Shown: positions 1-64,000 of the stretch, piece by piece | How the letters are laid out: each line of letters opens with the position of its first letter | How positions within the stretch are numbered: position 1 is the stretch's first letter | Assembly: GCA_037783545.1 (NCBI GenBank) | Contig: JBBELK010000052.1 | Location: forward strand, 2,046,001-2,110,000 | Source of the DNA: Henricia sp. BOLD:AAB3569 | Taxonomy: Eukaryota > Echinodermata > Asteroidea > Spinulosida > Echinasteridae | Reading direction: 5' to 3' | DNA length: 64,000 bases | The notes under the pieces: generated by a model | Databases searched by the model: none | The model's input: the letters and a program-made list of their open reading frames with translations, nothing else | What the model was told of the DNA's origin: nothing | Program-made: the position numbers and the translations under genes

Positions 1-590
1 AGAAAGCCCTCAGATTTATCTAAATGCAGACACTGCATTATGCAACAGCAGTCTGTAATTTTTAGGCAAATGGATGAACACTAACAAAAGAAGGGAAAGT
101 TCACCCAAGTACAATGTACATTCCATGCATTCTTTGAAGCCCAGGTAAAAAGTACCTGCAACTGAGAACTCTGTTGTGAGTGTCCACAAGCCTCCATTAG
201 CCGTTGACTTCACGTAAAGGAAGTCCAAGTGTCGGTACACTTGTATGCTGCACGCACTTTACATGTATGCTTTGGCTAAAAAGAGAGGTTTAATATCAAC
301 GTAAATTTACAATTTTTGGCATAACGTAAGATAAGCCTGTGCGCATTTATTTCTGAAAACCTTCGTGTAAAAAAACCTTCATTTTGTTTGTGCGCAAACC
401 ACTTATATTAGGAGTTCCAAAAAATAACCCCTGATCAGTCATGCGTGAAGCGTACCAAATGATGAGGGTGTCGTTGAAAGCTTAAGAGGTTTGCCTATCA
501 ATATGTATAGAAAGATATTCAGAAACTTATAAGATGTTCTTTTTTTGGAGATTTTTCTAAATGTATACTTTTTTCTGATACACCCTGTAC
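1..590. other. Left flank outside the tandem array
   Basis: No gene, promoter or RNA could be supported here. The sequence is AT-rich and has short frames only on the minus strand, none with a recognisable domain. It does not match any of the five repeat units by eye. The match to the array begins at about 591, inside what is a tRNA-like sequence in the other units, so this stretch is either the true left neighbour of the array or an insertion into it. Confidence 0.5.
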
Positions 591-1541
591 ATGGGCAGTC
601 ATTGTACCAGCTTAGTTTGGAACACAGTTGCATACTCAGGTTTTCTCACAGAACCAAATCATAACAAAGAATTGAAGTCATACATGTGTTCAATGTCTGT
701 AATTTCGTAAAATGATGCGTAGAATGCACCACGGGCATTTGGAGTATCCAACCCAACGCTGCTATGCCTTCTCGCCGGGTGCTCGTAAACCTCAATTCAA
801 CCTACACTTGAAACTTCTTTAATTACAACCCTATTAATAATAACAACTATTTTTTACAGTATACATCCTGGGACATATGATAGGCAACCAAGCGTCCCCA
901 CACCCCCACCCCCACCCCCCCCCCCGCCCCCCCCCCCCGACAGCAGTTTTTTTGAGGGGTAAAGATACGATGGATTTGTACTGTTGTCAAGCACGATTGC
1001 GTGTAACATATAAGAAATTAAAGAAAATGTCTAGGGGTAGCAAAGGGCACTACGCCCTCCCACTCCCTCCACCCCAAAGTCGGCCATGTCGGTGGGCAAG
1101 TTTTTTTTTAAATTTAAACGTGACAACGAAAGCAGAAATTGTCAAATCCAACCTCGGTACAACATTATTCAGCAGTCTTTGCTCAGTGATTTTTTAGGGT
1201 GCAATATGGTAAATTGTGGGGAACAAAATCCTTCGGGTAACTATAATAATTCATGTACATGTAAAATGAGATAGTTTAAGGGGCCGTCCAAAGTTGCCAA
1301 CATTTCGACAGTTCTACATGGAGCAATATTTTTCAAGGACGACCTCCCCCCGAAATACTACTTTTAACATTTTTCTGCCGGTACCAAAATTGTCAATATT
1401 ATACAGTGCGTGTAAAGTCCTACGCAGCTCTCGACTTCTTCCCCTTTCTTACTTCTCTAGAACCGTGAAAATGTTGACAACTTATTTGGACGGCCTCTAA
1501 GCATGTTTAATATAATCAATCCAGTTTAACAGTTATTAGGA

Positions 1542-2009
1542 GCTCGAAAAAAGGCGTGAAAGGAGGGAGGTTGGTAACTCCGGATTTGCTGGCAAGGTTC
1601 GCACTTGGTAACAAGTGTGTTATCATCAGAATGTGTATTTTTCTTATAAAAAAACAAACAAACGAAAAAAACAAAAAAACAACAACAACAATACAGAAAT
1701 AATTTACTATAGTTACTAAGTTATCATAACTTGACTTGTAAGCACTTTAGCAGCATCTGTCTCATGGCCTATTTCCACCAAATTTTATTGCAATACGTAC
1801 AATAATTTCAGAGTTGTCATAATAATCAACTATTTCCCACTCTAAAAGCGAAAGCCCAGATATTTAATTTCACAAACAGAGACGTCACAATGCATGTACA
1901 TGTGTAAGTCTTATTAACAGGCAACATGTGGGAATGCAATTATTAACAGGATGTACAAAAATCCCGAGCCTAGGAAGTGACCTATATCTCAATACATCCT
2001 TTTAACTGT
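1542..2009 (+). repeat. Direct duplicate of 5' flank (first copy)
   Basis: This stretch runs from a GCTCGAAAAAAGGCG motif to CCTTTTAACTGT and is repeated almost exactly at 2423-2894, where it continues into the promoter. Units 3, 4 and 5 have it once. It holds an AAC/AAAC-rich simple repeat and no coding potential. Confidence 0.8.
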
Positions 2010-2422
2010 TCATTTATCGCTTCCTAAAAAAATGGCTCATTTGAAAATCACAGACAATACAATCGAACTTTGATATTAACTCACCCCTTTTTTTCAACAC
2101 CCGGTTCCCCACCTATCCCACTACCCCCCCTGTCGTCTGCTAACCCTTAAGAAATATCCTACCAATCCCCCAACCCCTATCCCCATAGCCTTTAGTCAAG
2201 GCGTCCGTGTCGAGGTTTGTTTTGTGCACTGTTTTGCTAGCGCTTGAGGAAAGACTAATGTTCATACTGCATACTGTTCGTCACGAACGCGTTTACCAAA
2301 GCGTATTTGTGACCTCTGTGCTGAATAATTCAACAGCAACGGAGGTGATTAATTATTTATGAATTTTACCCAACCAGCGATAATAAAGAAAAACATAAGC
2401 CCCAAAAAACGCTATGTTAAAG
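2010..2422 (+). repeat. Intron-type segment misplaced in the 5' flank of unit 1
   Basis: The 413 bases match about 15074-15488 in the intron of unit 2 (also units 3 and 5). They include the left two thirds (from 2186) of the 337-bp inverted-repeat element found complete at 15250-15586. The piece lies exactly between two copies of the 5' flank. Unit 1's own intron has the empty site for that element near 6970, so the piece was probably donated by another unit. There is no coding potential. Confidence 0.75.
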
Positions 2423-3000
2423 GCTCGAAAAAAGGCGTGAAAGGAGGGATGTTGGTAACTCCGGATTTGCTGGCAAGGTTCGCACTTGGTAACAAGTGTG
2501 CTATCATCAGAATGTGTATTTTTCTTATAAAAAAACAAACGAAAAAAACAAAAAAACAACAACAACAACAACAATACAGAAAGAATTTACTATAGTTACT
2601 AAGTTATCATAACTTGACTTGTAAGCACTTTAGCAGCATCTGTCTCATGGCCTATTTCCACCAAATTTTATTGCAATACGTACAATAATTTCAGAGTTGT
2701 CATAATAATCAACTATTTCCCACTCTAAAAGCGAAAGCCCAGATATTTAATTTCACAAACAGAGACGTCACAATGCATGTACATGTGTAAGTCTTATTAA
2801 CAGGCAACATGTGGGAATGCAATTATTAACAGGATGTACAAAAATCCCGAGCCTAGGAAGTGACCTATATCTCAATACATCCTTTTAACTGTGTGAAGTG
2901 ACTTTCAGTGATCACCACGTGGTCCACTGAATATGCATGCACACTTTTTCCGCCCGGTGACTGCTTGTCAGTGACACTCACTGACAGTGATTATGGTGGA

Positions 3001-3088
3001 CCAATCAAAGCAGTTGGCGGGTTTCGGTAGTCACTGCTCAGGATATTCGGTGATTGAATAAAATCTAGGAGCGCTGACATCAGATATC
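3001..3088 (+). promoter_or_regulatory. Core promoter of C1q-like gene 1
   Basis: A CCAAT box at 3001-3005, a TATA-like AATAAAAT at 3057-3064 and an initiator-like TCAGTC whose A is at 3089 have textbook spacing: CCAAT starts 88 bases and TATA about 31 bases before the proposed start. The same three elements keep identical spacing in all five units. Further upstream are an E-box CACGTG (2916-2921) and a GTGACA/CACTGACAGTGA inverted motif just before the CCAAT box. The start site is inferred, not measured. Confidence 0.7.
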
Positions 3089-3170
3089 AGTCTAACAGGA
3101 AACTTTAAACTGCCAAGTGCTTCCTGAGTCAAGAACATTCAAGGCAACAGTTCACCACTGACTTGTCAAG
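3089..3170 (+). other. Non-coding first exon of C1q-like gene 1
   Basis: A proposed 82-nt 5' UTR exon, from the initiator A to CAAG, followed by a strong donor GTATGT at 3171. It contains no ATG. Joining it to the acceptor at 8502 puts CAAG directly before ATGG, giving A at -3 and G at +4, a strong start context. Length and donor are the same in all five units. Confidence 0.65.
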
Positions 3171-3459
3171 GTATGTATAGAGAATAACTTATTTACGCAA
3201 CTGTTTCAAACAGTTAAAGTCCCGCTATATCATCTGCAGATGAAACTTTTTCTGTGGAATAACAGCAACTACAGAATAATGTTATATACTGCCTTGTAGA
3301 AATTTCGGCCACACGGATGCAGGAATGCTTCAGAAAACCTTAAAAAATCTATGCATGTGTTCAATGAATGGTTTGAAACAAAATCGTTTGCAAACTTTTA
3401 AAAAAGACTCATGAAGTAAAAGGTTAGGTCACTGCAAATGATGTAATGGGACTTCAAAA

Positions 3460-3974
3460 GGGGCGTTCGAGATGCTGACATCGGGTAACACCAACTTACA
3501 CCGGAGCGTTCTTTTAGCCATCACGTGCTACACGAGTCTGCCCCGGTGGCAGCCACCACTACCCGAGCTCGCGGGCGGGTCTGTGGTGTAAAGCAAGGTG
3601 TAATGACGTCACCTAGTATACCGCGAGTAGTAAAACATGGCGGACAGTTTGGAATCGCGACGTGAGTACGAAGAAAAACACTTATTTATGACACAAAATA
3701 GGAGGGAATACGGCTGTAAATACATTTTGCTGAATCAGTAGATGTCTGTGGGCATTGACGAAGTTTATTTGGGTACTTTAGGGCAACTATTTGTGCGTGG
3801 CGCCGGCTTCATTTTTTATCCTGGCTTCATTTTTTATAAAGCTCCACCCGTACAACCTTTGACCACGTGTTCCCAGTATTCAAAGCGAGACCCTGTGTCG
3901 TTCGTTTTGCATCTTCTGGGGGCTTCTCTCGGTGTAAACCCCGTGTTACACGAGGTAAGCATCTCGAACGCCCC
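3460..3974. mobile_element. Private inverted-repeat element with a promoter-like core
   Basis: The ends read GGGGCGTTCGAGATGCT and its reverse complement. Unit 2 lacks the element at the matching site (12721-12727), and about 4 bp (CAAA/CAAT) seem duplicated. Inside are a CRE palindrome TGACGTCA (about 3604) and a short frame starting ATGGCGG at 3637 that ends at 3741 after 34 codons. GTGAGT inside that frame would also make a splice donor. No transposase is present, so this is a non-autonomous element or a captured 5' end of a gene. Confidence 0.65.
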
Positions 3975-4713
3975 CAATGGTATAGGCTATACTGATTTCA
4001 CCTTGCAAAATTAAATCTGAATGACTAAAATGATAATATTTTAAGTTTACTAAAGTTATCAGCATTTATCGGTGGAAATTACCACAGCAGTGGACAGCAA
4101 GAAAACGTACAGAAAGTGCAATTTATGTTATTTTTAGTTTATTGTAACCATAAACTAATGGAAAACCGATTCATTTGGTAAAAAGCGCGGAGCAGATTGG
4201 CCTTCGATCAGGATAAGGCGTTCTCTGTTCCTGATTGGTTCATTTGCATACATATTAATTAGGTATAACAAGAACAAATTTGGGTCCCATTCCTTTGGTT
4301 GTCGGTTGTTTATATTTCTGATAATACAAGGTTCCTGTTATAACAAGGTAGTCTAAAGGAGCGTGACTAGATCACATCTTCAGCCCCCATTTTTGTAAAT
4401 GTTCATGTTTGAAATGCTTTCTGCACACAGATACTCATGGTAAATGACACTGCCTAAAATAAACTTTCTGTCAGAAAGCAGGATACAGAATTGAATCTGA
4501 CATTACGGCTCCATGGCTAATATACACTGACAATAACACATTTCTGAAACATTTAAATTTGTCGCACATGTTTAGACAATTGGACTGAGTCCCTGTGTCT
4601 GTCCCACTCCGTCGAAACTAATGGAACTAACACAGTACTAGTAAACAATCCTCTTTTTAGTTGCGATAAATAAAAGACTAAAATACACGCTAATAAACAT
4701 GTTTTCAAAATTT

Positions 4714-5008
4714 GTGACCTGCTCTGCAAAAAAGAGTCACAAGTCACAAGTAGTATTCTTTTTGCGACCAAAGAAATCCGCGGCAAATCCACGCTCAATA
4801 AAATACCAAAACACAATGGAAATTCCTGGCGGTGCCCAGATACCGCCTGGAATGTCTGTGTTCCCCCTGGAATGTCTGTTTTACACCTGGAATTTCTTTT
4901 GTGTTTAGGTATTTTAATGAGCGTAGAAATGCCACAGATTTCTTTTTATGGTCGCAAAAAGAATACTAGCCAGCGCGACTTGTGACTCTTTTTTGCAGAG
5001 CGGGTCAC
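4714..5008. mobile_element. 295-bp MITE, family 1, copy in unit 1
   Basis: The ends are GTGACCTGCTCTGCAAAA and its imperfect reverse complement, flanked by ATTT on both sides (4710-4713 and 5009-5012). Unit 4 shows the empty site near 49840. A relative sits at 49308-49598 at a different position in unit 4. The middle has repeated CCTGGAAT motifs. No coding capacity. Confidence 0.8.
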
Positions 5009-5110
5009 ATTTAGTAAAAACGTGCTACAATGAAACTTTGACGTCCTGCCCAGGATTATAAAATGCCGTAACTTTTTATTTTGACGAATGTATAAGATTT
5101 TCTATGAAAT

Positions 5111-5463
5111 ATTCTTGGGTTTCACTTGGCTTGACAACCGGTTGCTAACCGCCATTACTGTGTCCATACTGTACTATGGCACGCCAAAGCGAACAAATAA
5201 TTCAACACTGATAATTTAATGTTTACGCATATTTTCGCAAATGCTGCGCAAAAAAATTGCCAACAAAAGTACAGTATACCAGTTTCAATCAGTCTATCAA
5301 CATACACAAGTCATGCCAACTTTTTTTTTCTTACGCAACATATGCGAAAAAATGCGTCAACATTAAATTATCAGTGTTTAATTATTTTCGCTTTGGCGTG
5401 CCATAGTAGAGACACAGTAATGGTGGATAGCAACCGTTGTCAAGCCAAGTGAAACTTAAGAAT
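5111..5463. mobile_element. Long inverted-repeat MITE in unit 1 intron
   Basis: Left and right thirds are inverted copies. The left arm starts ATTCTTGGGTTTCAC and the right arm ends GTGAAACTTAAGAAT. The arms share CGCCATTACTGTGTC-type and GGCACGCCAAAGCGAA-type blocks. The same element is at the matching place in unit 4 (about 49932-50324), so the insertion predates the split of units 1 and 4. Non-coding. Confidence 0.7.
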
Positions 5464-6105
5464 TGGTTCAAACAATCCACCGACTGGACGTTATGGGGCG
5501 ATTTGGTGGGGCGATGTTGAAACTTTTACGTCCTGCCAAAGTTTGATAAAGCTATAAATTTATTTTGAGAATTAAACCAGTCATGAGCACTGTATGCATA
5601 GAGGTTCTATTTGGCAATTATTGACCGAAAATGACAGAAAATTACCAAAATTACTAATATATTGACATTACACAACAAAATGAAAACAGCACAAAATCGG
5701 AAGTTGTTGCAGTTATTATATAAACAACAATGAACCAGCTCTAATCCTACACTGATGAAATGCTGCCCACAATTTTCGCGTTCGAAGTTTCTTTTCATGT
5801 GACTATAGCTCCCCTTTCTACGTAAATTTCATTCTTTTGTGATTTGGATTTTTATTTTATTTTATTTGTTTTCGAATGTAATATGCGCCTATTTCGCTAA
5901 AAGCCGCCTTTCCAGACGCATTTTTTTGGCTGCTGCGTACACGTTGCGAGTGTGTCGCATTTGCGTCAAAATCGCTCTCTGCACATGGAAGGTAGAATGA
6001 GCTACATTACAAGGTCGATTGTGTCCGCAAAAATAAAACATGTGAACCCAGCACATACAGAATGTAATTATATAAATTAAACGGAAATAGAGAGGAACCA
6101 CTTAT

Positions 6106-6260
6106 TGAGCTCTTGCCAATGACGTCATTTTGGGAGTAAAACAATGCCGCGTCGTTGTAGAAGCAATGTGCGTGCGCGCACGCACGCACATTGCTTCCAC
6201 AATGACTCAGCATTATTTGACTCCCAAAATGGCATATTCGCACGTGTTCGAAAGGGGTCA
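6106..6260. mobile_element. 155-bp near-perfect hairpin insertion
   Basis: The sequence folds on itself: arms carry ATTTTGGGAGT, GAAGCAATGTGCGTGCG and their reverse complements around a GCGCGC centre. Unit 4 continues without it (near 50715), so it is private to unit 1. Several short frames on both strands come only from the palindrome. Confidence 0.7.
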
Positions 6261-6871
6261 ATAGAAGGTTTCTTAAAGTTAGAGTACATGATTGGTAAAC
6301 TGTTAAAAACGGCGTTCTTTCCACTCGTGATTAAAAGTCTATGATAAAAATGCCTTAAAGAAATGTTAGCCGCACATAAATGCAGTAATACTTCAGAAAA
6401 CCTGAACAATCCATGCATGGTTTTTGTATGAATGAATTTAAAAAAAATGTCTGTAGACATTCAGTGAGCCAGTTCTCTCACAAAGGTTCCATTTTACACG
6501 GGAAAAAAATAATGTGGTGTTTGTTACCAGTCATATCAACATTTTAGTCGTTTTTTTCTCGTCAACTCGTGAAGTAAAATGTTGGGTGATGATGTACTGG
6601 GGCTTTAAGGGAAACAGGTTTTTTTTCATTCAGTGAGGTTGGCAAGCGGTTTCCAGCATGAGTGGAGGTATACTCGCCTTCCAACCAGTATAACATGCAT
6701 TTCTCACATACAAAATGAATTTAAACAACAACTCAAAATCCAGAAATACATTATTTTCGGTGGTCCTTTCCACTTTGCTCTTTTGTGAACTGGTTAAAGA
6801 GCCAATGATAATCCACTTGAAAATCACAGTTGAAAATCAGTTAAAAATCACAGACAATACATTCAAACTTC

Positions 6872-7420
6872 GTTATTAACCCACCCCATTTTTGTCAACA
6901 CCCGGTCCCCCACCCATCCTCACACCGTGGTCTGCCAACCCTTAGGAAATATCATACCAATCCCCACTTCTATCCCCACCGATCTGCCATCTCCTTCGGC
7001 CAACCCATTTGACTTCCACTTTCCTCTCGCCCCCAGTTTCCTCCTGCCCCGCCCCCACCCCAGAGTTTCCTCACGTCTAACCCATCCCTCCCCCACTTCC
7101 TTCCCACCATACGCAAGCTTCGTCCACACCCGGTCTCCCACCCGTCTTCCCACCCCCTTCTTACAAACCTTTCAGCCACCCAAGTATTTCCGCCCCTGTC
7201 ATTTAGACCCCTAACCCCATCACCACACTCGTTCCCCGCCCACCACCCCCACCCATCGCCCAATCTCTCCACCCACGCCCAGTCCCCATCATCCCATCCT
7301 CGCCCCCCACGCACCCCAGCCTCTTAACCTGTCACATCAGTTCCCCTCCCGTCATTCCAACCCCACCTCCCCTTTCCCCACCCTATCTCCTATACCCCTG
7401 TCTCTCCACCCCTATTTTAT
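6872..7420. repeat. Pyrimidine-rich tract, unit 1 intron
   Basis: About 550 bases rich in CCCAC, CCCCTC and TTCC words on the plus strand. Related tracts occur in the introns of all units. Long frames of proline or serine on one strand and glycine on the other come from the composition. Near 6970 a single CTATCCCCA marks the empty site of the element seen at 15250-15586. Confidence 0.7.
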
Positions 7421-8502
7421 TGAAACGGAAAACAAACCAAAAACAATTTTTATAATGCGGACGGCCAGACGAAGAGACGGACGGAGATCGGTATTACATC
7501 AGCTCGCATTTGCTTCGCAGCTTGCTGAAAACACTTAATTTTTGCCTGATTAAATAATGTATACAATGGATTGCCTATGCATCTCTCTAAATGAAGCACG
7601 TTTTATAGCCATCTTGGTCCAGGCACAACATTTCCAGGCCTAGACAATTATCACAAAATAAAACGGAAAGTCATGCTGCGAAGGAAATTTAAAAAAACTT
7701 TCATTAATGTTAATTATCAGAATTAAAGATAAATTAATGACCATAAACTGCCAATGAGATAAAATGTCAATAGTAAATATAGATTCCCCGCACATTTCCA
7801 AACTTTTTCCATTCAAATTCATAAGTGGTTAACTTCAATTTTGTTCCAAGACGAGTGAGACGCGCAAATGCTACAATTGATTTGATCATTGCTCTTTCCA
7901 ATTGATCAAGCTGTATAGTTTTGTGGACAAGCTTTTGAAGGACAACCTCCTATGTTAGTTTCTTGCACTTGCTCTCTGGATTCCGAACCTTCAACAAACA
8001 TTACATGTCGCTGATTAATTTCGCTGATATTTTCAAACACGTATTTGCTTCTATGATGATAAAAAAGCGGGCAATAAATAAAGGTTTTCTCGCTCGAATT
8101 CATCAGAAATGCATTCAAATTCGTTTTGGGGGAAGTGCGTATTCAAGTAATTGTGACCATGACGCTATTTCTCTGGTTCTTATTCATTTTCACGTTATTC
8201 AATCTCGTTTAAAGACATTCACATTTGTTCGCTACGACATCCAGATTAGAATTTGCGTCATTAAAATACAAAGCATCGATTTTTCATTCAATTTGGCACA
8301 AGCTCGGGGCCTGGGCGAAATTGAATGATTTTCGCTGGTATTTCAAAATTGAATGCTCTCTTTAAGTAATTGAAGGATGATCCCAAACTGTGAAACAAAC
8401 GTAGGTGGTACTTTGTTAAAACGAAGCGAGAAAACCTACATGTATATTTAAACAGAACTGGGAAATCAACAGGATCTTTTTACTGTGCGTCTTTGTATGC
8501 AG

Positions 8503-9345
8503 ATGGACATCGTATTGCCAATCGTCCTAGCAATCATGAACGTCCTGGTCAACTCTGCCCATCTCCAAGCTGCTACTACTGGGCCGTCTACTGCTACCAG
8601 TGATGACAGGGTACACCCCGTTTGCCAGACATGCTGCACAGGTCCGGCTGCAGTACCGGGCATTCCTGGCATGCCTGGCCAACCGGGTCCGTACGGACCG
8701 AAAGGAGATTTGGGTCCGCCTGGTCAGAAGGGCGACATAGAACGTGGAGAGAAGGGTGACACGGGTGAGCAGGGCGCACTTGGGGATGCTGGGCTTAAAG
8801 GAGACGATGCGGTAGGTCAGCCCGGTAAGATGGGACCACGTGGGCCACTGGGAGTAGTTGGACCAGCTGGGGAACCTGGTGTCAAGGGTGAAAAAGGGGA
8901 ACCAGGCGAGACTCCAAACGACTCACATAGTCCTGTAGCTTTTACAGTTGTGAGGACATCTCCAACGGCAGTGTCATCGTCTCACACAACTCGTTTAACC
9001 TTCGAGGAAGCCACAACGCGTTTGCCAGGTACTGACTTTGACCTTGAAACTGGTACATTTACGTGTAATGTGCCAGGCATCTATGTGTTTATGTTCTCCG
9101 GCCGCAGAAACAGTGGTCATCAATTTACAATCCACCTCTACAAGAATGACGATAGGATCGTGTCCGGTCACAGTTCGTCCGATAACACGGTCGACCATGT
9201 GTCAGGGAGCGCGGTGCTTACCCTGCAGCAGGGAGACAGGGTGTATTTGACCTTTTACGGCAATGGGTACAATCATCCAGTGTATAGATACTCTGCGTTC
9301 AGTGGATTCCTTCTTTCAAGGAACATTCCCGAGGTTTTAACTTAG
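8503..9345 (+). CDS. Secreted collagen-like C1q-domain protein 1 (intact)
   Basis: A 280-residue secreted protein of the C1q/collagen type. Residues 1-23 are a hydrophobic signal peptide, followed by a Thr/Ser-rich linker and a CxxCC motif (Cys 41, 44, 45) that could tie chains together by disulphides. Gly-X-Y triplets run from about 53 to 135 with small interruptions, one being GDIERG. The gC1q domain fills about 141-280, with the family signs FTCNVPG, GIYVFMF and a C-terminal FSGFLLS. Known relatives form trimers and bind carbohydrates, microbes or other ligands; the ligand here is unknown. I place the start at the ATG right after the CAG acceptor because the corresponding ATG is the only one shared by all copies. 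The ATG two codons upstream is absent from copy 3 and lies in the acceptor. Confidence 0.88.
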   Translation: MDIVLPIVLAIMNVLVNSAHLQAATTGPSTATSDDRVHPVCQTCCTGPAAVPGIPGMPGQPGPYGPKGDLGPPGQKGDIERGEKGDTGEQGALGDAGLKGDDAVGQPGKMGPRGPLGVVGPAGEPGVKGEKGEPGETPNDSHSPVAFTVVRTSPTAVSSSHTTRLTFEEATTRLPGTDFDLETGTFTCNVPGIYVFMFSGRRNSGHQFTIHLYKNDDRIVSGHSSSDNTVDHVSGSAVLTLQQGDRVYLTFYGNGYNHPVYRYSAFSGFLLSRNIPEVLT

Positions 9346-9602
9346 ACCGGAGTCTTACGTTCAACCTAACCTGATAGCAAAATGTTGCATTGGTAATTTT
9401 TTTAAATGTATCATTCAGATGTATTGAATGAGGTGGCACCATGCCAGCCCTGATGTTAATTACTGAGACTCATCTACAAGTGACCGCTCGTTCACTTTTG
9501 AACTTTTCCCTTGATTTTTGTTTGTTCTTCAATGTTTAATTAATTTAATTGTTTTTGACTTGTTTGTTTGGTTATTTGAAATTTGTTTCATTTGTTGTAT
9601 CC

Positions 9603-9694
9603 CTTTAAAGTGTTAAAATCGAACACTTGCGTTCGATGCAACGCTGATTGGGTTTGACTTAACACGATAAGTGTTGGGTTTTAACACTTTAAAG
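9603..9694. mobile_element. 92-bp inverted-repeat element, unit 1
   Basis: It begins CTTTAAAGTGTTAAAA and ends with the reverse complement, with internal AACACTT/AAGTGTT repeats. The same element is at about 18827-18918 and 54049-54139. The 3' flank of copy 3 lacks it. Non-coding. Confidence 0.65.
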
Positions 9695-10066
9695 AGTAGT
9701 CACTCACCGCACGTTTTATTTGTTGACAATATATTTTTAAGCGTGTAATCCGTAAAGGTCCGAGAGCTACATCCTCCGAACGACATTGTCCATCGATAAA
9801 ATGATTCTCACACTGCTGGGAAAGAATGCTTTGTTACGTCCCCTAGTATGGTAAAAATGCAGTAGTGGCGCTGGCATGTCTGCACTAGCTCAGCCCGCTT
9901 GGTTGCTATCTGAAGCCTACAGTTGAATTCCAATTCATTACGTTTTCCATTCTGCAGATCCCTCTTATTAATTTGAAACAAATGTTGAGTAAATAGAAAC
10001 GTCGCCGGAAATTTCAGTAGGAAGGGATAGTCATAAAGAACACAAACTTAATCTCGTATTGAAGTA

Positions 10067-10290
10067 TACACTGCAAAAACTGTGGTGTTAAATTAACACC
10101 GGTGGTGTTGTCTTATATAGATACCAAGCCTGGTGTTAAGTTGTAACACCTAGGGTGTTAAGAATAATGCATTTAGTCCAAGTGTGGAATTAAAACTAAC
10201 ACCTATGGTGTTAAATTTTAACACCAGTCTTGGTATCAATATAAGACAACACCACTGGTGTTAATTTAACACCACAGTTTTTGCAGTGTA
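10067..10290. mobile_element. 224-bp palindromic MITE (ACTGCAAAAACTG family), unit 1
   Basis: The arms begin TACACTGCAAAAACTGTGG and end with its reverse complement. The whole element is full of GGTGTTA/TAACACC words and folds into one long hairpin with TA at each edge. Copies lie at 19302-19528 and 54502-54725. In unit 3 the matching place near 42505 is empty. Its edges suit a TA-targeting, mariner-like MITE, which is inference. Confidence 0.8.
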
Positions 10291-11529
10291 GAAAGTATAG
10301 AAGTAAACAAGTATATAAATTGTTTCTTTTCAGCATAACATGACCAAATTGATTAAATTACATCCAAATGACTCAGCCGACTAACTTCAACAATTTGCTG
10401 GTATATATTTCCTCAGGGGATTGTATTAAATCTGCTCGCATTTCCTGAGGGGATTGTATTAAACGGCGCTTAGCAGAGCGGAAATACTCTGACATCTCAG
10501 CATGGTAAAGAAAACAATTTATGAAATGAATGAATGAAAAATAGGTGAGATTGAATGGTCTTCAGTAGTATTTTCAACTTGTGTGAGTGTAATTTCAAGT
10601 TTGCTTATACATTATTGCATGCATTAAACGATGCATTCAATTTCGCACTAAAACTAAAATTATTTTTTACAAATTTAGGTGGTAATTTGTTTGTTTAAAC
10701 TGAGCGAAAAAATCTATAATAATAATAATCAGGCTTCGTTCCAGTGAGTGTTGTGAAAAATCGGAGATTTCGAAATCCGAATATCCGGATTATGAAAAAC
10801 CGAACATTCGATCCTTGCAATTTAACACGACCGACAAAGCACCAAATAAACAATCAAACTTGGACAAACTGCTGCGCCAACGCACGATGACTCTAGCCAC
10901 AAACGAAGCTCCTTTTTTCCCCAAAATGCCGGTATGGCAATCATTTCTTTACGTAAAATATGTTTCTGATAATTTGTCTTTGGCTTCCCTAGTGCCATCG
11001 TTTAGCAATTGTTTTTTTTGTAGTATCTATACATTTTTCTTTAGGAGAAACATCCTCTCGCTAATCGTACATTAGTTATATGTGACCTTTGACATTTATA
11101 CATGTATGTAATGTTTGCGAATTTAGTATATTCAAAAGATGACTATACCCCACGTATCTACCACTATATAATTTCTCTTGCAGACTTTGACCTTTATACA
11201 TGTATGTAATTTAGTATATTTACAATATGACTATTTGCGGAATGCTTTCTTGCTAATAAAATTACTTTACTAAAGCAATACATTCTAAGATTCTGGACTT
11301 GAACCAAATGGTTGCTATTCATGTTTGGTCCAAGGCTTGCAGCTACAATGATAAATTGCTGTTGGTGGTAACAATTGGCGCTCAGTTCCACCAACCGTCA
11401 CTGAAAAGAAAATTCGGCATTTCCAGCTGCACTGATGTTGAAGGGAAATGCCTCTACAAATGTTTAAAGTTGTTTTGTTTATTACAAAAGCAGAAGAAAA
11501 CATGGGATGAGCAAAAAATCGAATCGACT

Positions 11530-11836
11530 GTATCAGGATTCGAGCCCGAGACCTTTGGCAAACAAGGCAGATGCTCGACCAGCTGAGTTATAAGGCACAA
11601 TACTTTCCTTCTTCAGGTTTTCCTTAATAACCCAACTTTATTTGTCGGTGATGGACGGTTTCGCAACTGAGCTAAGTAACGAACGCAATATCTCATACGG
11701 TGCCTAATCACCATGGAACTGAAACAAAAATCAAAACCTGGCCTGAGAGAAAAATCACACGGTCCTCATTGGGATTCGAACCCGAAACCTCTGGCAAACT
11801 ACATGGGCAGTCATTGTACCAGCTCAGTTTGGAACA
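11530..11836 (-). repeat. Pair of tRNA-like modules in the unit 1/2 boundary
   Basis: Two minus-strand tRNA-like sequences, about 11530-11596 and 11763-11836, each have a CTCAGCTGGT-type A box and a GGTTCGAATCC- or GGCTCGAATCC-type B box. They are separated by about 165 bases that include CAGGTTTTCCTTAATAACCC. Stems are imperfect, so these are derived repeats rather than working tRNA genes. After 11836 the sequence jumps straight into AAC-rich 5' flank, so unit 2 has lost about 1 kb that unit 3 keeps. Confidence 0.6.
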
Positions 11837-12269
11837 CGAAAAAAAATAAAAAACAACAATACAGATTAAAGTGATCATAACTTGAATTGTAAGCACTTTA
11901 GCAGCATCTGTCTCATGGCCTATTTCCACCAAATTTTATTGCAATACGTACAATAATTTCAGAGTTGTCATAATAATCAACTATTTCCCACTCTAAAAGC
12001 GAAAGCCCAGATATTTAATTTCACAAACAGAGACGTCACAATGCATGTACATGTGTAAGTCTTATTAACAGGCAACATGTGGGAATGCAATTATTAACAG
12101 GATGTACAAAAATCCCGAGCCTAGGAAGTGACCTATATCTCAATACATCCTTTTAACTGTGTGAAGTGACTTTCAGTGATCACCACGTGGTCCACTGAAT
12201 ATGCATGCACACTTTTTTCCGCCCGGTGACTGCTTGTCAGTGACACTCACTGACAGTGATTATGGTGGA

Positions 12270-12357
12270 CCAATCAAAGCAGTTGTCGGGTTTCGGTAGT
12301 CACTGCTCAGGATATTCGGTGATTGAATAAAATCTAGGAGCGCTGACATCAGATATC
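12270..12357 (+). promoter_or_regulatory. Core promoter of C1q-like copy 2
   Basis: CCAAT at 12270-12274, AATAAAAT at 12326-12333 and the initiator A at 12358 keep the spacing found in the other units. The E-box CACGTG is at 12184-12189. Confidence 0.7.
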
Positions 12358-12439
12358 AGTCTAACAGGAAACTTCAAACTGCCAAGTGCTTCCTGAGTCA
12401 AGAACATTCAAGGCAACAGTTCACCACTGACTTGTCAAG
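12358..12439 (+). other. Non-coding first exon of C1q-like copy 2
   Basis: Proposed 82-nt exon ending CAAG before the donor GTATGT at 12440. It is nearly identical to exon 1 of unit 1 and has no ATG. Confidence 0.6.
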
Positions 12440-13542
12440 GTATGTATAGAGAATAACTTATTTACGCAACTGTTTCAAACAGTTAAAGTCCCGCTATATC
12501 ATCTGCAGATGAAACTTTTTCTGTGGAATAACAGCAACTACAGAATAATGTTATATACTGCCTTGTAGAAATTTCGGCCACACAGATGCAGGAATGCTTC
12601 AGAAAACCTTAAAAATCTATGCATGTGTTCAATGAATGGTTAGAAACAAAATCGTTTGCAAACGTTTAAAAAAGACTCATGAAGTAAAATGTTAGGTCAC
12701 TGCAAATGATGTAATGGGACTTCAAAGGTATAGGCTATACTGATTTCACCTTGCAAAATTAAATCTAAATGACTAAAATGGATAATTTATCGGTGGAAAT
12801 TACCACAGCAATGGACAGCAAGAAAACGTATACAGAAAGTGCAATTTATGTTATTTTTAGTTTATTGCAACCATAAACTAATGGAAAACCAGTTCATTTG
12901 GTAAAATGCGCGAAGCAGATTGGCCTTCGATTTTTTTCGTACCACATTTTTTTCTCAGGATAAGGCTCTCTCTGTTCCCGCTTGCTTAAAAATGGTTACA
13001 TTAAAAAATCGCAGACAATACAGCCGAACCTTGATAATAAGAGCACTGTTAATACAACATTCTGCTTATAACAAAAACAAATTTGGGTCCCATTCCTTTG
13101 GTTGTCCGTTGTTTATATTCCTCATAATACAAGGTTCCTGTTTGTTCTAACAAGATAATTTAAAGATCCAAAAGACCTGTTATTAAAGGAGCGTGACCAG
13201 ATCACATCTCCAGGCCCCATTTTTCCCATGGGTGTTGAGATTTTGATACATTATCATGTGTCATGTTTTTCGCACGCTCATTACGTATATTTTTCAAGGA
13301 CATCGTCGAAGAACCACCGATTTTTGTAAACTAATTTATCTATTCCATAAAGCACTGTAGTGATTACACCAACCTTTTGTTTTGCTTCCACATCCAAACT
13401 ATGGATGCACATTTCCTGTTTTCTTCTTATGAATGGTATTTTGGGGAGGTATTTTGTTTGAAATGCTGTCTGCACACAGATACTCATGGTAAATGACACT
13501 GCATAAAATAACCAAACTTGAAATAAGAGAAAAATCGTAAGG

Positions 13543-13612
13543 GCCTTATCGAGATTCGAACCCGAGACCTCTGACTCACTAGTCAGATGCTCTACCAGCT
13601 GAGCTATGAGGC
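13543..13612 (-). repeat. tRNA-like module a, unit 2
   Basis: On the minus strand this 70-nt sequence begins GCCTCATAGCTCAGC and ends ATAAGGC, giving an acceptor stem with one mismatch, a good D stem (GCTC/GAGC) and a B box GGTTCGAATCT. The anticodon arm does not fold with a normal 7-base loop, so I call it a tRNA-derived repeat. Equivalent copies are at 23854-23923 and 58894-58963. Confidence 0.65.
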
Positions 13613-13713
13613 ACTGTTGGTATATTCCCTCAGGTTTTCCCTGTAGACCCAATTCTTCTCTCGCTGTTGCATGGTGGCACAACTGCATGGGCACAACCTC
13701 TGGTATGGTTCCT

Positions 13714-14011
13714 GATCACCATACCAGCTGGTAAAGCATCTGCATAGTGAGTCAAAGGTCTCAGGTTCGAATCCCGATAAGGCCCTTACGAATTTTCTCT
13801 CATCCCAAGTTTGGTTGTTTCATTTCAATGGTGATCAGACCAGATGTTGTGTTCGTTTAATACTTTGCCCAGTTGCGCCACCATGCAACACCGAGAAAAT
13901 AATTGGGTCTATATGGAAAACCTGAGGGAGTATACAACTGTGCATTATAGCTCAGCTGGTAGAGCATCTGCCTAGTCAGTTAGAGGTCTCGGGTTCGAAT
14001 GACTATAAGGC
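13714..14011 (+). repeat. tRNA-like modules b and c in tandem, unit 2
   Basis: Module b (about 13714-13783) and module c (13942-14011) are plus-strand tRNA-like sequences. Both are followed by a shared tail (TTTCTCTCATCCCAAGTT, TTCAATGGTGATCAG), and both are preceded by a shared lead with GCATGGTGGC/GCCACCATGC-type words. Module c has A box AGCTCAGCTGGTAGAGC and GGTTCGAAT, but its T stem has been lost. Copies are in units 3 and 5, absent from 1 and 4. Confidence 0.6.
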
Positions 14012-15149
14012 CCGTACGATTTTTCTCTCATCCCAAGTTCGGTGGTTTTATTTCAATGGTGATCAGGCACCATACCAGAGGTTGTGTTCTTCACTGCATA
14101 AAATAAACTTTATGTCAAAAAGCAGGATACAGAATTTGTTAAAACGGACATATAATAAGGTTCGATGGCTACACATTGACAATAACAGATTGTCACACCA
14201 TGCTTGGACGATTGGAGTCCCTGTGCCTGCCCCACCCCCGTCGGAACTAATGAAACTATAACTCACACAGTACTAGTAAAAATCCTTCTTTTAGTTGCGA
14301 TAAATGAAAGACTAGAATACACGCGCTAATAAACATGGTACATGACTTATCAGTTTGTTTTCTATTGTTTCTTGCAGAACTTAATTATAAACCCGTCTTT
14401 ATTTCTGAATTGATCGCTTTATTATTTATTTTTATTTTTCGAATGTAATATGCGCCTATTTTGCCAAAAGCCACCTATCCAGACGCATTATATAAATTAA
14501 ACGGAAATAGAGAGGAACCACTTATAAAAGGTCGCTTAAAGATAGAGTAGGCCTATATGATGGTTAAACTGTTAAAAACGGCGTTCTTTCCACTCGTGAT
14601 TAAAAGTCTATTTAAAATGTCTTGTATAAATTTTAGCCGCACATAAATGCACTAATACTCCAGAAACTCTGAAAAATCCAGCATGTTTTTTGTATAATTA
14701 TGAATGAATGGTAAACAATTTCTGTAGATAATTCTTTTTAAAAACACATTCAGTTAGCCAGTTCTCTCACAAAGGTTCCACTTTACACGGGAACAAATCA
14801 TGTGGTGTTTGTTACCAGTGCTATCAACATTTTTGTCGGTTTTTTCTTGTGAACTCGTGAAGTAAAATGTTGGGTAATGTACTGGGGCTTTAAGGAAAAC
14901 ATGTTTTTTATTCCGCGAGGTTTGGAAGCAGTTTCCGGAATGAGTGGAGGTACACTCGCCTTCCAACCAGTAAAATGTATTTCTCACGTACGCAATGAAT
15001 TTAGACTTCAACTCAAATTTTCGGTGTCTTTTCCACTTTGCCTTTTTTGTGAACTAGTTAAAGAGCCAATTATTTATCGTTTCCTAAAAAAATGGTTCAT
15101 TTGAAAATCACAGACAATACATTGTCAATCGAACTTCGATATTAACCCA

Positions 15150-16015
15150 CCCCTTTTTTTCAACACCCGGTTCCCCACCTATCCCACTCCCCCCTGTCGT
15201 CTGCCAACCCTTAAGAAATATCCTACCAATCCCCCAACCCCTATCCCCATAGCCTTTAGTCAAGGCGTCCGTGTCGAGGTTTGTTTTGTGCACTGTTTTG
15301 CTAGCGCTTGAGGAAAGACTAATGTTCATACTGCAGACTGTTCGTCACGAACGCCTTTACCAAAGCGTATTTGTGACCTCTGTGCTGAATAATTCAACAG
15401 CAACGGAGGTGATGAATTATTCATGAATTTTACCCAACCAGCGATAATAAAGAAAAACATAAGCCCCCAAAAACGCTATGTTAAAGGCTGTCGGGGCGGA
15501 CAGTCCGTGCGTGCTAGTCTTTCCTCAAGCGTTGGTAAAACTGACTGCGCGCGAATGGTGATCACGGCAGCCTTGACTAAAGGCTACTATCCCCACCGAT
15601 CTGCCACCCCCTTCGGCCAACCCATTTTACCTCCACGCGGCCCGTTTTCTCTCTCCCCCAGTTTCCTCCTGCCATGCCACACCCCAGAGTTTGCCTACGT
15701 CTAGCCCCTTACCTGCCCCACTTTTTTCCCACTTACGCAAGCTTTCTCCACACCCGGTTCCCCACTCGTCTTCCAAACCTTTCAGCCACTCCAGTATTTC
15801 CGCCCCTGTCATTCAGACTCCTAACCCCATCCCGACGCTCGTTCCCCGCCCGCTACCTCCACCCCTCGCCCCATCCCTCCACCCCCACCCAGTCCCCATC
15901 CGCCCATACTCGTCCCCCAGCCTCCCCACCTGTCACCTCAGTGCCCCTCCCGTCAATCCAACCCTCACCTCCCCTTTCCCCACCCTATCTCCTACCCCTG
16001 TCTCTCCACCCATAT
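15150..16015. repeat. Pyrimidine-rich tract, unit 2 intron
   Basis: A C- and T-rich low-complexity tract with CCCCACC, CCACCC and CCCCTCGCCCC words, interrupted by the MITE at 15250-15586. Overlapping proline-rich frames on the plus strand are compositional. No conserved protein motif is visible. Confidence 0.7.
15250..15586. mobile_element. 337-bp MITE with 17-bp perfect ends and 9-bp target duplication
   Basis: Perfect inverted ends TAGCCTTTAGTCAAGGC are flanked by CTATCCCCA on both sides (15241-15249 and 15587-15595). Unit 1's intron has a single CTATCCCCA at the matching place near 6970, which is the empty site. A 9-bp duplication suits Mutator- or Merlin-type elements. A subterminal inverted pair (GCTTGAGGAAAGACTA) lies inside. 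Other copies: 25550-25833 (internally deleted), 60684-61020 and a truncated piece from 2186. Confidence 0.85.
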
Positions 16016-17304
16016 TTTGTTGAAACTAAAAAACAAAATAAAAAAATATATAAACAATTCATGCGGACGGCCGGACGCAAATCCGCATTGCATAAGCTCG
16101 CATTTGCTTCGCAATTTGGCGAGAATACCTAATTGTTGTCTAAATGAATGATGTATACAATGGATTGCCTATGCAGCTCTCTGAATGACGCAGTTGTTAG
16201 CCATCTTGGTCCAGGCTCAACAAGTCCAGGCCTAGACATTATCACAAAATAAGACGGAAAGTCATGCAAAGGAAATTAGAAAAAAAAGCTTTCATGTTAA
16301 TTATCAGAAGTAAAGATAAATTAATGACCAATAGTAAATATAGGTTTTCCCGCATATTTTAAAACTTTTTCCATTTAAATTCATAACTGGTTAACTTCAA
16401 GCTGTATAGCTTTGTGGACAATTTCTAAGGTTGGTTCCTTGCACTTGCTCTCTTGATTCCGAACCTTACATGTCGATGTTATATAGGCCGACGTCAGGCA
16501 ACCATAATGTAAACAAGTTAATGTAAAGTATGAAGACGTAGAAATAGAATTCAAATGAAATATGTGAACTTGATTTCCCAATGACGAAATCGTTCCATTC
16601 TTCGTACGCTTGGTAACTGCTGACGACCAAATCAACTATTTTGTTTAGAAAAAATGTGAAAACGTACGAAATGGTTTGGACAAATACGAACATGAGCAAC
16701 CAATTACAAAATTAAACATGTTAAATGCATAGTTCTGACTTTTCGAGACTGACGAAATTGTTAACCGGTTATGAGTTTGAATGAAACATTTTTAAAATTT
16801 TTAAAATGGGCGGGAAACCCTATATTACGAGGTAAACATTTTTTTTGAAAACCTCGAGATAATGAAAACATTGGGTCAAAAACACCCTCGAAACCCAAAC
16901 GTGCTCATACATGTGTAATTTTGCAATTTGTCACTCTCGGCACGTTGGAGTGGAGAAACTATTGCATGGCTGATGCCATCCTTCCTTTTAAAAGAGCAGG
17001 TTGCACAGCACATAGCTGCACTTGTCGCAAAGTTTATCATGATCAAAACTAATTATGTTGCTGACGTTAAAAACAAGTGTCCTAGATTCCCATCAAGGAT
17101 AATTTAAGAGTAGCATTTTTCTTGATTAATTTCGCTGATAATTTCAAACACGTGTTTGCTTTCTATGATGATAAAAAAGCGGACAATTGAAGGATGATCC
17201 CAAAATGCATTCAAATTTGCGCTAAAACGAATGCAGTAAAACCTATATTTAAACAGAACTGGAAAGTCAAGATAATCTTTTTTACTGTGCGATTTTGTAT
17301 GCAG

Positions 17305-18148
17305 ATGGGCATCGTGTTGCCAATCGTCCTAGCAATCATGAACTTCCTGTTCAACTCTGCCCATCTCCAAGCTGCTACTACTGGGCCGTCTACTGCTACC
17401 AGTGATGACAGGGAAGACCCCGTTTGCCAGACATGCTGCACGGGTCAGGCTGCAGTACCAGGCATTCCCGGCATGCCTGGCCAACCGGGTCCGTACGGAC
17501 CGAAAGGAGATGTGGGTCCACCTAGTCAGAAGGGCGACATGGGACCTGGAGATAAGGGTGACACGGGTGAGCAGGGGACACGGGGGAATCCTGGGCATAA
17601 AGGAGACGATAGGGTAGGTCAGCCCGGCAAGATGGGTCCACGTGGGCAACCGGGAGTAGTTGGACCAGCTGGGGAACCTGGTGTCGGGGGTCAAAAAGGG
17701 GAACCAGGCGAGACTCCAAACGATCGTACATAGTCCTGTAGCTTTTACAGCTGTGAGGACATCTCCAACGGCAGTGTCATCGTCTCACACAACTCGTTTA
17801 ACCTTCGAGGAAGCCACAACGCGTTTGCCAGGTACTGACTTTGACCTTGAAACTGGTACATTTACGTGTAATGTGCCAGGCGTCTACGTGTTTATGTTCT
17901 CCGGCTGCAGATACCCCCGTCAGAACCTCTACATCCACCTCTATAAGAATGACGATAGGATCGTGACCGGTTACAGCTCGACCGATGACACGTACGACCA
18001 GGTGTATGCGAGCGCGGTGCTTACCCTGCAGCAGGGAGACAGGGTGTATTTAGGCTATAACGGCAAGGCGCACAGTGAGTCATCGTATGGATTTATTGCG
18101 TTCAGCGGATTCCTTCTCTCAAGGAACATTCCCGAGGCTCTAACTTAG
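17305..18148 (+). pseudogene. Collagen-like C1q-domain copy 2 (one frameshift)
   Basis: The length is 844 bases, against 843 in the intact copies. Signal peptide, CxxCC and collagen region read in frame from the ATG after the acceptor. One extra base at about 17720-17727, at the collagen/gC1q border, then shifts the frame to a stop at 17731-17733. The rest of the gC1q domain stays open in the next frame to 18148, including FTCNVPG, GVYVFMF and FSGFLLS. The collagen part also has substitutions of the repeating glycine (PPS and DDR). It may be a young pseudogene, a haplotype-specific defect or a sequencing error. Confidence 0.8.
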
Positions 18149-18302
18149 ACTGGGGCCATATTTGTAACATATGTAACCTTGAAAAAATGCTTCATTGGTA
18201 AACGTTTCAAATGTATCAATCAGTTTTATTGAATGAGGTGACACCATGCCAATCCTAATGTTAATTAGTTAGACTCGTCTACAAGTGACCGCTCGTTCAC
18301 TT

Positions 18303-18565
18303 TTGTGTTTATGTTCTCCGGCCGCAGAAACAGTGGTCATCAATTTACAATCCACCTCTACAAGAATGACGATAGGATCGTGTCCGGTCACAGTTCGTCC
18401 GATAACACGGTCGACCATGTGTCAGGGAGCGCGGTGCTTACCCTGCAGCAGGGAGACAGGGTGTATTTGACCTTTTACGGCAGGGGGTACAATCATCCAG
18501 TGTATAGATACTCTGCGTTCAGTGGATTCCTTCTTTCAAGGAACATTCCCGAGGTTTTAACTTAG
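18303..18565 (+). pseudogene. Orphan 3' end of a gC1q domain (type 1)
   Basis: This encodes the last 86 residues of the gC1q domain, from VYVFMF-type sequence to the stop. It is almost identical to 9083-9345 of gene 1 (one clear difference: FYGNG there, FYGRG here). It is joined abruptly to the 3' UTR of copy 2 after CTCGTTCACTTTT. It has no promoter, signal peptide or collagen part, so it is a recombination remnant rather than a gene. Confidence 0.85.
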
Positions 18566-18826
18566 ACCGGAGTCTTACGTTTTACGAACCTAACCTGATA
18601 GCAAAATGTTGCATTGGTAATTTTTTTAAATGTATCAATCAGATGTATTGAATGAGGTGGCACCATGCCAGTCCTGATGTTAATTAGTGAGACTCATCTA
18701 CAAGTGACCGCTCGTTCACTTTTGAACTTTTCCCTTGATTTTTGTTTGTTCTTCAATGTTTAATTAATTTAATTGTTTTTGACTTGTTTGTTTGGTTATT
18801 TGAAATTTGTTTCATTTGTTGTATCC

Positions 18827-18918
18827 CTTTAAAGTGTTAAAATCAAACACTTCCGTTAAATGCAACGCTGATTGGGTTTGACTTAACACGATAAGTGTTG
18901 TATTTTAACACTTTAAAG
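18827..18918. mobile_element. 92-bp inverted-repeat element, unit 2
   Basis: Same element and position as 9603-9694, with CTTTAAAG at both ends. Confidence 0.6.
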
Positions 18919-19301
18919 AGTAGTCACTCACCGCACACTTTATTTGTTGACAATATATTTTTAAGCGTGTAATCCGTAAAGGTCCGAGAGCTACATCCTC
19001 CGAACGACATTGTCCATCGATAAAATGACTCTCACACTGCTGGAAAAGAATGCTTTGTTACGTCCCCTAGTATGGTAAAAATGCAGTAGTGGCGCTGGCA
19101 TGTCTGCACTAGCTCAGCCCGCTCGGTTGCTATCTGAAGCCTACATGTGAATTCATTTCTTTACGTTTGCCATTCTGCAGATCCCTCTTATTAATTTGAA
19201 AAAAAATGTGTAGTAAATAGTAACGTCGCCGGAAATTTCGGTAGGAAGGGATAGTCATAGGCCCAAAGAACACAAACTCAATCCAATTTCGTATAGAAGT
19301 A

Positions 19302-19528
19302 TACACTGCAAAAACTGTGGTGTTCAATTAACACCAGTGGTGTTGTCTTATATAGATACCAAGCCTGGTGTTAGGTTTTAACACCTAGTAGGGTGTTAGA
19401 AATAATGCATTTAGTCCAAGTGTGGAATTAAAACTAACACCTATGGTGTTAAATTTTAACACCAGTCTTGGTATCAATATAAGACAACACCACTGGTGTT
19501 AATTTAACACCACAGTTTTTGCAGTATA
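19302..19528. mobile_element. Palindromic MITE (ACTGCAAAAACTG family), unit 2
   Basis: Same element and relative position as 10067-10290, with a few substitutions and a small insertion, so it was inherited through the duplication. Confidence 0.8.
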
Positions 19529-22500
19529 GAAAGTAAACAAGTATATTATAAATTGTTTCTTTTCAGCATAACATGACCAAATTGATTAAATTACATCCAA
19601 ATGACTCAGCCGACTAACTTCAAAAATGTGCTCGTATTTCCTCAGGGGATTGTATTAAACGGCGCTTAGCAGAACGGAAATACACTGAAATCTCAGAGTG
19701 GTAAAGAAAACAATTTATAAAATGAATGAATGAAAAATAGGTCAGATTGAATGGTCTTCAGTAGTATTTTCAACCTGTGTGAGTGTAATTTTAAGTTTGC
19801 TTATACATGATTGCATGCTTAAAAATCCGAATTTAATGTTCTTTTTCAAGAATTAAACGATGCATTCAATTTCGCACTAAAACTAAAATTATTTTTTACA
19901 AATTTAGGTGGTAATTTGTTTGTTTAAACTGAGCGAAAAAATCTATAATAATAATAATCAGGCTTCGTTCGAGTGAGTGTTGTGAAAAATGGGAGATTTC
20001 GAAATCTGAATATCCGGATTATGAAAAACCGAACATTCGATCCTTGCAATTTAACACGACCGACAAAGCACCAAATAAACAATCAAACTTGGACAAACTG
20101 CTGCGCCAACGCACGATGACTTAACTCTCGCCACAAACGAAGCTCTTTTTTTCCAAAATGCCGGTATGGCAATCATTTCTTTACGTAAAATATGTTTCTG
20201 ATAATTTGTCTTTGGCTTCCCTAGTGCCATCGTTTGGCAATTGTTTTATCTATACATTTTTCTTTAGGAGAAACATCCTCTCGCTAATCGTACATTAGTT
20301 ATATGTGACCTTTGACATTTATACATGTATGTAATGTTTGCGAATTTAGTATATTCAAAAGATGACTATACCCCACGTATCTACCACTATATAATTTCTC
20401 TTGCAGACTTTGACCTTTATACATGTATGTAATTTAGTATATTTACAATATGACTATTTGCGGAATGCTTTCTTGCTAATAAAATTACTTTACTAAAGCA
20501 ATACATTCTAAGATTCTGGACTTGAACCAAATGGTTGCTATTCATGTTTGGTCCAAGGCTTGCAGCTACAATGATAAATTGCTGTTGGTGGTAACAATTG
20601 GCGCTCAGTTCTACCAACCGTCACTGAAAAGTAAATTCGGCATTTCCAGCTGCACTGATGTTGAAGGGAAATGCCTCTACAAATGTTTAAAGTTGTTTTG
20701 TTTATTACAAAAGCAGAAGAAAACATGGGATGAGCAAAAAATCGAATCGACTGTATCAGGATTCGAGCCCGAGACCTTTGGCAAACAAGGCAGATGCTCG
20801 ACCAGCTGAGTTATGAGACACAGTACTTTCCTCCCTCAGGTTTTCCTTAATAACCCAACTTTATTTGTCGGTGATGGACGGTTGCGCAACTGAGCAAAGT
20901 TATACGAACGCAATATCTCATACGGTGCCTAATCACCATGGAATTGAAACAAAAATCAAAACCTGGCCTGAGAGAAAAATCACACGGTCCTCATCGGGAT
21001 TCGAACCCGAAACCTCTGGCAAACTACATGGGCAGTCATTGTACCAGCTTAGTTTGGAACACAGTTGCATACTCAGGTTTTCTCACAGAACCAAATCATA
21101 ACAAAGAATTGAAGTCATACATGTGTTCAATGTCTGTAATTTCGTAAAATGATGCGTAGAATGCACCACGGGCATTTGGAGTATCCAACCCAACGCTGCT
21201 ATGCCTTCTCGCCGGGTGCTCGTAAACCTCAATTCAACCTACACTTGAAACTTCTTTAATTACAACCCTATTAATAATAACAACTATTTTTTACAGTATA
21301 CATCCTGGGACATATGATAGGCAACCAAGCGTCCCCACACCCCCACCCCCACCCCCACCCCCCCCCCCCCCCGACAGCAGTTTTTTTGAGGGGTAAAGAT
21401 ACGATGGATTTGTACTGTTGTCAAGCACGATTGCGTGTAACATATAAGAAATTAAAGAAAATGTCTAGGGGTAGCAAAGGGCACTACGCCCTCCCACTCC
21501 CTCCACCCCAAAGTCGGCCATGTCGGTGGGCAAGTTTTTTTTTAAATTTAAACGTGACAACGAAAGCAGAAATTGTCAAATCCAACCTCGGTACAACATT
21601 ATTCAGCAGTCTTTGCTCAGTGATTTTTTAGGGTGCAATATGGTAAATTGTGGGGAACAAAATCCTTCGGGTAACTATAATTATTCATGTACATGTAAAA
21701 TGAGATAGTTTAAGGGGCCGTCCAAAGTTGCCAACATTTCGACAGTTCTACATGGAGCAGTATTTTTCAAGGACGCCCTCCGCCCGAAATACTACTTTTA
21801 ACATTTTTCTGCCGGTACCAAAATTGTCAATATTATACAGTGCGTGTAAAGTCCTACGCAGCTCTCGACTTCTTCCACTTTCTTACTTCTCTAGAACCGT
21901 GAAAATGTTGACAACTTATTTGGACGGCCTCTAAGCATGTTTAATATAATCAATCCAGTTTAACAGTTATTAGGAGCTCGAAAAAAGGCGTGAAAGGAGG
22001 GAGGTTGGTAACTCCGGATTTGCTGGCAAGGTTCGCACTTGGTAACAAGTGTGCTATCATCAGAATGTGTATTTTTCTTATAAAAAAACAAACGAAAAAA
22101 ACAAAAAAAACAACAACAACAACAACAATACAGAAAGAATTTACTATAGTTACTAAGTTATCATAACTTGACTTGTAAGCACTTTAGCAGCATCTGTCTC
22201 ATGGCCTATTTCCACCAAATTTTATTGCAATACGTACAATAATTTCAGAGTTGTCATAATAATCAACTATTTCCCACTCTAAAAGCGAAAGCCCAGATAT
22301 TTAATTTCACAAACAGAGACGTCACAATGCATGTACATGTTTAAGTCTTATTAACAGGCAACATGTGGGAATGCAATTATTAACAGGATGTACAAAAATC
22401 CCGAGCCTAGGAAGTGACCTATATCTCAATACATCCTTTTAACTGTGTGAAGTGACTTTCAGTGATCACCACGTGGTCCACTGAATATGCATGCGCACTT

Positions 22501-22554
22501 TTTCCGCCCGGTGACTGCTTGTCAGTGACACTCACTGACAGTGATTATGGTGGA

Positions 22555-22642
22555 CCAATCAAAGCAGTTGGCGGGTTTCAGTAGTCACTGCTCAGGATAT
22601 TCGGTGATTGAATAAAATCTAGGAGCGCTGACATCATATATC
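22555..22642 (+). promoter_or_regulatory. Core promoter of C1q-like gene 3
   Basis: CCAAT at 22555-22559, AATAAAAT at 22611-22618 and the initiator TCAGTC with A at 22643 keep the family spacing. Upstream CACGTG is present. Confidence 0.7.
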
Positions 22643-22724
22643 AGTCTAACAGGAAACTTCAAACTGCCAAGTGCTTCCTGAGTCAAGAACATTCAAGGCA
22701 ACAGTTCACCACTGACTTGTCAAG
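22643..22724 (+). other. Non-coding first exon of C1q-like gene 3
   Basis: Proposed 82-nt exon ending CAAG before the donor GTATGT at 22725. It has no ATG. Splicing to 41158 restores CAAGATGG. The intron would be 18.4 kb because of the insertions. Confidence 0.6.
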
Positions 22725-23853
22725 GTATGTATAGAGAATAACTTATTTACGCAACTGTTTCAAACAGTTAAAGTCCCGCTATATCATCTGCAGATGAAAC
22801 TTTTTCTGTGGAATAACAGCAACTACAGAATAATGTTATATACTGCCTTGTAGAAATTTCGGCCACACAGATGCAGGAATGCTTCAGAAAACCTTAAAAA
22901 TCTATGCATGTGTTCAATGAATGGTTAGAAACAAAATCGTTTGCAAACGTTTAAAAAAGACTCATGAAGTAAAATGTTAGGTCACTGCAAATGATGTAAT
23001 GGGACTTCAAAGGTATAGGCTATACTGATTTCACCTTGCAAAATTAAATCTAAATGACTAAAATGGATAATTTATCGGTGGAAATTACCACAGCAATGGA
23101 CAGCAAGAAAACGTATACAGAAAGTGCAATTTATGTTATTTTTAGTTTATTGCAACCATAAACTAATGGAAAACCAGTTCATTTGGTAAAATGCGCGAAG
23201 CAGATTGGCCTTCGATTTTTTTCGTACCACATTTTTTTCTCAGGATAAGGCTCTCTCTGTTCCCGCTTGCTTAAAAATGGTTACATTAAAAAATCGCAGA
23301 CAATACAGCCGAACCTTGATAATAAGAGCACTGTTAATACAACATTCTGCTTATAACAAAAACAAATTTGGGTCCCATTCCTTTGGTTGTCCGTTGTTTA
23401 TATTCCTCATAATACAAGGTTCCTGTTTGTTCTAACAAGATAATTTAAAGATCCAAAAGACCTGTTATTAAAGGAGCGTGACCAGATCACATCTCCAGGC
23501 CCCATTTTTCCCATGGGTGTTGAGATTTTGATACATTATCCTGTGTCATGTTTTTCGCACGCTCATTACGTATATTTTTCAAGGACATCGTCGAAGAACC
23601 ACCGATTTTTGTAAACTAATTTATCTATTCCATAAAGCACTGTAGTGATTACACCAACCTTTTGTTTTGCTTCCACATCCAAACTATGGATGCACATTTC
23701 CTGTTTTCTTCTTATGAATGGTATTTTGGGGAGGTATTTTGTTTGGTTAGAACGGTAAATGTTCTTGTTTGAAATGCTGTCTGCACACAGATACTCATGG
23801 TAAATGACACTGCATAAAATAACCAAACTTGAAATAAGAGAAAAATCGTAAGG

Positions 23854-24318
23854 GCCTTATCGAGATTCGAACCCGAGACCTCTGACTCACTAGTCAGATG
23901 CTCTACCAGCTGAGCTATGAGGCACAGTTGGTATATTCCCTCAGGTTTTCCCTATAGACCCAATTCTTCTCTCGCTGTTGCATGGTGGCACAACTGGGCA
24001 CAACCTCTGGTATGGTTCCTGATCACCATACCAGCTGGTAAAGCATCTGCATAGTGAGTCAAAGGTCTCAGGTTCGAATCCCGATAAGGCCCTTACGAAT
24101 TTTCTCTCATCCCAAGTTTGGTTGTTTCATTTCAATGGTGATCAGACCAGATGTTGTGTTCGTTTAATACTTTGCCCAGTTGCGCCACCATGCAACACCG
24201 AGAAAATAATTGGGTCTATATGGAAAACCTGAGGGAGTATACAACTGTGCATTATAGCTCAGCTGGTAGAGCATCTGCCTAGTCAGTTAGAGGTCTCGGG
24301 TTCGAATGACTATAAGGC
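23854..24318. repeat. tRNA-like modules a, b and c, unit 3
   Basis: Module a on the minus strand (23854-23923), a degraded module b on the plus strand (about 24021-24090) and module c on the plus strand (24249-24318), with the same spacer and tail sequences as unit 2. Stems are imperfect as in unit 2. Confidence 0.6.
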
Positions 24319-25444
24319 CCGTACGATTTTTCTCTCATCCCAAGTTCGGTGGTTTTATTTCAATGGTGATCAAGCACCATACCAGAGGTTGTGTTCTTCA
24401 CTGCATAAAATAAACTTTATGTCAAAAAGCAGGATACAGAATTTGTTAAAACGGACATATAATAAGGTTCGATGTCTACACATTGACAATAACAGATTGT
24501 CACACCATGCTTTGACGATTGGAGTGGGTCCCTGTGCCTGCCCCACCCCCGTCGGAACTAATGAAACTATAACTCACACAGTACTAGTAAAAATCCTTCT
24601 TTTAGTTGCGATAAATGAAAGACTAGAATACACGCTAATAAACATGGTACATGACTTATCAGTTTGTTTTCAATTGTTTCTTGCAGAACTTAATTATAAA
24701 CCCGTCTTGAATTAATCGCTTTATTATTTATTTATTTTTATTTTTCGAATGTAATATGCGCCTATTTTGCCAAAAGCCACCTATCCAGACGCATTATATA
24801 AATTAAACGGAAATAGAGAGGAACCACTTATAAAAGGTTGCTTAAAGATAGAGTAGGCCTATATGATGGGTAAACTGTTAAAAACGGCGTTCTTTCCACT
24901 CGTGATTAAAAGTCTATTTAAAATGTCTTGTATAAATTTTAGCCGCACATAAATGCACTAATACTCCAGAAAATCTGAAAAATCCAGCATGTTTTTTTGT
25001 ATAATTATGAATGAATGGTAAACAATTTCTGTAGATAATTCTTTTAAAAACACATTCAGTTTGCCAGTTCTCTCACAAAGGTTCCACTTTACACGGGAAC
25101 AAATCATGTGGTGTTTGTTACCAGTGCTATCAACATTTTTGTCGGTTTTTTCTTGTGAACTCGTGAAGTAAAATGTTGGGCAATGTACTGGGGCTTTAAG
25201 GAAAACATGTTTTTTATTCCGCGAGGTTTGGAAGCAGTTTCCGGAATAAGTGGAGGTACACTCGCCTTCTAACCAGTAAAATGTATTTCTCACGTACGCA
25301 ATGAATTTAGACTTCAACTCAAATTTTCGGTGTCTTTTCCACTTTGCTTTTTTTGTGAACTAGTTAAAGAGCCAATTATTTATCGCTTCCTAAAAAAACG
25401 GTTCATTTGAAAATCACAGACAATACAATCGAACTTCGATATTA

Positions 25445-26282
25445 ACCCACCCCTTATTTTCAACACCCGGTTCCCCACCTATCCCACTCCCCCCTGTCGT
25501 CTGCCAACCCTTAAGAAATATCCTACCAATCCCCCAACCCCTATCCCCATAGCCTTTAGTCAAGGCGTCCGTGTCGAGGTTTGTTTTGTGCACTGTTTTG
25601 CTAGCGCTTGAGGAAAGACTAATGTTCATACTGCAGACTGTTCGTCACGAACGCCTTTACCAAAGCGTATTTGTGACCTCTGTGCTGAATAATTTAACAG
25701 CAACGGAGGTGATTAATTATTTATGAATTTTAGGCTGTCGGGGCGGACAGTCCGTGCGTGCTAGTTTTTCCTCAAGCGTTGGTAAAACTGACTGCGCGCG
25801 AATGGTGATCACGGCAACCTTGACTAAAGGCTACTATCCCCACCGATCTGCCACCCCTTCGGCCAACCCATTTTACCTCCACGCGGCCCGTTTTCTCTCT
25901 CCCCCAGTTTCCTCCTGCCATGCCACACCCCAGAGTTTGCCTACGTCTAGCCCCTATACCTGCCCCACTTTTTTCCCACTTACGCAAGCTTTCTCCACAC
26001 CCGGTTCCCCACCCGTATTCCCACCCTCGTCTTCCAAACCTTTCAGCCACTCCAGTATTTCCGCCCCTGTCATTCAGACTCCTAACCCCATCCCGACGCT
26101 CGTTCCCCGCCCGTTACCTCCACCCCTCGCCCCATCTCTCCACCCCCACCCAGTCCCCATTCGCCCATACTCGTCCCCCATCCCAGCCTCCCCACCTGTC
26201 ACCTCAGTGCCCCTCCCGTCAATCCAACCCTCACCTCCCCTTTCCCCACCCTATCTCCTACCCCTGTCTCTCCACCCATATT
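25445..26282. repeat. Pyrimidine-rich tract, unit 3 intron
   Basis: As in unit 2, a C/T-rich tract interrupted by the MITE at 25550-25833. The long proline-rich frame crossing it comes from composition. Confidence 0.7.
25550..25833. mobile_element. MITE with 17-bp ends, internally deleted copy
   Basis: Same ends and CTATCCCCA flanks as 15250-15586, with one substitution in the right end. It is 53 bases shorter because a block around 25735 is missing. Confidence 0.8.
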
Positions 26283-28077
26283 TTATTGAAACTAAAAAAA
26301 AAAATAAAAAAAATATATAAACAATTCATGCGGACGGCCGGACGCAAATCCGCATTGCATAAGCTCGCATTTGCTTCGCAATTTGGCGAGAATACCTAAT
26401 TGTTGTCTAAATGAATGATGTATACAATGGATTGCCTATGCAGCTCTCTGAATGACGCAGTTGTTAGCCATCTTGGTCCAGGCTCAACAAGTCCAGGCCT
26501 AGACATTATCACAAAATAAGACGGAAAGTCATGCAAAGGAAATTAGAAAAAAAGCTTCATGTTAATTATCAGAAGTAAATATAAATTAATGACCAATAGT
26601 AAATATAGGTTTTCCCGCACATTTTAAAACTTTTTTCCATTTAAATTCATAACCGGTTAACTTCAAGCTGTATAGCTTTGTGGACAATTTCTAAGGTTGG
26701 TTCCTTGCACTTGCTCTCTTGATTCCGAACCTTCAACAAACATTACATGTCGATGTTATATAGGCCGACGTCAGGCAACCATAATGTAAAAAAGTTAATG
26801 TAAAGCATGAAGACGTAGAAATAGAATTCAAATGAAATATGTGAACTTGATTTCTCAATGACGAAATCGTTCCATTCTTCGTACGCTTGGTAACTGCTAA
26901 CGACCAAATCAACTATTTTGTTTAGAAAAAATGTGAAAACGTACGAAATGGTTTCGACAAATACGAACATGAGCAACCAATTACAAAATTAAACATGTTA
27001 AATGCATAGCTCTGACTTTTCGAGACTGACGAAATTGTTAACCGGTTATGAGTTTGAATAGCGTTCTTTCGTTTCAAACGGTTTGTCGTACGTGTTGGGC
27101 GGTGCGTAATTTTGTCCAATCTTGTCCAATCAGAATCCCATACACACAGTACTGCTAACCCACTGTGGCCTCATCCAATCACAAAAGCGTCCACGACCGT
27201 ATGTTTTACATGTTATAAATAATAAACGAGCCACTGCACAATGATAGTGTAAAAGCCTCAGACTCAGCGCCGCCCCCGCTGTCTGCTGTTGTCAATTCCT
27301 GGGAATTCCTGAAATGCTCCTGATACAATAGAAGGCGCCGTGCCATGTTCACTGATTTCTAAACAAAATTGAAGCAGGTGCCAAAATCCTTTTGATATAA
27401 CGGCCAAATGAAAAGGACAGTGATTGGGTGGCGCACCCGGTGGATTCATTTGTCTTCGTATTACCGAATGACGTTTATTTACTTTTCTCAAGTTGCTGTA
27501 TGAACGGACATGAATACAAAAAATTAGTCATAATTCTGACTTAGCACAACAATAATTAAGACTTATTTTTATTCATTTCCCTTCTACGCTTCGGTACGAA
27601 TTCATTTAAACTGTGGATATAACTCACAAATCCCGCACATTTTAAAACTTTTTAAATCAAATCCATAACCTGTAACTTCAATTTCGTCCCAAGACGAGTG
27701 AGACGCGCAAATGCTTCAATTGAATCGGTCTTTTTTCTTTCCAAATGATCAGTGGTCAACCAATTTCAATATTTGTTCATTCAATGTCGTGAGAATTTAA
27801 TCAAACCAGTCTCACCTGAAAATCATCCGTGCATCATGTAAAGATTGAATTCGTCTTTGTTCAACCGACTTATGATAATTTGTCGATCAAATTTGTCGGA
27901 TGGTCAGACTGTATAAACGCGTCAGTGACAAATGAAATACATGTGAAATTGATTTCTAATTTTTGCCGACGGCTATGATAGTGTAGAGCCAATTGCCATG
28001 GCAACACGTCACACTTCGGCTGTCTATAGCAAACCGTGACCTTTTGACCCCATGTACAAGCACCCTATAGACAACCA

Positions 28078-28532
28078 GGCTGCGTTCGGGCGTGTACTCG
28101 TGTTAACACGAGTTATACTCGTGCGCGCGTGAACGGCAAGAATAACGACACTCGGGTCAGTGAGAGTGTGCTCTCACTACTCCCCAACAAATGGGGAGTG
28201 TGCTCGTACTCCTGTCAAGTGTCATGTGATTTGTACGAAGATGGTGGAATATGGGTGGGATTTTTGGTGAATTTGCTCAACGTGTCAACTCAATAAACTG
28301 AAACAATAACTCACTAAGGTTTGTTTTAGACGGCATCAAAGGTTCTCACGACTTACGGCCTGTATTTCCTCAGTTTCTTGTGAGCAATGAAACGGCATTT
28401 TTTTGTGCAGTGATGGCAAGAGACGTCCATCTATACTGATTGCCATTCGCGCACGCGGACTGAGGACTTGCCGTTCGCGTGATGTGACCCGAGTGCAATG
28501 CGCACTCGAGAACTGCACGCCCGAACGCAGCC
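28078..28532. mobile_element. Nested 455-bp inverted-repeat unit
   Basis: The ends are GGCTGCGTTCGGGCGTG and its exact reverse complement. Further inverted matches lie inside (CGTGAACGGCAAG, CACTCGGGTCA). It probably is a separate small transposon sitting in the larger element. No protein is encoded. Confidence 0.65.
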
Positions 28533-28657
28533 CCAAAGTATGACGTGGGTCGCCATGGCAATTGGCTGTAAACTAACATGGCCGTCGAAAAAAAGTACCA
28601 TTGCAAAAGCACAGGAACATGGTTCAGTGATTTTTTTAGTTTAAAGATGAGGTACTC

Positions 28658-28691
28658 ACTTCGGCAGTCTATTGCAATAGACTGCCGAAGT
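28658..28691. repeat. 34-bp perfect palindrome
   Basis: Each half reads ACTTCGGCAGTCTATTG or its exact reverse complement with no spacer. Similar GGCAGTCTATT/GCAGTCTATTAA words occur near 29723, so this may be the joined end of a nested repeat. Confidence 0.85.
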
Positions 28692-29093
28692 AATACGTCA
28701 TCTTTTGTTGGTTGCCTAGGCAATAACTAAACCGTGTCCCTGTTACTTTTTCCGACGGACATGATGTTTAAAGCTAATTACCACGGCAAGCCACGAGAAA
28801 AGCCGTCGATGTGATTGAAACAAACTTCGGCCAATTGGAATATGAACGACCAGAAGGACCCACATTTATCAACGAAACAACGGTTGGGGCAATAGTGCGC
28901 CGAAAAGTGACGCATTGCCATGGTAATTGGCTCCAAACACCATGGCTGCCGGATAAAACACTATTTCAAAAGCGCAGAGAAACGGTTCAGTGATTTTTTT
29001 AAAGTGGAGCCACTGCCGAGGAAACTAAAAATAGGGTGACGTTTTCACTTCGACCGTTTATTGTGAACAGGTGAATGGACCCGACTGGACAAA

Positions 29094-29600
29094 CCGTTGC
29101 ATTTACATATCAATGAAACACGACGGTTCGGGCAATTGTAGTGACGTAATAGCCTGACGGTTCGAACCGTCGCATTTACATATCAATGAAACACGACGGT
29201 TCAGGCAATTGTAGTGACTGAATAACCTGACGGTTAGAACCGTCGCATTTCCATATCAATAAAACACGACGGTTCGGGCAATTGTAGAGACGTAATAGCC
29301 TGACGGTTCGAACCGTCGCATTTACATATCAATAAAACACGACGGTTCAGGCAATTGTAGTGACTGAATAGCCTGACGGTTACTAGAACCGTCGCATTTC
29401 CATATCAATAAAACACGACGGTTCAGGCAATTGTAGTGACGTAATAGCCTGACGGTTCGAACCGTGCATTTACATATCAATAAAACACGACGGTTCAGGC
29501 AATTGTAGTGACGTAATAGCCTGACGGTTCGAACCGTGCATTTACATATCAACGAAACAAGACGGTTTGGGCAATATAGCCGAGGTGTGACGTTGCCATG
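29094..29600. repeat. 73-bp tandem array with palindromic GACGGTTCGAACCGTC cores
   Basis: Seven units of 72-76 bp share a CATTTACATATCAAT block, a CACGACGGTTCGGGCAATTG-type block, GTGACGTAAT and TGACGGTTCGAACCGTCG. The 16-bp core GACGGTTCGAACCGTC is a perfect palindrome in several units (for example 29156-29171). Every unit also carries a CRE/bZIP-like GTGACGTAAT or its variant GTGACTGAAT. No coding. Confidence 0.9.
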
Positions 29601-32166
29601 GCAATTGGCTCTAAACATCATGACCGTCGGAAAAAGTACCATTGCAAAAGGACAGGGACACGGTTCAGTGATTTTAGTGTATTGCCAAGGCAACCAAGAA
29701 AAGATGACGTATTCATTTCCGCAGTCTATTAATTTGATGGATTTATTTTGGGCTCAACTATCGTGCCAGAATCACCTGATCATATTTGGTTGGTGTAATG
29801 TTTATTGGATTTTTTTGCCCATGAAATTTCATATTTCGCCCACCGTGTTTTACCTTGTATCAAACGGGCCCGTTTTCGCTACCATAACCAGGACCATGTT
29901 TTGACGTCTTAACAAAATAACCCAATGGTTGGCTTTGGGCGTCGGCAACCGAAGCCGTGCATTGGTTTAATCAGTCAGAAAAAAATGCTGTCGGTTTGCA
30001 TGTTCGTACATGTGTGCGTGTGTAAAATTGTAAAATAATGTTTGTGGTAATAATTATTGAGACGTTGACTATTTCCCCTTATATTTAAGTTCAAGACGAC
30101 CTATTAGGTATATTAGGTATCAGTAATATTGTGCGGCCACAGTGCGGGAAATAATCCACATTATAGGTCGACTTGGTGAGATAAATGATCTCTGTAATTA
30201 AACAAGTGGATACCACTCACAGTGCGCTGCATTTGTTTCTTTTAAATAAGTGAATTGCGATATTTACGTACGTCAGAATGTTCTCTGAGCTGGTTAAACA
30301 AGTGAACCAGCCCCCATGTTGCACCTAAATTTCAAGACAATGGTGCTCAGTGATTGTTGACACTAGGAAAGTAACCAAGGTACCATTGGAAAGCACATAC
30401 TCTCTGCTCTAAGACGGTATATGGTACTTTTTACGAAAATAATTTTGTTAAATGACTGTTAAGTTGTCCTATAGATTTTGTGCTGAAGAACTTATGTGAC
30501 GTTTGACTTATAAATTATTTCCATTTGTATTGTCAAGTATAGTCTAATCAAAACAACCTTTCGAATTTGGATTATCGTTGTTAAAACACTTAGTAGTAAG
30601 TGAGCACTATGGCGATAATAGTTTACCGCACAACATTGCAATGCATTCCGCATTGAAAAAGACCGCTGTGGGTCCAGAGATCTCATTTGAATTTTTTGAA
30701 TGCAAACGCTTCATGAATAATAATAATTGTAGCAGCAGGTGGTCGATGGCGACTCGTACGACTGATTGGCATGGTGTAGGCGGGACCTACAACGTGTGCA
30801 TTCTTCTGATTGGATGGTTCACGCCGTACGGTTGTTTACGTACAATCAACCGTCAAAACGAAAGAACGCTACTGAAACATTTTTTTAAATTTTTAAAATG
30901 GGCGGAAAACCCTATATTACGAGGTAAAATATTTTTTGAAAACCTCGAGATAACGAAAACATTGGGTCAAAAACACCCTCGAAACCCAAACGTGCTCATA
31001 CATGTGTAATTTTGCAATTTCAATGCTCCTTCGCTGCGCTCATACGCATGAAAAACAGTTTCGTTCTATACACAGACTCAAATAACCACACACAGAACAT
31101 GAAATAAGTTTAACTTATTTTATTGAGACAGCATGGGATCGCGGCTCCAGTACACAATGAACTGAATGTCTCCAATCTACAAACAATATATAACCAAGTC
31201 ACTATACAGCGAATATGACAGAAAACACAGGACCAGCCTCGATGAATAAAAACTTTAGAAACCTCGGTGGCTCTCGGGCATAAGCATGCCTTCAATGCTT
31301 ACATTATGTCCTGTGGTAACCATCTGGAACCAAGCCCTTTAGGCTCTTCGGACATCGTCCGCCTTTCAACAACTCAAACAACATAGGCTACATTTGAACA
31401 AGTAATAGTAAGAGTAATACACTGGTTTAGTAAATTGTTGGTGTTTACAAAACGAAAAGGTCTATCATGTGAAAAATTTTCATCGAGATTGTTAGAACAC
31501 AACACGAAAAGGCAGAAATCGTAAGCATAAAAGATTTCCATGTGCTACGACAATCAGAGAAATCTCTGGGATCGAGAACTCGCCCAGGAACATATAGCAA
31601 TGCTTTTGACGTCAGTCCAAGCAGTAAAAAACTACTGGCGCTCGGAGGCCACGAAAAACCTCCTTTATTTTATCTTTGTTTATAGGAGGAAACGTGGGTG
31701 CATCCTAGGACATCAAAAAGAGGCGCACTCCCCTTATCATTGCCACATTACCTAGGTTTGTTCCCGGGTTTTTGAAACAATTGAAATTTGTTAAAGAGGG
31801 GTAAGCTCAAGGGAAACACTTATGAGCGCCCTAAGGTGGATTCTTCGAGTGCGTAAAAGGAATGAATTAAACCGATTATCTGCAATGCTAATACCCGAGT
31901 TGTACATTATTCTAGACTGGTTTCCGCTCCACATACAACGACTGAATTCAGTCTAGTCAAATTTTTGGTCCGGGTACCAGACTAACATTATTCCGACTAT
32001 GTGAATGAGAGATTAAGTAAAAGGACTAACTGCAGAATTGTCCGACTGAATATTTTTACATGGGAATAAAAATCGGACGAACTTGATCATTAAGTAAAAA
32101 GCTAAAGACAATGTAATGTACTTTCCGTTTTCGGCTCTCGCTAATGTATAACAACAATTAACACTC

Positions 32167-33165
32167 GTACGCATGAAAGATTCCGATGTGCTGTGAAAAT
32201 CAGAGCATGAAAAAACGTGCATCTAGAGTTGATGATTCAACCAATTACGGCCCTTAAGGCCCTTCAGACAAGGTCCGTTTCCCTTCAACTCGCTTCCAAT
32301 TACTAATTGTACTCTCAAAAATATAAAAACATTAATAAGAGTTCCAAGTTGAACGAGTTTCTAACGGATTATTGCAAAAGCCATTTACGAATATCAACTA
32401 TATTATTGCGGCAGCAGTAACTGTTGTGAATGACACCAAAAATCGAGATTTCAGAAAAGTTAAAACCGTAAGAAATCGTTTTACATAACAATTCACTCTA
32501 CACATGAAAAAACAAAATCGTACGCATGAAAGATTCCGATGTGCTATGAAAATCAGAGCATGAAAAAACGTGCATCTAGAGTTGATGATGCAACAAATTA
32601 CGGCCCTTAAGACAAGGTCCGGTTCCTTTCAACTCGCTTCAATTACTAATTCTACTCTAAAAATTACATAAAAACATTAATAAGAGTTCCAACTTTTTGA
32701 ACGAGTTTCTAACGGATTATTGCAAAAGCCATTCACGAAAATCAACTATATTATTGTGGCAGCAGTTGTGAATGACACCAAAGATCGAGATTTCAGAAAA
32801 GTTAAAACCGTAAGAAATCGTTTTGCATAACCATTCACTCTACACACGAAAAAACAAAATCGTACCCATGAAAGATTCCGATGTGCTATGAAAATCAAAG
32901 CATGAAAAAACGTGCATCTAGAGTTGATGATTCAACAATTAAGGCCCTTGAGGCCCTTCGGACAAGGTCCGGTTCCCTTCAACTCGATTCCGATTAACTG
33001 ATTCTACTCTCAAAAATACACAAAACATTAATAAGAGTTCCAAGTTGAACAAGTTTCTAACAGAATATTGCAAAAGCCATTACAAATATCAACTATATTA
33101 GGTGGCAGCAGTTGTGAATGTCACGAAAGATCGAAATTTCAGAAAAGTTAAAACCAATAAATCGC
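32167..33165. repeat. Three tandem repeats of about 350 bp
   Basis: Units start at about 32167, 32519 and 32862 with CGTACGCATGAAAGATTCC or CGTACCCATGAAAG. Each contains a CTTCGGACAAGGTCCG-type short hairpin and a run ending AAACCGTAAGAAATCG. A fourth, more diverged unit can be seen near 31320-31560. Confidence 0.8.
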
Positions 33166-34224
33166 TTAACAATTGCACAATAGATACCGTGTACCCTGCG
33201 AGTTGGTGGTTCCTCGGGCTAGCGTCATACAACTGCACCGTTATGATTTGTGCTGGAATGTGACCAAAATAGAAGCTCTGCAATGATCTGCATATAGAAA
33301 ACGAAAACAAAACTGTAAGACAACAATGAACTGTATACGCCAAGTAGGTTAATAGTGCCCAATAAATGTTTACAAAAGTGAAGGAGATCGTACTTCTGGG
33401 GCAATGTAGCACCAAATAGACAAATGAAAACGTCACATTTTGTGTGTTGCCAAGGTTACTACATGGGTCTGTACTAAAACCAATGAACTGTTTCCCTGCG
33501 CTTTAGCAATGTAGGTTCCAGATTACCAGCGAATGTTAAGACCCAATTGCCATGGTAACAAAAATTACCTTAGTAGTCTGTTGTCAGGTATATATAATGC
33601 GGAGGTGCCAACGTTACAATTTATAAGTAAAATTTGTATATTTTACACCCAAACACTAATTAGACCCCACATTGAAGCTATTATTCTAAAATCACATTAC
33701 CACACTGATCGTTGTTGCCTGAAAAATTACACAAACTACGCTTAAATCGTAAATAATGGCATTTTGAGTTAAAAGGAAAATAGTGGAAATGGAATAAATC
33801 AGGTTATTTTATAAATAAATTGAAAAAACAAAACTGTTGCGAAGAGAGGTAAACTCAAATTCATTTTGATATTTCAGAAGATAAAATTTTTCCATTTCAA
33901 AAAATAGACAGATGATGGGTGCTGTTTTATACCTAATCATGAAAGAAAATTGCGTTTGAAAAGCAGACATTACATTACAAACAGTAACAGTACCCCTGGT
34001 ACGTGTATACGACTCGAACTTGAAAGATGGATGCAATGTACTCATCTAAGAAATCACAGTATGCTCATAAATATGGAAAATTATCAGCATAAGACTAGAA
34101 AATTTCCTTAGCGCAACTATTATATTACATATAATTGCAATGAGTAAATATTCGCTATTTACATTATACACAAATCGTATTACAGGGGGCCCTATAAGAA
34201 AAATGATCTTAGAGGATACCATAA

Positions 34225-34512
34225 GGGCGGTCGGGTTGGCGTACGGGTTCCTTCCTCGCATCTCACCTCCGGCGTCCCGGGTTCGAATCCGGGGCGCGTA
34301 TGTGGATTGGGTTTGCAGTCCCCACCCGACCGCGTGGGCCTTCCCCTGGGGCACCTCTCTGGGGGTCCTCCTCCCACTTCTAAAACTGCAACTTCTTCTT
34401 CGTCATCTCAAGCTGATAATATAGTATAGCTAAAGCTAAAACCGTACAGTTGATGGCATAAAGGGCCTTAGTTGCCGAAGATGCCATAAAATATACAACA
34501 ACAACAACAACA
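34225..34512 (+). mobile_element. tRNA-derived SINE with target duplication
   Basis: It is flanked by GGATACCATAA (34214-34224) and GGATGCCATAA (34513-34523). The head carries a pol III A box TGGCGTACGG and a perfect B box GGTTCGAATCC. The body has the GGGCCTTCCCCTGGGGCACC and CCTCCTCCCACTTC core common in animal SINEs, and the tail is an AAC repeat. Confidence 0.85.
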
Positions 34513-35664
34513 GGATGCCATAACGAAAGCGGCAAGTTGGGCCGCTGGAAGGCCACCGGGAGAACATAATGCCGCTCATAAAAACAAGATGCTCAACGAT
34601 AGAGCAAGGAAACCTGCGAATTAGAAAAATTTAAAAACGCTTCGAACTAATGACCATCCTGAGATCTCAGGGAATTTCCACTCTGCAACGCGACGTTACA
34701 ATACCCCGAGGAAATCCACGCAAGTCTGTGGAGTAAACCGGCTGTTGTGTTGAGCCAACACACGCCCGAGTCAATTTGAAGTAATTAATCATCCGGTCAT
34801 GTTATGCCAAAAAGAAACATTCAATACTTCCCATAATTTGTATACGTACTGTTCTTATGACTGTCCCATTGCTACCAAACAATTTTCCAACGACGATCTT
34901 AATTTACTCCGAAGTTAAATTAATAACAGGGATGCATGCTGATGAAGGTAATGGAACGAATTCTCCAGTATGCTTTAAATAGCAGCCAATCGGAAAAGCG
35001 GACAACGGCCAGCATTACCGAGTAATGCATCACATGCATGCACGGCGTTTACAATCTGCGCGCGTTACATTTGAATGTCTGCGATGCACTGCCAAGCGTC
35101 CTGAATATATCCGTCTTCAACAGGGCCTCTGTACGCACGATCGGGGAGTGCGTTAAAGGGGTACTGTTTAAAGAGGATGATCCTTAAATACTAAAATAAA
35201 TCATAATCATCACAGTATACCTGAATGGTATCGAGACTTGGCTAAGACTTGCGTTTCTTCACGGCGCATGGGCAATTCTGCTAGCGACCATGGCACTACT
35301 TGTAGGGTGCACAGTAATTAGGAGTCCGGCTAAAGAGGCAAATTTCACGACCAGTGATGTCCTGGCATACATCAGATAGGCGGATAAAGCCGAAAAAGCC
35401 TGTGGGAAAGCACAAAAAAATCGAGAAAACAAAACGCCGTACAGACCATAAAGGGCGGGTGGGTGGGAAACCGTATGCGTAGTGTATACAAACATGGAGC
35501 AATAGACATTCAGTGAGAGTGCATAAGCCTGAAGTGGCGAAACACGCCAGAATGCCTTCTTAAATGCAAAAGTAGTCAATTGATATGTAAATTTCTGGAG
35601 GGAAAGGAATGCAAGGGAAGAATGTAAAGGCATTTGATCTATGTACCGAACGAAACTAAATTTT

Positions 35665-36474
35665 CAATGCTCCTTCGCTGCGCTCATACGCATGAAAAAC
35701 AGTTTCGTTCTATACACAGACTCAAATAACCACACACAGAACATGAAATAAGTTTAACTTATTTTATTGAGACAGCATGGGATCGCGGCTCCAGTACACA
35801 ATGAAACATGCTGAAGAAAACAAAGTATTAATTGTGTGCACCTGGAAAATGATGAAGGCAGGCAGGATCCGGTGAAGAAGTGTCGGTGCCATCTTGCCTT
35901 TTTCGTTTTCGATCTCATTGTGAAAACAAAAAAGGTCTCTTCCTTTGATTTGAAGTTGATCCCAAGAAAAAACCCCAGTTTTAATTCGTGTCCATATATC
36001 ACACCGTTGCCCAGCCCGTTTCGCTATCGACGGCAATGCAGATCTTACGTATCCGTTCGTGTAACTCTCCGGGGCGTCCTGCTAACCGTAGTCGGGGGCC
36101 GGGCCGCACAGGGATCCGATCTCTCCGTTAAAGCCGCAGTGAGTTGTCTATAACTGGTTTGTCAGTTGCCCTGGTCTGGCCAAAATCCTTCGCCTAGAAG
36201 ACTATTTTTAGTTCAATAATGGAAAATCGAGAACCAGAGTTCTTGCAGATAAGTCGAGACTGCAGCGTATACTGGGAATAACGTATGCGTAGTGTATACA
36301 AACATGGAGCAATAGACATTCAGTGAGAGTGCATAAGCCTGAAGTGGCGAAACACGCCAGAATGCCTTCTTAAATGCAAAAGTAGTCAATTGATATGTAA
36401 ATTTCTGGAGGGAAAGGAATGCAAGGGAAGAATGTAAAGGCATTTGATCTATGTACCGAACGAAACTAAATTTT
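35665..36474. mobile_element. 0.8-kb deletion derivative, second copy of the dimer
   Basis: Same first about 140 bases and same last about 187 bases as the 4.6-kb copy, with a different or shortened middle (about 35810-36285). At 36475 the ancestral intron resumes with GTCACTCTCGGCACG, as in unit 2 at 16930. Confidence 0.7.
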
Positions 36475-37662
36475 GTCACTCTCGGCACGTTGGAGTGGAG
36501 AAACTATTGCATGGCTGATGCCATCCTTCCTTTTAAAAGAGCAGGTTGCACAGCACATAGCTGCACTTGTCGCAAAGTTTATCATGATCAAAACTAATAG
36601 TCCATGGGCCAGAGGGGCCCACCGTGCACCCCCCCCCCCTAGAATTGACGAAACAACATTTTTCTAGTAGGTTTGCATCTGTACTTCATTTTAACACTTG
36701 TTAACATTCGATTAGCTGGGACTCACTACTCGAATTTGGATGTTACATGAACCCCCAAGCCCAAGACTTTTGACGGCCAACTTAGGGTTAGGGGAAATTC
36801 AAATACTCTTTGTTCCGTCAAAAATTGCCGTCAAAATGTAGGTCTTGGTGAGCTCTACACAGTGGTATATGACTCATGTCTTTTAATTCAGTACGCAGGT
36901 CAACAGAGGTCAAAAGGTAAATTTTAAAGGGAGTTGCGCAAAATTTGGTAATCCTCGCCATTACACAAAAATTTACACGTACGTGCACCCTCCTAGAAAT
37001 GACGAAACAACATTTTTCTAGTAGGTTTGCATCTGTACTTCATTTTAAGACATGTTAACACGAGATTAACCGAGACTTACTAGTTGATTTTGGATGTTAC
37101 ATGAACCCTAAAGCCCAAGACTTCACGGCCATTTTAGGGTTAGGGGAAATTCAAATATCCATTGTTCTGTCAATAATTGTCGTAGAGATACAAGTTACCC
37201 CTCAAAATGTAGGTATTGGTGAGTTCTACACAGTGGTACATGATTTATGTCTTTTAATTTAGTAAGTAGGTCAACAGAGGTCAAAAGGTCAATTTTAAAG
37301 GGAGTTTCGCTAAATTTGGTAATCCTCGCCATTCAACAAACGTGTAAATTAATAAAGTTTTACTACCTTATTTATACATGATATTATTCTGTCTCAACGT
37401 ATTTTATTCGCCATATAAATACAGGTTAATTTGATTATAGTGGTAGAAAGGCTTTCTGCCACAACGTGGGAAATAGGTGGGTCAATATAACACCAAAAAT
37501 ACCCCAACATAAAAAAAAATCATTGTCGAAGGGGTGGAGACAATGACTTCTCTAATATAACTACTGATGTCAAATATAGCTAATTTTATTATTCATTAAT
37601 GTATATAACATGATACTGTGGCAAGACTGCCTGCACCAGCCACCATATGAGCCGCTAAGGCA

Positions 37663-37695
<33 letters not shown>
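37663..37695 (+). repeat. Poly-G run (33 bases) in the left arm
   Basis: Thirty-three consecutive G, then T and six more G. The right arm has at the same place (about 39810-39820) ordinary sequence with only short C runs, so the run expanded after the arms formed. It could form quadruplex structures or be an assembly artefact. Confidence 0.85.
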
Positions 37696-37696
<1 letters not shown>

Positions 37697-37824
37697 GGGG
37701 GGCACTCTGCCAAAATTGCCTCCCTGACAACCTGCACTTCTAGGGCTGTTTTTAAGACATGGGATTCAAAAAGTCTGCTCAGGCACATGCAGGTTTAATC
37801 AGGATAAAAAACCTAACAAACTTG

Positions 37825-39692
37825 GCCATTCCGGCCCAGCCTGAAGTCATCAAGCCCCAGCCCAATGCCCTCCCAGCAAAAACATGAAGTCCAAAAGCCC
37901 AGCCTGAAGCCCCAAAGCCCAGCCTGAAGCCACCACAGCCCAACACGAAGCCATCCCGACCCAGCCCAAAGCTACCCCCGGCCCAGCCCAAAGCCCTCTG
38001 GTATTGATTTGGGCTGGGCCGGGTTGGCTTCGGGCTGGGCTGGGATGGCATAGGGCTGGGGTTTTGGGGTTTGGGCTGAGCTGGGAGGGCATTAGGCTTG
38101 GCTGAGATGGCTTCGGGCTTGGCTGGAATGGCTTCAGATTGGGCCGGGATGGCTTCAGACTGGGCCGGGATCTTCGGGCTGGGCTGGCATGGTTTCGGGC
38201 TAGACAGGGATGGCTTCGGGCTGGGTTGGGATGGCTTATAGCTGGGCTGGGATGGCGTCGGGCTGGGGTTTTGGGGTTTGGGCGTAGCTGGGAGGGCATT
38301 GGGCTTGGCTGGGATGGCTTCGGGCTAGACAGGGATGGCTTCGGGCTGGGTTGGGATGGTTTAGAGCTAGGCTGGGATGGCTTCGGGCTGGGGTTTTGGG
38401 GTTTGGGCGTAGCTGGGAGGACATTGGGCTTGGATGGGATGGCTTCGAGCTGGGCCAGGATGGCTTCAGGTTGGGCCGGGATGTCTTCAGACTGGGCTGG
38501 GATGGCCTCGGGCTGGGCTGGGATGGCCTCGGGCTGCGCTGGGAGGGCCACGGGCTGGGCTGGGATGGCCACGGGCTGGGCTGGGATGGCCTCGGGCTGG
38601 GCTGGGATGGCCTCGGGCTGCGCTGGGAGGGCCACGGGCTGGGCTGGGATGGCCACGGGCTGGGCTGGGATGGCCTCGGGCTGGGCTGGGAGGGCCAAGG
38701 GCTGGGCTGGGAGATCCTCGGGCTGGGCTAGAATTGCTTAAGTTGGGCCGGGATGGCTTCGGGCTGGGGTTTGGGGGTTTGAGCTAAGCTGGGAGGGTAT
38801 TGGGCTTGGCTGGGAGGGCATTGGGCTTGGCTGAGATGGCTTCAGGCTGGGCTAGAATGGCTTCCCTTGGGCCGGGATGGCTTCAGACTGGGCCAGGATG
38901 GTTTCGGGCTGAGGTTTTGGGGTTGGGACGAGCTGGGAGAGCGTTGAGCTTGACTGAGATGTCTTTGGGCTGGGCCAGTATGGCTTCAGATTGGGCCTGG
39001 ATGGCTTGAGGTTGGGCCGGGATGGCTTCAGACTGGGCTGGGATGGCTTCGGGCTGGGTCAGGATGGCTTCAGGCTGGGCCGGGATGGCTTCGGGCTTGG
39101 CTGGTATGGTTTCTAGCTAGACAGGGATGGCTTCGGGCTGGGTTGGGATGGCTTATAGCTGGGCTTGGATGGCGTCGGGCTGGGGTTTTGGGGTTTGAGC
39201 GTAGCTGGGAGGGCATTGGGCTTGGCTGGGATGGTTTCGGGCTGGGCTAGGATGGCTTAGAGCTGGGCTGGGATGGCTTCGGGCTGGGCCGGGATGGCTT
39301 CGGGCTGGGACGGGATGGCTTCGGGCTGGGACGGGATGGCTTCGGGCTGGGACGGGATGGCTTCGGGCTGGGACGGGATGGCTTCGGGCTGGGACGGGAT
39401 GGCTTCGGGCTGGGACGGGATGGCTTAAGGCTGGGCCGGGATGGTTTTGGGCTCGGCTAGTATGGCTTCGGGCTAAACCGGGATGGTTTCTGGCTGAAAC
39501 GGGATGGCTTTGATGGCTTCAGGCTAGGCTTTGATGGCTTCAGGCTTGCCTGGCATGGCTTCGGGCTGGGCTGGGATGTCTTTAGGCTGGGTTTTCGGGT
39601 TTGGGCATAGCTGGGATGGCATTGAGCTTGGCTGGGATGGCTTCGGGCTGGGCTAGGATGGCTTAGAGCTGGGCTGGGATGGCTTCATGCTG
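37825..39692. repeat. 21-bp minisatellite core
   Basis: Degenerate copies of a 21-bp unit like GGGATGGCTTCGGGCTGGGCT fill about 1.87 kb. From 37850 to about 38005 the units are in the opposite orientation and flip at a hairpin near 38000-38030. A GGGTTTTGGGGTTTGGGC spacer recurs about every 100-200 bases in places. Six near-perfect units lie at about 39290-39425, and an 84-bp four-unit block repeats near 38527-38700. Because 21 is a multiple of three, frames stay open on both strands. Confidence 0.9.
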
Positions 39693-41157
39693 AAGTTTGT
39701 TAGGTTTTTATCCTGATTAAACCTGCATGGGCCTAACCAGACCTTTTGAATCCCATGTCTCAAATACAGCCCTAGAAGTGCAGGTTGTCGGGGAGGCAAT
39801 TCTGGTAGAGTGGCCCACCCTGCCTTAGCAGCTCATATGGTGGGTGGTGCAGCCAGTTTTGCCACAGTATCATGTTATACACATTACTGAACAATAGAAT
39901 TAGCTACATCTGACATCAGCAGTTATATTAGAGAAGTCATTGTCTCCACCCCATCCATGCCTGTAAGGTTTTTTTTATGTTGGGGTATTTTTGGTGCTAT
40001 ATTGACCCACCTATTTAATTCCCACGTTGTGGCAGAAAGCCTTTCTACCACTATAATCAAATTAACCTGTATTTATATGGCGAATAAAATACGTTGAGAC
40101 AGAATAATATCATGTATAAATACGGTAGTAAAACTTTATTAATTTACACGTACAGTTTTGTTGGATGGCGAGGATTACCAAATTTAGCGAAACTCCCTTT
40201 AAAATTGACATTTTGACCTCTGTTGACCTACTTACTAATTTAAAAGACATAAATCATGTACCACTGTGTAGAACTCACCAATACCTACATTTCGAGGGGT
40301 AACTTGTATCTCTACGACAATTTTTGACAGAACAATGGATATTTGAATTTCCCCTAACCCTAAAATGGCCGTCAAGTCTTGGGCTTTAGGGTTCATGTAA
40401 CATCCAAAATCAACTAGTAAGTCTCGGTTAATCTCGTGTTAACATGTCTTAAAATGAAGTACAGATGCAAACCTACTAGAAAAATGTTGTTTCGTCATTT
40501 CTAGGAGGGTGCACGTACGTGTAAATTTTTGTTTAATGGCGAGGATTACCAAATTTTGCGCAACTCCCTTTAAAATTTACCTTTTGACCTCTGTTGACCT
40601 GCGTACTGAATTAAAAGACATGAGTCATATACCACTGTGTAGAGCTCACCAAGACCTACATTTTGACGGCAATTTTTGACGGAACAAAGAGTATTTGAAT
40701 TTCCCCTAACCCTAAGTTGGCCGTCAAAAGTCTTGGGCTTGAGGGTTCATGTAACATCCAAATTCGAGTAGTGAGTCCCAGCTAATCGAATGTTAACAAG
40801 TGTTAAAATGAAGTACAGATGCAAACCTACTAGAAAAATGTTGTTTCGTCAATTGTAGGGGGTGGGGGGGGTGCACGGTGGGCCCCTCTGGCCCATGGAC
40901 TATAATTATGTTGCTGACGTTAAAAACGAGTGTCCTAGATTCCCATCAAGGATAATTTAAGAGTAGCATTTTTCTTGATTAATTTCGCTGATAATTTCAA
41001 ACACGTGTTTGCTTTCTATGATGATAAAAAAGCGGACAATTGAAGGATGATCCCAAAATGCATTCAAATTTGCGCTAAAACGAATGCAGTAAAACCTATA
41101 TTTAAACAGAACTGGAAAGTCAACATAATCTTTTTTACTGTGCGATTTTGTCTGCAG

Positions 41158-42000
41158 ATGGGCATCGTGTTGCCAATCGTCCTAGCAATCATGAACTTCC
41201 TGTTCAACTCTGCCCATCTCCAAGCTGCTACTACTGGGCCGTCTACTGCTACCAGTGATGACAGGGCAGACCCCGTTTGCCAGACATGCTGCACAGGTCA
41301 GGCTGCAGTACCAGGCATTCCCGGCATGCCTGGCCAGCCGGGTCCATACGGACCGAAAGGAGATGTGGGTCTACCAGGTCAAAAGGGAGACATGGGACGT
41401 GGAGAGAAGGGTGACACGGGTGAGCCGGGAGCACGTGGGAATCCTGGGCCTAAAGGAGACGATGGGGTAGGTCAGCCCGGTAAGATGGGTCCGCGTGGGC
41501 CACCGGGAGTAGTTGGACCAGCTGGGGAACCTGGTGTCAAGGGTCAAAAGGGGGAACCAGGGGAGACTCCAATCGACTCCCATAGTCCTGTAGCTTTTAC
41601 AGTTGTGAGGACATCTCTAACGGCAGTGTCATCGTCTCACACAACTCGTTTAACCTTCGAGGAAGCCACCACGCGTTTGCCAGGTACTGATTTTGACCTT
41701 GAAACTGGTACATTTACGTGTAATGTGCCAGGCGTCTACGTGTTTATGTTCTCCTGCACCAGATACTCTGGTCAAAGCATCTACATCCACCTCTATAAGA
41801 ATGACGATAGGATCGTGTCCGGTCTCAGCTCGTCCGATGACCCGTACGACCAGGTATCAGTGAGCGCGGTGCTTACCCTGCAGCAGGGAGACAGGGTGTA
41901 TTTGGGCTTTTACGGCAGGGCGTACAGTGAGTCATCGTCTAGATTCACTGCCTTCAGCGGATTTCTTCTCTCAAGGAATAATCCCGAGGCTCTAACTTAG
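41158..42000 (+). CDS. Secreted collagen-like C1q-domain protein 3 (intact)
   Basis: A 280-residue protein with a signal peptide (1-23), a Thr/Ser linker and CxxCC at 41-45. Gly-X-Y runs from 53 to 135, with single-residue breaks at GRG (80-82) and GVG (103-105). The gC1q domain is about 141-280, with LTFEEA, FTCNVPG at 186-192, GVYVFMF at 192-198 and FSGFLLS at 266-272. The pattern fits the C-terminal half of the C1q signature; the N/D expected earlier in it is not at its place. An extra Cys at 200 is not in the other copies. The frame is open 37 codons further upstream, but that part is intron with the acceptor TCTGCAG in it. Role: secreted trimeric recognition protein, by family; ligand unknown. 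Confidence 0.9.
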
Positions 42001-42795
42001 ACTGGGGCCATATGTTTAACATAATCTAACCTTGGAAAAATGTTTCAAATGTATCAATCAGTTTTATTGAATGAGGTGGCACCATGCCAATTATAATGTT
42101 AATTAGTGAGACTCGTCTACAAGTAACCGCTCGTTCACTTTTTTAATATCTTTCTTGATTTTTGTTTGTTATTGAATTGTTTAATTAATATACATGTATA
42201 ATTGTTTGTGGTCTATCACACGCTTTAATTGCTGATTTAACAATATATTGTAAGCGTATAATCCGTAAATCTTATAGTGTACATCCTCCGAACGACATTG
42301 TCCATTGGTAAAATTACTGTCACGCTCCTAGAAAAAGAATGCTCTGTTACGTCCCCTATTATGGTAAATAATGTATAGTAGTAGCGTTGGTATGTCCGCA
42401 CTAGCTCGGCGCGCTCGGTGATTGGTTGCTATTTGAAGCCTACAGTGGAGTAAATAAAAACGTCGCTGGAAATTTCAGTAGGAAGGGATAGTCTTGAAGA
42501 ACAAAACTGGAAAGTATAGAAATTGTTTCTTTTCAGCATAACATGACCAAATTAATTAAATCACATCCAAATGACTCATCAGCCGACTAACTTCAAACAG
42601 TTGCTCGTATTTCCTGAGGGGATTGTATTAAACGGCGCTTAGCAGAGTGGAAATACACTGACATCTCAGGATGGTAAACAATAAAATTTAAGAAATGAGT
42701 GTAAGGAAAAAAGTATTTTCAACTTGTGTGAGTGTAATTTTTAAGTTTGCTTATACATGGAAATATTCCCGATTGCATGCTTAAAAACCCATATC

Positions 42796-43251
42796 TTATC
42801 GTGGTAAGTCAAACCCAGTATGTTCTTTCAAACATGAACAGGTTGCTGAAGTGCTGATACCGTGGCCCTTTCCCTCAAGCATCTCCATCAGGGTCGACAG
42901 TGCTGCAGTGTTGTTGATATCCTCCCCATTATTTGATGCTTCGAGTACGTTCGCTGCACTCATGTTGCTGCGATGATACGTTGGTTTTTGGGTCTTGAGT
43001 GTCCTAGTGGTCCAGCTATGGACACAGTCGGAGACACTGGAAAACCATAATCCTGGGATCTTATAAGTGCGTTACACAAAACACTGAACCAACGGCTTTA
43101 CATCCCTTCCGAAGGAAGGAACAAGTGTGATTAGGTGCATTGCTCAGGATACAGGTACATGTACCACAGCCGGGTATCGAACCCGCAATCCCACGTTTTC
43201 AACCGAGTATTGCGAGTCAGTATAACCTAAACCGCTCGGCCACGGTACCCC
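42796..43251 (-). mobile_element. tRNA-derived SINE in the 3' flank of gene 3
   Basis: Read on the minus strand, it starts with a tRNA-Ser/Leu-like head (GGGGTACCGTGGCCGAGCGG, long variable arm, GGGTTCGATACCCGG). A core follows with CCTTCGGAAGGGATGTAAAGC and TGTGTAACGCACTTATAAGA, typical of SINE families in marine invertebrates. It replaces about 480 bases of flank present in unit 1 (10660-11145). Confidence 0.8.
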
Positions 43252-44318
43252 ACGTATCTATTACTATATGATTTTTCTTCATGAGAAACATCCTGTCGCT
43301 AATTTGACATAGTTATATGCAGACTTTGACCTTTATACATGTATGTAATGTTTGCGAATTTAGTATATTCACGACTAATTGTGGCTGCTTTCTTGCTAAT
43401 AAATATTACTCTACTAAAGCAATACATTCAAAGATTCTGGTCTTGAATCAAATGCTTGATATTCATGTTTGTACCTAGGCTTGCAGCTACATTGGTAAAT
43501 CGCTGTTGGTGGTAACAATTGGCGCTCAGTTCCACCAGCCGTCACTGAAAAGAAAATTCGGCCTTTCCAGCTGCACTGATGTCAAGGGGAAATACCTCTG
43601 CACATTTTAAAAGTTGTTTTGTTTACTACAAAAGCAGAAGAAAACATGGGATGAGCAAAAAATCCAATCGACTGTATCAGGATTCGAGCCCGAGACCTTT
43701 GGCAAATCGGGCCAGCTAAGTTATGAGGCACAGTATATACTTTCCTTCCTCAGGTTTTCCTTAATAACCCAACTTTGTTTTTTTGGTGATGGATGATTGC
43801 GCAACTGAGCCAAGTAATAAACGCAATATATCATACGGTGCATAATCACCATGGAAATGAAAGAAAACAAAGAAACATGGCCCGACAGAAAAATCACACG
43901 GTCCTCATTGGGATTCGAACCCGAAACCTCCGCCAAACTACATGGCAGTTGTTGTACTAGCTCAGTTTGGAACGCAGTTGCACACTCTCAGGTTTTCTCA
44001 CAGAACCAAATCACAACAAAGAATTGAAGTCATACATGTGTTCAATGTCTGTAAATTCGTAAAGATATGCTTAGAATGCACCACGGGGCATTTGGAGTTT
44101 CCAACCCCACGCTGTAATGCCTTCTCGCAGTGTGGTCATGAACCTCAATTAATTCACCCCGGCGGTTCCTGGGTCATAATCCCTGAACATAATCACTTAA
44201 TCATTACTTAATAATTGGGAGGGGTAGTTATTTCTCTGTAGGGCTTGTTAAGCTCACGTGGTAGCCAATCCCAATCAGTGAGAAACAACTGCACTACTGT
44301 GTTTGGAGACCACCAGTT

Positions 44319-44388
44319 GGCTGCATAGCTCATGGTAGGGCGTCTGCACGTTAAGCAGAAGGTCTGTGGTTCGAATCCCGGTGGAGCC
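44319..44388 (+). repeat. tRNA-like sequence (Asn-GTT-like loop)
   Basis: Seventy bases with a 7-bp acceptor stem (GGCTGCA/TGGAGCC, one mismatch), a five-pair anticodon stem TCTGC/GCAGA around ACGTTAA and a B box GGTTCGAATCC. The T stem pairs poorly and the base before the anticodon is C, not T, so it is more likely a SINE head or pseudogene than a working tRNA. It lies in a stretch (about 44150-44460) that other units lack. Confidence 0.55.
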
Positions 44389-46674
44389 AAGTTGCTTTTC
44401 ACTGCATCCAGATTTCCCAAACTCATCATGGACATTTGTCCACATTTGTATTAAATATAAAATTCAGAATCAAGACACACTGCATTGCGACATGAACAAC
44501 CAAGCCCAGCAAACCACCGTATGTCACTAAAGCCAGAGGCACTGGGGAAATCTTTTTTTATTTAAACGTGACAACGAAAGCAGACAAAGTCAATCCAACC
44601 TCGGTACAACGTTATTCAGCAGTCTTTGCTCAGTTAATTTTAGGGGTGCAATGTGGTAAATTGTGGGAAACAAAACCCTATAATAATTCATGTACATGTA
44701 AAATGAGATAGTTTAAGGGGCCGTCCAGAGTTGCCAACATTTTCACAGTTCTATATGGAGCATTACTTTTCAAGAACACCTCCCCTCTCGAAATACTAAT
44801 TATCAACATTTTTCTGCCGGTACCACAATTGTCAACATTATAAAGTGCGTGTCGTACGCAGCCCTCAACCTCTTCCCCCTTCCCACTCCTTGTAGAATTG
44901 TGAAAATGTTGATAACTTTTTGACGGCCTCTACGCATGTTTAATATAATCAACAAATCAACAAAGCTAGAATCCCCCCTTCCACATTTTTTTAGTTTTTC
45001 TGTTTATCATGGAGGTGTATGTGTCTGCAACACCATCACAACTTGTTTTTCACAAAAAATCGACAGGCTTTTGCTTAAAACGTAAAGCAGTTCCGACCCT
45101 CTTCACCCGAAATTATGAAACGCTCGAGGTCACTTGGCTTGTTTATCAACAGGGTTTTGACGTCATCCTGAGAAACATACAAAACGGTATGTGCAGTATT
45201 GAATGGAAAATACACGATGTTAATGTTTATCATGCCTGTTTTGTCCTTGTAATTCAAAATACAAACGTGAAAAACACTTCATGTAATATGACAACAATCT
45301 ACTATTACCTGTTTTGTAAAAAAAACGATGAAATTGTGGCTCACAATGAAGCTCTTTTGAAGTAAATACTGGTGCATTGCGACGGGTGGTTTTGTCACGG
45401 AACGAACGGCATTCACAGCGGTCTGTGTACGGTCCCCTGCGGGCGTAGTTCCCACGTGTTTGAACATCGGCAGTACAAGTTATAGAATGAGCGACTCAAT
45501 TTTCTCTCTCTTGGTAATAGAAAAGAAAATCTTTCTGCTCTTTTTTTTCATAGTGTCTGGTAAAACATACAACCACGCAGCTACTGGGCATATCTCTGGC
45601 TTTTTGGACCAACAAAATTCTTCAAAAAACACTATCTAACAGAGACGGGTTTCCAAGTTTTTTGCATGTAAACGTATGGAGCTAACAATCCTGTTGACTT
45701 CTCTTTCTCAGGATTGCGTCACGGGGTCACGCACATATCATGAATACCTAATGAGCGTTTCAGAAATCGCGAAAATCTCATTTTCGAAAAGCGACTTTTG
45801 CTTGCAATTTATCCACTTAAAACCGACAATTAAAAAATAATAAAAATCCACGTCGGCAAGAGGGATGTTCGGACTATCGAAAAAGGCCTAAATGCTGGAT
45901 TTTCGTCAAGGGGGATTCTTCCTCTTTAAAACGTTTGGTTCAGATTTGTATACGCACATCTGTATGTTTATCAAGCCACCCTAACAGTTATTAGGAGGTC
46001 GAGAAAAAGGTGTGAACGGAGGGAGGTTGGTAACTCCGGATTTGGCAAGATTCACACTTGGTAAAAGTGTGCTATCATCAGAAATTGTATTTTCTTATTA
46101 AAAAAACAAACGAAAACAAACAAACAAACAAACACCATTACAACCCAACAAACAAACAAAAAAACAAAATAATACAGAAATAATTTACTAGTTACTAAGT
46201 GATCACCACATAACTTGAATGTTAAGCACTTTAGTAGCATCTGTCTCATGTCCTATTTCCACCAAATTTTATTGCAATCCCCACAATAATTTCAGAGTTG
46301 TCATGATAATCAACTTTTCCCACTCTAAAGGCGAAATCCAAGATATTTAATTTCACAAACACGCCACAATAGACCGTTCCACTTACACAATGCCTGTACA
46401 TGTGTAATAAAGTCTTATTAAAAGGCAAAATGTGGGAATGCAATTATTAACAGGATGTGCAAAAATCCTGAGCCTAGGAAGTGACCTATATCTCAATACA
46501 TCCTTTTAACTTTGTGAAGTGACTTTCAGTGATCACCACGTAGTCCACTGATTGTGCATGCACACTAATGCTGGAAGTCACAGTGATACATGGGCGGGGA
46601 TAATAAATGAATCCGCTATTCCCCCTCCCGGTGACTGCTTGTCAGTGACACTCACTGACAGTGATTATGGTGGA

Positions 46675-46762
46675 CCAATCAAAGCAGTTAGCGGGTTTCG
46701 GTAGTCACTGCTCAGGATATTCGGGGATTGAATAAAATATAGGAGCGCTGACATCAGATATC
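46675..46762 (+). promoter_or_regulatory. Core promoter of C1q-like copy 4
   Basis: CCAAT at 46675-46679, AATAAAAT at 46731-46738 and the initiator A at 46763 keep the family spacing. Upstream, the E-box has changed to CACGTA and about 50 bases have been inserted before the CCCGGTGACTG block, so distal control may differ from the other copies. Confidence 0.65.
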
Positions 46763-46844
46763 AGTCTAATAGGAAACTTCAAACTGCCAAGTGCTTCCTG
46801 AGTCAAGAACATTCAAGGCAACAGTTCACCACTGACTTGTCAAG
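46763..46844 (+). other. Non-coding first exon of C1q-like copy 4
   Basis: Proposed 82-nt exon ending CAAG before GTATGT at 46845. It is nearly identical to the other first exons and has no ATG. Confidence 0.6.
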
Positions 46845-48835
46845 GTATGTATAGAGAATAGATGATTTACGCAACTGTTTCCAACAGTTAAAGTCCCACT
46901 ATATCATCTGTAGAATAACAGCAACTACAGAATAATGTTATAAACTGCCTTGTAGACATTTTGGTCACACAGATGCAGGAATGCTTCAGAAAACCTGAAA
47001 AATCTATGCATGTGTTCAATGAATGGTTTGAAAAAAAAATCGTTTGCAAACTCTGAAGTAAAATGTTAGGTTACTACAAATGATGTAATGGGACTTCAAA
47101 TGTGTAGACTATTGTGTGTACCTCTGCTGATTTCACCTTGTAAAATTAAATCTGAATGACTAAAATGGAAAATAGCAACATCATCGGTGAAAATTACCAC
47201 CAAATAATGGACAGCAAGAAAACGTACAGAAAGTGCAATTTATGTTATTTTTAGGAATTGCAACGATAAACTAATGGAGAACAGGTTCATTTGGTAAAAA
47301 GCGAGGAGCAGATTGGCCTGCGATTTTTTTCGTAACATATTTTTCTCAGGATAAGGTTTTCTCTGTTCCTGATTGGTCCATCGCATACATATTAATTAAG
47401 TATCTTAAAAGAGACCATTCGTTTGGAATTTTGGGGACCTCATTTTAATTGTAGTGGCCCTTTCCACAAGATTAGTTGTTGATCCAATGATTTTCCGCTT
47501 CCTCAAAAATTGTTTCATTTAAAAATTAGCAGACAATACAGCCGAACCTTGATAATAAGAGCAATGTTAATACAACATTCTGCTTATAACAAGAACAAAT
47601 TTGGGTCCCGTTCCGTTGGTTGTACGTTGTTTATATTCCTGATAATACAAGGTTCCTGTTATAACAAGATAATCTAAAGGTCCTATAGACCTGTTATTAA
47701 AGGAGCGTGACCAAATCACATCTTGAAGCCCCGTTTTTCCCATGGGTGTTGAGATTTTGATACATTATCTTGTGTCATATTTTGTCATTACCATTTTGAA
47801 ATTTCGTGCGCTCATTACGTAAATTTTCAAGGATATCGTCGAAATACCACCGATTTTTGTAAACTAATTTATCTGTTCCATAAAGCACTGCAGTGATTAA
47901 ACCTACAATTTGTTTTGCTTCCACATCCAAACTGGGGATGCAAATTTCCTGTTTTCTTCCCATGAATGGTATTTTGGGGGTGTTATATAATTGTTAGGTT
48001 AGAACGAAATCCTTTAAAAAAAACTTGTTACCTCCTTTACGGAGGTAAATGTTTTTGTTTGAAATGCCGTCTGCACATAGATACTCTTGGTAAATGGCAC
48101 TGGACAAAATAAACAGGCAAAAAGCAGGATACACAATTTGTTAAAACGGACCTTACGGCTCTATTGCTATACATTGATAATAAACATTTCTGAAACATTT
48201 AAATTTGTCACACCATGTTTAGACTATGAACTGAGTCCCGGTGCCTGCCCCACCCCCGACGGAACTAATAAAGGTTGTAACTCACACAGAACTAGTAAAA
48301 TTCCTCTTTTTAGTTGCACTAGTCTGAGCAAAAAGGGGCGATGTTCAAACTTTGACGTCTCGCCAAACTTTCACACAGTGCCATTTTTGTTCGGTACCAT
48401 TTTTGTTCCACCGGCTGGACGTCTCGCCAAAGTCAACTTTAAGATTAATTCAGCTGATCTTGAGCACATGCATAGAGGTGCCATTTGTCAAATATTGACC
48501 GAAAATTACCAATATATTGACGCTACAAAATGGAAAACAACACAAAGTCAGAAGTTGTTGCAGTTTTGTTGGAATGACGCCCACAATTTTCGCGTTTGAA
48601 ACTTATTTTCATGTGAGGGAGAATTCCACCTATCCCATCCCACCCGTCGTGACTATACCTCCAATTTTTATGTAGATTTCATTCCTATCTGATTGCGACT
48701 TTTCTTCGACTTTTCGAATGCAATACTATGCGCTTATTTTGTCAAAAGCCGCCTTTCTGGGCGCATTTTTCTGTCTGCTGCGCAAACGTTCTGAGTGTGT
48801 CACATTTGCGTCAAAAATCGCTCTCTGCAAAAAAA

Positions 48836-49200
48836 TGGATTTCGTTCTAACCTAACAATCATATAAAATACCTCCCCAAAATACCAATCATAGGAAGAAA
48901 ACAGGAAATTTGCATTCCCCAGTTCGTGTAATCATTGCAGTGCTTTATGGAACAGATAAATTAGTCGACGATATCATTGAAAATATACGGAATTTTAGAA
49001 TGGTAATGAAAAAAACAAATGACATGATATGGTATCAAAATCTCAACACCGAATCTCAAAACCAATGGGGGCTCAAAATGTGATCTGTTCACGCTCTTTT
49101 AATAACGGGACGTCTATAGGACCTTTATATAGATTACCTTGCTATAACAGGAACCTTGTATTATCAGGAATGAACAAAATCTAATCACGCTCCTTTACGA
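48836..49200 (-). repeat. Inverted duplicate of 47630-48015
   Basis: Read in reverse, this stretch matches 47630-48015: TTGTATTATCAGGAA against TTCCTGATAATACAA, the CCATAAAGCACTG block and GGTTAGAACGAAATCC. Only unit 4 has it. The arms differ by many substitutions and small gaps. Confidence 0.7.
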
Positions 49201-49307
49201 AGGTTTGACTGTAAATATTCATGTTTGAAATGCTGTGTGCACACAGATACTCATGGTAAATGACACTGAATAAAATAAACTTAAATAAAAAAGAAGGATA
49301 CGTAATT

Positions 49308-49598
49308 GTGACCCGCTCTGCAAAAAAGAGTCACAAGTCGCCCTGGCTAGTATTCTTTTTGCGACCATAAAAAGAAATCTGCGGCAAATCCACGCTCAAT
49401 AAAATACCAAAACACAATGGAAATTCCTGGCGGTGCCCAGTTACCGCCTAGAATGTGTGTGTTCCCCCTGTTACGCCTGGAATTTCTTTTGTGTTTAGGT
49501 ATTTTAATGAGCGTAGAAATGCCACAGATTTATTTTTATGGTCGCAAAAAGAATACTAGCCAGCGCGACTTGTGCCTCTTATTTGCAGAGCGGGTCAC
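49308..49598. mobile_element. 291-bp MITE, family 1, copy in unit 4
   Basis: The ends are GTGACCCGCTCTGCAAAA and its imperfect reverse complement, with AATT on both sides (49304-49307 and 49599-49602). Unit 1 has the empty site near 4493. It is the same family as 4714-5008 at a different position. Confidence 0.82.
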
Positions 49599-49931
49599 AA
49601 TTTGTTAAATCTGACCTTACGGCTCTATGGCTATATACATTGACAATAACACATTTCTGAAACATTTAAATTTGTCACACCATGTGCCTGTCCCACCCCG
49701 TCGGAACTAATGAAACTGTAACTCACACAGTACTAGTAAACAATCCTCCTTTTAGTTGCGATAACTAAAAGACTAAAATATACGCTAATGAACATGGTAT
49801 TTGACTCATCAGTTTGTTTTCTAAATTGAGCAAAAACGTGCGACAATGAAACTTTGACCAATTGACGTCCTTCCAAGTTTTATAAAATGCCATAATTTTT
49901 TTTGACGAATGTATAATATTTTCTATAAAAT

Positions 49932-50324
49932 ATTCTTGGGTTTCCCTTGGCTTGACAACCGTTTGCTATCCGCCATTACTGTGTCCATACTATGGAACGC
50001 CATAGCGAAAAACAATTCAACACTGATAATTTAATGTTGACGCATATTTTTTGCAAATGTTGCGCAAAAAAAGGTTGGCATGACTTTTAACACTAAATAA
50101 TTCAACACTGAAAATGTTGCCATCTAAAGCACGGTATATCAGTTTCAAACAGTATATCAACATTTAAAAGTCATGTCAACCTTTGTTTTCTTGCGCAACA
50201 TTTGCGAAAAAAATGCGCCAACATTAAATTATCAGTGTTGAATTATTTTCGCTTTGGCGTGCCATAGTATGAACACAGTAATGGCGGATAGCAACCGTTG
50301 TCGAGCCAATTGAAACCCAAGAAT
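49932..50324. mobile_element. Long inverted-repeat MITE in unit 4 intron
   Basis: Counterpart of 5111-5463 at the matching position, about 40 bases longer because of extra sequence in its centre. Confidence 0.65.
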
Positions 50325-52532
50325 TGGTTCAAACAATCCTCTGACTGGAAGTTATGGGGCGAAGGGGTGGGGCGATGTTGAAACGTTCGAAGTTTCTTTT
50401 CATGTGACTATAGCTCCCCTTTCTACGTAAATTTCATTCTTATGTGATTTGGATTTTAATTTTTTTAATATGTTTTATTTTTTGAATGTAATATGCGCCT
50501 ATTTCGCCAAAAGCCGCCTTTCCAGACGCATTTTTCTGGCTGCTGTGTACACGTTGCGAGTGTGTCGCATTTGCGTCAAAATCGTTCTCTGCACATGGAA
50601 GGTAGAATGAGCTACATTACAAGGTCGATTGTGTCCGCAAAAATGAAACATGTGAACCCAGCACATACAGAATGTAATTATATAAATTAAACGGAAATAG
50701 AGAGGAACCACTTATAGAAGGTTTCTTAAGATAGAGTACATGATGGGTTAACTGTTAAAAACGGCGTTCTTTCCACTCGTGATTAAAAGTCTATGATAAA
50801 AATGCCTTGAAGAAATTTTAGCCGCACATAAATGCAGTAATACTTCAGAAAACCTGAAAAATCCATGCATGGTTTTTGTATAATTATGAATGAATTGTAG
50901 ACAATTCTTCTTAAAAACACATTCAGTTGGCCAGTTTTCTCACAAAGGTTCCTTTTTATAAGGAAAAAAATAATGTGGTGTTTGTTACCAGTGCTATTAA
51001 CATTTTAGTCGTTTGTTTTCCTTGTCAACTCGTGAAATAACATTTTGGGTGATGACTGGGTCCCCCACCCGTCTTCCCACCCTCTTCTTACAAACCTTTC
51101 AGCCACCCAAGTACTTCCGCCCCTGTCATTTAGACCCCTAACCCCATCACCACGCTCGTTCCCCGCCGACCACCCCCACCCATCGCACAATCTCTCCACC
51201 AACAGCTCCATTACATCAGCTCGCATTTGCTTCGCAGCTTGCTGAAAACACTTAATTTTTGCCTAATTGAATGATGTATACAATGGATTGCCTATGGAGC
51301 TCTCTGAATGACGCACTTTTTAGCCATCTTGTTCTAGGCACAACATTTCCAGGCTTAGACAATTATCACAAAATAAGACGGAAAGTCATGCTGCAAAGGA
51401 AATTAAAAAAAAAAGCTTTCATTAATGTTAATTATCAGAATTAAAGATAAATTAATGACCATAAACTGCCAATGAGATAAAATGTCAACAGTAAATATAG
51501 GTTCCCCGCACATTTCCAAACTGTTTCCATTCAAATTCATAACCGGTTAACTTCAATGTTGTCCCAAGACAAGTGAGACGCGCAAATGCTACAATATTTA
51601 TTTGATCATTGCTCTTTCCAATTGATCAAGCTGTATAGCTTTGTGGACAAGCTTTTCAAGGACAACCTCCGATGTTAGTTTCTTGCACTTGCTCTCTGGA
51701 TTCCGAACCTTCAACAAACATTACATGTCAATGTTTTATAGGCCGACGTCAGGCAACCATAATCTATGCATGCATGTAAACAAGTTAATGTAAAGTATGA
51801 AGATGTAGAAATATCCAAAGTTATCATGCAATCAATTAAATGACGAACATAAATAAATTGCTTAATTCTTCGTATGCTTGACAACTGCTGACGAGGAAAT
51901 CAAAAAAATCTTTTGGACAAATACGAACACGAGCAACCAATTACGAAATTAAACATGGGAAATGCAAAGTTGTGAATTTTCGAGACTGGCGAAATTGAAG
52001 TTAACCGGTTATTAATTTGAATGAACAATTTTTAAGATGTGCGGAAAACCCTATTACGAGGGGAACATGGGGAAAAGGACGTTTGTATAACATTTTCTTG
52101 TCAATTAACCTCAAAATAACGGAAACATTGGGTGAAAAACGATCCGGCACCCAAACGTGCTCATAATTTTGCAATTTGGCACTCTCGGCACGTTGGAGTC
52201 GAGAAATTATTGCATGGTTGACGCCATCCTTCCTTTCAAAAGAGCAGGTTCCACAGCACATAGCTGCATTTGTCGCAAAGTTTATCATCAAAACTAAGTA
52301 TGTTGCTGACGTTGAAACAAGTGTTTCGCTGATAATTTCAAACACGTGGTTGCTTTCTATGATTATAAAAAAGCGGGCAATAAATAAAGGTTTTCTCGCT
52401 CGAATTCATCAGAAATGCATTCGAATTCGTTTGTGGAAGTGCGTATTCAAGTGATGTTGACAAGGACGCTATTTCTATGGTTCTTATTCATTTCCACGTT
52501 ATTCAATCTTGTTTAAAGACATTCACATTTGT

Positions 52533-52683
52533 GATGGTCGGCAGCTGGTCTGTTCGGCATCAGTCTATTTGTCTTTTTTATCTGTTTACATCATTTTGTT
52601 TTTAATTTTTGTGAAGCGCATTGGGGGATCATTGATCTTTAATGCTATATAAATGTTGGTTTATTATTATTATATTATTATTA
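52533..52683 (+). mobile_element. 3' end of a LINE or LINE-tailed SINE
   Basis: Insertion private to unit 4; unit 1 reads through near 8235. It carries GTGAAGCGCATTGGGGG, GCTATATAAATGTTGG and an ATT repeat tail, the usual 3' end of CR1/L2-like elements and their SINEs. No coding part remains. Confidence 0.75.
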
Positions 52684-52977
52684 TTCGCTAAGACATCCAA
52701 ATTAGAATTTGCGTCATTAAAATACAAAGCATTGAATCTGCATTTAATTTGGCAAAAGTTCAGGGCGCGGGCAAAATTGAATGATTATCGCTGGTATTTC
52801 AAAATCAAATGCTCTCTTTAAATAATTGAAGATCCCAAACTGCATTCAAATTTGCGCTAAACGAGCAGTGAAACGAACGTGGGTGGTACTTTGTTAAAAC
52901 GGAGCGAGAAAACCTATATTTAAACAGAACTGGAAAATCAACAATATTTTGTTTTTACTGAGCGTCTTTGTTTGCAG

Positions 52978-53821
52978 ATGGGCATTGCTTTGCCAATCGC
53001 CCTAGCAATCATGAACTTCCTGGTCAACTCCACCCATCTCCAAGCTGCTACTACTGGGCCGTCTACTGCTGCCAGTGATGACAGGGCAGACCCCGTTTGC
53101 CAGACATGCTGCACGGGTCCGGCTGCAGTACCAGGCATCCCTGGCATGCCCGGCCAACCGGGTCCGTACGGACCGAAAGGAGATGTGGGTGGGGAAGGTC
53201 AGAAGGGCGACATGGGACGTGGAGAGAAGGGTAACACGGGTGAGCAGGGAGCACGTGGGAATCCTGGGCCTAAAGGTCTCCTTTGGGGTAGGTCAGCCCG
53301 GCAAGATGGGTCCACGTGGGCCACCGGGAGTAGTTGGACCAGCTGGGGAACCTGGTGTCAATGGTCAAAAGGGAGAACCAGGGGAGAATCCAATCGACTC
53401 CCTTAGCCCTGTAGCTTTTACCGTTGTGAGGACATCTAGCACGGCAGTGTCATTGTCTCACACAACTCGTTTAACCTTCGAGCAAGCGACGACGCTTTTA
53501 CCAGGTACTGACTTTGACCTTGGAACTGGTACATTTACGTGTAATGTGCCAGGCGTCTACGTGTTTGTGTTCTCCGCCCTGAGATACAATGGTCAGCAAC
53601 TTACAATCCACCTCTACAAGAATGACGTTTTGATCGTGTCCGGTGAGAGCTCGTCCGATAACACGGGCGACCAGGTGTCAGGGAGCGCAGTGCTTACCCT
53701 GCAGCAGGGAGACAGGGTGTATTTGAACTTTTATGGCAAGGGGTACAATAATCAAGCGTCTAGATACTCTGCGTTCAGTGGATTCCTTCTTTCAAGGAAC
53801 AATCCCGAGGTTTCAACTTAG
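52978..53821 (+). pseudogene. Collagen-like C1q-domain copy 4 (one frameshift)
   Basis: The length is 844 bases. Signal peptide, CxxCC and the first half of the collagen region are in frame from the ATG after the acceptor. At about 53277-53287 the usual AAAGGAGACGATGGGG is replaced by AAAGGTCTCCTTTGGGG, one base longer. The rest of the collagen part and the whole gC1q domain (FTCNVPG, GVYVFVF, FSGFLLS) then read in the next frame to a stop at 53819-53821. Everything else looks functional, so the defect may be recent or a sequence error. Confidence 0.8.
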
Positions 53822-54048
53822 ACCGGAGTCATACTTTTTACGAACCTAACCTGATAGCAAATTGTTGCATTGGTAAATGTTTTAAATGTATCAATCAGAT
53901 TTATTGAATGAGGTGGCACCATGCCAGCCCTAATGTTAATTAGTGAGACTCATCTACAAGTGACCGCTCGTTCACTTTTGAACTTTTTCCTTGATTTTTG
54001 TTTGTTCTTCAATTGTTTAATTAAATTTTGTTTCATTTGTTGTATCCT

Positions 54049-54139
54049 ATTAAAGTGTTAAAATCGAACACTTGCGTTCGATGCAACGCTGATTGGGTTT
54101 GACTTAACACGATAAGTGTTGTATTTTAACACTTTAAAG
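54049..54139. mobile_element. Small inverted-repeat element, unit 4
   Basis: Same element as 9603-9694, with TTAAAGTGTTAAAA and its reverse complement at the ends; the left edge is slightly degraded. Confidence 0.6.
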
Positions 54140-54501
54140 AGTTAGTCCCTCGCCGCACGCTTTATTTGTTGACAATATATTTTTAAGCGTGTAATCCATA
54201 AAAGTCCGAGAGCTACATCCTCCGAACGACATTGTCCATCGATAAAATGACTGTCACACTGCTGGTCTGAAAAGAATGCTTTGTTACGTCCCATGGCATG
54301 TCCGCACTAGCTCAGCCCGATTGGTTGCTATCTGAAGCCTTAGTACAGTTGAATTCCATTTCATTACGTTTTCCATTCTGCAGTTCCCTCTTATTCAATT
54401 GAGAGAAAAAAATGTGGAGAAAATAGAAACGTCGCCGGAAATGTCGGTAGGAAGGGATAGTCATAAAGAACACAAACTCAATTCAATTTCGTATTGAAGT
54501 A

Positions 54502-54725
54502 TACACTACAAAAACTGTGGTGTTAGATTAACACCAGTGGTGTTGTCTTATAAGATACCAAGCCTGGTGTTAAGTTTTAACACCTAGGGTGTTAAAAAAT
54601 AATGCATTTATTCCAAGTGTGGAATTAAAACTAACACCTAGGGTGTTAAATGTTAACACCAGTCTTGGTATCAATATAAGACAACACCACTGGTGTTAAT
54701 TTAAAACAACAGTTTTTGCAGTGTA
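54502..54725. mobile_element. Palindromic MITE (ACTGCAAAAACTG family), unit 4
   Basis: Same element and relative position as 10067-10290, with scattered substitutions. Confidence 0.8.
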
Positions 54726-55902
54726 CAGAAATTATAGTAGTAAGATTAGAAATTGTTTCTTTTCAGCACAACATGACCAAATTGATTAAATTACATCCAA
54801 ATGACTCAGCCGACTAATTTCAAAAATTTGCTCGTATTTCCTCAGTAGATTGTATAAAACGGCGCTTAGCAGAGTGGAAATAGTCTGACATCTTAGAATG
54901 GTAAAGAAAACAATTTATGAAATGAATGAATGAAAAATAGGTGAAATTTAATGGTCTTCAGTAGTATTTCCAACTTGTGTGAGTGTATTTTTATGTTTGC
55001 TTATACATGATTGCATGCTTAAAATCCGAATTTAATGTTCTTTTTCAATAATTAAACGATGCATTTAATTTCGATTTTTGACAAATTTAGGTGGTATATT
55101 TGTTTGTTTAAACTGAGCGACAAAATCTATAATGATAATAATCAGGCTTTGTTTGAGTGAGTATTGTGAAAAATCGGAGATTTCGAAATCCGAATATCCG
55201 GATTATAAAAAAACGAACATTCGATCCTTCCGATTTCACGCGACTGCCAAAGCACCAAATAAATCATCAAACCTGCACAGACCGCTGCGTCAACACACGA
55301 TGACTCTATCCTCAAACGAAGCTCTTTTTTTTTCCAAATGCCGGTATGGCAAACATTTCTTTACGTAAAATATGTTCTGATCATTTCTGTTTTGCTTCCC
55401 TCGTACCATCGTTTCACAATTGTTTTATCACTATATAATTTTTCTTCAGGAGGAACGTCCTCTCGCTAATCGTACATTAGTTATATGCAGACTTTGACCT
55501 TTATACATGTATGTAATGTTTGCGTATTTAGTATATTCAGAATATGACTATTTGCGGATGCTTTCTTGCTAATAAATATTACTTTACTAAAGCAATACAT
55601 TTAAAAGATTCTGGACTTGAATTAGATGCTTGCTATTCATGTTTGTTCCTATAGGCTTGCAGCTACAATGGTAAATTGCTGTTGGTGGTAACAATTGGCG
55701 ATGCACCGATGTTTAACGGAAATGCCTCTACAAATGTTTAAAGTTGTTTTGTTTATTACAAAAGCAGAAGAAAACATGGGATGAGCAAAAAAATCAAATC
55801 GACTGTATCAAGATTCGAGCCCGAGACCTTTGGCAAACCGGGCAGATGCTCGACCAGCTGATGAGACACTTACAGTACTTTCCTCCCTCAAATTTTCCTT
55901 AA

Positions 55903-56033
55903 AGGCACAGGCTCGTCAGCAATGCGCGTCCGCCAAATTCGTGCTCGAAACACGCAGCTCCATGCCTTTGCTATGGAGCTGCGTATTTCGTGGCACACAT
56001 TTGGCGGGCGCGCATGGTGACGAGTCTGTGCCT
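55903..56033. mobile_element. 131-bp MITE with TTAA target duplication
   Basis: The ends are AGGCACAG and CTGTGCCT, with TTAA at 55899-55902 and 56034-56037. Almost the whole element is a hairpin around GCCTTTGC. Units 2 and 3 show the empty site CCTTAATAACCC. TTAA suits piggyBac/Kolobok-type elements. It separates two tRNA-like modules of unit 4. Confidence 0.85.
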
Positions 56034-56472
56034 TTAATAACCCAACTTTATTTGTCGGTGATGGACGGTTGCGCAACTGAGCAAAGTTATACGAACGCAA
56101 TATCTCATACGGTGCCTAATCACCATGGAACTGAAACAAAAATCAAAACCTGGCCTGAGAGAAAAATCACACGGTCCTCATCGGGATTAGAACCCGAAAC
56201 CTCTGGCAAACTACATGGGCAGTCATTGTACCAGCTCAGTTTGGAACACAGTTGCATACTCAGGTTTTCTCACAGAACCAAATCATAACAAAGAATTAAA
56301 GTCATACAATGTCTGTAATTTTGTAAAATGATGCGTAGAATGCACCACGGGCATTTGGAGTATCCAACCCAACGCTGCTATGCCTTCTCGGCCGGGTGCT
56401 CGTAAACCTAAATTCAACCTACACTTGAAACTTCTCTAATTACAACCCTATTAATAATAACAACTAGTTTTT

Positions 56473-56786
56473 AAAGAACGCTGAATGCCGCAATAGGGCG
56501 ACATTTCGGCAAGACTCTCACCGGAGACCACCGAAATTTCGGCAAGAGTCACTCAAAATGACACCTTATTTGTTTACCCGAAGCTTCCAAAAATGGTTGC
56601 AGACCGAAGAGAAACAGCTCCAATCCCAATAAAAATGGTTCTCGACCTAAAAAAAATGGTTTTTGACCTAAAAAAATTAATTTTAAACTCAAAAATATTA
56701 GGGCGACACCAAAATGTCGCCCTATTGAGCACGTCGCCCTAATATACCTTTTTTACACACGATTTGTCGCCCTAACCTACAATTCA
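56473..56786. mobile_element. 314-bp insertion with 8-bp duplication
   Basis: TAGTTTTT flanks both sides (56465-56472 and 56787-56794), and the other units show a related single site. Subterminal AGGGCGACA motifs point inward from both ends, and AGGGCGACACCAAAATGTCGCCCT forms a hairpin in the right half. The 8-bp target suits hAT-type elements; the terminal repeats are weak. Non-coding. Confidence 0.65.
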
Positions 56787-57377
56787 TAGTTTTTTACCGT
56801 ATACATCCCGGGACATATGATAGGCAACCAATCATAACTCCGGATTTGCTGGCAAAGTTCGCACTTGGTAACAAGTGTGCTATCATCAGAATGTGTATTT
56901 TTCTTATAAAAAAACAAACGAAAAACAACAAAAAAACAACAACAACAACAATAATACAGAAAGAATTTACTAGTTACTAAGTGATCATAACTTGACTTGT
57001 AAGCACTTTAGCAGCATCTGTCTCATGGCCTATTTCCACCAAATTTTATTGCAATACGTACAATAATTTCAGAGTTGTCATAATAATCAACTATTTCCCA
57101 CTCTAAAAGCGAAAGCCCAGATATTTAATTTCACAAACAGAGACGTCACAATGCATGTACATGTGTAAGTCTTATTAAAAGGCAACATGTGGGAATGCAA
57201 TTATTAACAGGATGTACACAAATCCCGAGCCTAGGAAGTGATATATATCTCAATACATCCTTTAAACTGTGTGAAGTGACTTTCAGTGATCACCACGTGG
57301 TCACTGAATATGCATGCGCACTTTTTCCGCCCGGTGACTGCTTGTCAGTGACACTCACTGACAGTGATTATGGTGAC

Positions 57378-57465
57378 CCAATCACAGCAGCAGGCGGGTT
57401 TCTGTAGTCACTGGTCAGGATATTCGGCGATTGAATAAAATCTAAGAGCGCTGACATCAGATATC
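57378..57465 (+). promoter_or_regulatory. Core promoter of C1q-like copy 5
   Basis: CCAAT at 57378-57382, AATAAAAT at 57434-57441 and the initiator A at 57466 have the family spacing. CACGTG is present upstream. Confidence 0.7.
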
Positions 57466-57547
57466 AGTCTGACAGGAAACTTCAAACTGCCAAGTGCTTC
57501 CTGAGTCAAGAACATTCAAGGCAACAGTTCACCACTGACTTGTCAAG
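57466..57547 (+). other. Non-coding first exon of C1q-like copy 5
   Basis: Proposed 82-nt exon ending CAAG before GTATGT at 57548. No ATG. Confidence 0.6.
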
Positions 57548-58893
57548 GTATGTATAGAGAATAAATGATTTACGCAACTGTTTCCAACAGTTAAAGTCCC
57601 GCTATATCATAAGCAGATGAAACTTTTTCTGTGGAATAACAGCAACTACAAAATAATGTTATAAACTGCCTCGTAGAAATTTCGGCCACACAGATGCAGG
57701 AATGCTTCAGAAAACCTTTAAAAATATATGCATGTGTTCAATAAATGGTTTGAAACAAAATGGTTTGCAAACTTTTAAAAAGACTCATGAAATAAAATGG
57801 TAGGTCACTGCAAGTGATGTAATGGGACTTCAAAGGTATAGGCTATATACTGATTTCACCTTGCAAAACTAAATCTGAATGACTAAAATGGATAATATAT
57901 GTTTACTAAAGTTATCAGCATTTATCGGTGGAAATTACCACAGCAATGGACAGCAAGAAAACGTACAGAAAGTGCAATTTATGTGATTTTTTAGTTTATT
58001 GCAACTATAAACTATTGGAAAACCGATTTATTTGTTATAAAGCGCGGAGCAGATTGGCTTTCGATTTTTTTCGTACCACATTTTTTCTCTCATGATCAGG
58101 TTTTCTCTGTTCCTGATTATTTCATTGCATATATACTAATTATAAGTATATTAAAAGAGACCATTCGTTTGGAATTTTAGGGACGTCATTTTATTTTTGG
58201 TGGCTCTTTCCACTTGTTGAGAACAAGATTAGTTGTTGAGCAAATGATTTTCCGCTTCCTCAAAAATTGTTTCATTAAAATGATAATAAGAGCACTGTTA
58301 ATACAACATTCTGTTTATAACAAGAACATATTTAGGTCCCATTCCTTTGGTTGTCCGTTGTTTATATTCCTGATAATACAAGGTTAATGTTATAACAAGG
58401 TAATCTAAAGGTCCTAATGTAGACCTGTTATTAAAGGAGCGTGACCAGATTACATCTTAAGGCCCGTTTTTCCCATGGGTGTTCAGATTTTGATACATTA
58501 TCATGTGTCATATTTTTTTCATTACCATTCTGAAATTTCGCACGCTCATTACGTATATTTTTCAAGGACATCGTCGAAGAAACACTGATTTTTGTAAACT
58601 AATTTATAATTCCATAAAGCACTGTAGTGATTACACCAACCCTTTTGTTTTGCTTCCACATCCAAACTATGGATGCACATCTCCTGTTTTCTTCTTATAA
58701 ATGGTATTTTGGGGAGGTATTTTGTTAGTTAGAACGAAATCCTTGTTTTTTTCGAAAACAAAATATGGTGACGCTCCTTTACGGAGGTTTGACGGTAAAT
58801 GTTCTTGTTTGAAATGCTGTCTGAACACAGATACTCATGGTAAATGACACTGCATAAAATAACAAAACTTGAAATAAGAGAATAATCGTAAGG

Positions 58894-59359
58894 GCCTTAT
58901 CGAGATTCGAACCCGAGACCTCTGACTCACTAGTCAGATGCTCTACCAGCTGAGCTATGAGGCACAGTTGGTATATTCCCTCAGGTTTTCCCTATAGACC
59001 CAATTCTTCTCTCAGTGTTGCATGGTGGCGCAACTGGGCACAACCTTTAGTATGGTGCCTGATCACCATACCAGCTGGTAAAGCATCTGCATAGCGAGTC
59101 AAAGGTCTCAGGTTCGAATCCCGATAAGGCCCTTACGAATTTTCTCTCATCCCAAGTTTGGTTGTTTCATTTCAATGGTGATCAGACCAGATGTTGTGTT
59201 CGTTTAATACTTTGCCCAGTTGCGCCACCATGCAACACCGAGAAAAGAATTGGGTCTATAGGGAAAACCTGAGGGAGTATACCAACTGTGCCTTATAGCT
59301 CAGCTGGTAGAGCATCTGCCTAGTCAGTCAGTGGTCTCGGGTTCGAATGACTATAAGGC
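58894..59359. repeat. tRNA-like modules a, b and c, unit 5
   Basis: Module a is on the minus strand (58894-58963). Degraded module b (about 59061-59130) and module c (59290-59359) are on the plus strand. Module c here has a perfect 7-bp acceptor stem GCCTTAT/ATAAGGC but a broken T stem, so it is still unlikely to be a working tRNA. Confidence 0.6.
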
Positions 59360-60576
59360 CCGTACGATTTTCTCTCATCCCAAGTTCGGTTGTTTTATTT
59401 CAATGGTGATCAGGCACCATACCAGAGGTTGTGTTCTTCACTGCATAAAATAAACTTTATGTCAAAAATCAGGATACAGAATTTGTTAAAACGGACATAT
59501 AATAAGGTTCGATGGCTACACATTGACAATAACAGATTGTCACACCATGCTTTGACGATTGGAGTGGGTCCCTGTGCCTGCCCCACCCCCGTCGGAACTA
59601 ATGAAACTATAACTCACACAGTACTAGTAAAAATCCTTCTTTTAGTTGCGATAAATGAAAGACTAGAATACACGCTAATAAACATGGTACATGACTCAGT
59701 TTGTTTTTAATTGTTTCTGGCAGAACTTAATTATAAACCCGTCTTTATTTCTGAATTGATCGCTTTATTATTTATTTATTTTTATTTTTCGAATGTAATA
59801 TGCGCCTATTTTGCCAAAAGCCACCTATCCAGACGCATTTTTTTGCGTCAAAATCGTTCTCTGCAGTAACTTTAATATTTGTGCACATGAAAGGTAGAAT
59901 GAGCTACAATGTACATTGTGTCCGCAAAAATTAAAACATGTGTACCCAGCACACACAAGATGTAATTATATAAATTAAACGGAAATAGAGAGGAACCACT
60001 TATAAAAGGTTGCTTAAAGATAGAGTATAGGCCTATATGATGGGTAAACTGTTAAAAACGGCGTTCTTTCCACTCGTGATTAAAAGTCTATTTAAAATGT
60101 CTTGTATAAATTTTAGCCGCACATAGATGCACTAATACTCCAGAAAATCTGGTTTTTTGTATAATTATGAATGAATGGTAAACAATTTCTGTAGATAATT
60201 CTTTTTAAAAACACATTCAGTTGGCCAGTTCTCTCACAAAGGTTCCATTTTACACGGGAACAAATCATGTGGTGTTTGTTACCAGTGCTATCAACATTTT
60301 TGTCGGTTTTTTTCTTGTGAACTCGTGAAGTAAAATGTTGGGTAATGTACTGGGGCTTTAGGGAAAACATGTTTTTCATTCCGCGAGGTTTGGAAGCAGT
60401 TTCCGGAATGAGTGGAGGTACACTCGCCTTCCAACCAGAATAGAATGTATTTCTCACGTACGCAATGAATTTAGACTTCAACTAAAATTTTCGGTGGTCT
60501 TTTCCACTTTTCCTTTTTTGTGAACTAGTTAAAGAGCCAATTATTTATCGCTTCCTAAAAAAATTGTTCATTTGAC

Positions 60577-61475
60577 CCACCCCTTTTTTTCAACACCCGG
60601 TTCCCCACCTATCCCACTCCCACCCCCCTGTCGTCTGCCAACCCTTAAGAAATATCCTACCAATCCCCCAACCCCTATCCCCATAGCCTTTAGTCAAGGC
60701 GTCCGTGTCGAGGTTTGTTTTGTGCACTGTTTTGCTAGCGCTTGAGGAAAGACTAATGTTCATACTGCAGACTGTTCGTCACGAACGCCTTTACCAAAGC
60801 GTATTTGTGACCTCTGTGCTGAATAATTCAACAGCAACGGAGGTGATGAATTATTCATGAATTGTACCCAACCAGCGATAATAAAGAAAAACATAAGCCC
60901 CCAAAAACGCTATGATAAAGGCTGTCGGGGCGGACAGTCCGTGCGTGCTAGTCTTTCCTCAAGCGTTGGTAAAACTGACTGCGCGCGAATGGTAATCACG
61001 GCAGCCTTGACTAAAGGCTACTATCCCCACCGATCGGCCACCCCCTTCGGCCAACCCATTTTACTTCCACGCGGCCCGTTTCCTCTCTCCCCCAGTTTCC
61101 TCCTGCCATGCCACACCCCAGAGTTTGCCTACGTCTAGCCCCTATACTTGCCCCACTTTTTTCCCACTTACGCAAGCTTTCTCCACACCCGGTTCCCCAC
61201 CCGTCTTCCCACTCTCGTCTTCCAAACCTTTCAGCCACTCCAGTATTTCCGCCCCTGTCATTCAGACTCCTAACCCCATCCCGACGCTCGTTCCCCGCCC
61301 GCTACCTCCACCCCTCGCCCCATCCCTCCACCCCCACCCAGTCCCCATCCGCCCATACTCGTCCCCCATCCCAGCCTCCCCACCTGTCACCTCAGTGCCC
61401 CTCCCGTCAATCCAACCCTCACCTTCCCTTTCCCCACCCTATCTCCTACCCCTGTCTCTCCACCCATATTTTGTT
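60577..61475. repeat. Pyrimidine-rich tract, unit 5 intron
   Basis: The same C/T-rich tract as in units 2 and 3, interrupted by the MITE at 60684-61020. Proline-rich frames are compositional. Confidence 0.7.
60684..61020. mobile_element. 337-bp MITE with 17-bp perfect ends, unit 5
   Basis: Same element as 15250-15586, complete, with TAGCCTTTAGTCAAGGC ends and CTATCCCCA flanks. Confidence 0.85.
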
Positions 61476-62801
61476 GAAACTATAAAACAAAATAAACAAT
61501 ATATAAACAATTCATGCGGACGGCCGGACGCAAATCCGCATTGCATAAGCTCGCATTTGCTTCGCAATTTGGCGAGAATACCTAATTGTTGTCTAAATGA
61601 ATGATGTATACAATGGATTGCCTATGCAGCTCTCTGAATGACGCAGTTGTTAGCCATCTTGGTCCAGGCTCAACAAGTCCAGGCCTAGACATTATCACAA
61701 AATAAGACGGAAAGTCATGCAAAGGAAATTAGAAAAAAAAGCTTTCATGTTAATTATCAGAAGTAAAGATAAATTAATGACCAAAAGTAAATATAGGTTT
61801 TCCCGCACATTTTCAAACTTTTTCCATTTAAATTCATAACCGGTTTACTTCAAACTGTATAGCTCAGGTTGGTTCCTTGCACTGCTCTCTTGATTCCGAA
61901 CCTTCAACAAACATTACATGTCGATGTTATATAGGCCGACGTCAGGCAACCATAATGTAAAAAAATTAATGTAAAGTATGAAGACGTAGAAATATCCAAA
62001 GTTATTATGCATTCAATTAAGTTACGAATTCAAATGAAATATGTGAACTTGATTTTCTAATGACGAAATTGTTCCATTCTTCGTACGCTTGGTAACTGCT
62101 GACGACCAAATCAACTATTTTGTTTAGAAAAAATGTGAAAACGTACGAAATGGTTTGGACAAATACGAACATGAGCAACCAATTACAAAATTAAACATGT
62201 TAAATGCATAGTTCTGACTTTTCGAGACTGACGAAATTGAAGTTAACCGGTTATGAGTTTGAATGAAACATTTTTTAAAATGTGCGGGAAACCCTTAATT
62301 AAAGGTAAACATGGGGGAAATGACGTTTGTATAACATTTTTTTTGAAAACCTCAAAATAACGAAAACATTGGGTGAAAAACACCCTCGAAACCCAAACGT
62401 GCTCATACATGTGTAATTTTGCAATTTGTCACTCTTGGCACGTTGGAGTCGAGAAACTATTGCATGGCTGATGCCATCCTTCCTTTTAAAAGAGCAGGTT
62501 GCACAGCATATAGCTGCACTTGTCGCAAAGTTTATCATGATAAAAACTAATTATGTTGCTGACGTTGAAAACAAGTGTTCAAGATTCCCATCAAGGATAA
62601 TATCAAGCAGCATTTTTCTTGATTAATTTCGCTGATATTTTCAAACACGTGTTTGCTTTCTATGATGATAAAAAAGCGGACAATTGAAGGATGATCCCAA
62701 AATGCATTCAAATTTGCGCTAAAACGAATGTAATAAAACCTATATTTAAACAGAACTGGAAAGTCAACATAATATTTTTTACTGTGCGATTTTGTATGCA
62801 G

Positions 62802-63642
62802 ATGGGCATCGTGTTGCCAATCGTCCTAGCAATCATAAACTTCCTGCTCAACTCTGCCATCTCCAAGCTGCTACTACTGGGCCGTCTACTGCTACCAGTG
62901 ATGACAGGGCAGACCCTGTTTGCCAGACATGCTGCACGGGTCAGGCTGCAGTACCAGGCATTCCCGGCATGCCTGGCCAACCGGGTCCGTACGGACCGAA
63001 AGGAGATGTGGGTCCATCTGGTCAGAAGGGCGACATGGGACGTGGAGAGAAGGGTGACGCGGGTGAGCAGGGGACACGGGGAATCCTTGGCCTAAAGGAG
63101 ATGATGGGGTAGGTCAGCCCGGGAAGATGGGTCCACGTGGGCCACCGGGAGTAGTTGGACCAGCTGGGGAACCTGGTGTCAAAGGTCAAAGGGGGGAACC
63201 AGGGGAGACTCCAATCGACTCCCTTAGCCCTGTAGCATTTACAGTTGTGAGGACATCTAACACGGCAGTGTCGACGTCTGACACAACTCGTTTAACCTTC
63301 GAGGAAGCCACAACGCGTTCGCCAGGTACTGACTTTGACCCTGAAACTGGTACATTTACGTGTAATGTGCCAGGCGTCTATGTGTTTATGTTCTCCGGTC
63401 ACAGAAACCGTGATGTGGAACTCCTCATCCACCTCTATAAGAATGACGATAAGATCGTGTCCGGTTACAGTTCGCCCGATAACACGCAAGACCAAGTGGC
63501 AGGGAGCGCGGTGCTTACCCTGCAGCAGGGAGACAGGGTGTATTTGACCTTTAGAGGCAGGGCGACCAGTGCCACATCGTCTGGATACACTTCGTTCAAT
63601 GGATTCCTTCTTTCAAGGAATAATCCCGAGGCTCTAACTTAA
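62802..63642 (+). pseudogene. Collagen-like C1q-domain copy 5 (two frameshifts)
   Basis: The length is 841 bases, two fewer than the intact copies. One C is missing in the signal-peptide end at about 62857 (TGCCATC for TGCCCATC), and one G is missing in the collagen region at about 63079 (CGGGGAAT for CGGGGGAAT in copy 2). Both are in short homopolymer runs. The three frames together carry every part of the family: signal peptide, CxxCC, collagen triplets, and gC1q with FTCNVPG, GVYVFMF and FNGFLLS, with the stop at 63640-63642. Decide between pseudogene and sequence error before using this copy. Confidence 0.78.
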
Positions 63643-63712
63643 ACCACGGTTATATTTTTTTAAACTTAACCGTTATAGCAAATGTTTCATTGGTAAACGT
63701 TTTAAATGTATC

Positions 63713-64000
63713 TTTAAAGGGCCTGTGACATGCTAAACAACTTTGTGCCTAAGCTTTGCTTCATAATGACGGTTTACTTGTTCAGCAAGACATACTATTG
63801 TTCGTTTGGATGTAAAATCAATAAAAGGTGGCCTTTTTTAACTTTGAAGATTTCATTGCAATAAATCACAGACAGAGGGCGCTGTTTTGAGTGCATCACA
63901 TAAGGAAGACAGAAGGGAAAAGCTTAGAAAAAACATAAGACTTCAATTTGGACTTGTGGCAAATTGCTGCAGTTTCTACCCCCAGTTTTGTCATGGCTTA
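63713..64000. other. Right flank outside the tandem array
   Basis: The sequence changes from array to unrelated DNA starting TTTAAAGGGCCTGTGACATG. An AATAAA at 63820-63825 could serve as a polyadenylation signal for copy 5, about 180 bases after its stop, but it may belong to a repeat. No gene is visible. Confidence 0.5.

Follow-up and report, generated by a model that had tools for sequence, protein, structure and literature searches.

Our best explanation of the 64,000-nucleotide stretch of DNA analysed here (the window; positions 2,046,001 to 2,110,000 of contig C52), and one that we consider probably correct, is that it forms the middle part of a tandem array of 13 two-exon collagen-C1q genes. 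Each gene would carry its own promoter, parts of the units have been recombined, and the products would be diversifying recognition proteins that are most likely directed against microbial surfaces. The mitochondrial code points to an echinoderm as the host.

Layout of the tandem array

When the window was compared with itself, long direct matches, present on one strand only, were found to span positions 588 to 63712. Because the copies are mostly 75–99% identical to one another across hundreds to thousands of bases, chance cannot explain the repeat. The self-comparison reveals a tandem direct repeat and not fewer units, and it bears out the original prediction that all copies lie on one strand. 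That prediction had also envisaged a five-copy array. Five promoter/leader exons and five coding exons are indeed present in the window (Table 1), but the array itself is larger, with 13 promoters alternating with 13 coding exons in about 195 kb of the contig. (Note that units 1 to 5 of the window correspond to g6 to g10 of the array.) Judged from splice motifs, from which the two-exon structure was derived, each gene in the array consists of a promoter block, an 82-nt leader that lacks an ATG and stops at a donor, a single intron of 3.9 to 18.4 kb, and a single coding exon whose ATG sits directly at the splice acceptor. The promoter/leader and the coding exon are kept across units, and the introns turn over.

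Table 1 Features of the window
Feature	Position	Strand	Remarks
Unit 1 (g6) promoter block and leader exon	3001..3170	+	CCAAT 3001; AATAAAA 3057; initiator A 3089; leader 3089-3170; donor GT 3171
Unit 1 (g6) coding exon	8503..9345	+	Intact, 280 aa, collagen and C1q
Unit 2 (g7) promoter block and leader exon	12270..12439	+	Initiator A 12358; leader 12358-12439
Unit 2 (g7) coding exon	17305..18148	+	Single +1 frameshift near codon 141
Orphan second half of C1q exon	18302..18562	+	Amino acid identity to unit 1, 97.7%; lies about 150 bp past unit 2 stop
Unit 3 (g8) promoter block and leader exon	22555..22724	+	Initiator A 22643; leader 22643-22724
Inserted element in unit 3 intron	36598..40902	.	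Inverted ends of ~1.35 kb, tandem repeat inside
Unit 3 (g8) coding exon	41158..42000	+	Intact, 280 aa
Unit 4 (g9) promoter block and leader exon	46675..46844	+	Initiator A 46763; leader 46763-46844
Unit 4 (g9) coding exon	52978..53821	+	Single +1 frameshift in collagen part, common to g2 (outside window)
Unit 5 (g10) promoter block and leader exon	57378..57547	+	Initiator A 57466; leader 57466-57547
Unit 5 (g10) coding exon	62802..63642	+	Two -1 frameshifts

Consistent with the earlier proposal that each copy has its own promoter, a promoter-like block is found in every unit; 178 of the 207 alignable columns from -120 to +86 are invariant across all 13 units, as against 271 of 584 columns outside. 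The block had been described as CCAAT, TATA and initiator at identical spacing, and the five initiator positions, each with the context ATCAGTCT, proved exact; the CCAAT box lies at -88 in all five window promoters. What lies at -32 in all five, however, is AATAAAA; TATAAA is absent from all five window promoters, and thus the "TATA" is an A/T-rich box only. Across the array, CCAAT at -88, the initiator and the splice donor are present in all 13 units, and AATAAAA at -32 in 12 (g4 has AATATAA). The 82-nt leader contains no ATG and ends in AAG/GTATGT in each of the five window units.

The prediction of one collagen-C1q exon after each promoter holds at all five positions, as indicated by the splice acceptor TGCAG/ATG that opens each window coding exon and by matches to Pfam. 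The C1q family (PF00386) scored above cut-off in all five exons (E 1e-23 to 3e-25, with broken exons scored as frame pieces) and the collagen family (PF01391) in four (copies 1, 2, 3, and 5); in copy 4, the two frame pieces reach 26.3 and 24.4, short of the cut-off at 27.2. From its N-terminus, which is hydrophobic as judged by eye, the product runs through a cluster of cysteines (CQTCC) and a collagen stretch to a C1q domain. With N-terminal collagen repeats and a C-terminal C1q domain, it matches collagenous C1q-domain proteins (C1q-like type I) in both domains. By sequence, its relatives in the PDB are adiponectin, C1q, cerebellin, and Caprin-2. A Foldseek search with a structure model of moderate confidence (mean pLDDT 64.5, with part of the last variable segment described below under 50) returned the C1q-family fold, with a best E of 3.8e-08. 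The original prediction left out that reading frames are broken in three of the five window exons and in 4 of the 13 array exons (intact frames, 2/5 and 9/13, respectively).

A second array of the family is present on contig C32. In the one C32 intergenic stretch that was read, the promoter boxes are the same as those on C52 and lie at the same distances; the promoter block is 92.9% identical between the two contigs over 210 bp, and identity falls to 76–79% across the ~700 bp that contain it. Moreover, in two paralogues with proteins that are just 43–46% identical, the leader exon still shows 82% identity. We consider it less likely that C32 is the other haplotype of the C52 array, and we treat it as a probable second array because the paralogues L006 and L017 are 93.7% identical over 2.1 kb and because the array exons are about 80% identical at the protein level.

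Recombination and turnover of the units

At the level of sequence, comparison of introns with exons shows that the 5′ and 3′ parts of units have recombined, a finding that is new relative to the original prediction. In these comparisons, which exclude intron windows under 70% identity as non-homologous and use summed, rounded silent counts, introns of units 2 and 3 differ by 0.94% and silent exon sites by 12.1% (Fisher, 1.1e-17); the corresponding values are 3.0% and 11.2% for units 2 and 5 (Fisher, 2.4e-07) and 3.3% and 13.5% for units 3 and 5 (Fisher, 1.7e-09). The silent excess for units 1 and 4 is not significant (p 0.079). That silent sites diverge by 11 to 13.5%, far more than introns at 1 to 3.3%, means that selection by itself does not account for the exon differences of units 2/3, 2/5, and 3/5. 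Across the array, 17 of 78 unit pairs diverge by less than 4% in the last 1.2 kb of intron, with 1000 or more bases aligned there, and 12 of these 17 pairs, which are not independent of one another, show 18–25% silent divergence in the second half of the C1q domain. The reverse is seen with g1 and g8, whose coding identity is 99.1% and whose 3′ flanks diverge by 0.2%, yet the last 1.2 kb of their introns are non-alignable; their long match begins 27 bp upstream of the ATG. Near-identical introns with strongly different C1q exons, together with this one reverse pair, argue that the two parts have been recombined.

A PHI-type test for recombination gave p = 0.002, 0.0025, and 0.02. A run-length test for conversion gave p 0.0096 with all sites and was not significant with silent sites only (global p 0.35). 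Note that in the pair g3 and g10 divergence climbs within the intron already about 2.6 kb 5′ of the exon, which argues that exchange extends beyond the exon. In addition, three orphan second-half C1q fragments are present in the array, each 3′ of a complete gene. The unit 3 intron has about 13.8 kb where unit 2 has about 270 bp; judging from unit 2, where the site is empty, the element inserted here (Table 1) seems to be flanked by a TAA target duplication. (Of 10 chosen ORFs, mostly in the unit 3 intron insert, none scored above cut-off in Pfam.)

The locus had been called actively expanding. The presence of 13 units, and of a duplicated block in C52 whose divergence is 0–0.7% per kb along 18 kb, fits that description, and the low divergence of this block suggests recent turnover of the array. 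An alternative, which we regard as unlikely, is that the assembly is in part artefactual, with two haplotypes of a smaller array placed end to end in one contig. Such stacking would account for the exons of g1/g8, g2/g9, and g5/g13 being 99–100% alike, for the 96–99.96% match of the flanks 3′ of g5 and g13 over about 10 kb, and for a 21.5 kb block in C52 that is 98.7% identical; moreover, near-identical copies on contigs C136 and C308 (99.8% over 3.4 kb) indicate that both haplotypes may locally be represented in the assembly. However, the supposed haplotypes would go from 0% divergence to non-homologous within a few kb, the segment at 1940–1958 kb of C52, left of g1, is without counterpart in the stretch read, and g4, g6, g7, and g12 find no near match across the two halves (at best 91.6 to 94.2% coding identity), with g6 and g12, which are 99.8% alike, having to share one haplotype. 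Even if stacking had occurred, several distinct genes per haplotype would be left.

Positive selection on the C1q domain

Codon models show, as far as sequences can, that the second half of the C1q domain is under strong positive selection. We used 16 distinct exons, namely 8 of the 13 from C52 (g1, g9, g11, g12, and g13 were left out as near-duplicates), 7 of the 17 C32 matches, and one from C832; of the 10 C32 matches outside the set, L010 has a shifted frame, L021 is partial, L006 is a distant paralogue, and 7 others were left out. Comparison of models M1a and M2a with these 16 exons gave 2dlnL 170.9, and depending on the data set the positively selected class in the second half has an omega of 3.5 to 7. 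Of 15 selected codons, 14 fall within three variable segments (domain positions 59–67, 76–88, and 110–119) and one, position 12, lies outside. Signals elsewhere are weak (collagen part, p 0.049; first 51 C1q codons, p 0.009). Note that the codon models were custom-written and assume no recombination, a problem that segment-wise trees lessen but do not remove.

If constraint were merely relaxed, most copies would be decaying and the second half of the C1q domain drifting, without positive selection. The frameshifts in 4 of 13 exons and a mean omega of 1.05 across the C1q domain are in line with this. We nevertheless judge it highly improbable, since the second half of the 13 intact-frame exons alone (the 16 minus g2, g7, and g10), analysed on its own tree, still gave 2dlnL 66.6; omega was 4.9 in a class of 21% of codons and 0.05 in one of 38%. 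Moreover, the nine unbroken C52 frames are 275–280 codons long with no early stop, and much of the C1q domain is invariant or nearly so across copies.

Proposed function and relation to known systems

We propose that transcription of each gene starts at its own promoter, that the leader is spliced onto the coding exon, and that the protein is secreted and would assemble into collagen-stalked C1q trimers and then larger bundles. The three variable segments would bind differing targets, most likely microbial surfaces, and the products would act as opsonins or in complement-like recognition. Units would keep a common promoter and gain new combinations of binding surfaces through unequal crossing-over and gene conversion, with broken copies and orphan exon tails as by-products of exchange. 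Innate recognition is the most likely role of the family and would agree with the positive selection seen in the C1q second half. The same anatomy and selection would be expected of a secreted C1q family that diversifies outside immunity, for instance in the recognition of gametes or of self or as a structural matrix protein, with ligands that are not microbial; immunity is not the only setting in which such segments come under positive selection, and invertebrate C1qDC proteins are described in shell and byssus formation in the available text of a review (PMC10672478). We consider such a role quite unlikely, as the expansion of C1qDC genes in bivalves has been linked to microbial pattern recognition, according to the available part of another paper (PMC6835236). 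A further variant of the recognition-family reading, which we think very unlikely, is a cassette system, in which a common 5′ control module (promoter, leader, intron, and signal region) would stay alike from unit to unit, and C1q second-half cassettes, including the three orphans, would be copied from one unit to another by gene conversion in the germ line or conceivably also in somatic cells of the immune system. If true, the cassette array would be a C1q counterpart to cassette-based diversification of recognition proteins.

Like C1q and adiponectin, the present products have a collagen stalk; complement C1q itself is built as such a stalk bearing a C1q head. The genes described here share the C1q domain and its fold with vertebrate complement C1q (A, B, and C chains) and with adiponectin, CTRP, and cerebellin; unlike complement C1q, they form a variable gene array with no sign of three fixed chain types. 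Within echinoderms, the Sp185/333 (SpTransformer) protein of the purple sea urchin is not known to contain a C1q or collagen domain, and the present products, with both domains, differ from it. The two families share two-exon genes in a tandem cluster, although the first exon here is non-coding. Segmental duplication, conserved flanks, and proposed gene conversion, which the consulted sections of the Sp185/333 report describe, are also common to both. In the sea urchin cluster, most pairs differ more in their introns than in their exons (the three D1 genes are similar in both parts), and gene fragments were not found (PMC3091723). In contrast, many pairs here are closer in their introns than in their exons, 4 of 13 frames are broken, and there are three fragments.

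With bivalve C1q expansions the array shares tandem copies and positive selection at few C1q sites. In Crassostrea virginica, 476 tandemly expanded C1q-domain genes have been described, whose products, in the portions of the report consulted, have coiled coils or are stalkless, with none found to contain collagen (PMC6835236). The copies described here differ from that architecture in carrying collagen; the conserved non-coding leader exon and the greater similarity of introns than exons in many pairs likewise set the array apart from the oyster genes. Among the open-licence titles and abstracts that were listed, none concerned an echinoderm collagen-C1q array, which is not proof of absence.

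The 15 selected codons, 14 of them in three segments, are candidates for a role in binding. A large, recently reshuffled collagen-C1q family with one promoter type and strongly selected segments, in a probable echinoderm, would show that a stalk-and-head design like that of complement C1q can give rise to a diversified repertoire, which would then not be limited to the coiled-coil or stalkless kinds of C1q protein found in oysters.

Organization of the array

The original prediction described a five-copy tandem array, and self-comparison of the window showed + strand direct repeats spanning 588-63712, with no match between the window edges (1-587 and 63713-64000) and the rest of the window. 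Five units do lie within the window, which corresponds to C52:2046001-2110000, but the array on C52 (contig JBBELK010000052.1) has 13 units (g1-g13, of which g6-g10 are window units 1-5); promoters and full-length coding exons, 13 of each, alternate on one strand from C52:1,960,524 to approximately 2,154,942. The genome profile covered the 740.7 Mb assembly (2104 contigs) and gave at least 69 C1q matches.

Features of the window
Feature	Unit	Position	Strand	Remarks
Initiator A	1	3089	+	
Initiator A	2	12358	+	
Initiator A	3	22643	+	
Initiator A	4	46763	+	
Initiator A	5	57466	+	
Coding exon start	1	8503	+	
Coding exon start	2	17305	+	
Coding exon start	3	41158	+	
Coding exon start	4	52978	+	
Coding exon start	5	62802	+	
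Orphan second half of coding exon		18302-18562		87 codons
Inserted element	3, intron	36598-40902		inverted ends of ~1.35 kb, 90% identical
tRNA-like sequence	2, intron	13540-13614	-	odd anticodon
tRNA-like sequence	3, intron	23851-23925	-	odd anticodon
tRNA-like sequence	5, intron	58891-58965	-	odd anticodon
tRNA-Asn-like gene	upstream of 4	44318-44390	+	

All five promoter-like blocks lie, and all five coding exons begin, where predicted, each exon with an ATG directly after the acceptor. Of the proposed CCAAT, TATA and initiator at fixed spacing, CCAAT at -88 and an A/T box at -32 are present in every window unit, but the box reads AATAAAA and TATAAA occurs in none of the five blocks; on C52, AATAAAA is found at -32 in 12 of 13 units, g4 having AATATAA. 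In the 13-unit alignment 178 of 207 columns are invariant from -120 to +86, versus 271 of 584 outside (Fisher 6e-25, a guide only because the units are related). The window leaders are 82 nt long, lack an ATG and end 3' in a consensus donor. Note that upstream of the unit 1 promoter there is a partial duplication (1542-2009 and 2423-2892, 97% identical) that lacks a core promoter.

With frame pieces used where frames are broken, C1q scores above the Pfam cut-off in all five window exons and collagen in four, copy 4 falling just under. Copies 1 and 3 have intact 280-aa frames; copies 2 and 4 each carry one +1 change and copy 5 two -1 changes. On C52 nine of 13 frames are intact, g7 and g10 having their own lesions and g2 (C52:1976410) and g9 (unit 4) sharing a frameshift within a duplicated 21.5 kb block. 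The unit 4 frameshift (52978-53821, near codon 100), in the collagen part, resembles a short local inversion or template switch. Downstream of g4, g7 and g10 lie three orphan fragments, each derived from the second half of that exon's C1q-coding type.

The element in the unit 3 intron contains a tandem repeat (about 37998-39700), and unit 2 has the corresponding empty site, comparison with which suggests that TAA was duplicated as the target. Ahead of the element, from 27060, lies a further ~9 kb of DNA. The intronic tRNA-like sequences are possibly tRNA-derived repeats.

Exchange and turnover among units

Units 2, 3 and 5 share an intron that diverges by 0.9 to 3.3%, and silent sites of their coding exons are 11 to 13.5% apart; the change points of the three pairs lie +179, +382 and +599 nt relative to the ATG. 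Units 1 and 4 have their change point at -282 nt and show no significant silent excess of exon over intron (p 0.079). Among the 78 pairs of the 13 units, 17 can be aligned immediately before the exon over 1000 bases or more and diverge there by <4%. The exon is also near-identical in five of these, and the C1q second half shows 18-25% silent divergence in 12, which are not independent because g5, g11 and g13 are near-copies. The g1/g8 pair has the reverse pattern: the coding exon is 99.1% identical and the 3' flank 0.2% apart, the last 1.2 kb of intron is unalignable, and the long match starts 27 bp before the ATG. Among the five window exons a PHI-type test gave p 0.002, 0.0025 and 0.02 at three window sizes; a run test was significant with all sites (0.0096) and not with silent sites only (0.35).

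The copies of the 21.5 kb block (C52:1965627-1987064 and 2088217-2109641) are 98.7% identical; divergence per kb is 0-0.7% over 18 kb, then 1.3, 2.3 and 4.8%, reaching 14% (55/382) in the last exon. Turnover thus appears to be recent, and the points of exchange fall both within introns and within the exon. Part of the apparent recent turnover may instead reflect stacked haplotypes, as the right flank is partly duplicated: the flanks of g5 and g13 (C52:2014006-2024111 and 2158533-2170412) are 96-99.96% identical, a likeness that could stem from stacked haplotypes or from segmental duplication. The g13 flank contains an internal 1.49 kb duplication.

Selection on the C1q domain

Across the five window copies, the second half of the C1q domain has a pairwise dN of 0.12-0.26, the first half one of 0.02-0.09. 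Site models M1a and M2a (our own implementation) gave, for the second half, 2dlnL 21.2 and omega 3.8 in the window copies, and 84.0 (16 exons) and 66.6 (13 intact exons) with omega 4.8-4.9. Eight distinct C52 exons gave 27.1 (omega 3.5) and 16 distinct exons, over 138 codons, 170.9, with a class comprising 13.5% of codons that has omega about 7. The controls gave p 0.009 (first 51 codons; 4% of codons) and p 0.049 (collagen part). Posteriors exceeded 0.95 at 15 of the 138 codons (domain positions 12, 59, 62-65, 67, 76, 81, 84, 88, 110, 114, 116 and 119); all except position 12 fall within segments 59-67, 76-88 and 110-119. A predicted model, with mean pLDDT 64.5 and values below 50 in part of the last segment, agrees in fold with structures of the C1q family (best E 3.8e-08) and places five of the 15 in strands and ten between strands.

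Other sequences of the assembly and known systems

In mitochondrial cox1, AAA, ATA and AGA/AGG occupy positions that in animals encode asparagine, isoleucine and serine, respectively; its codon use is that of the echinoderm code (NCBI table 9), and the host is therefore most probably an echinoderm. One contig (C2104; 16,221 bp) has one cox1, and another (C955) has three at intervals of 16,221 bases, which would fit mitochondrial copies joined head to tail.

Contig C32 has 17 C1q matches, and nine of ten sequences read belong to the family of the C52 array. Eight begin with an ATG at an acceptor of this type, seven of them open for 278-280 codons and L010 for 176; the ninth, L021, is a partial match only. 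In the one intergenic stretch read, promoter and leader are 92.9% identical over 210 bp with equally spaced boxes; ~700 bp including this block are 76-79% identical, with short matches only beyond. In two distant paralogues the leader exon is 82% identical over 88-98 bp and protein identity is 43-46%.

Collagen-bearing C1q proteins are reported in echinoderms, among others (PMC11312191). The oyster C. virginica has a tandem, positively selected C1q family in which collagen-bearing members were not found (PMC6835236), unlike the window copies, where collagen is present. The gene plan of the C52 array is similar to that of the sea urchin Sp185/333 cluster, which is described as having introns more diverse than exons in most pairs and no gene fragments (PMC3091723), whereas in units 2, 3 and 5 exon divergence exceeds that of the intron and C52 holds orphan fragments.
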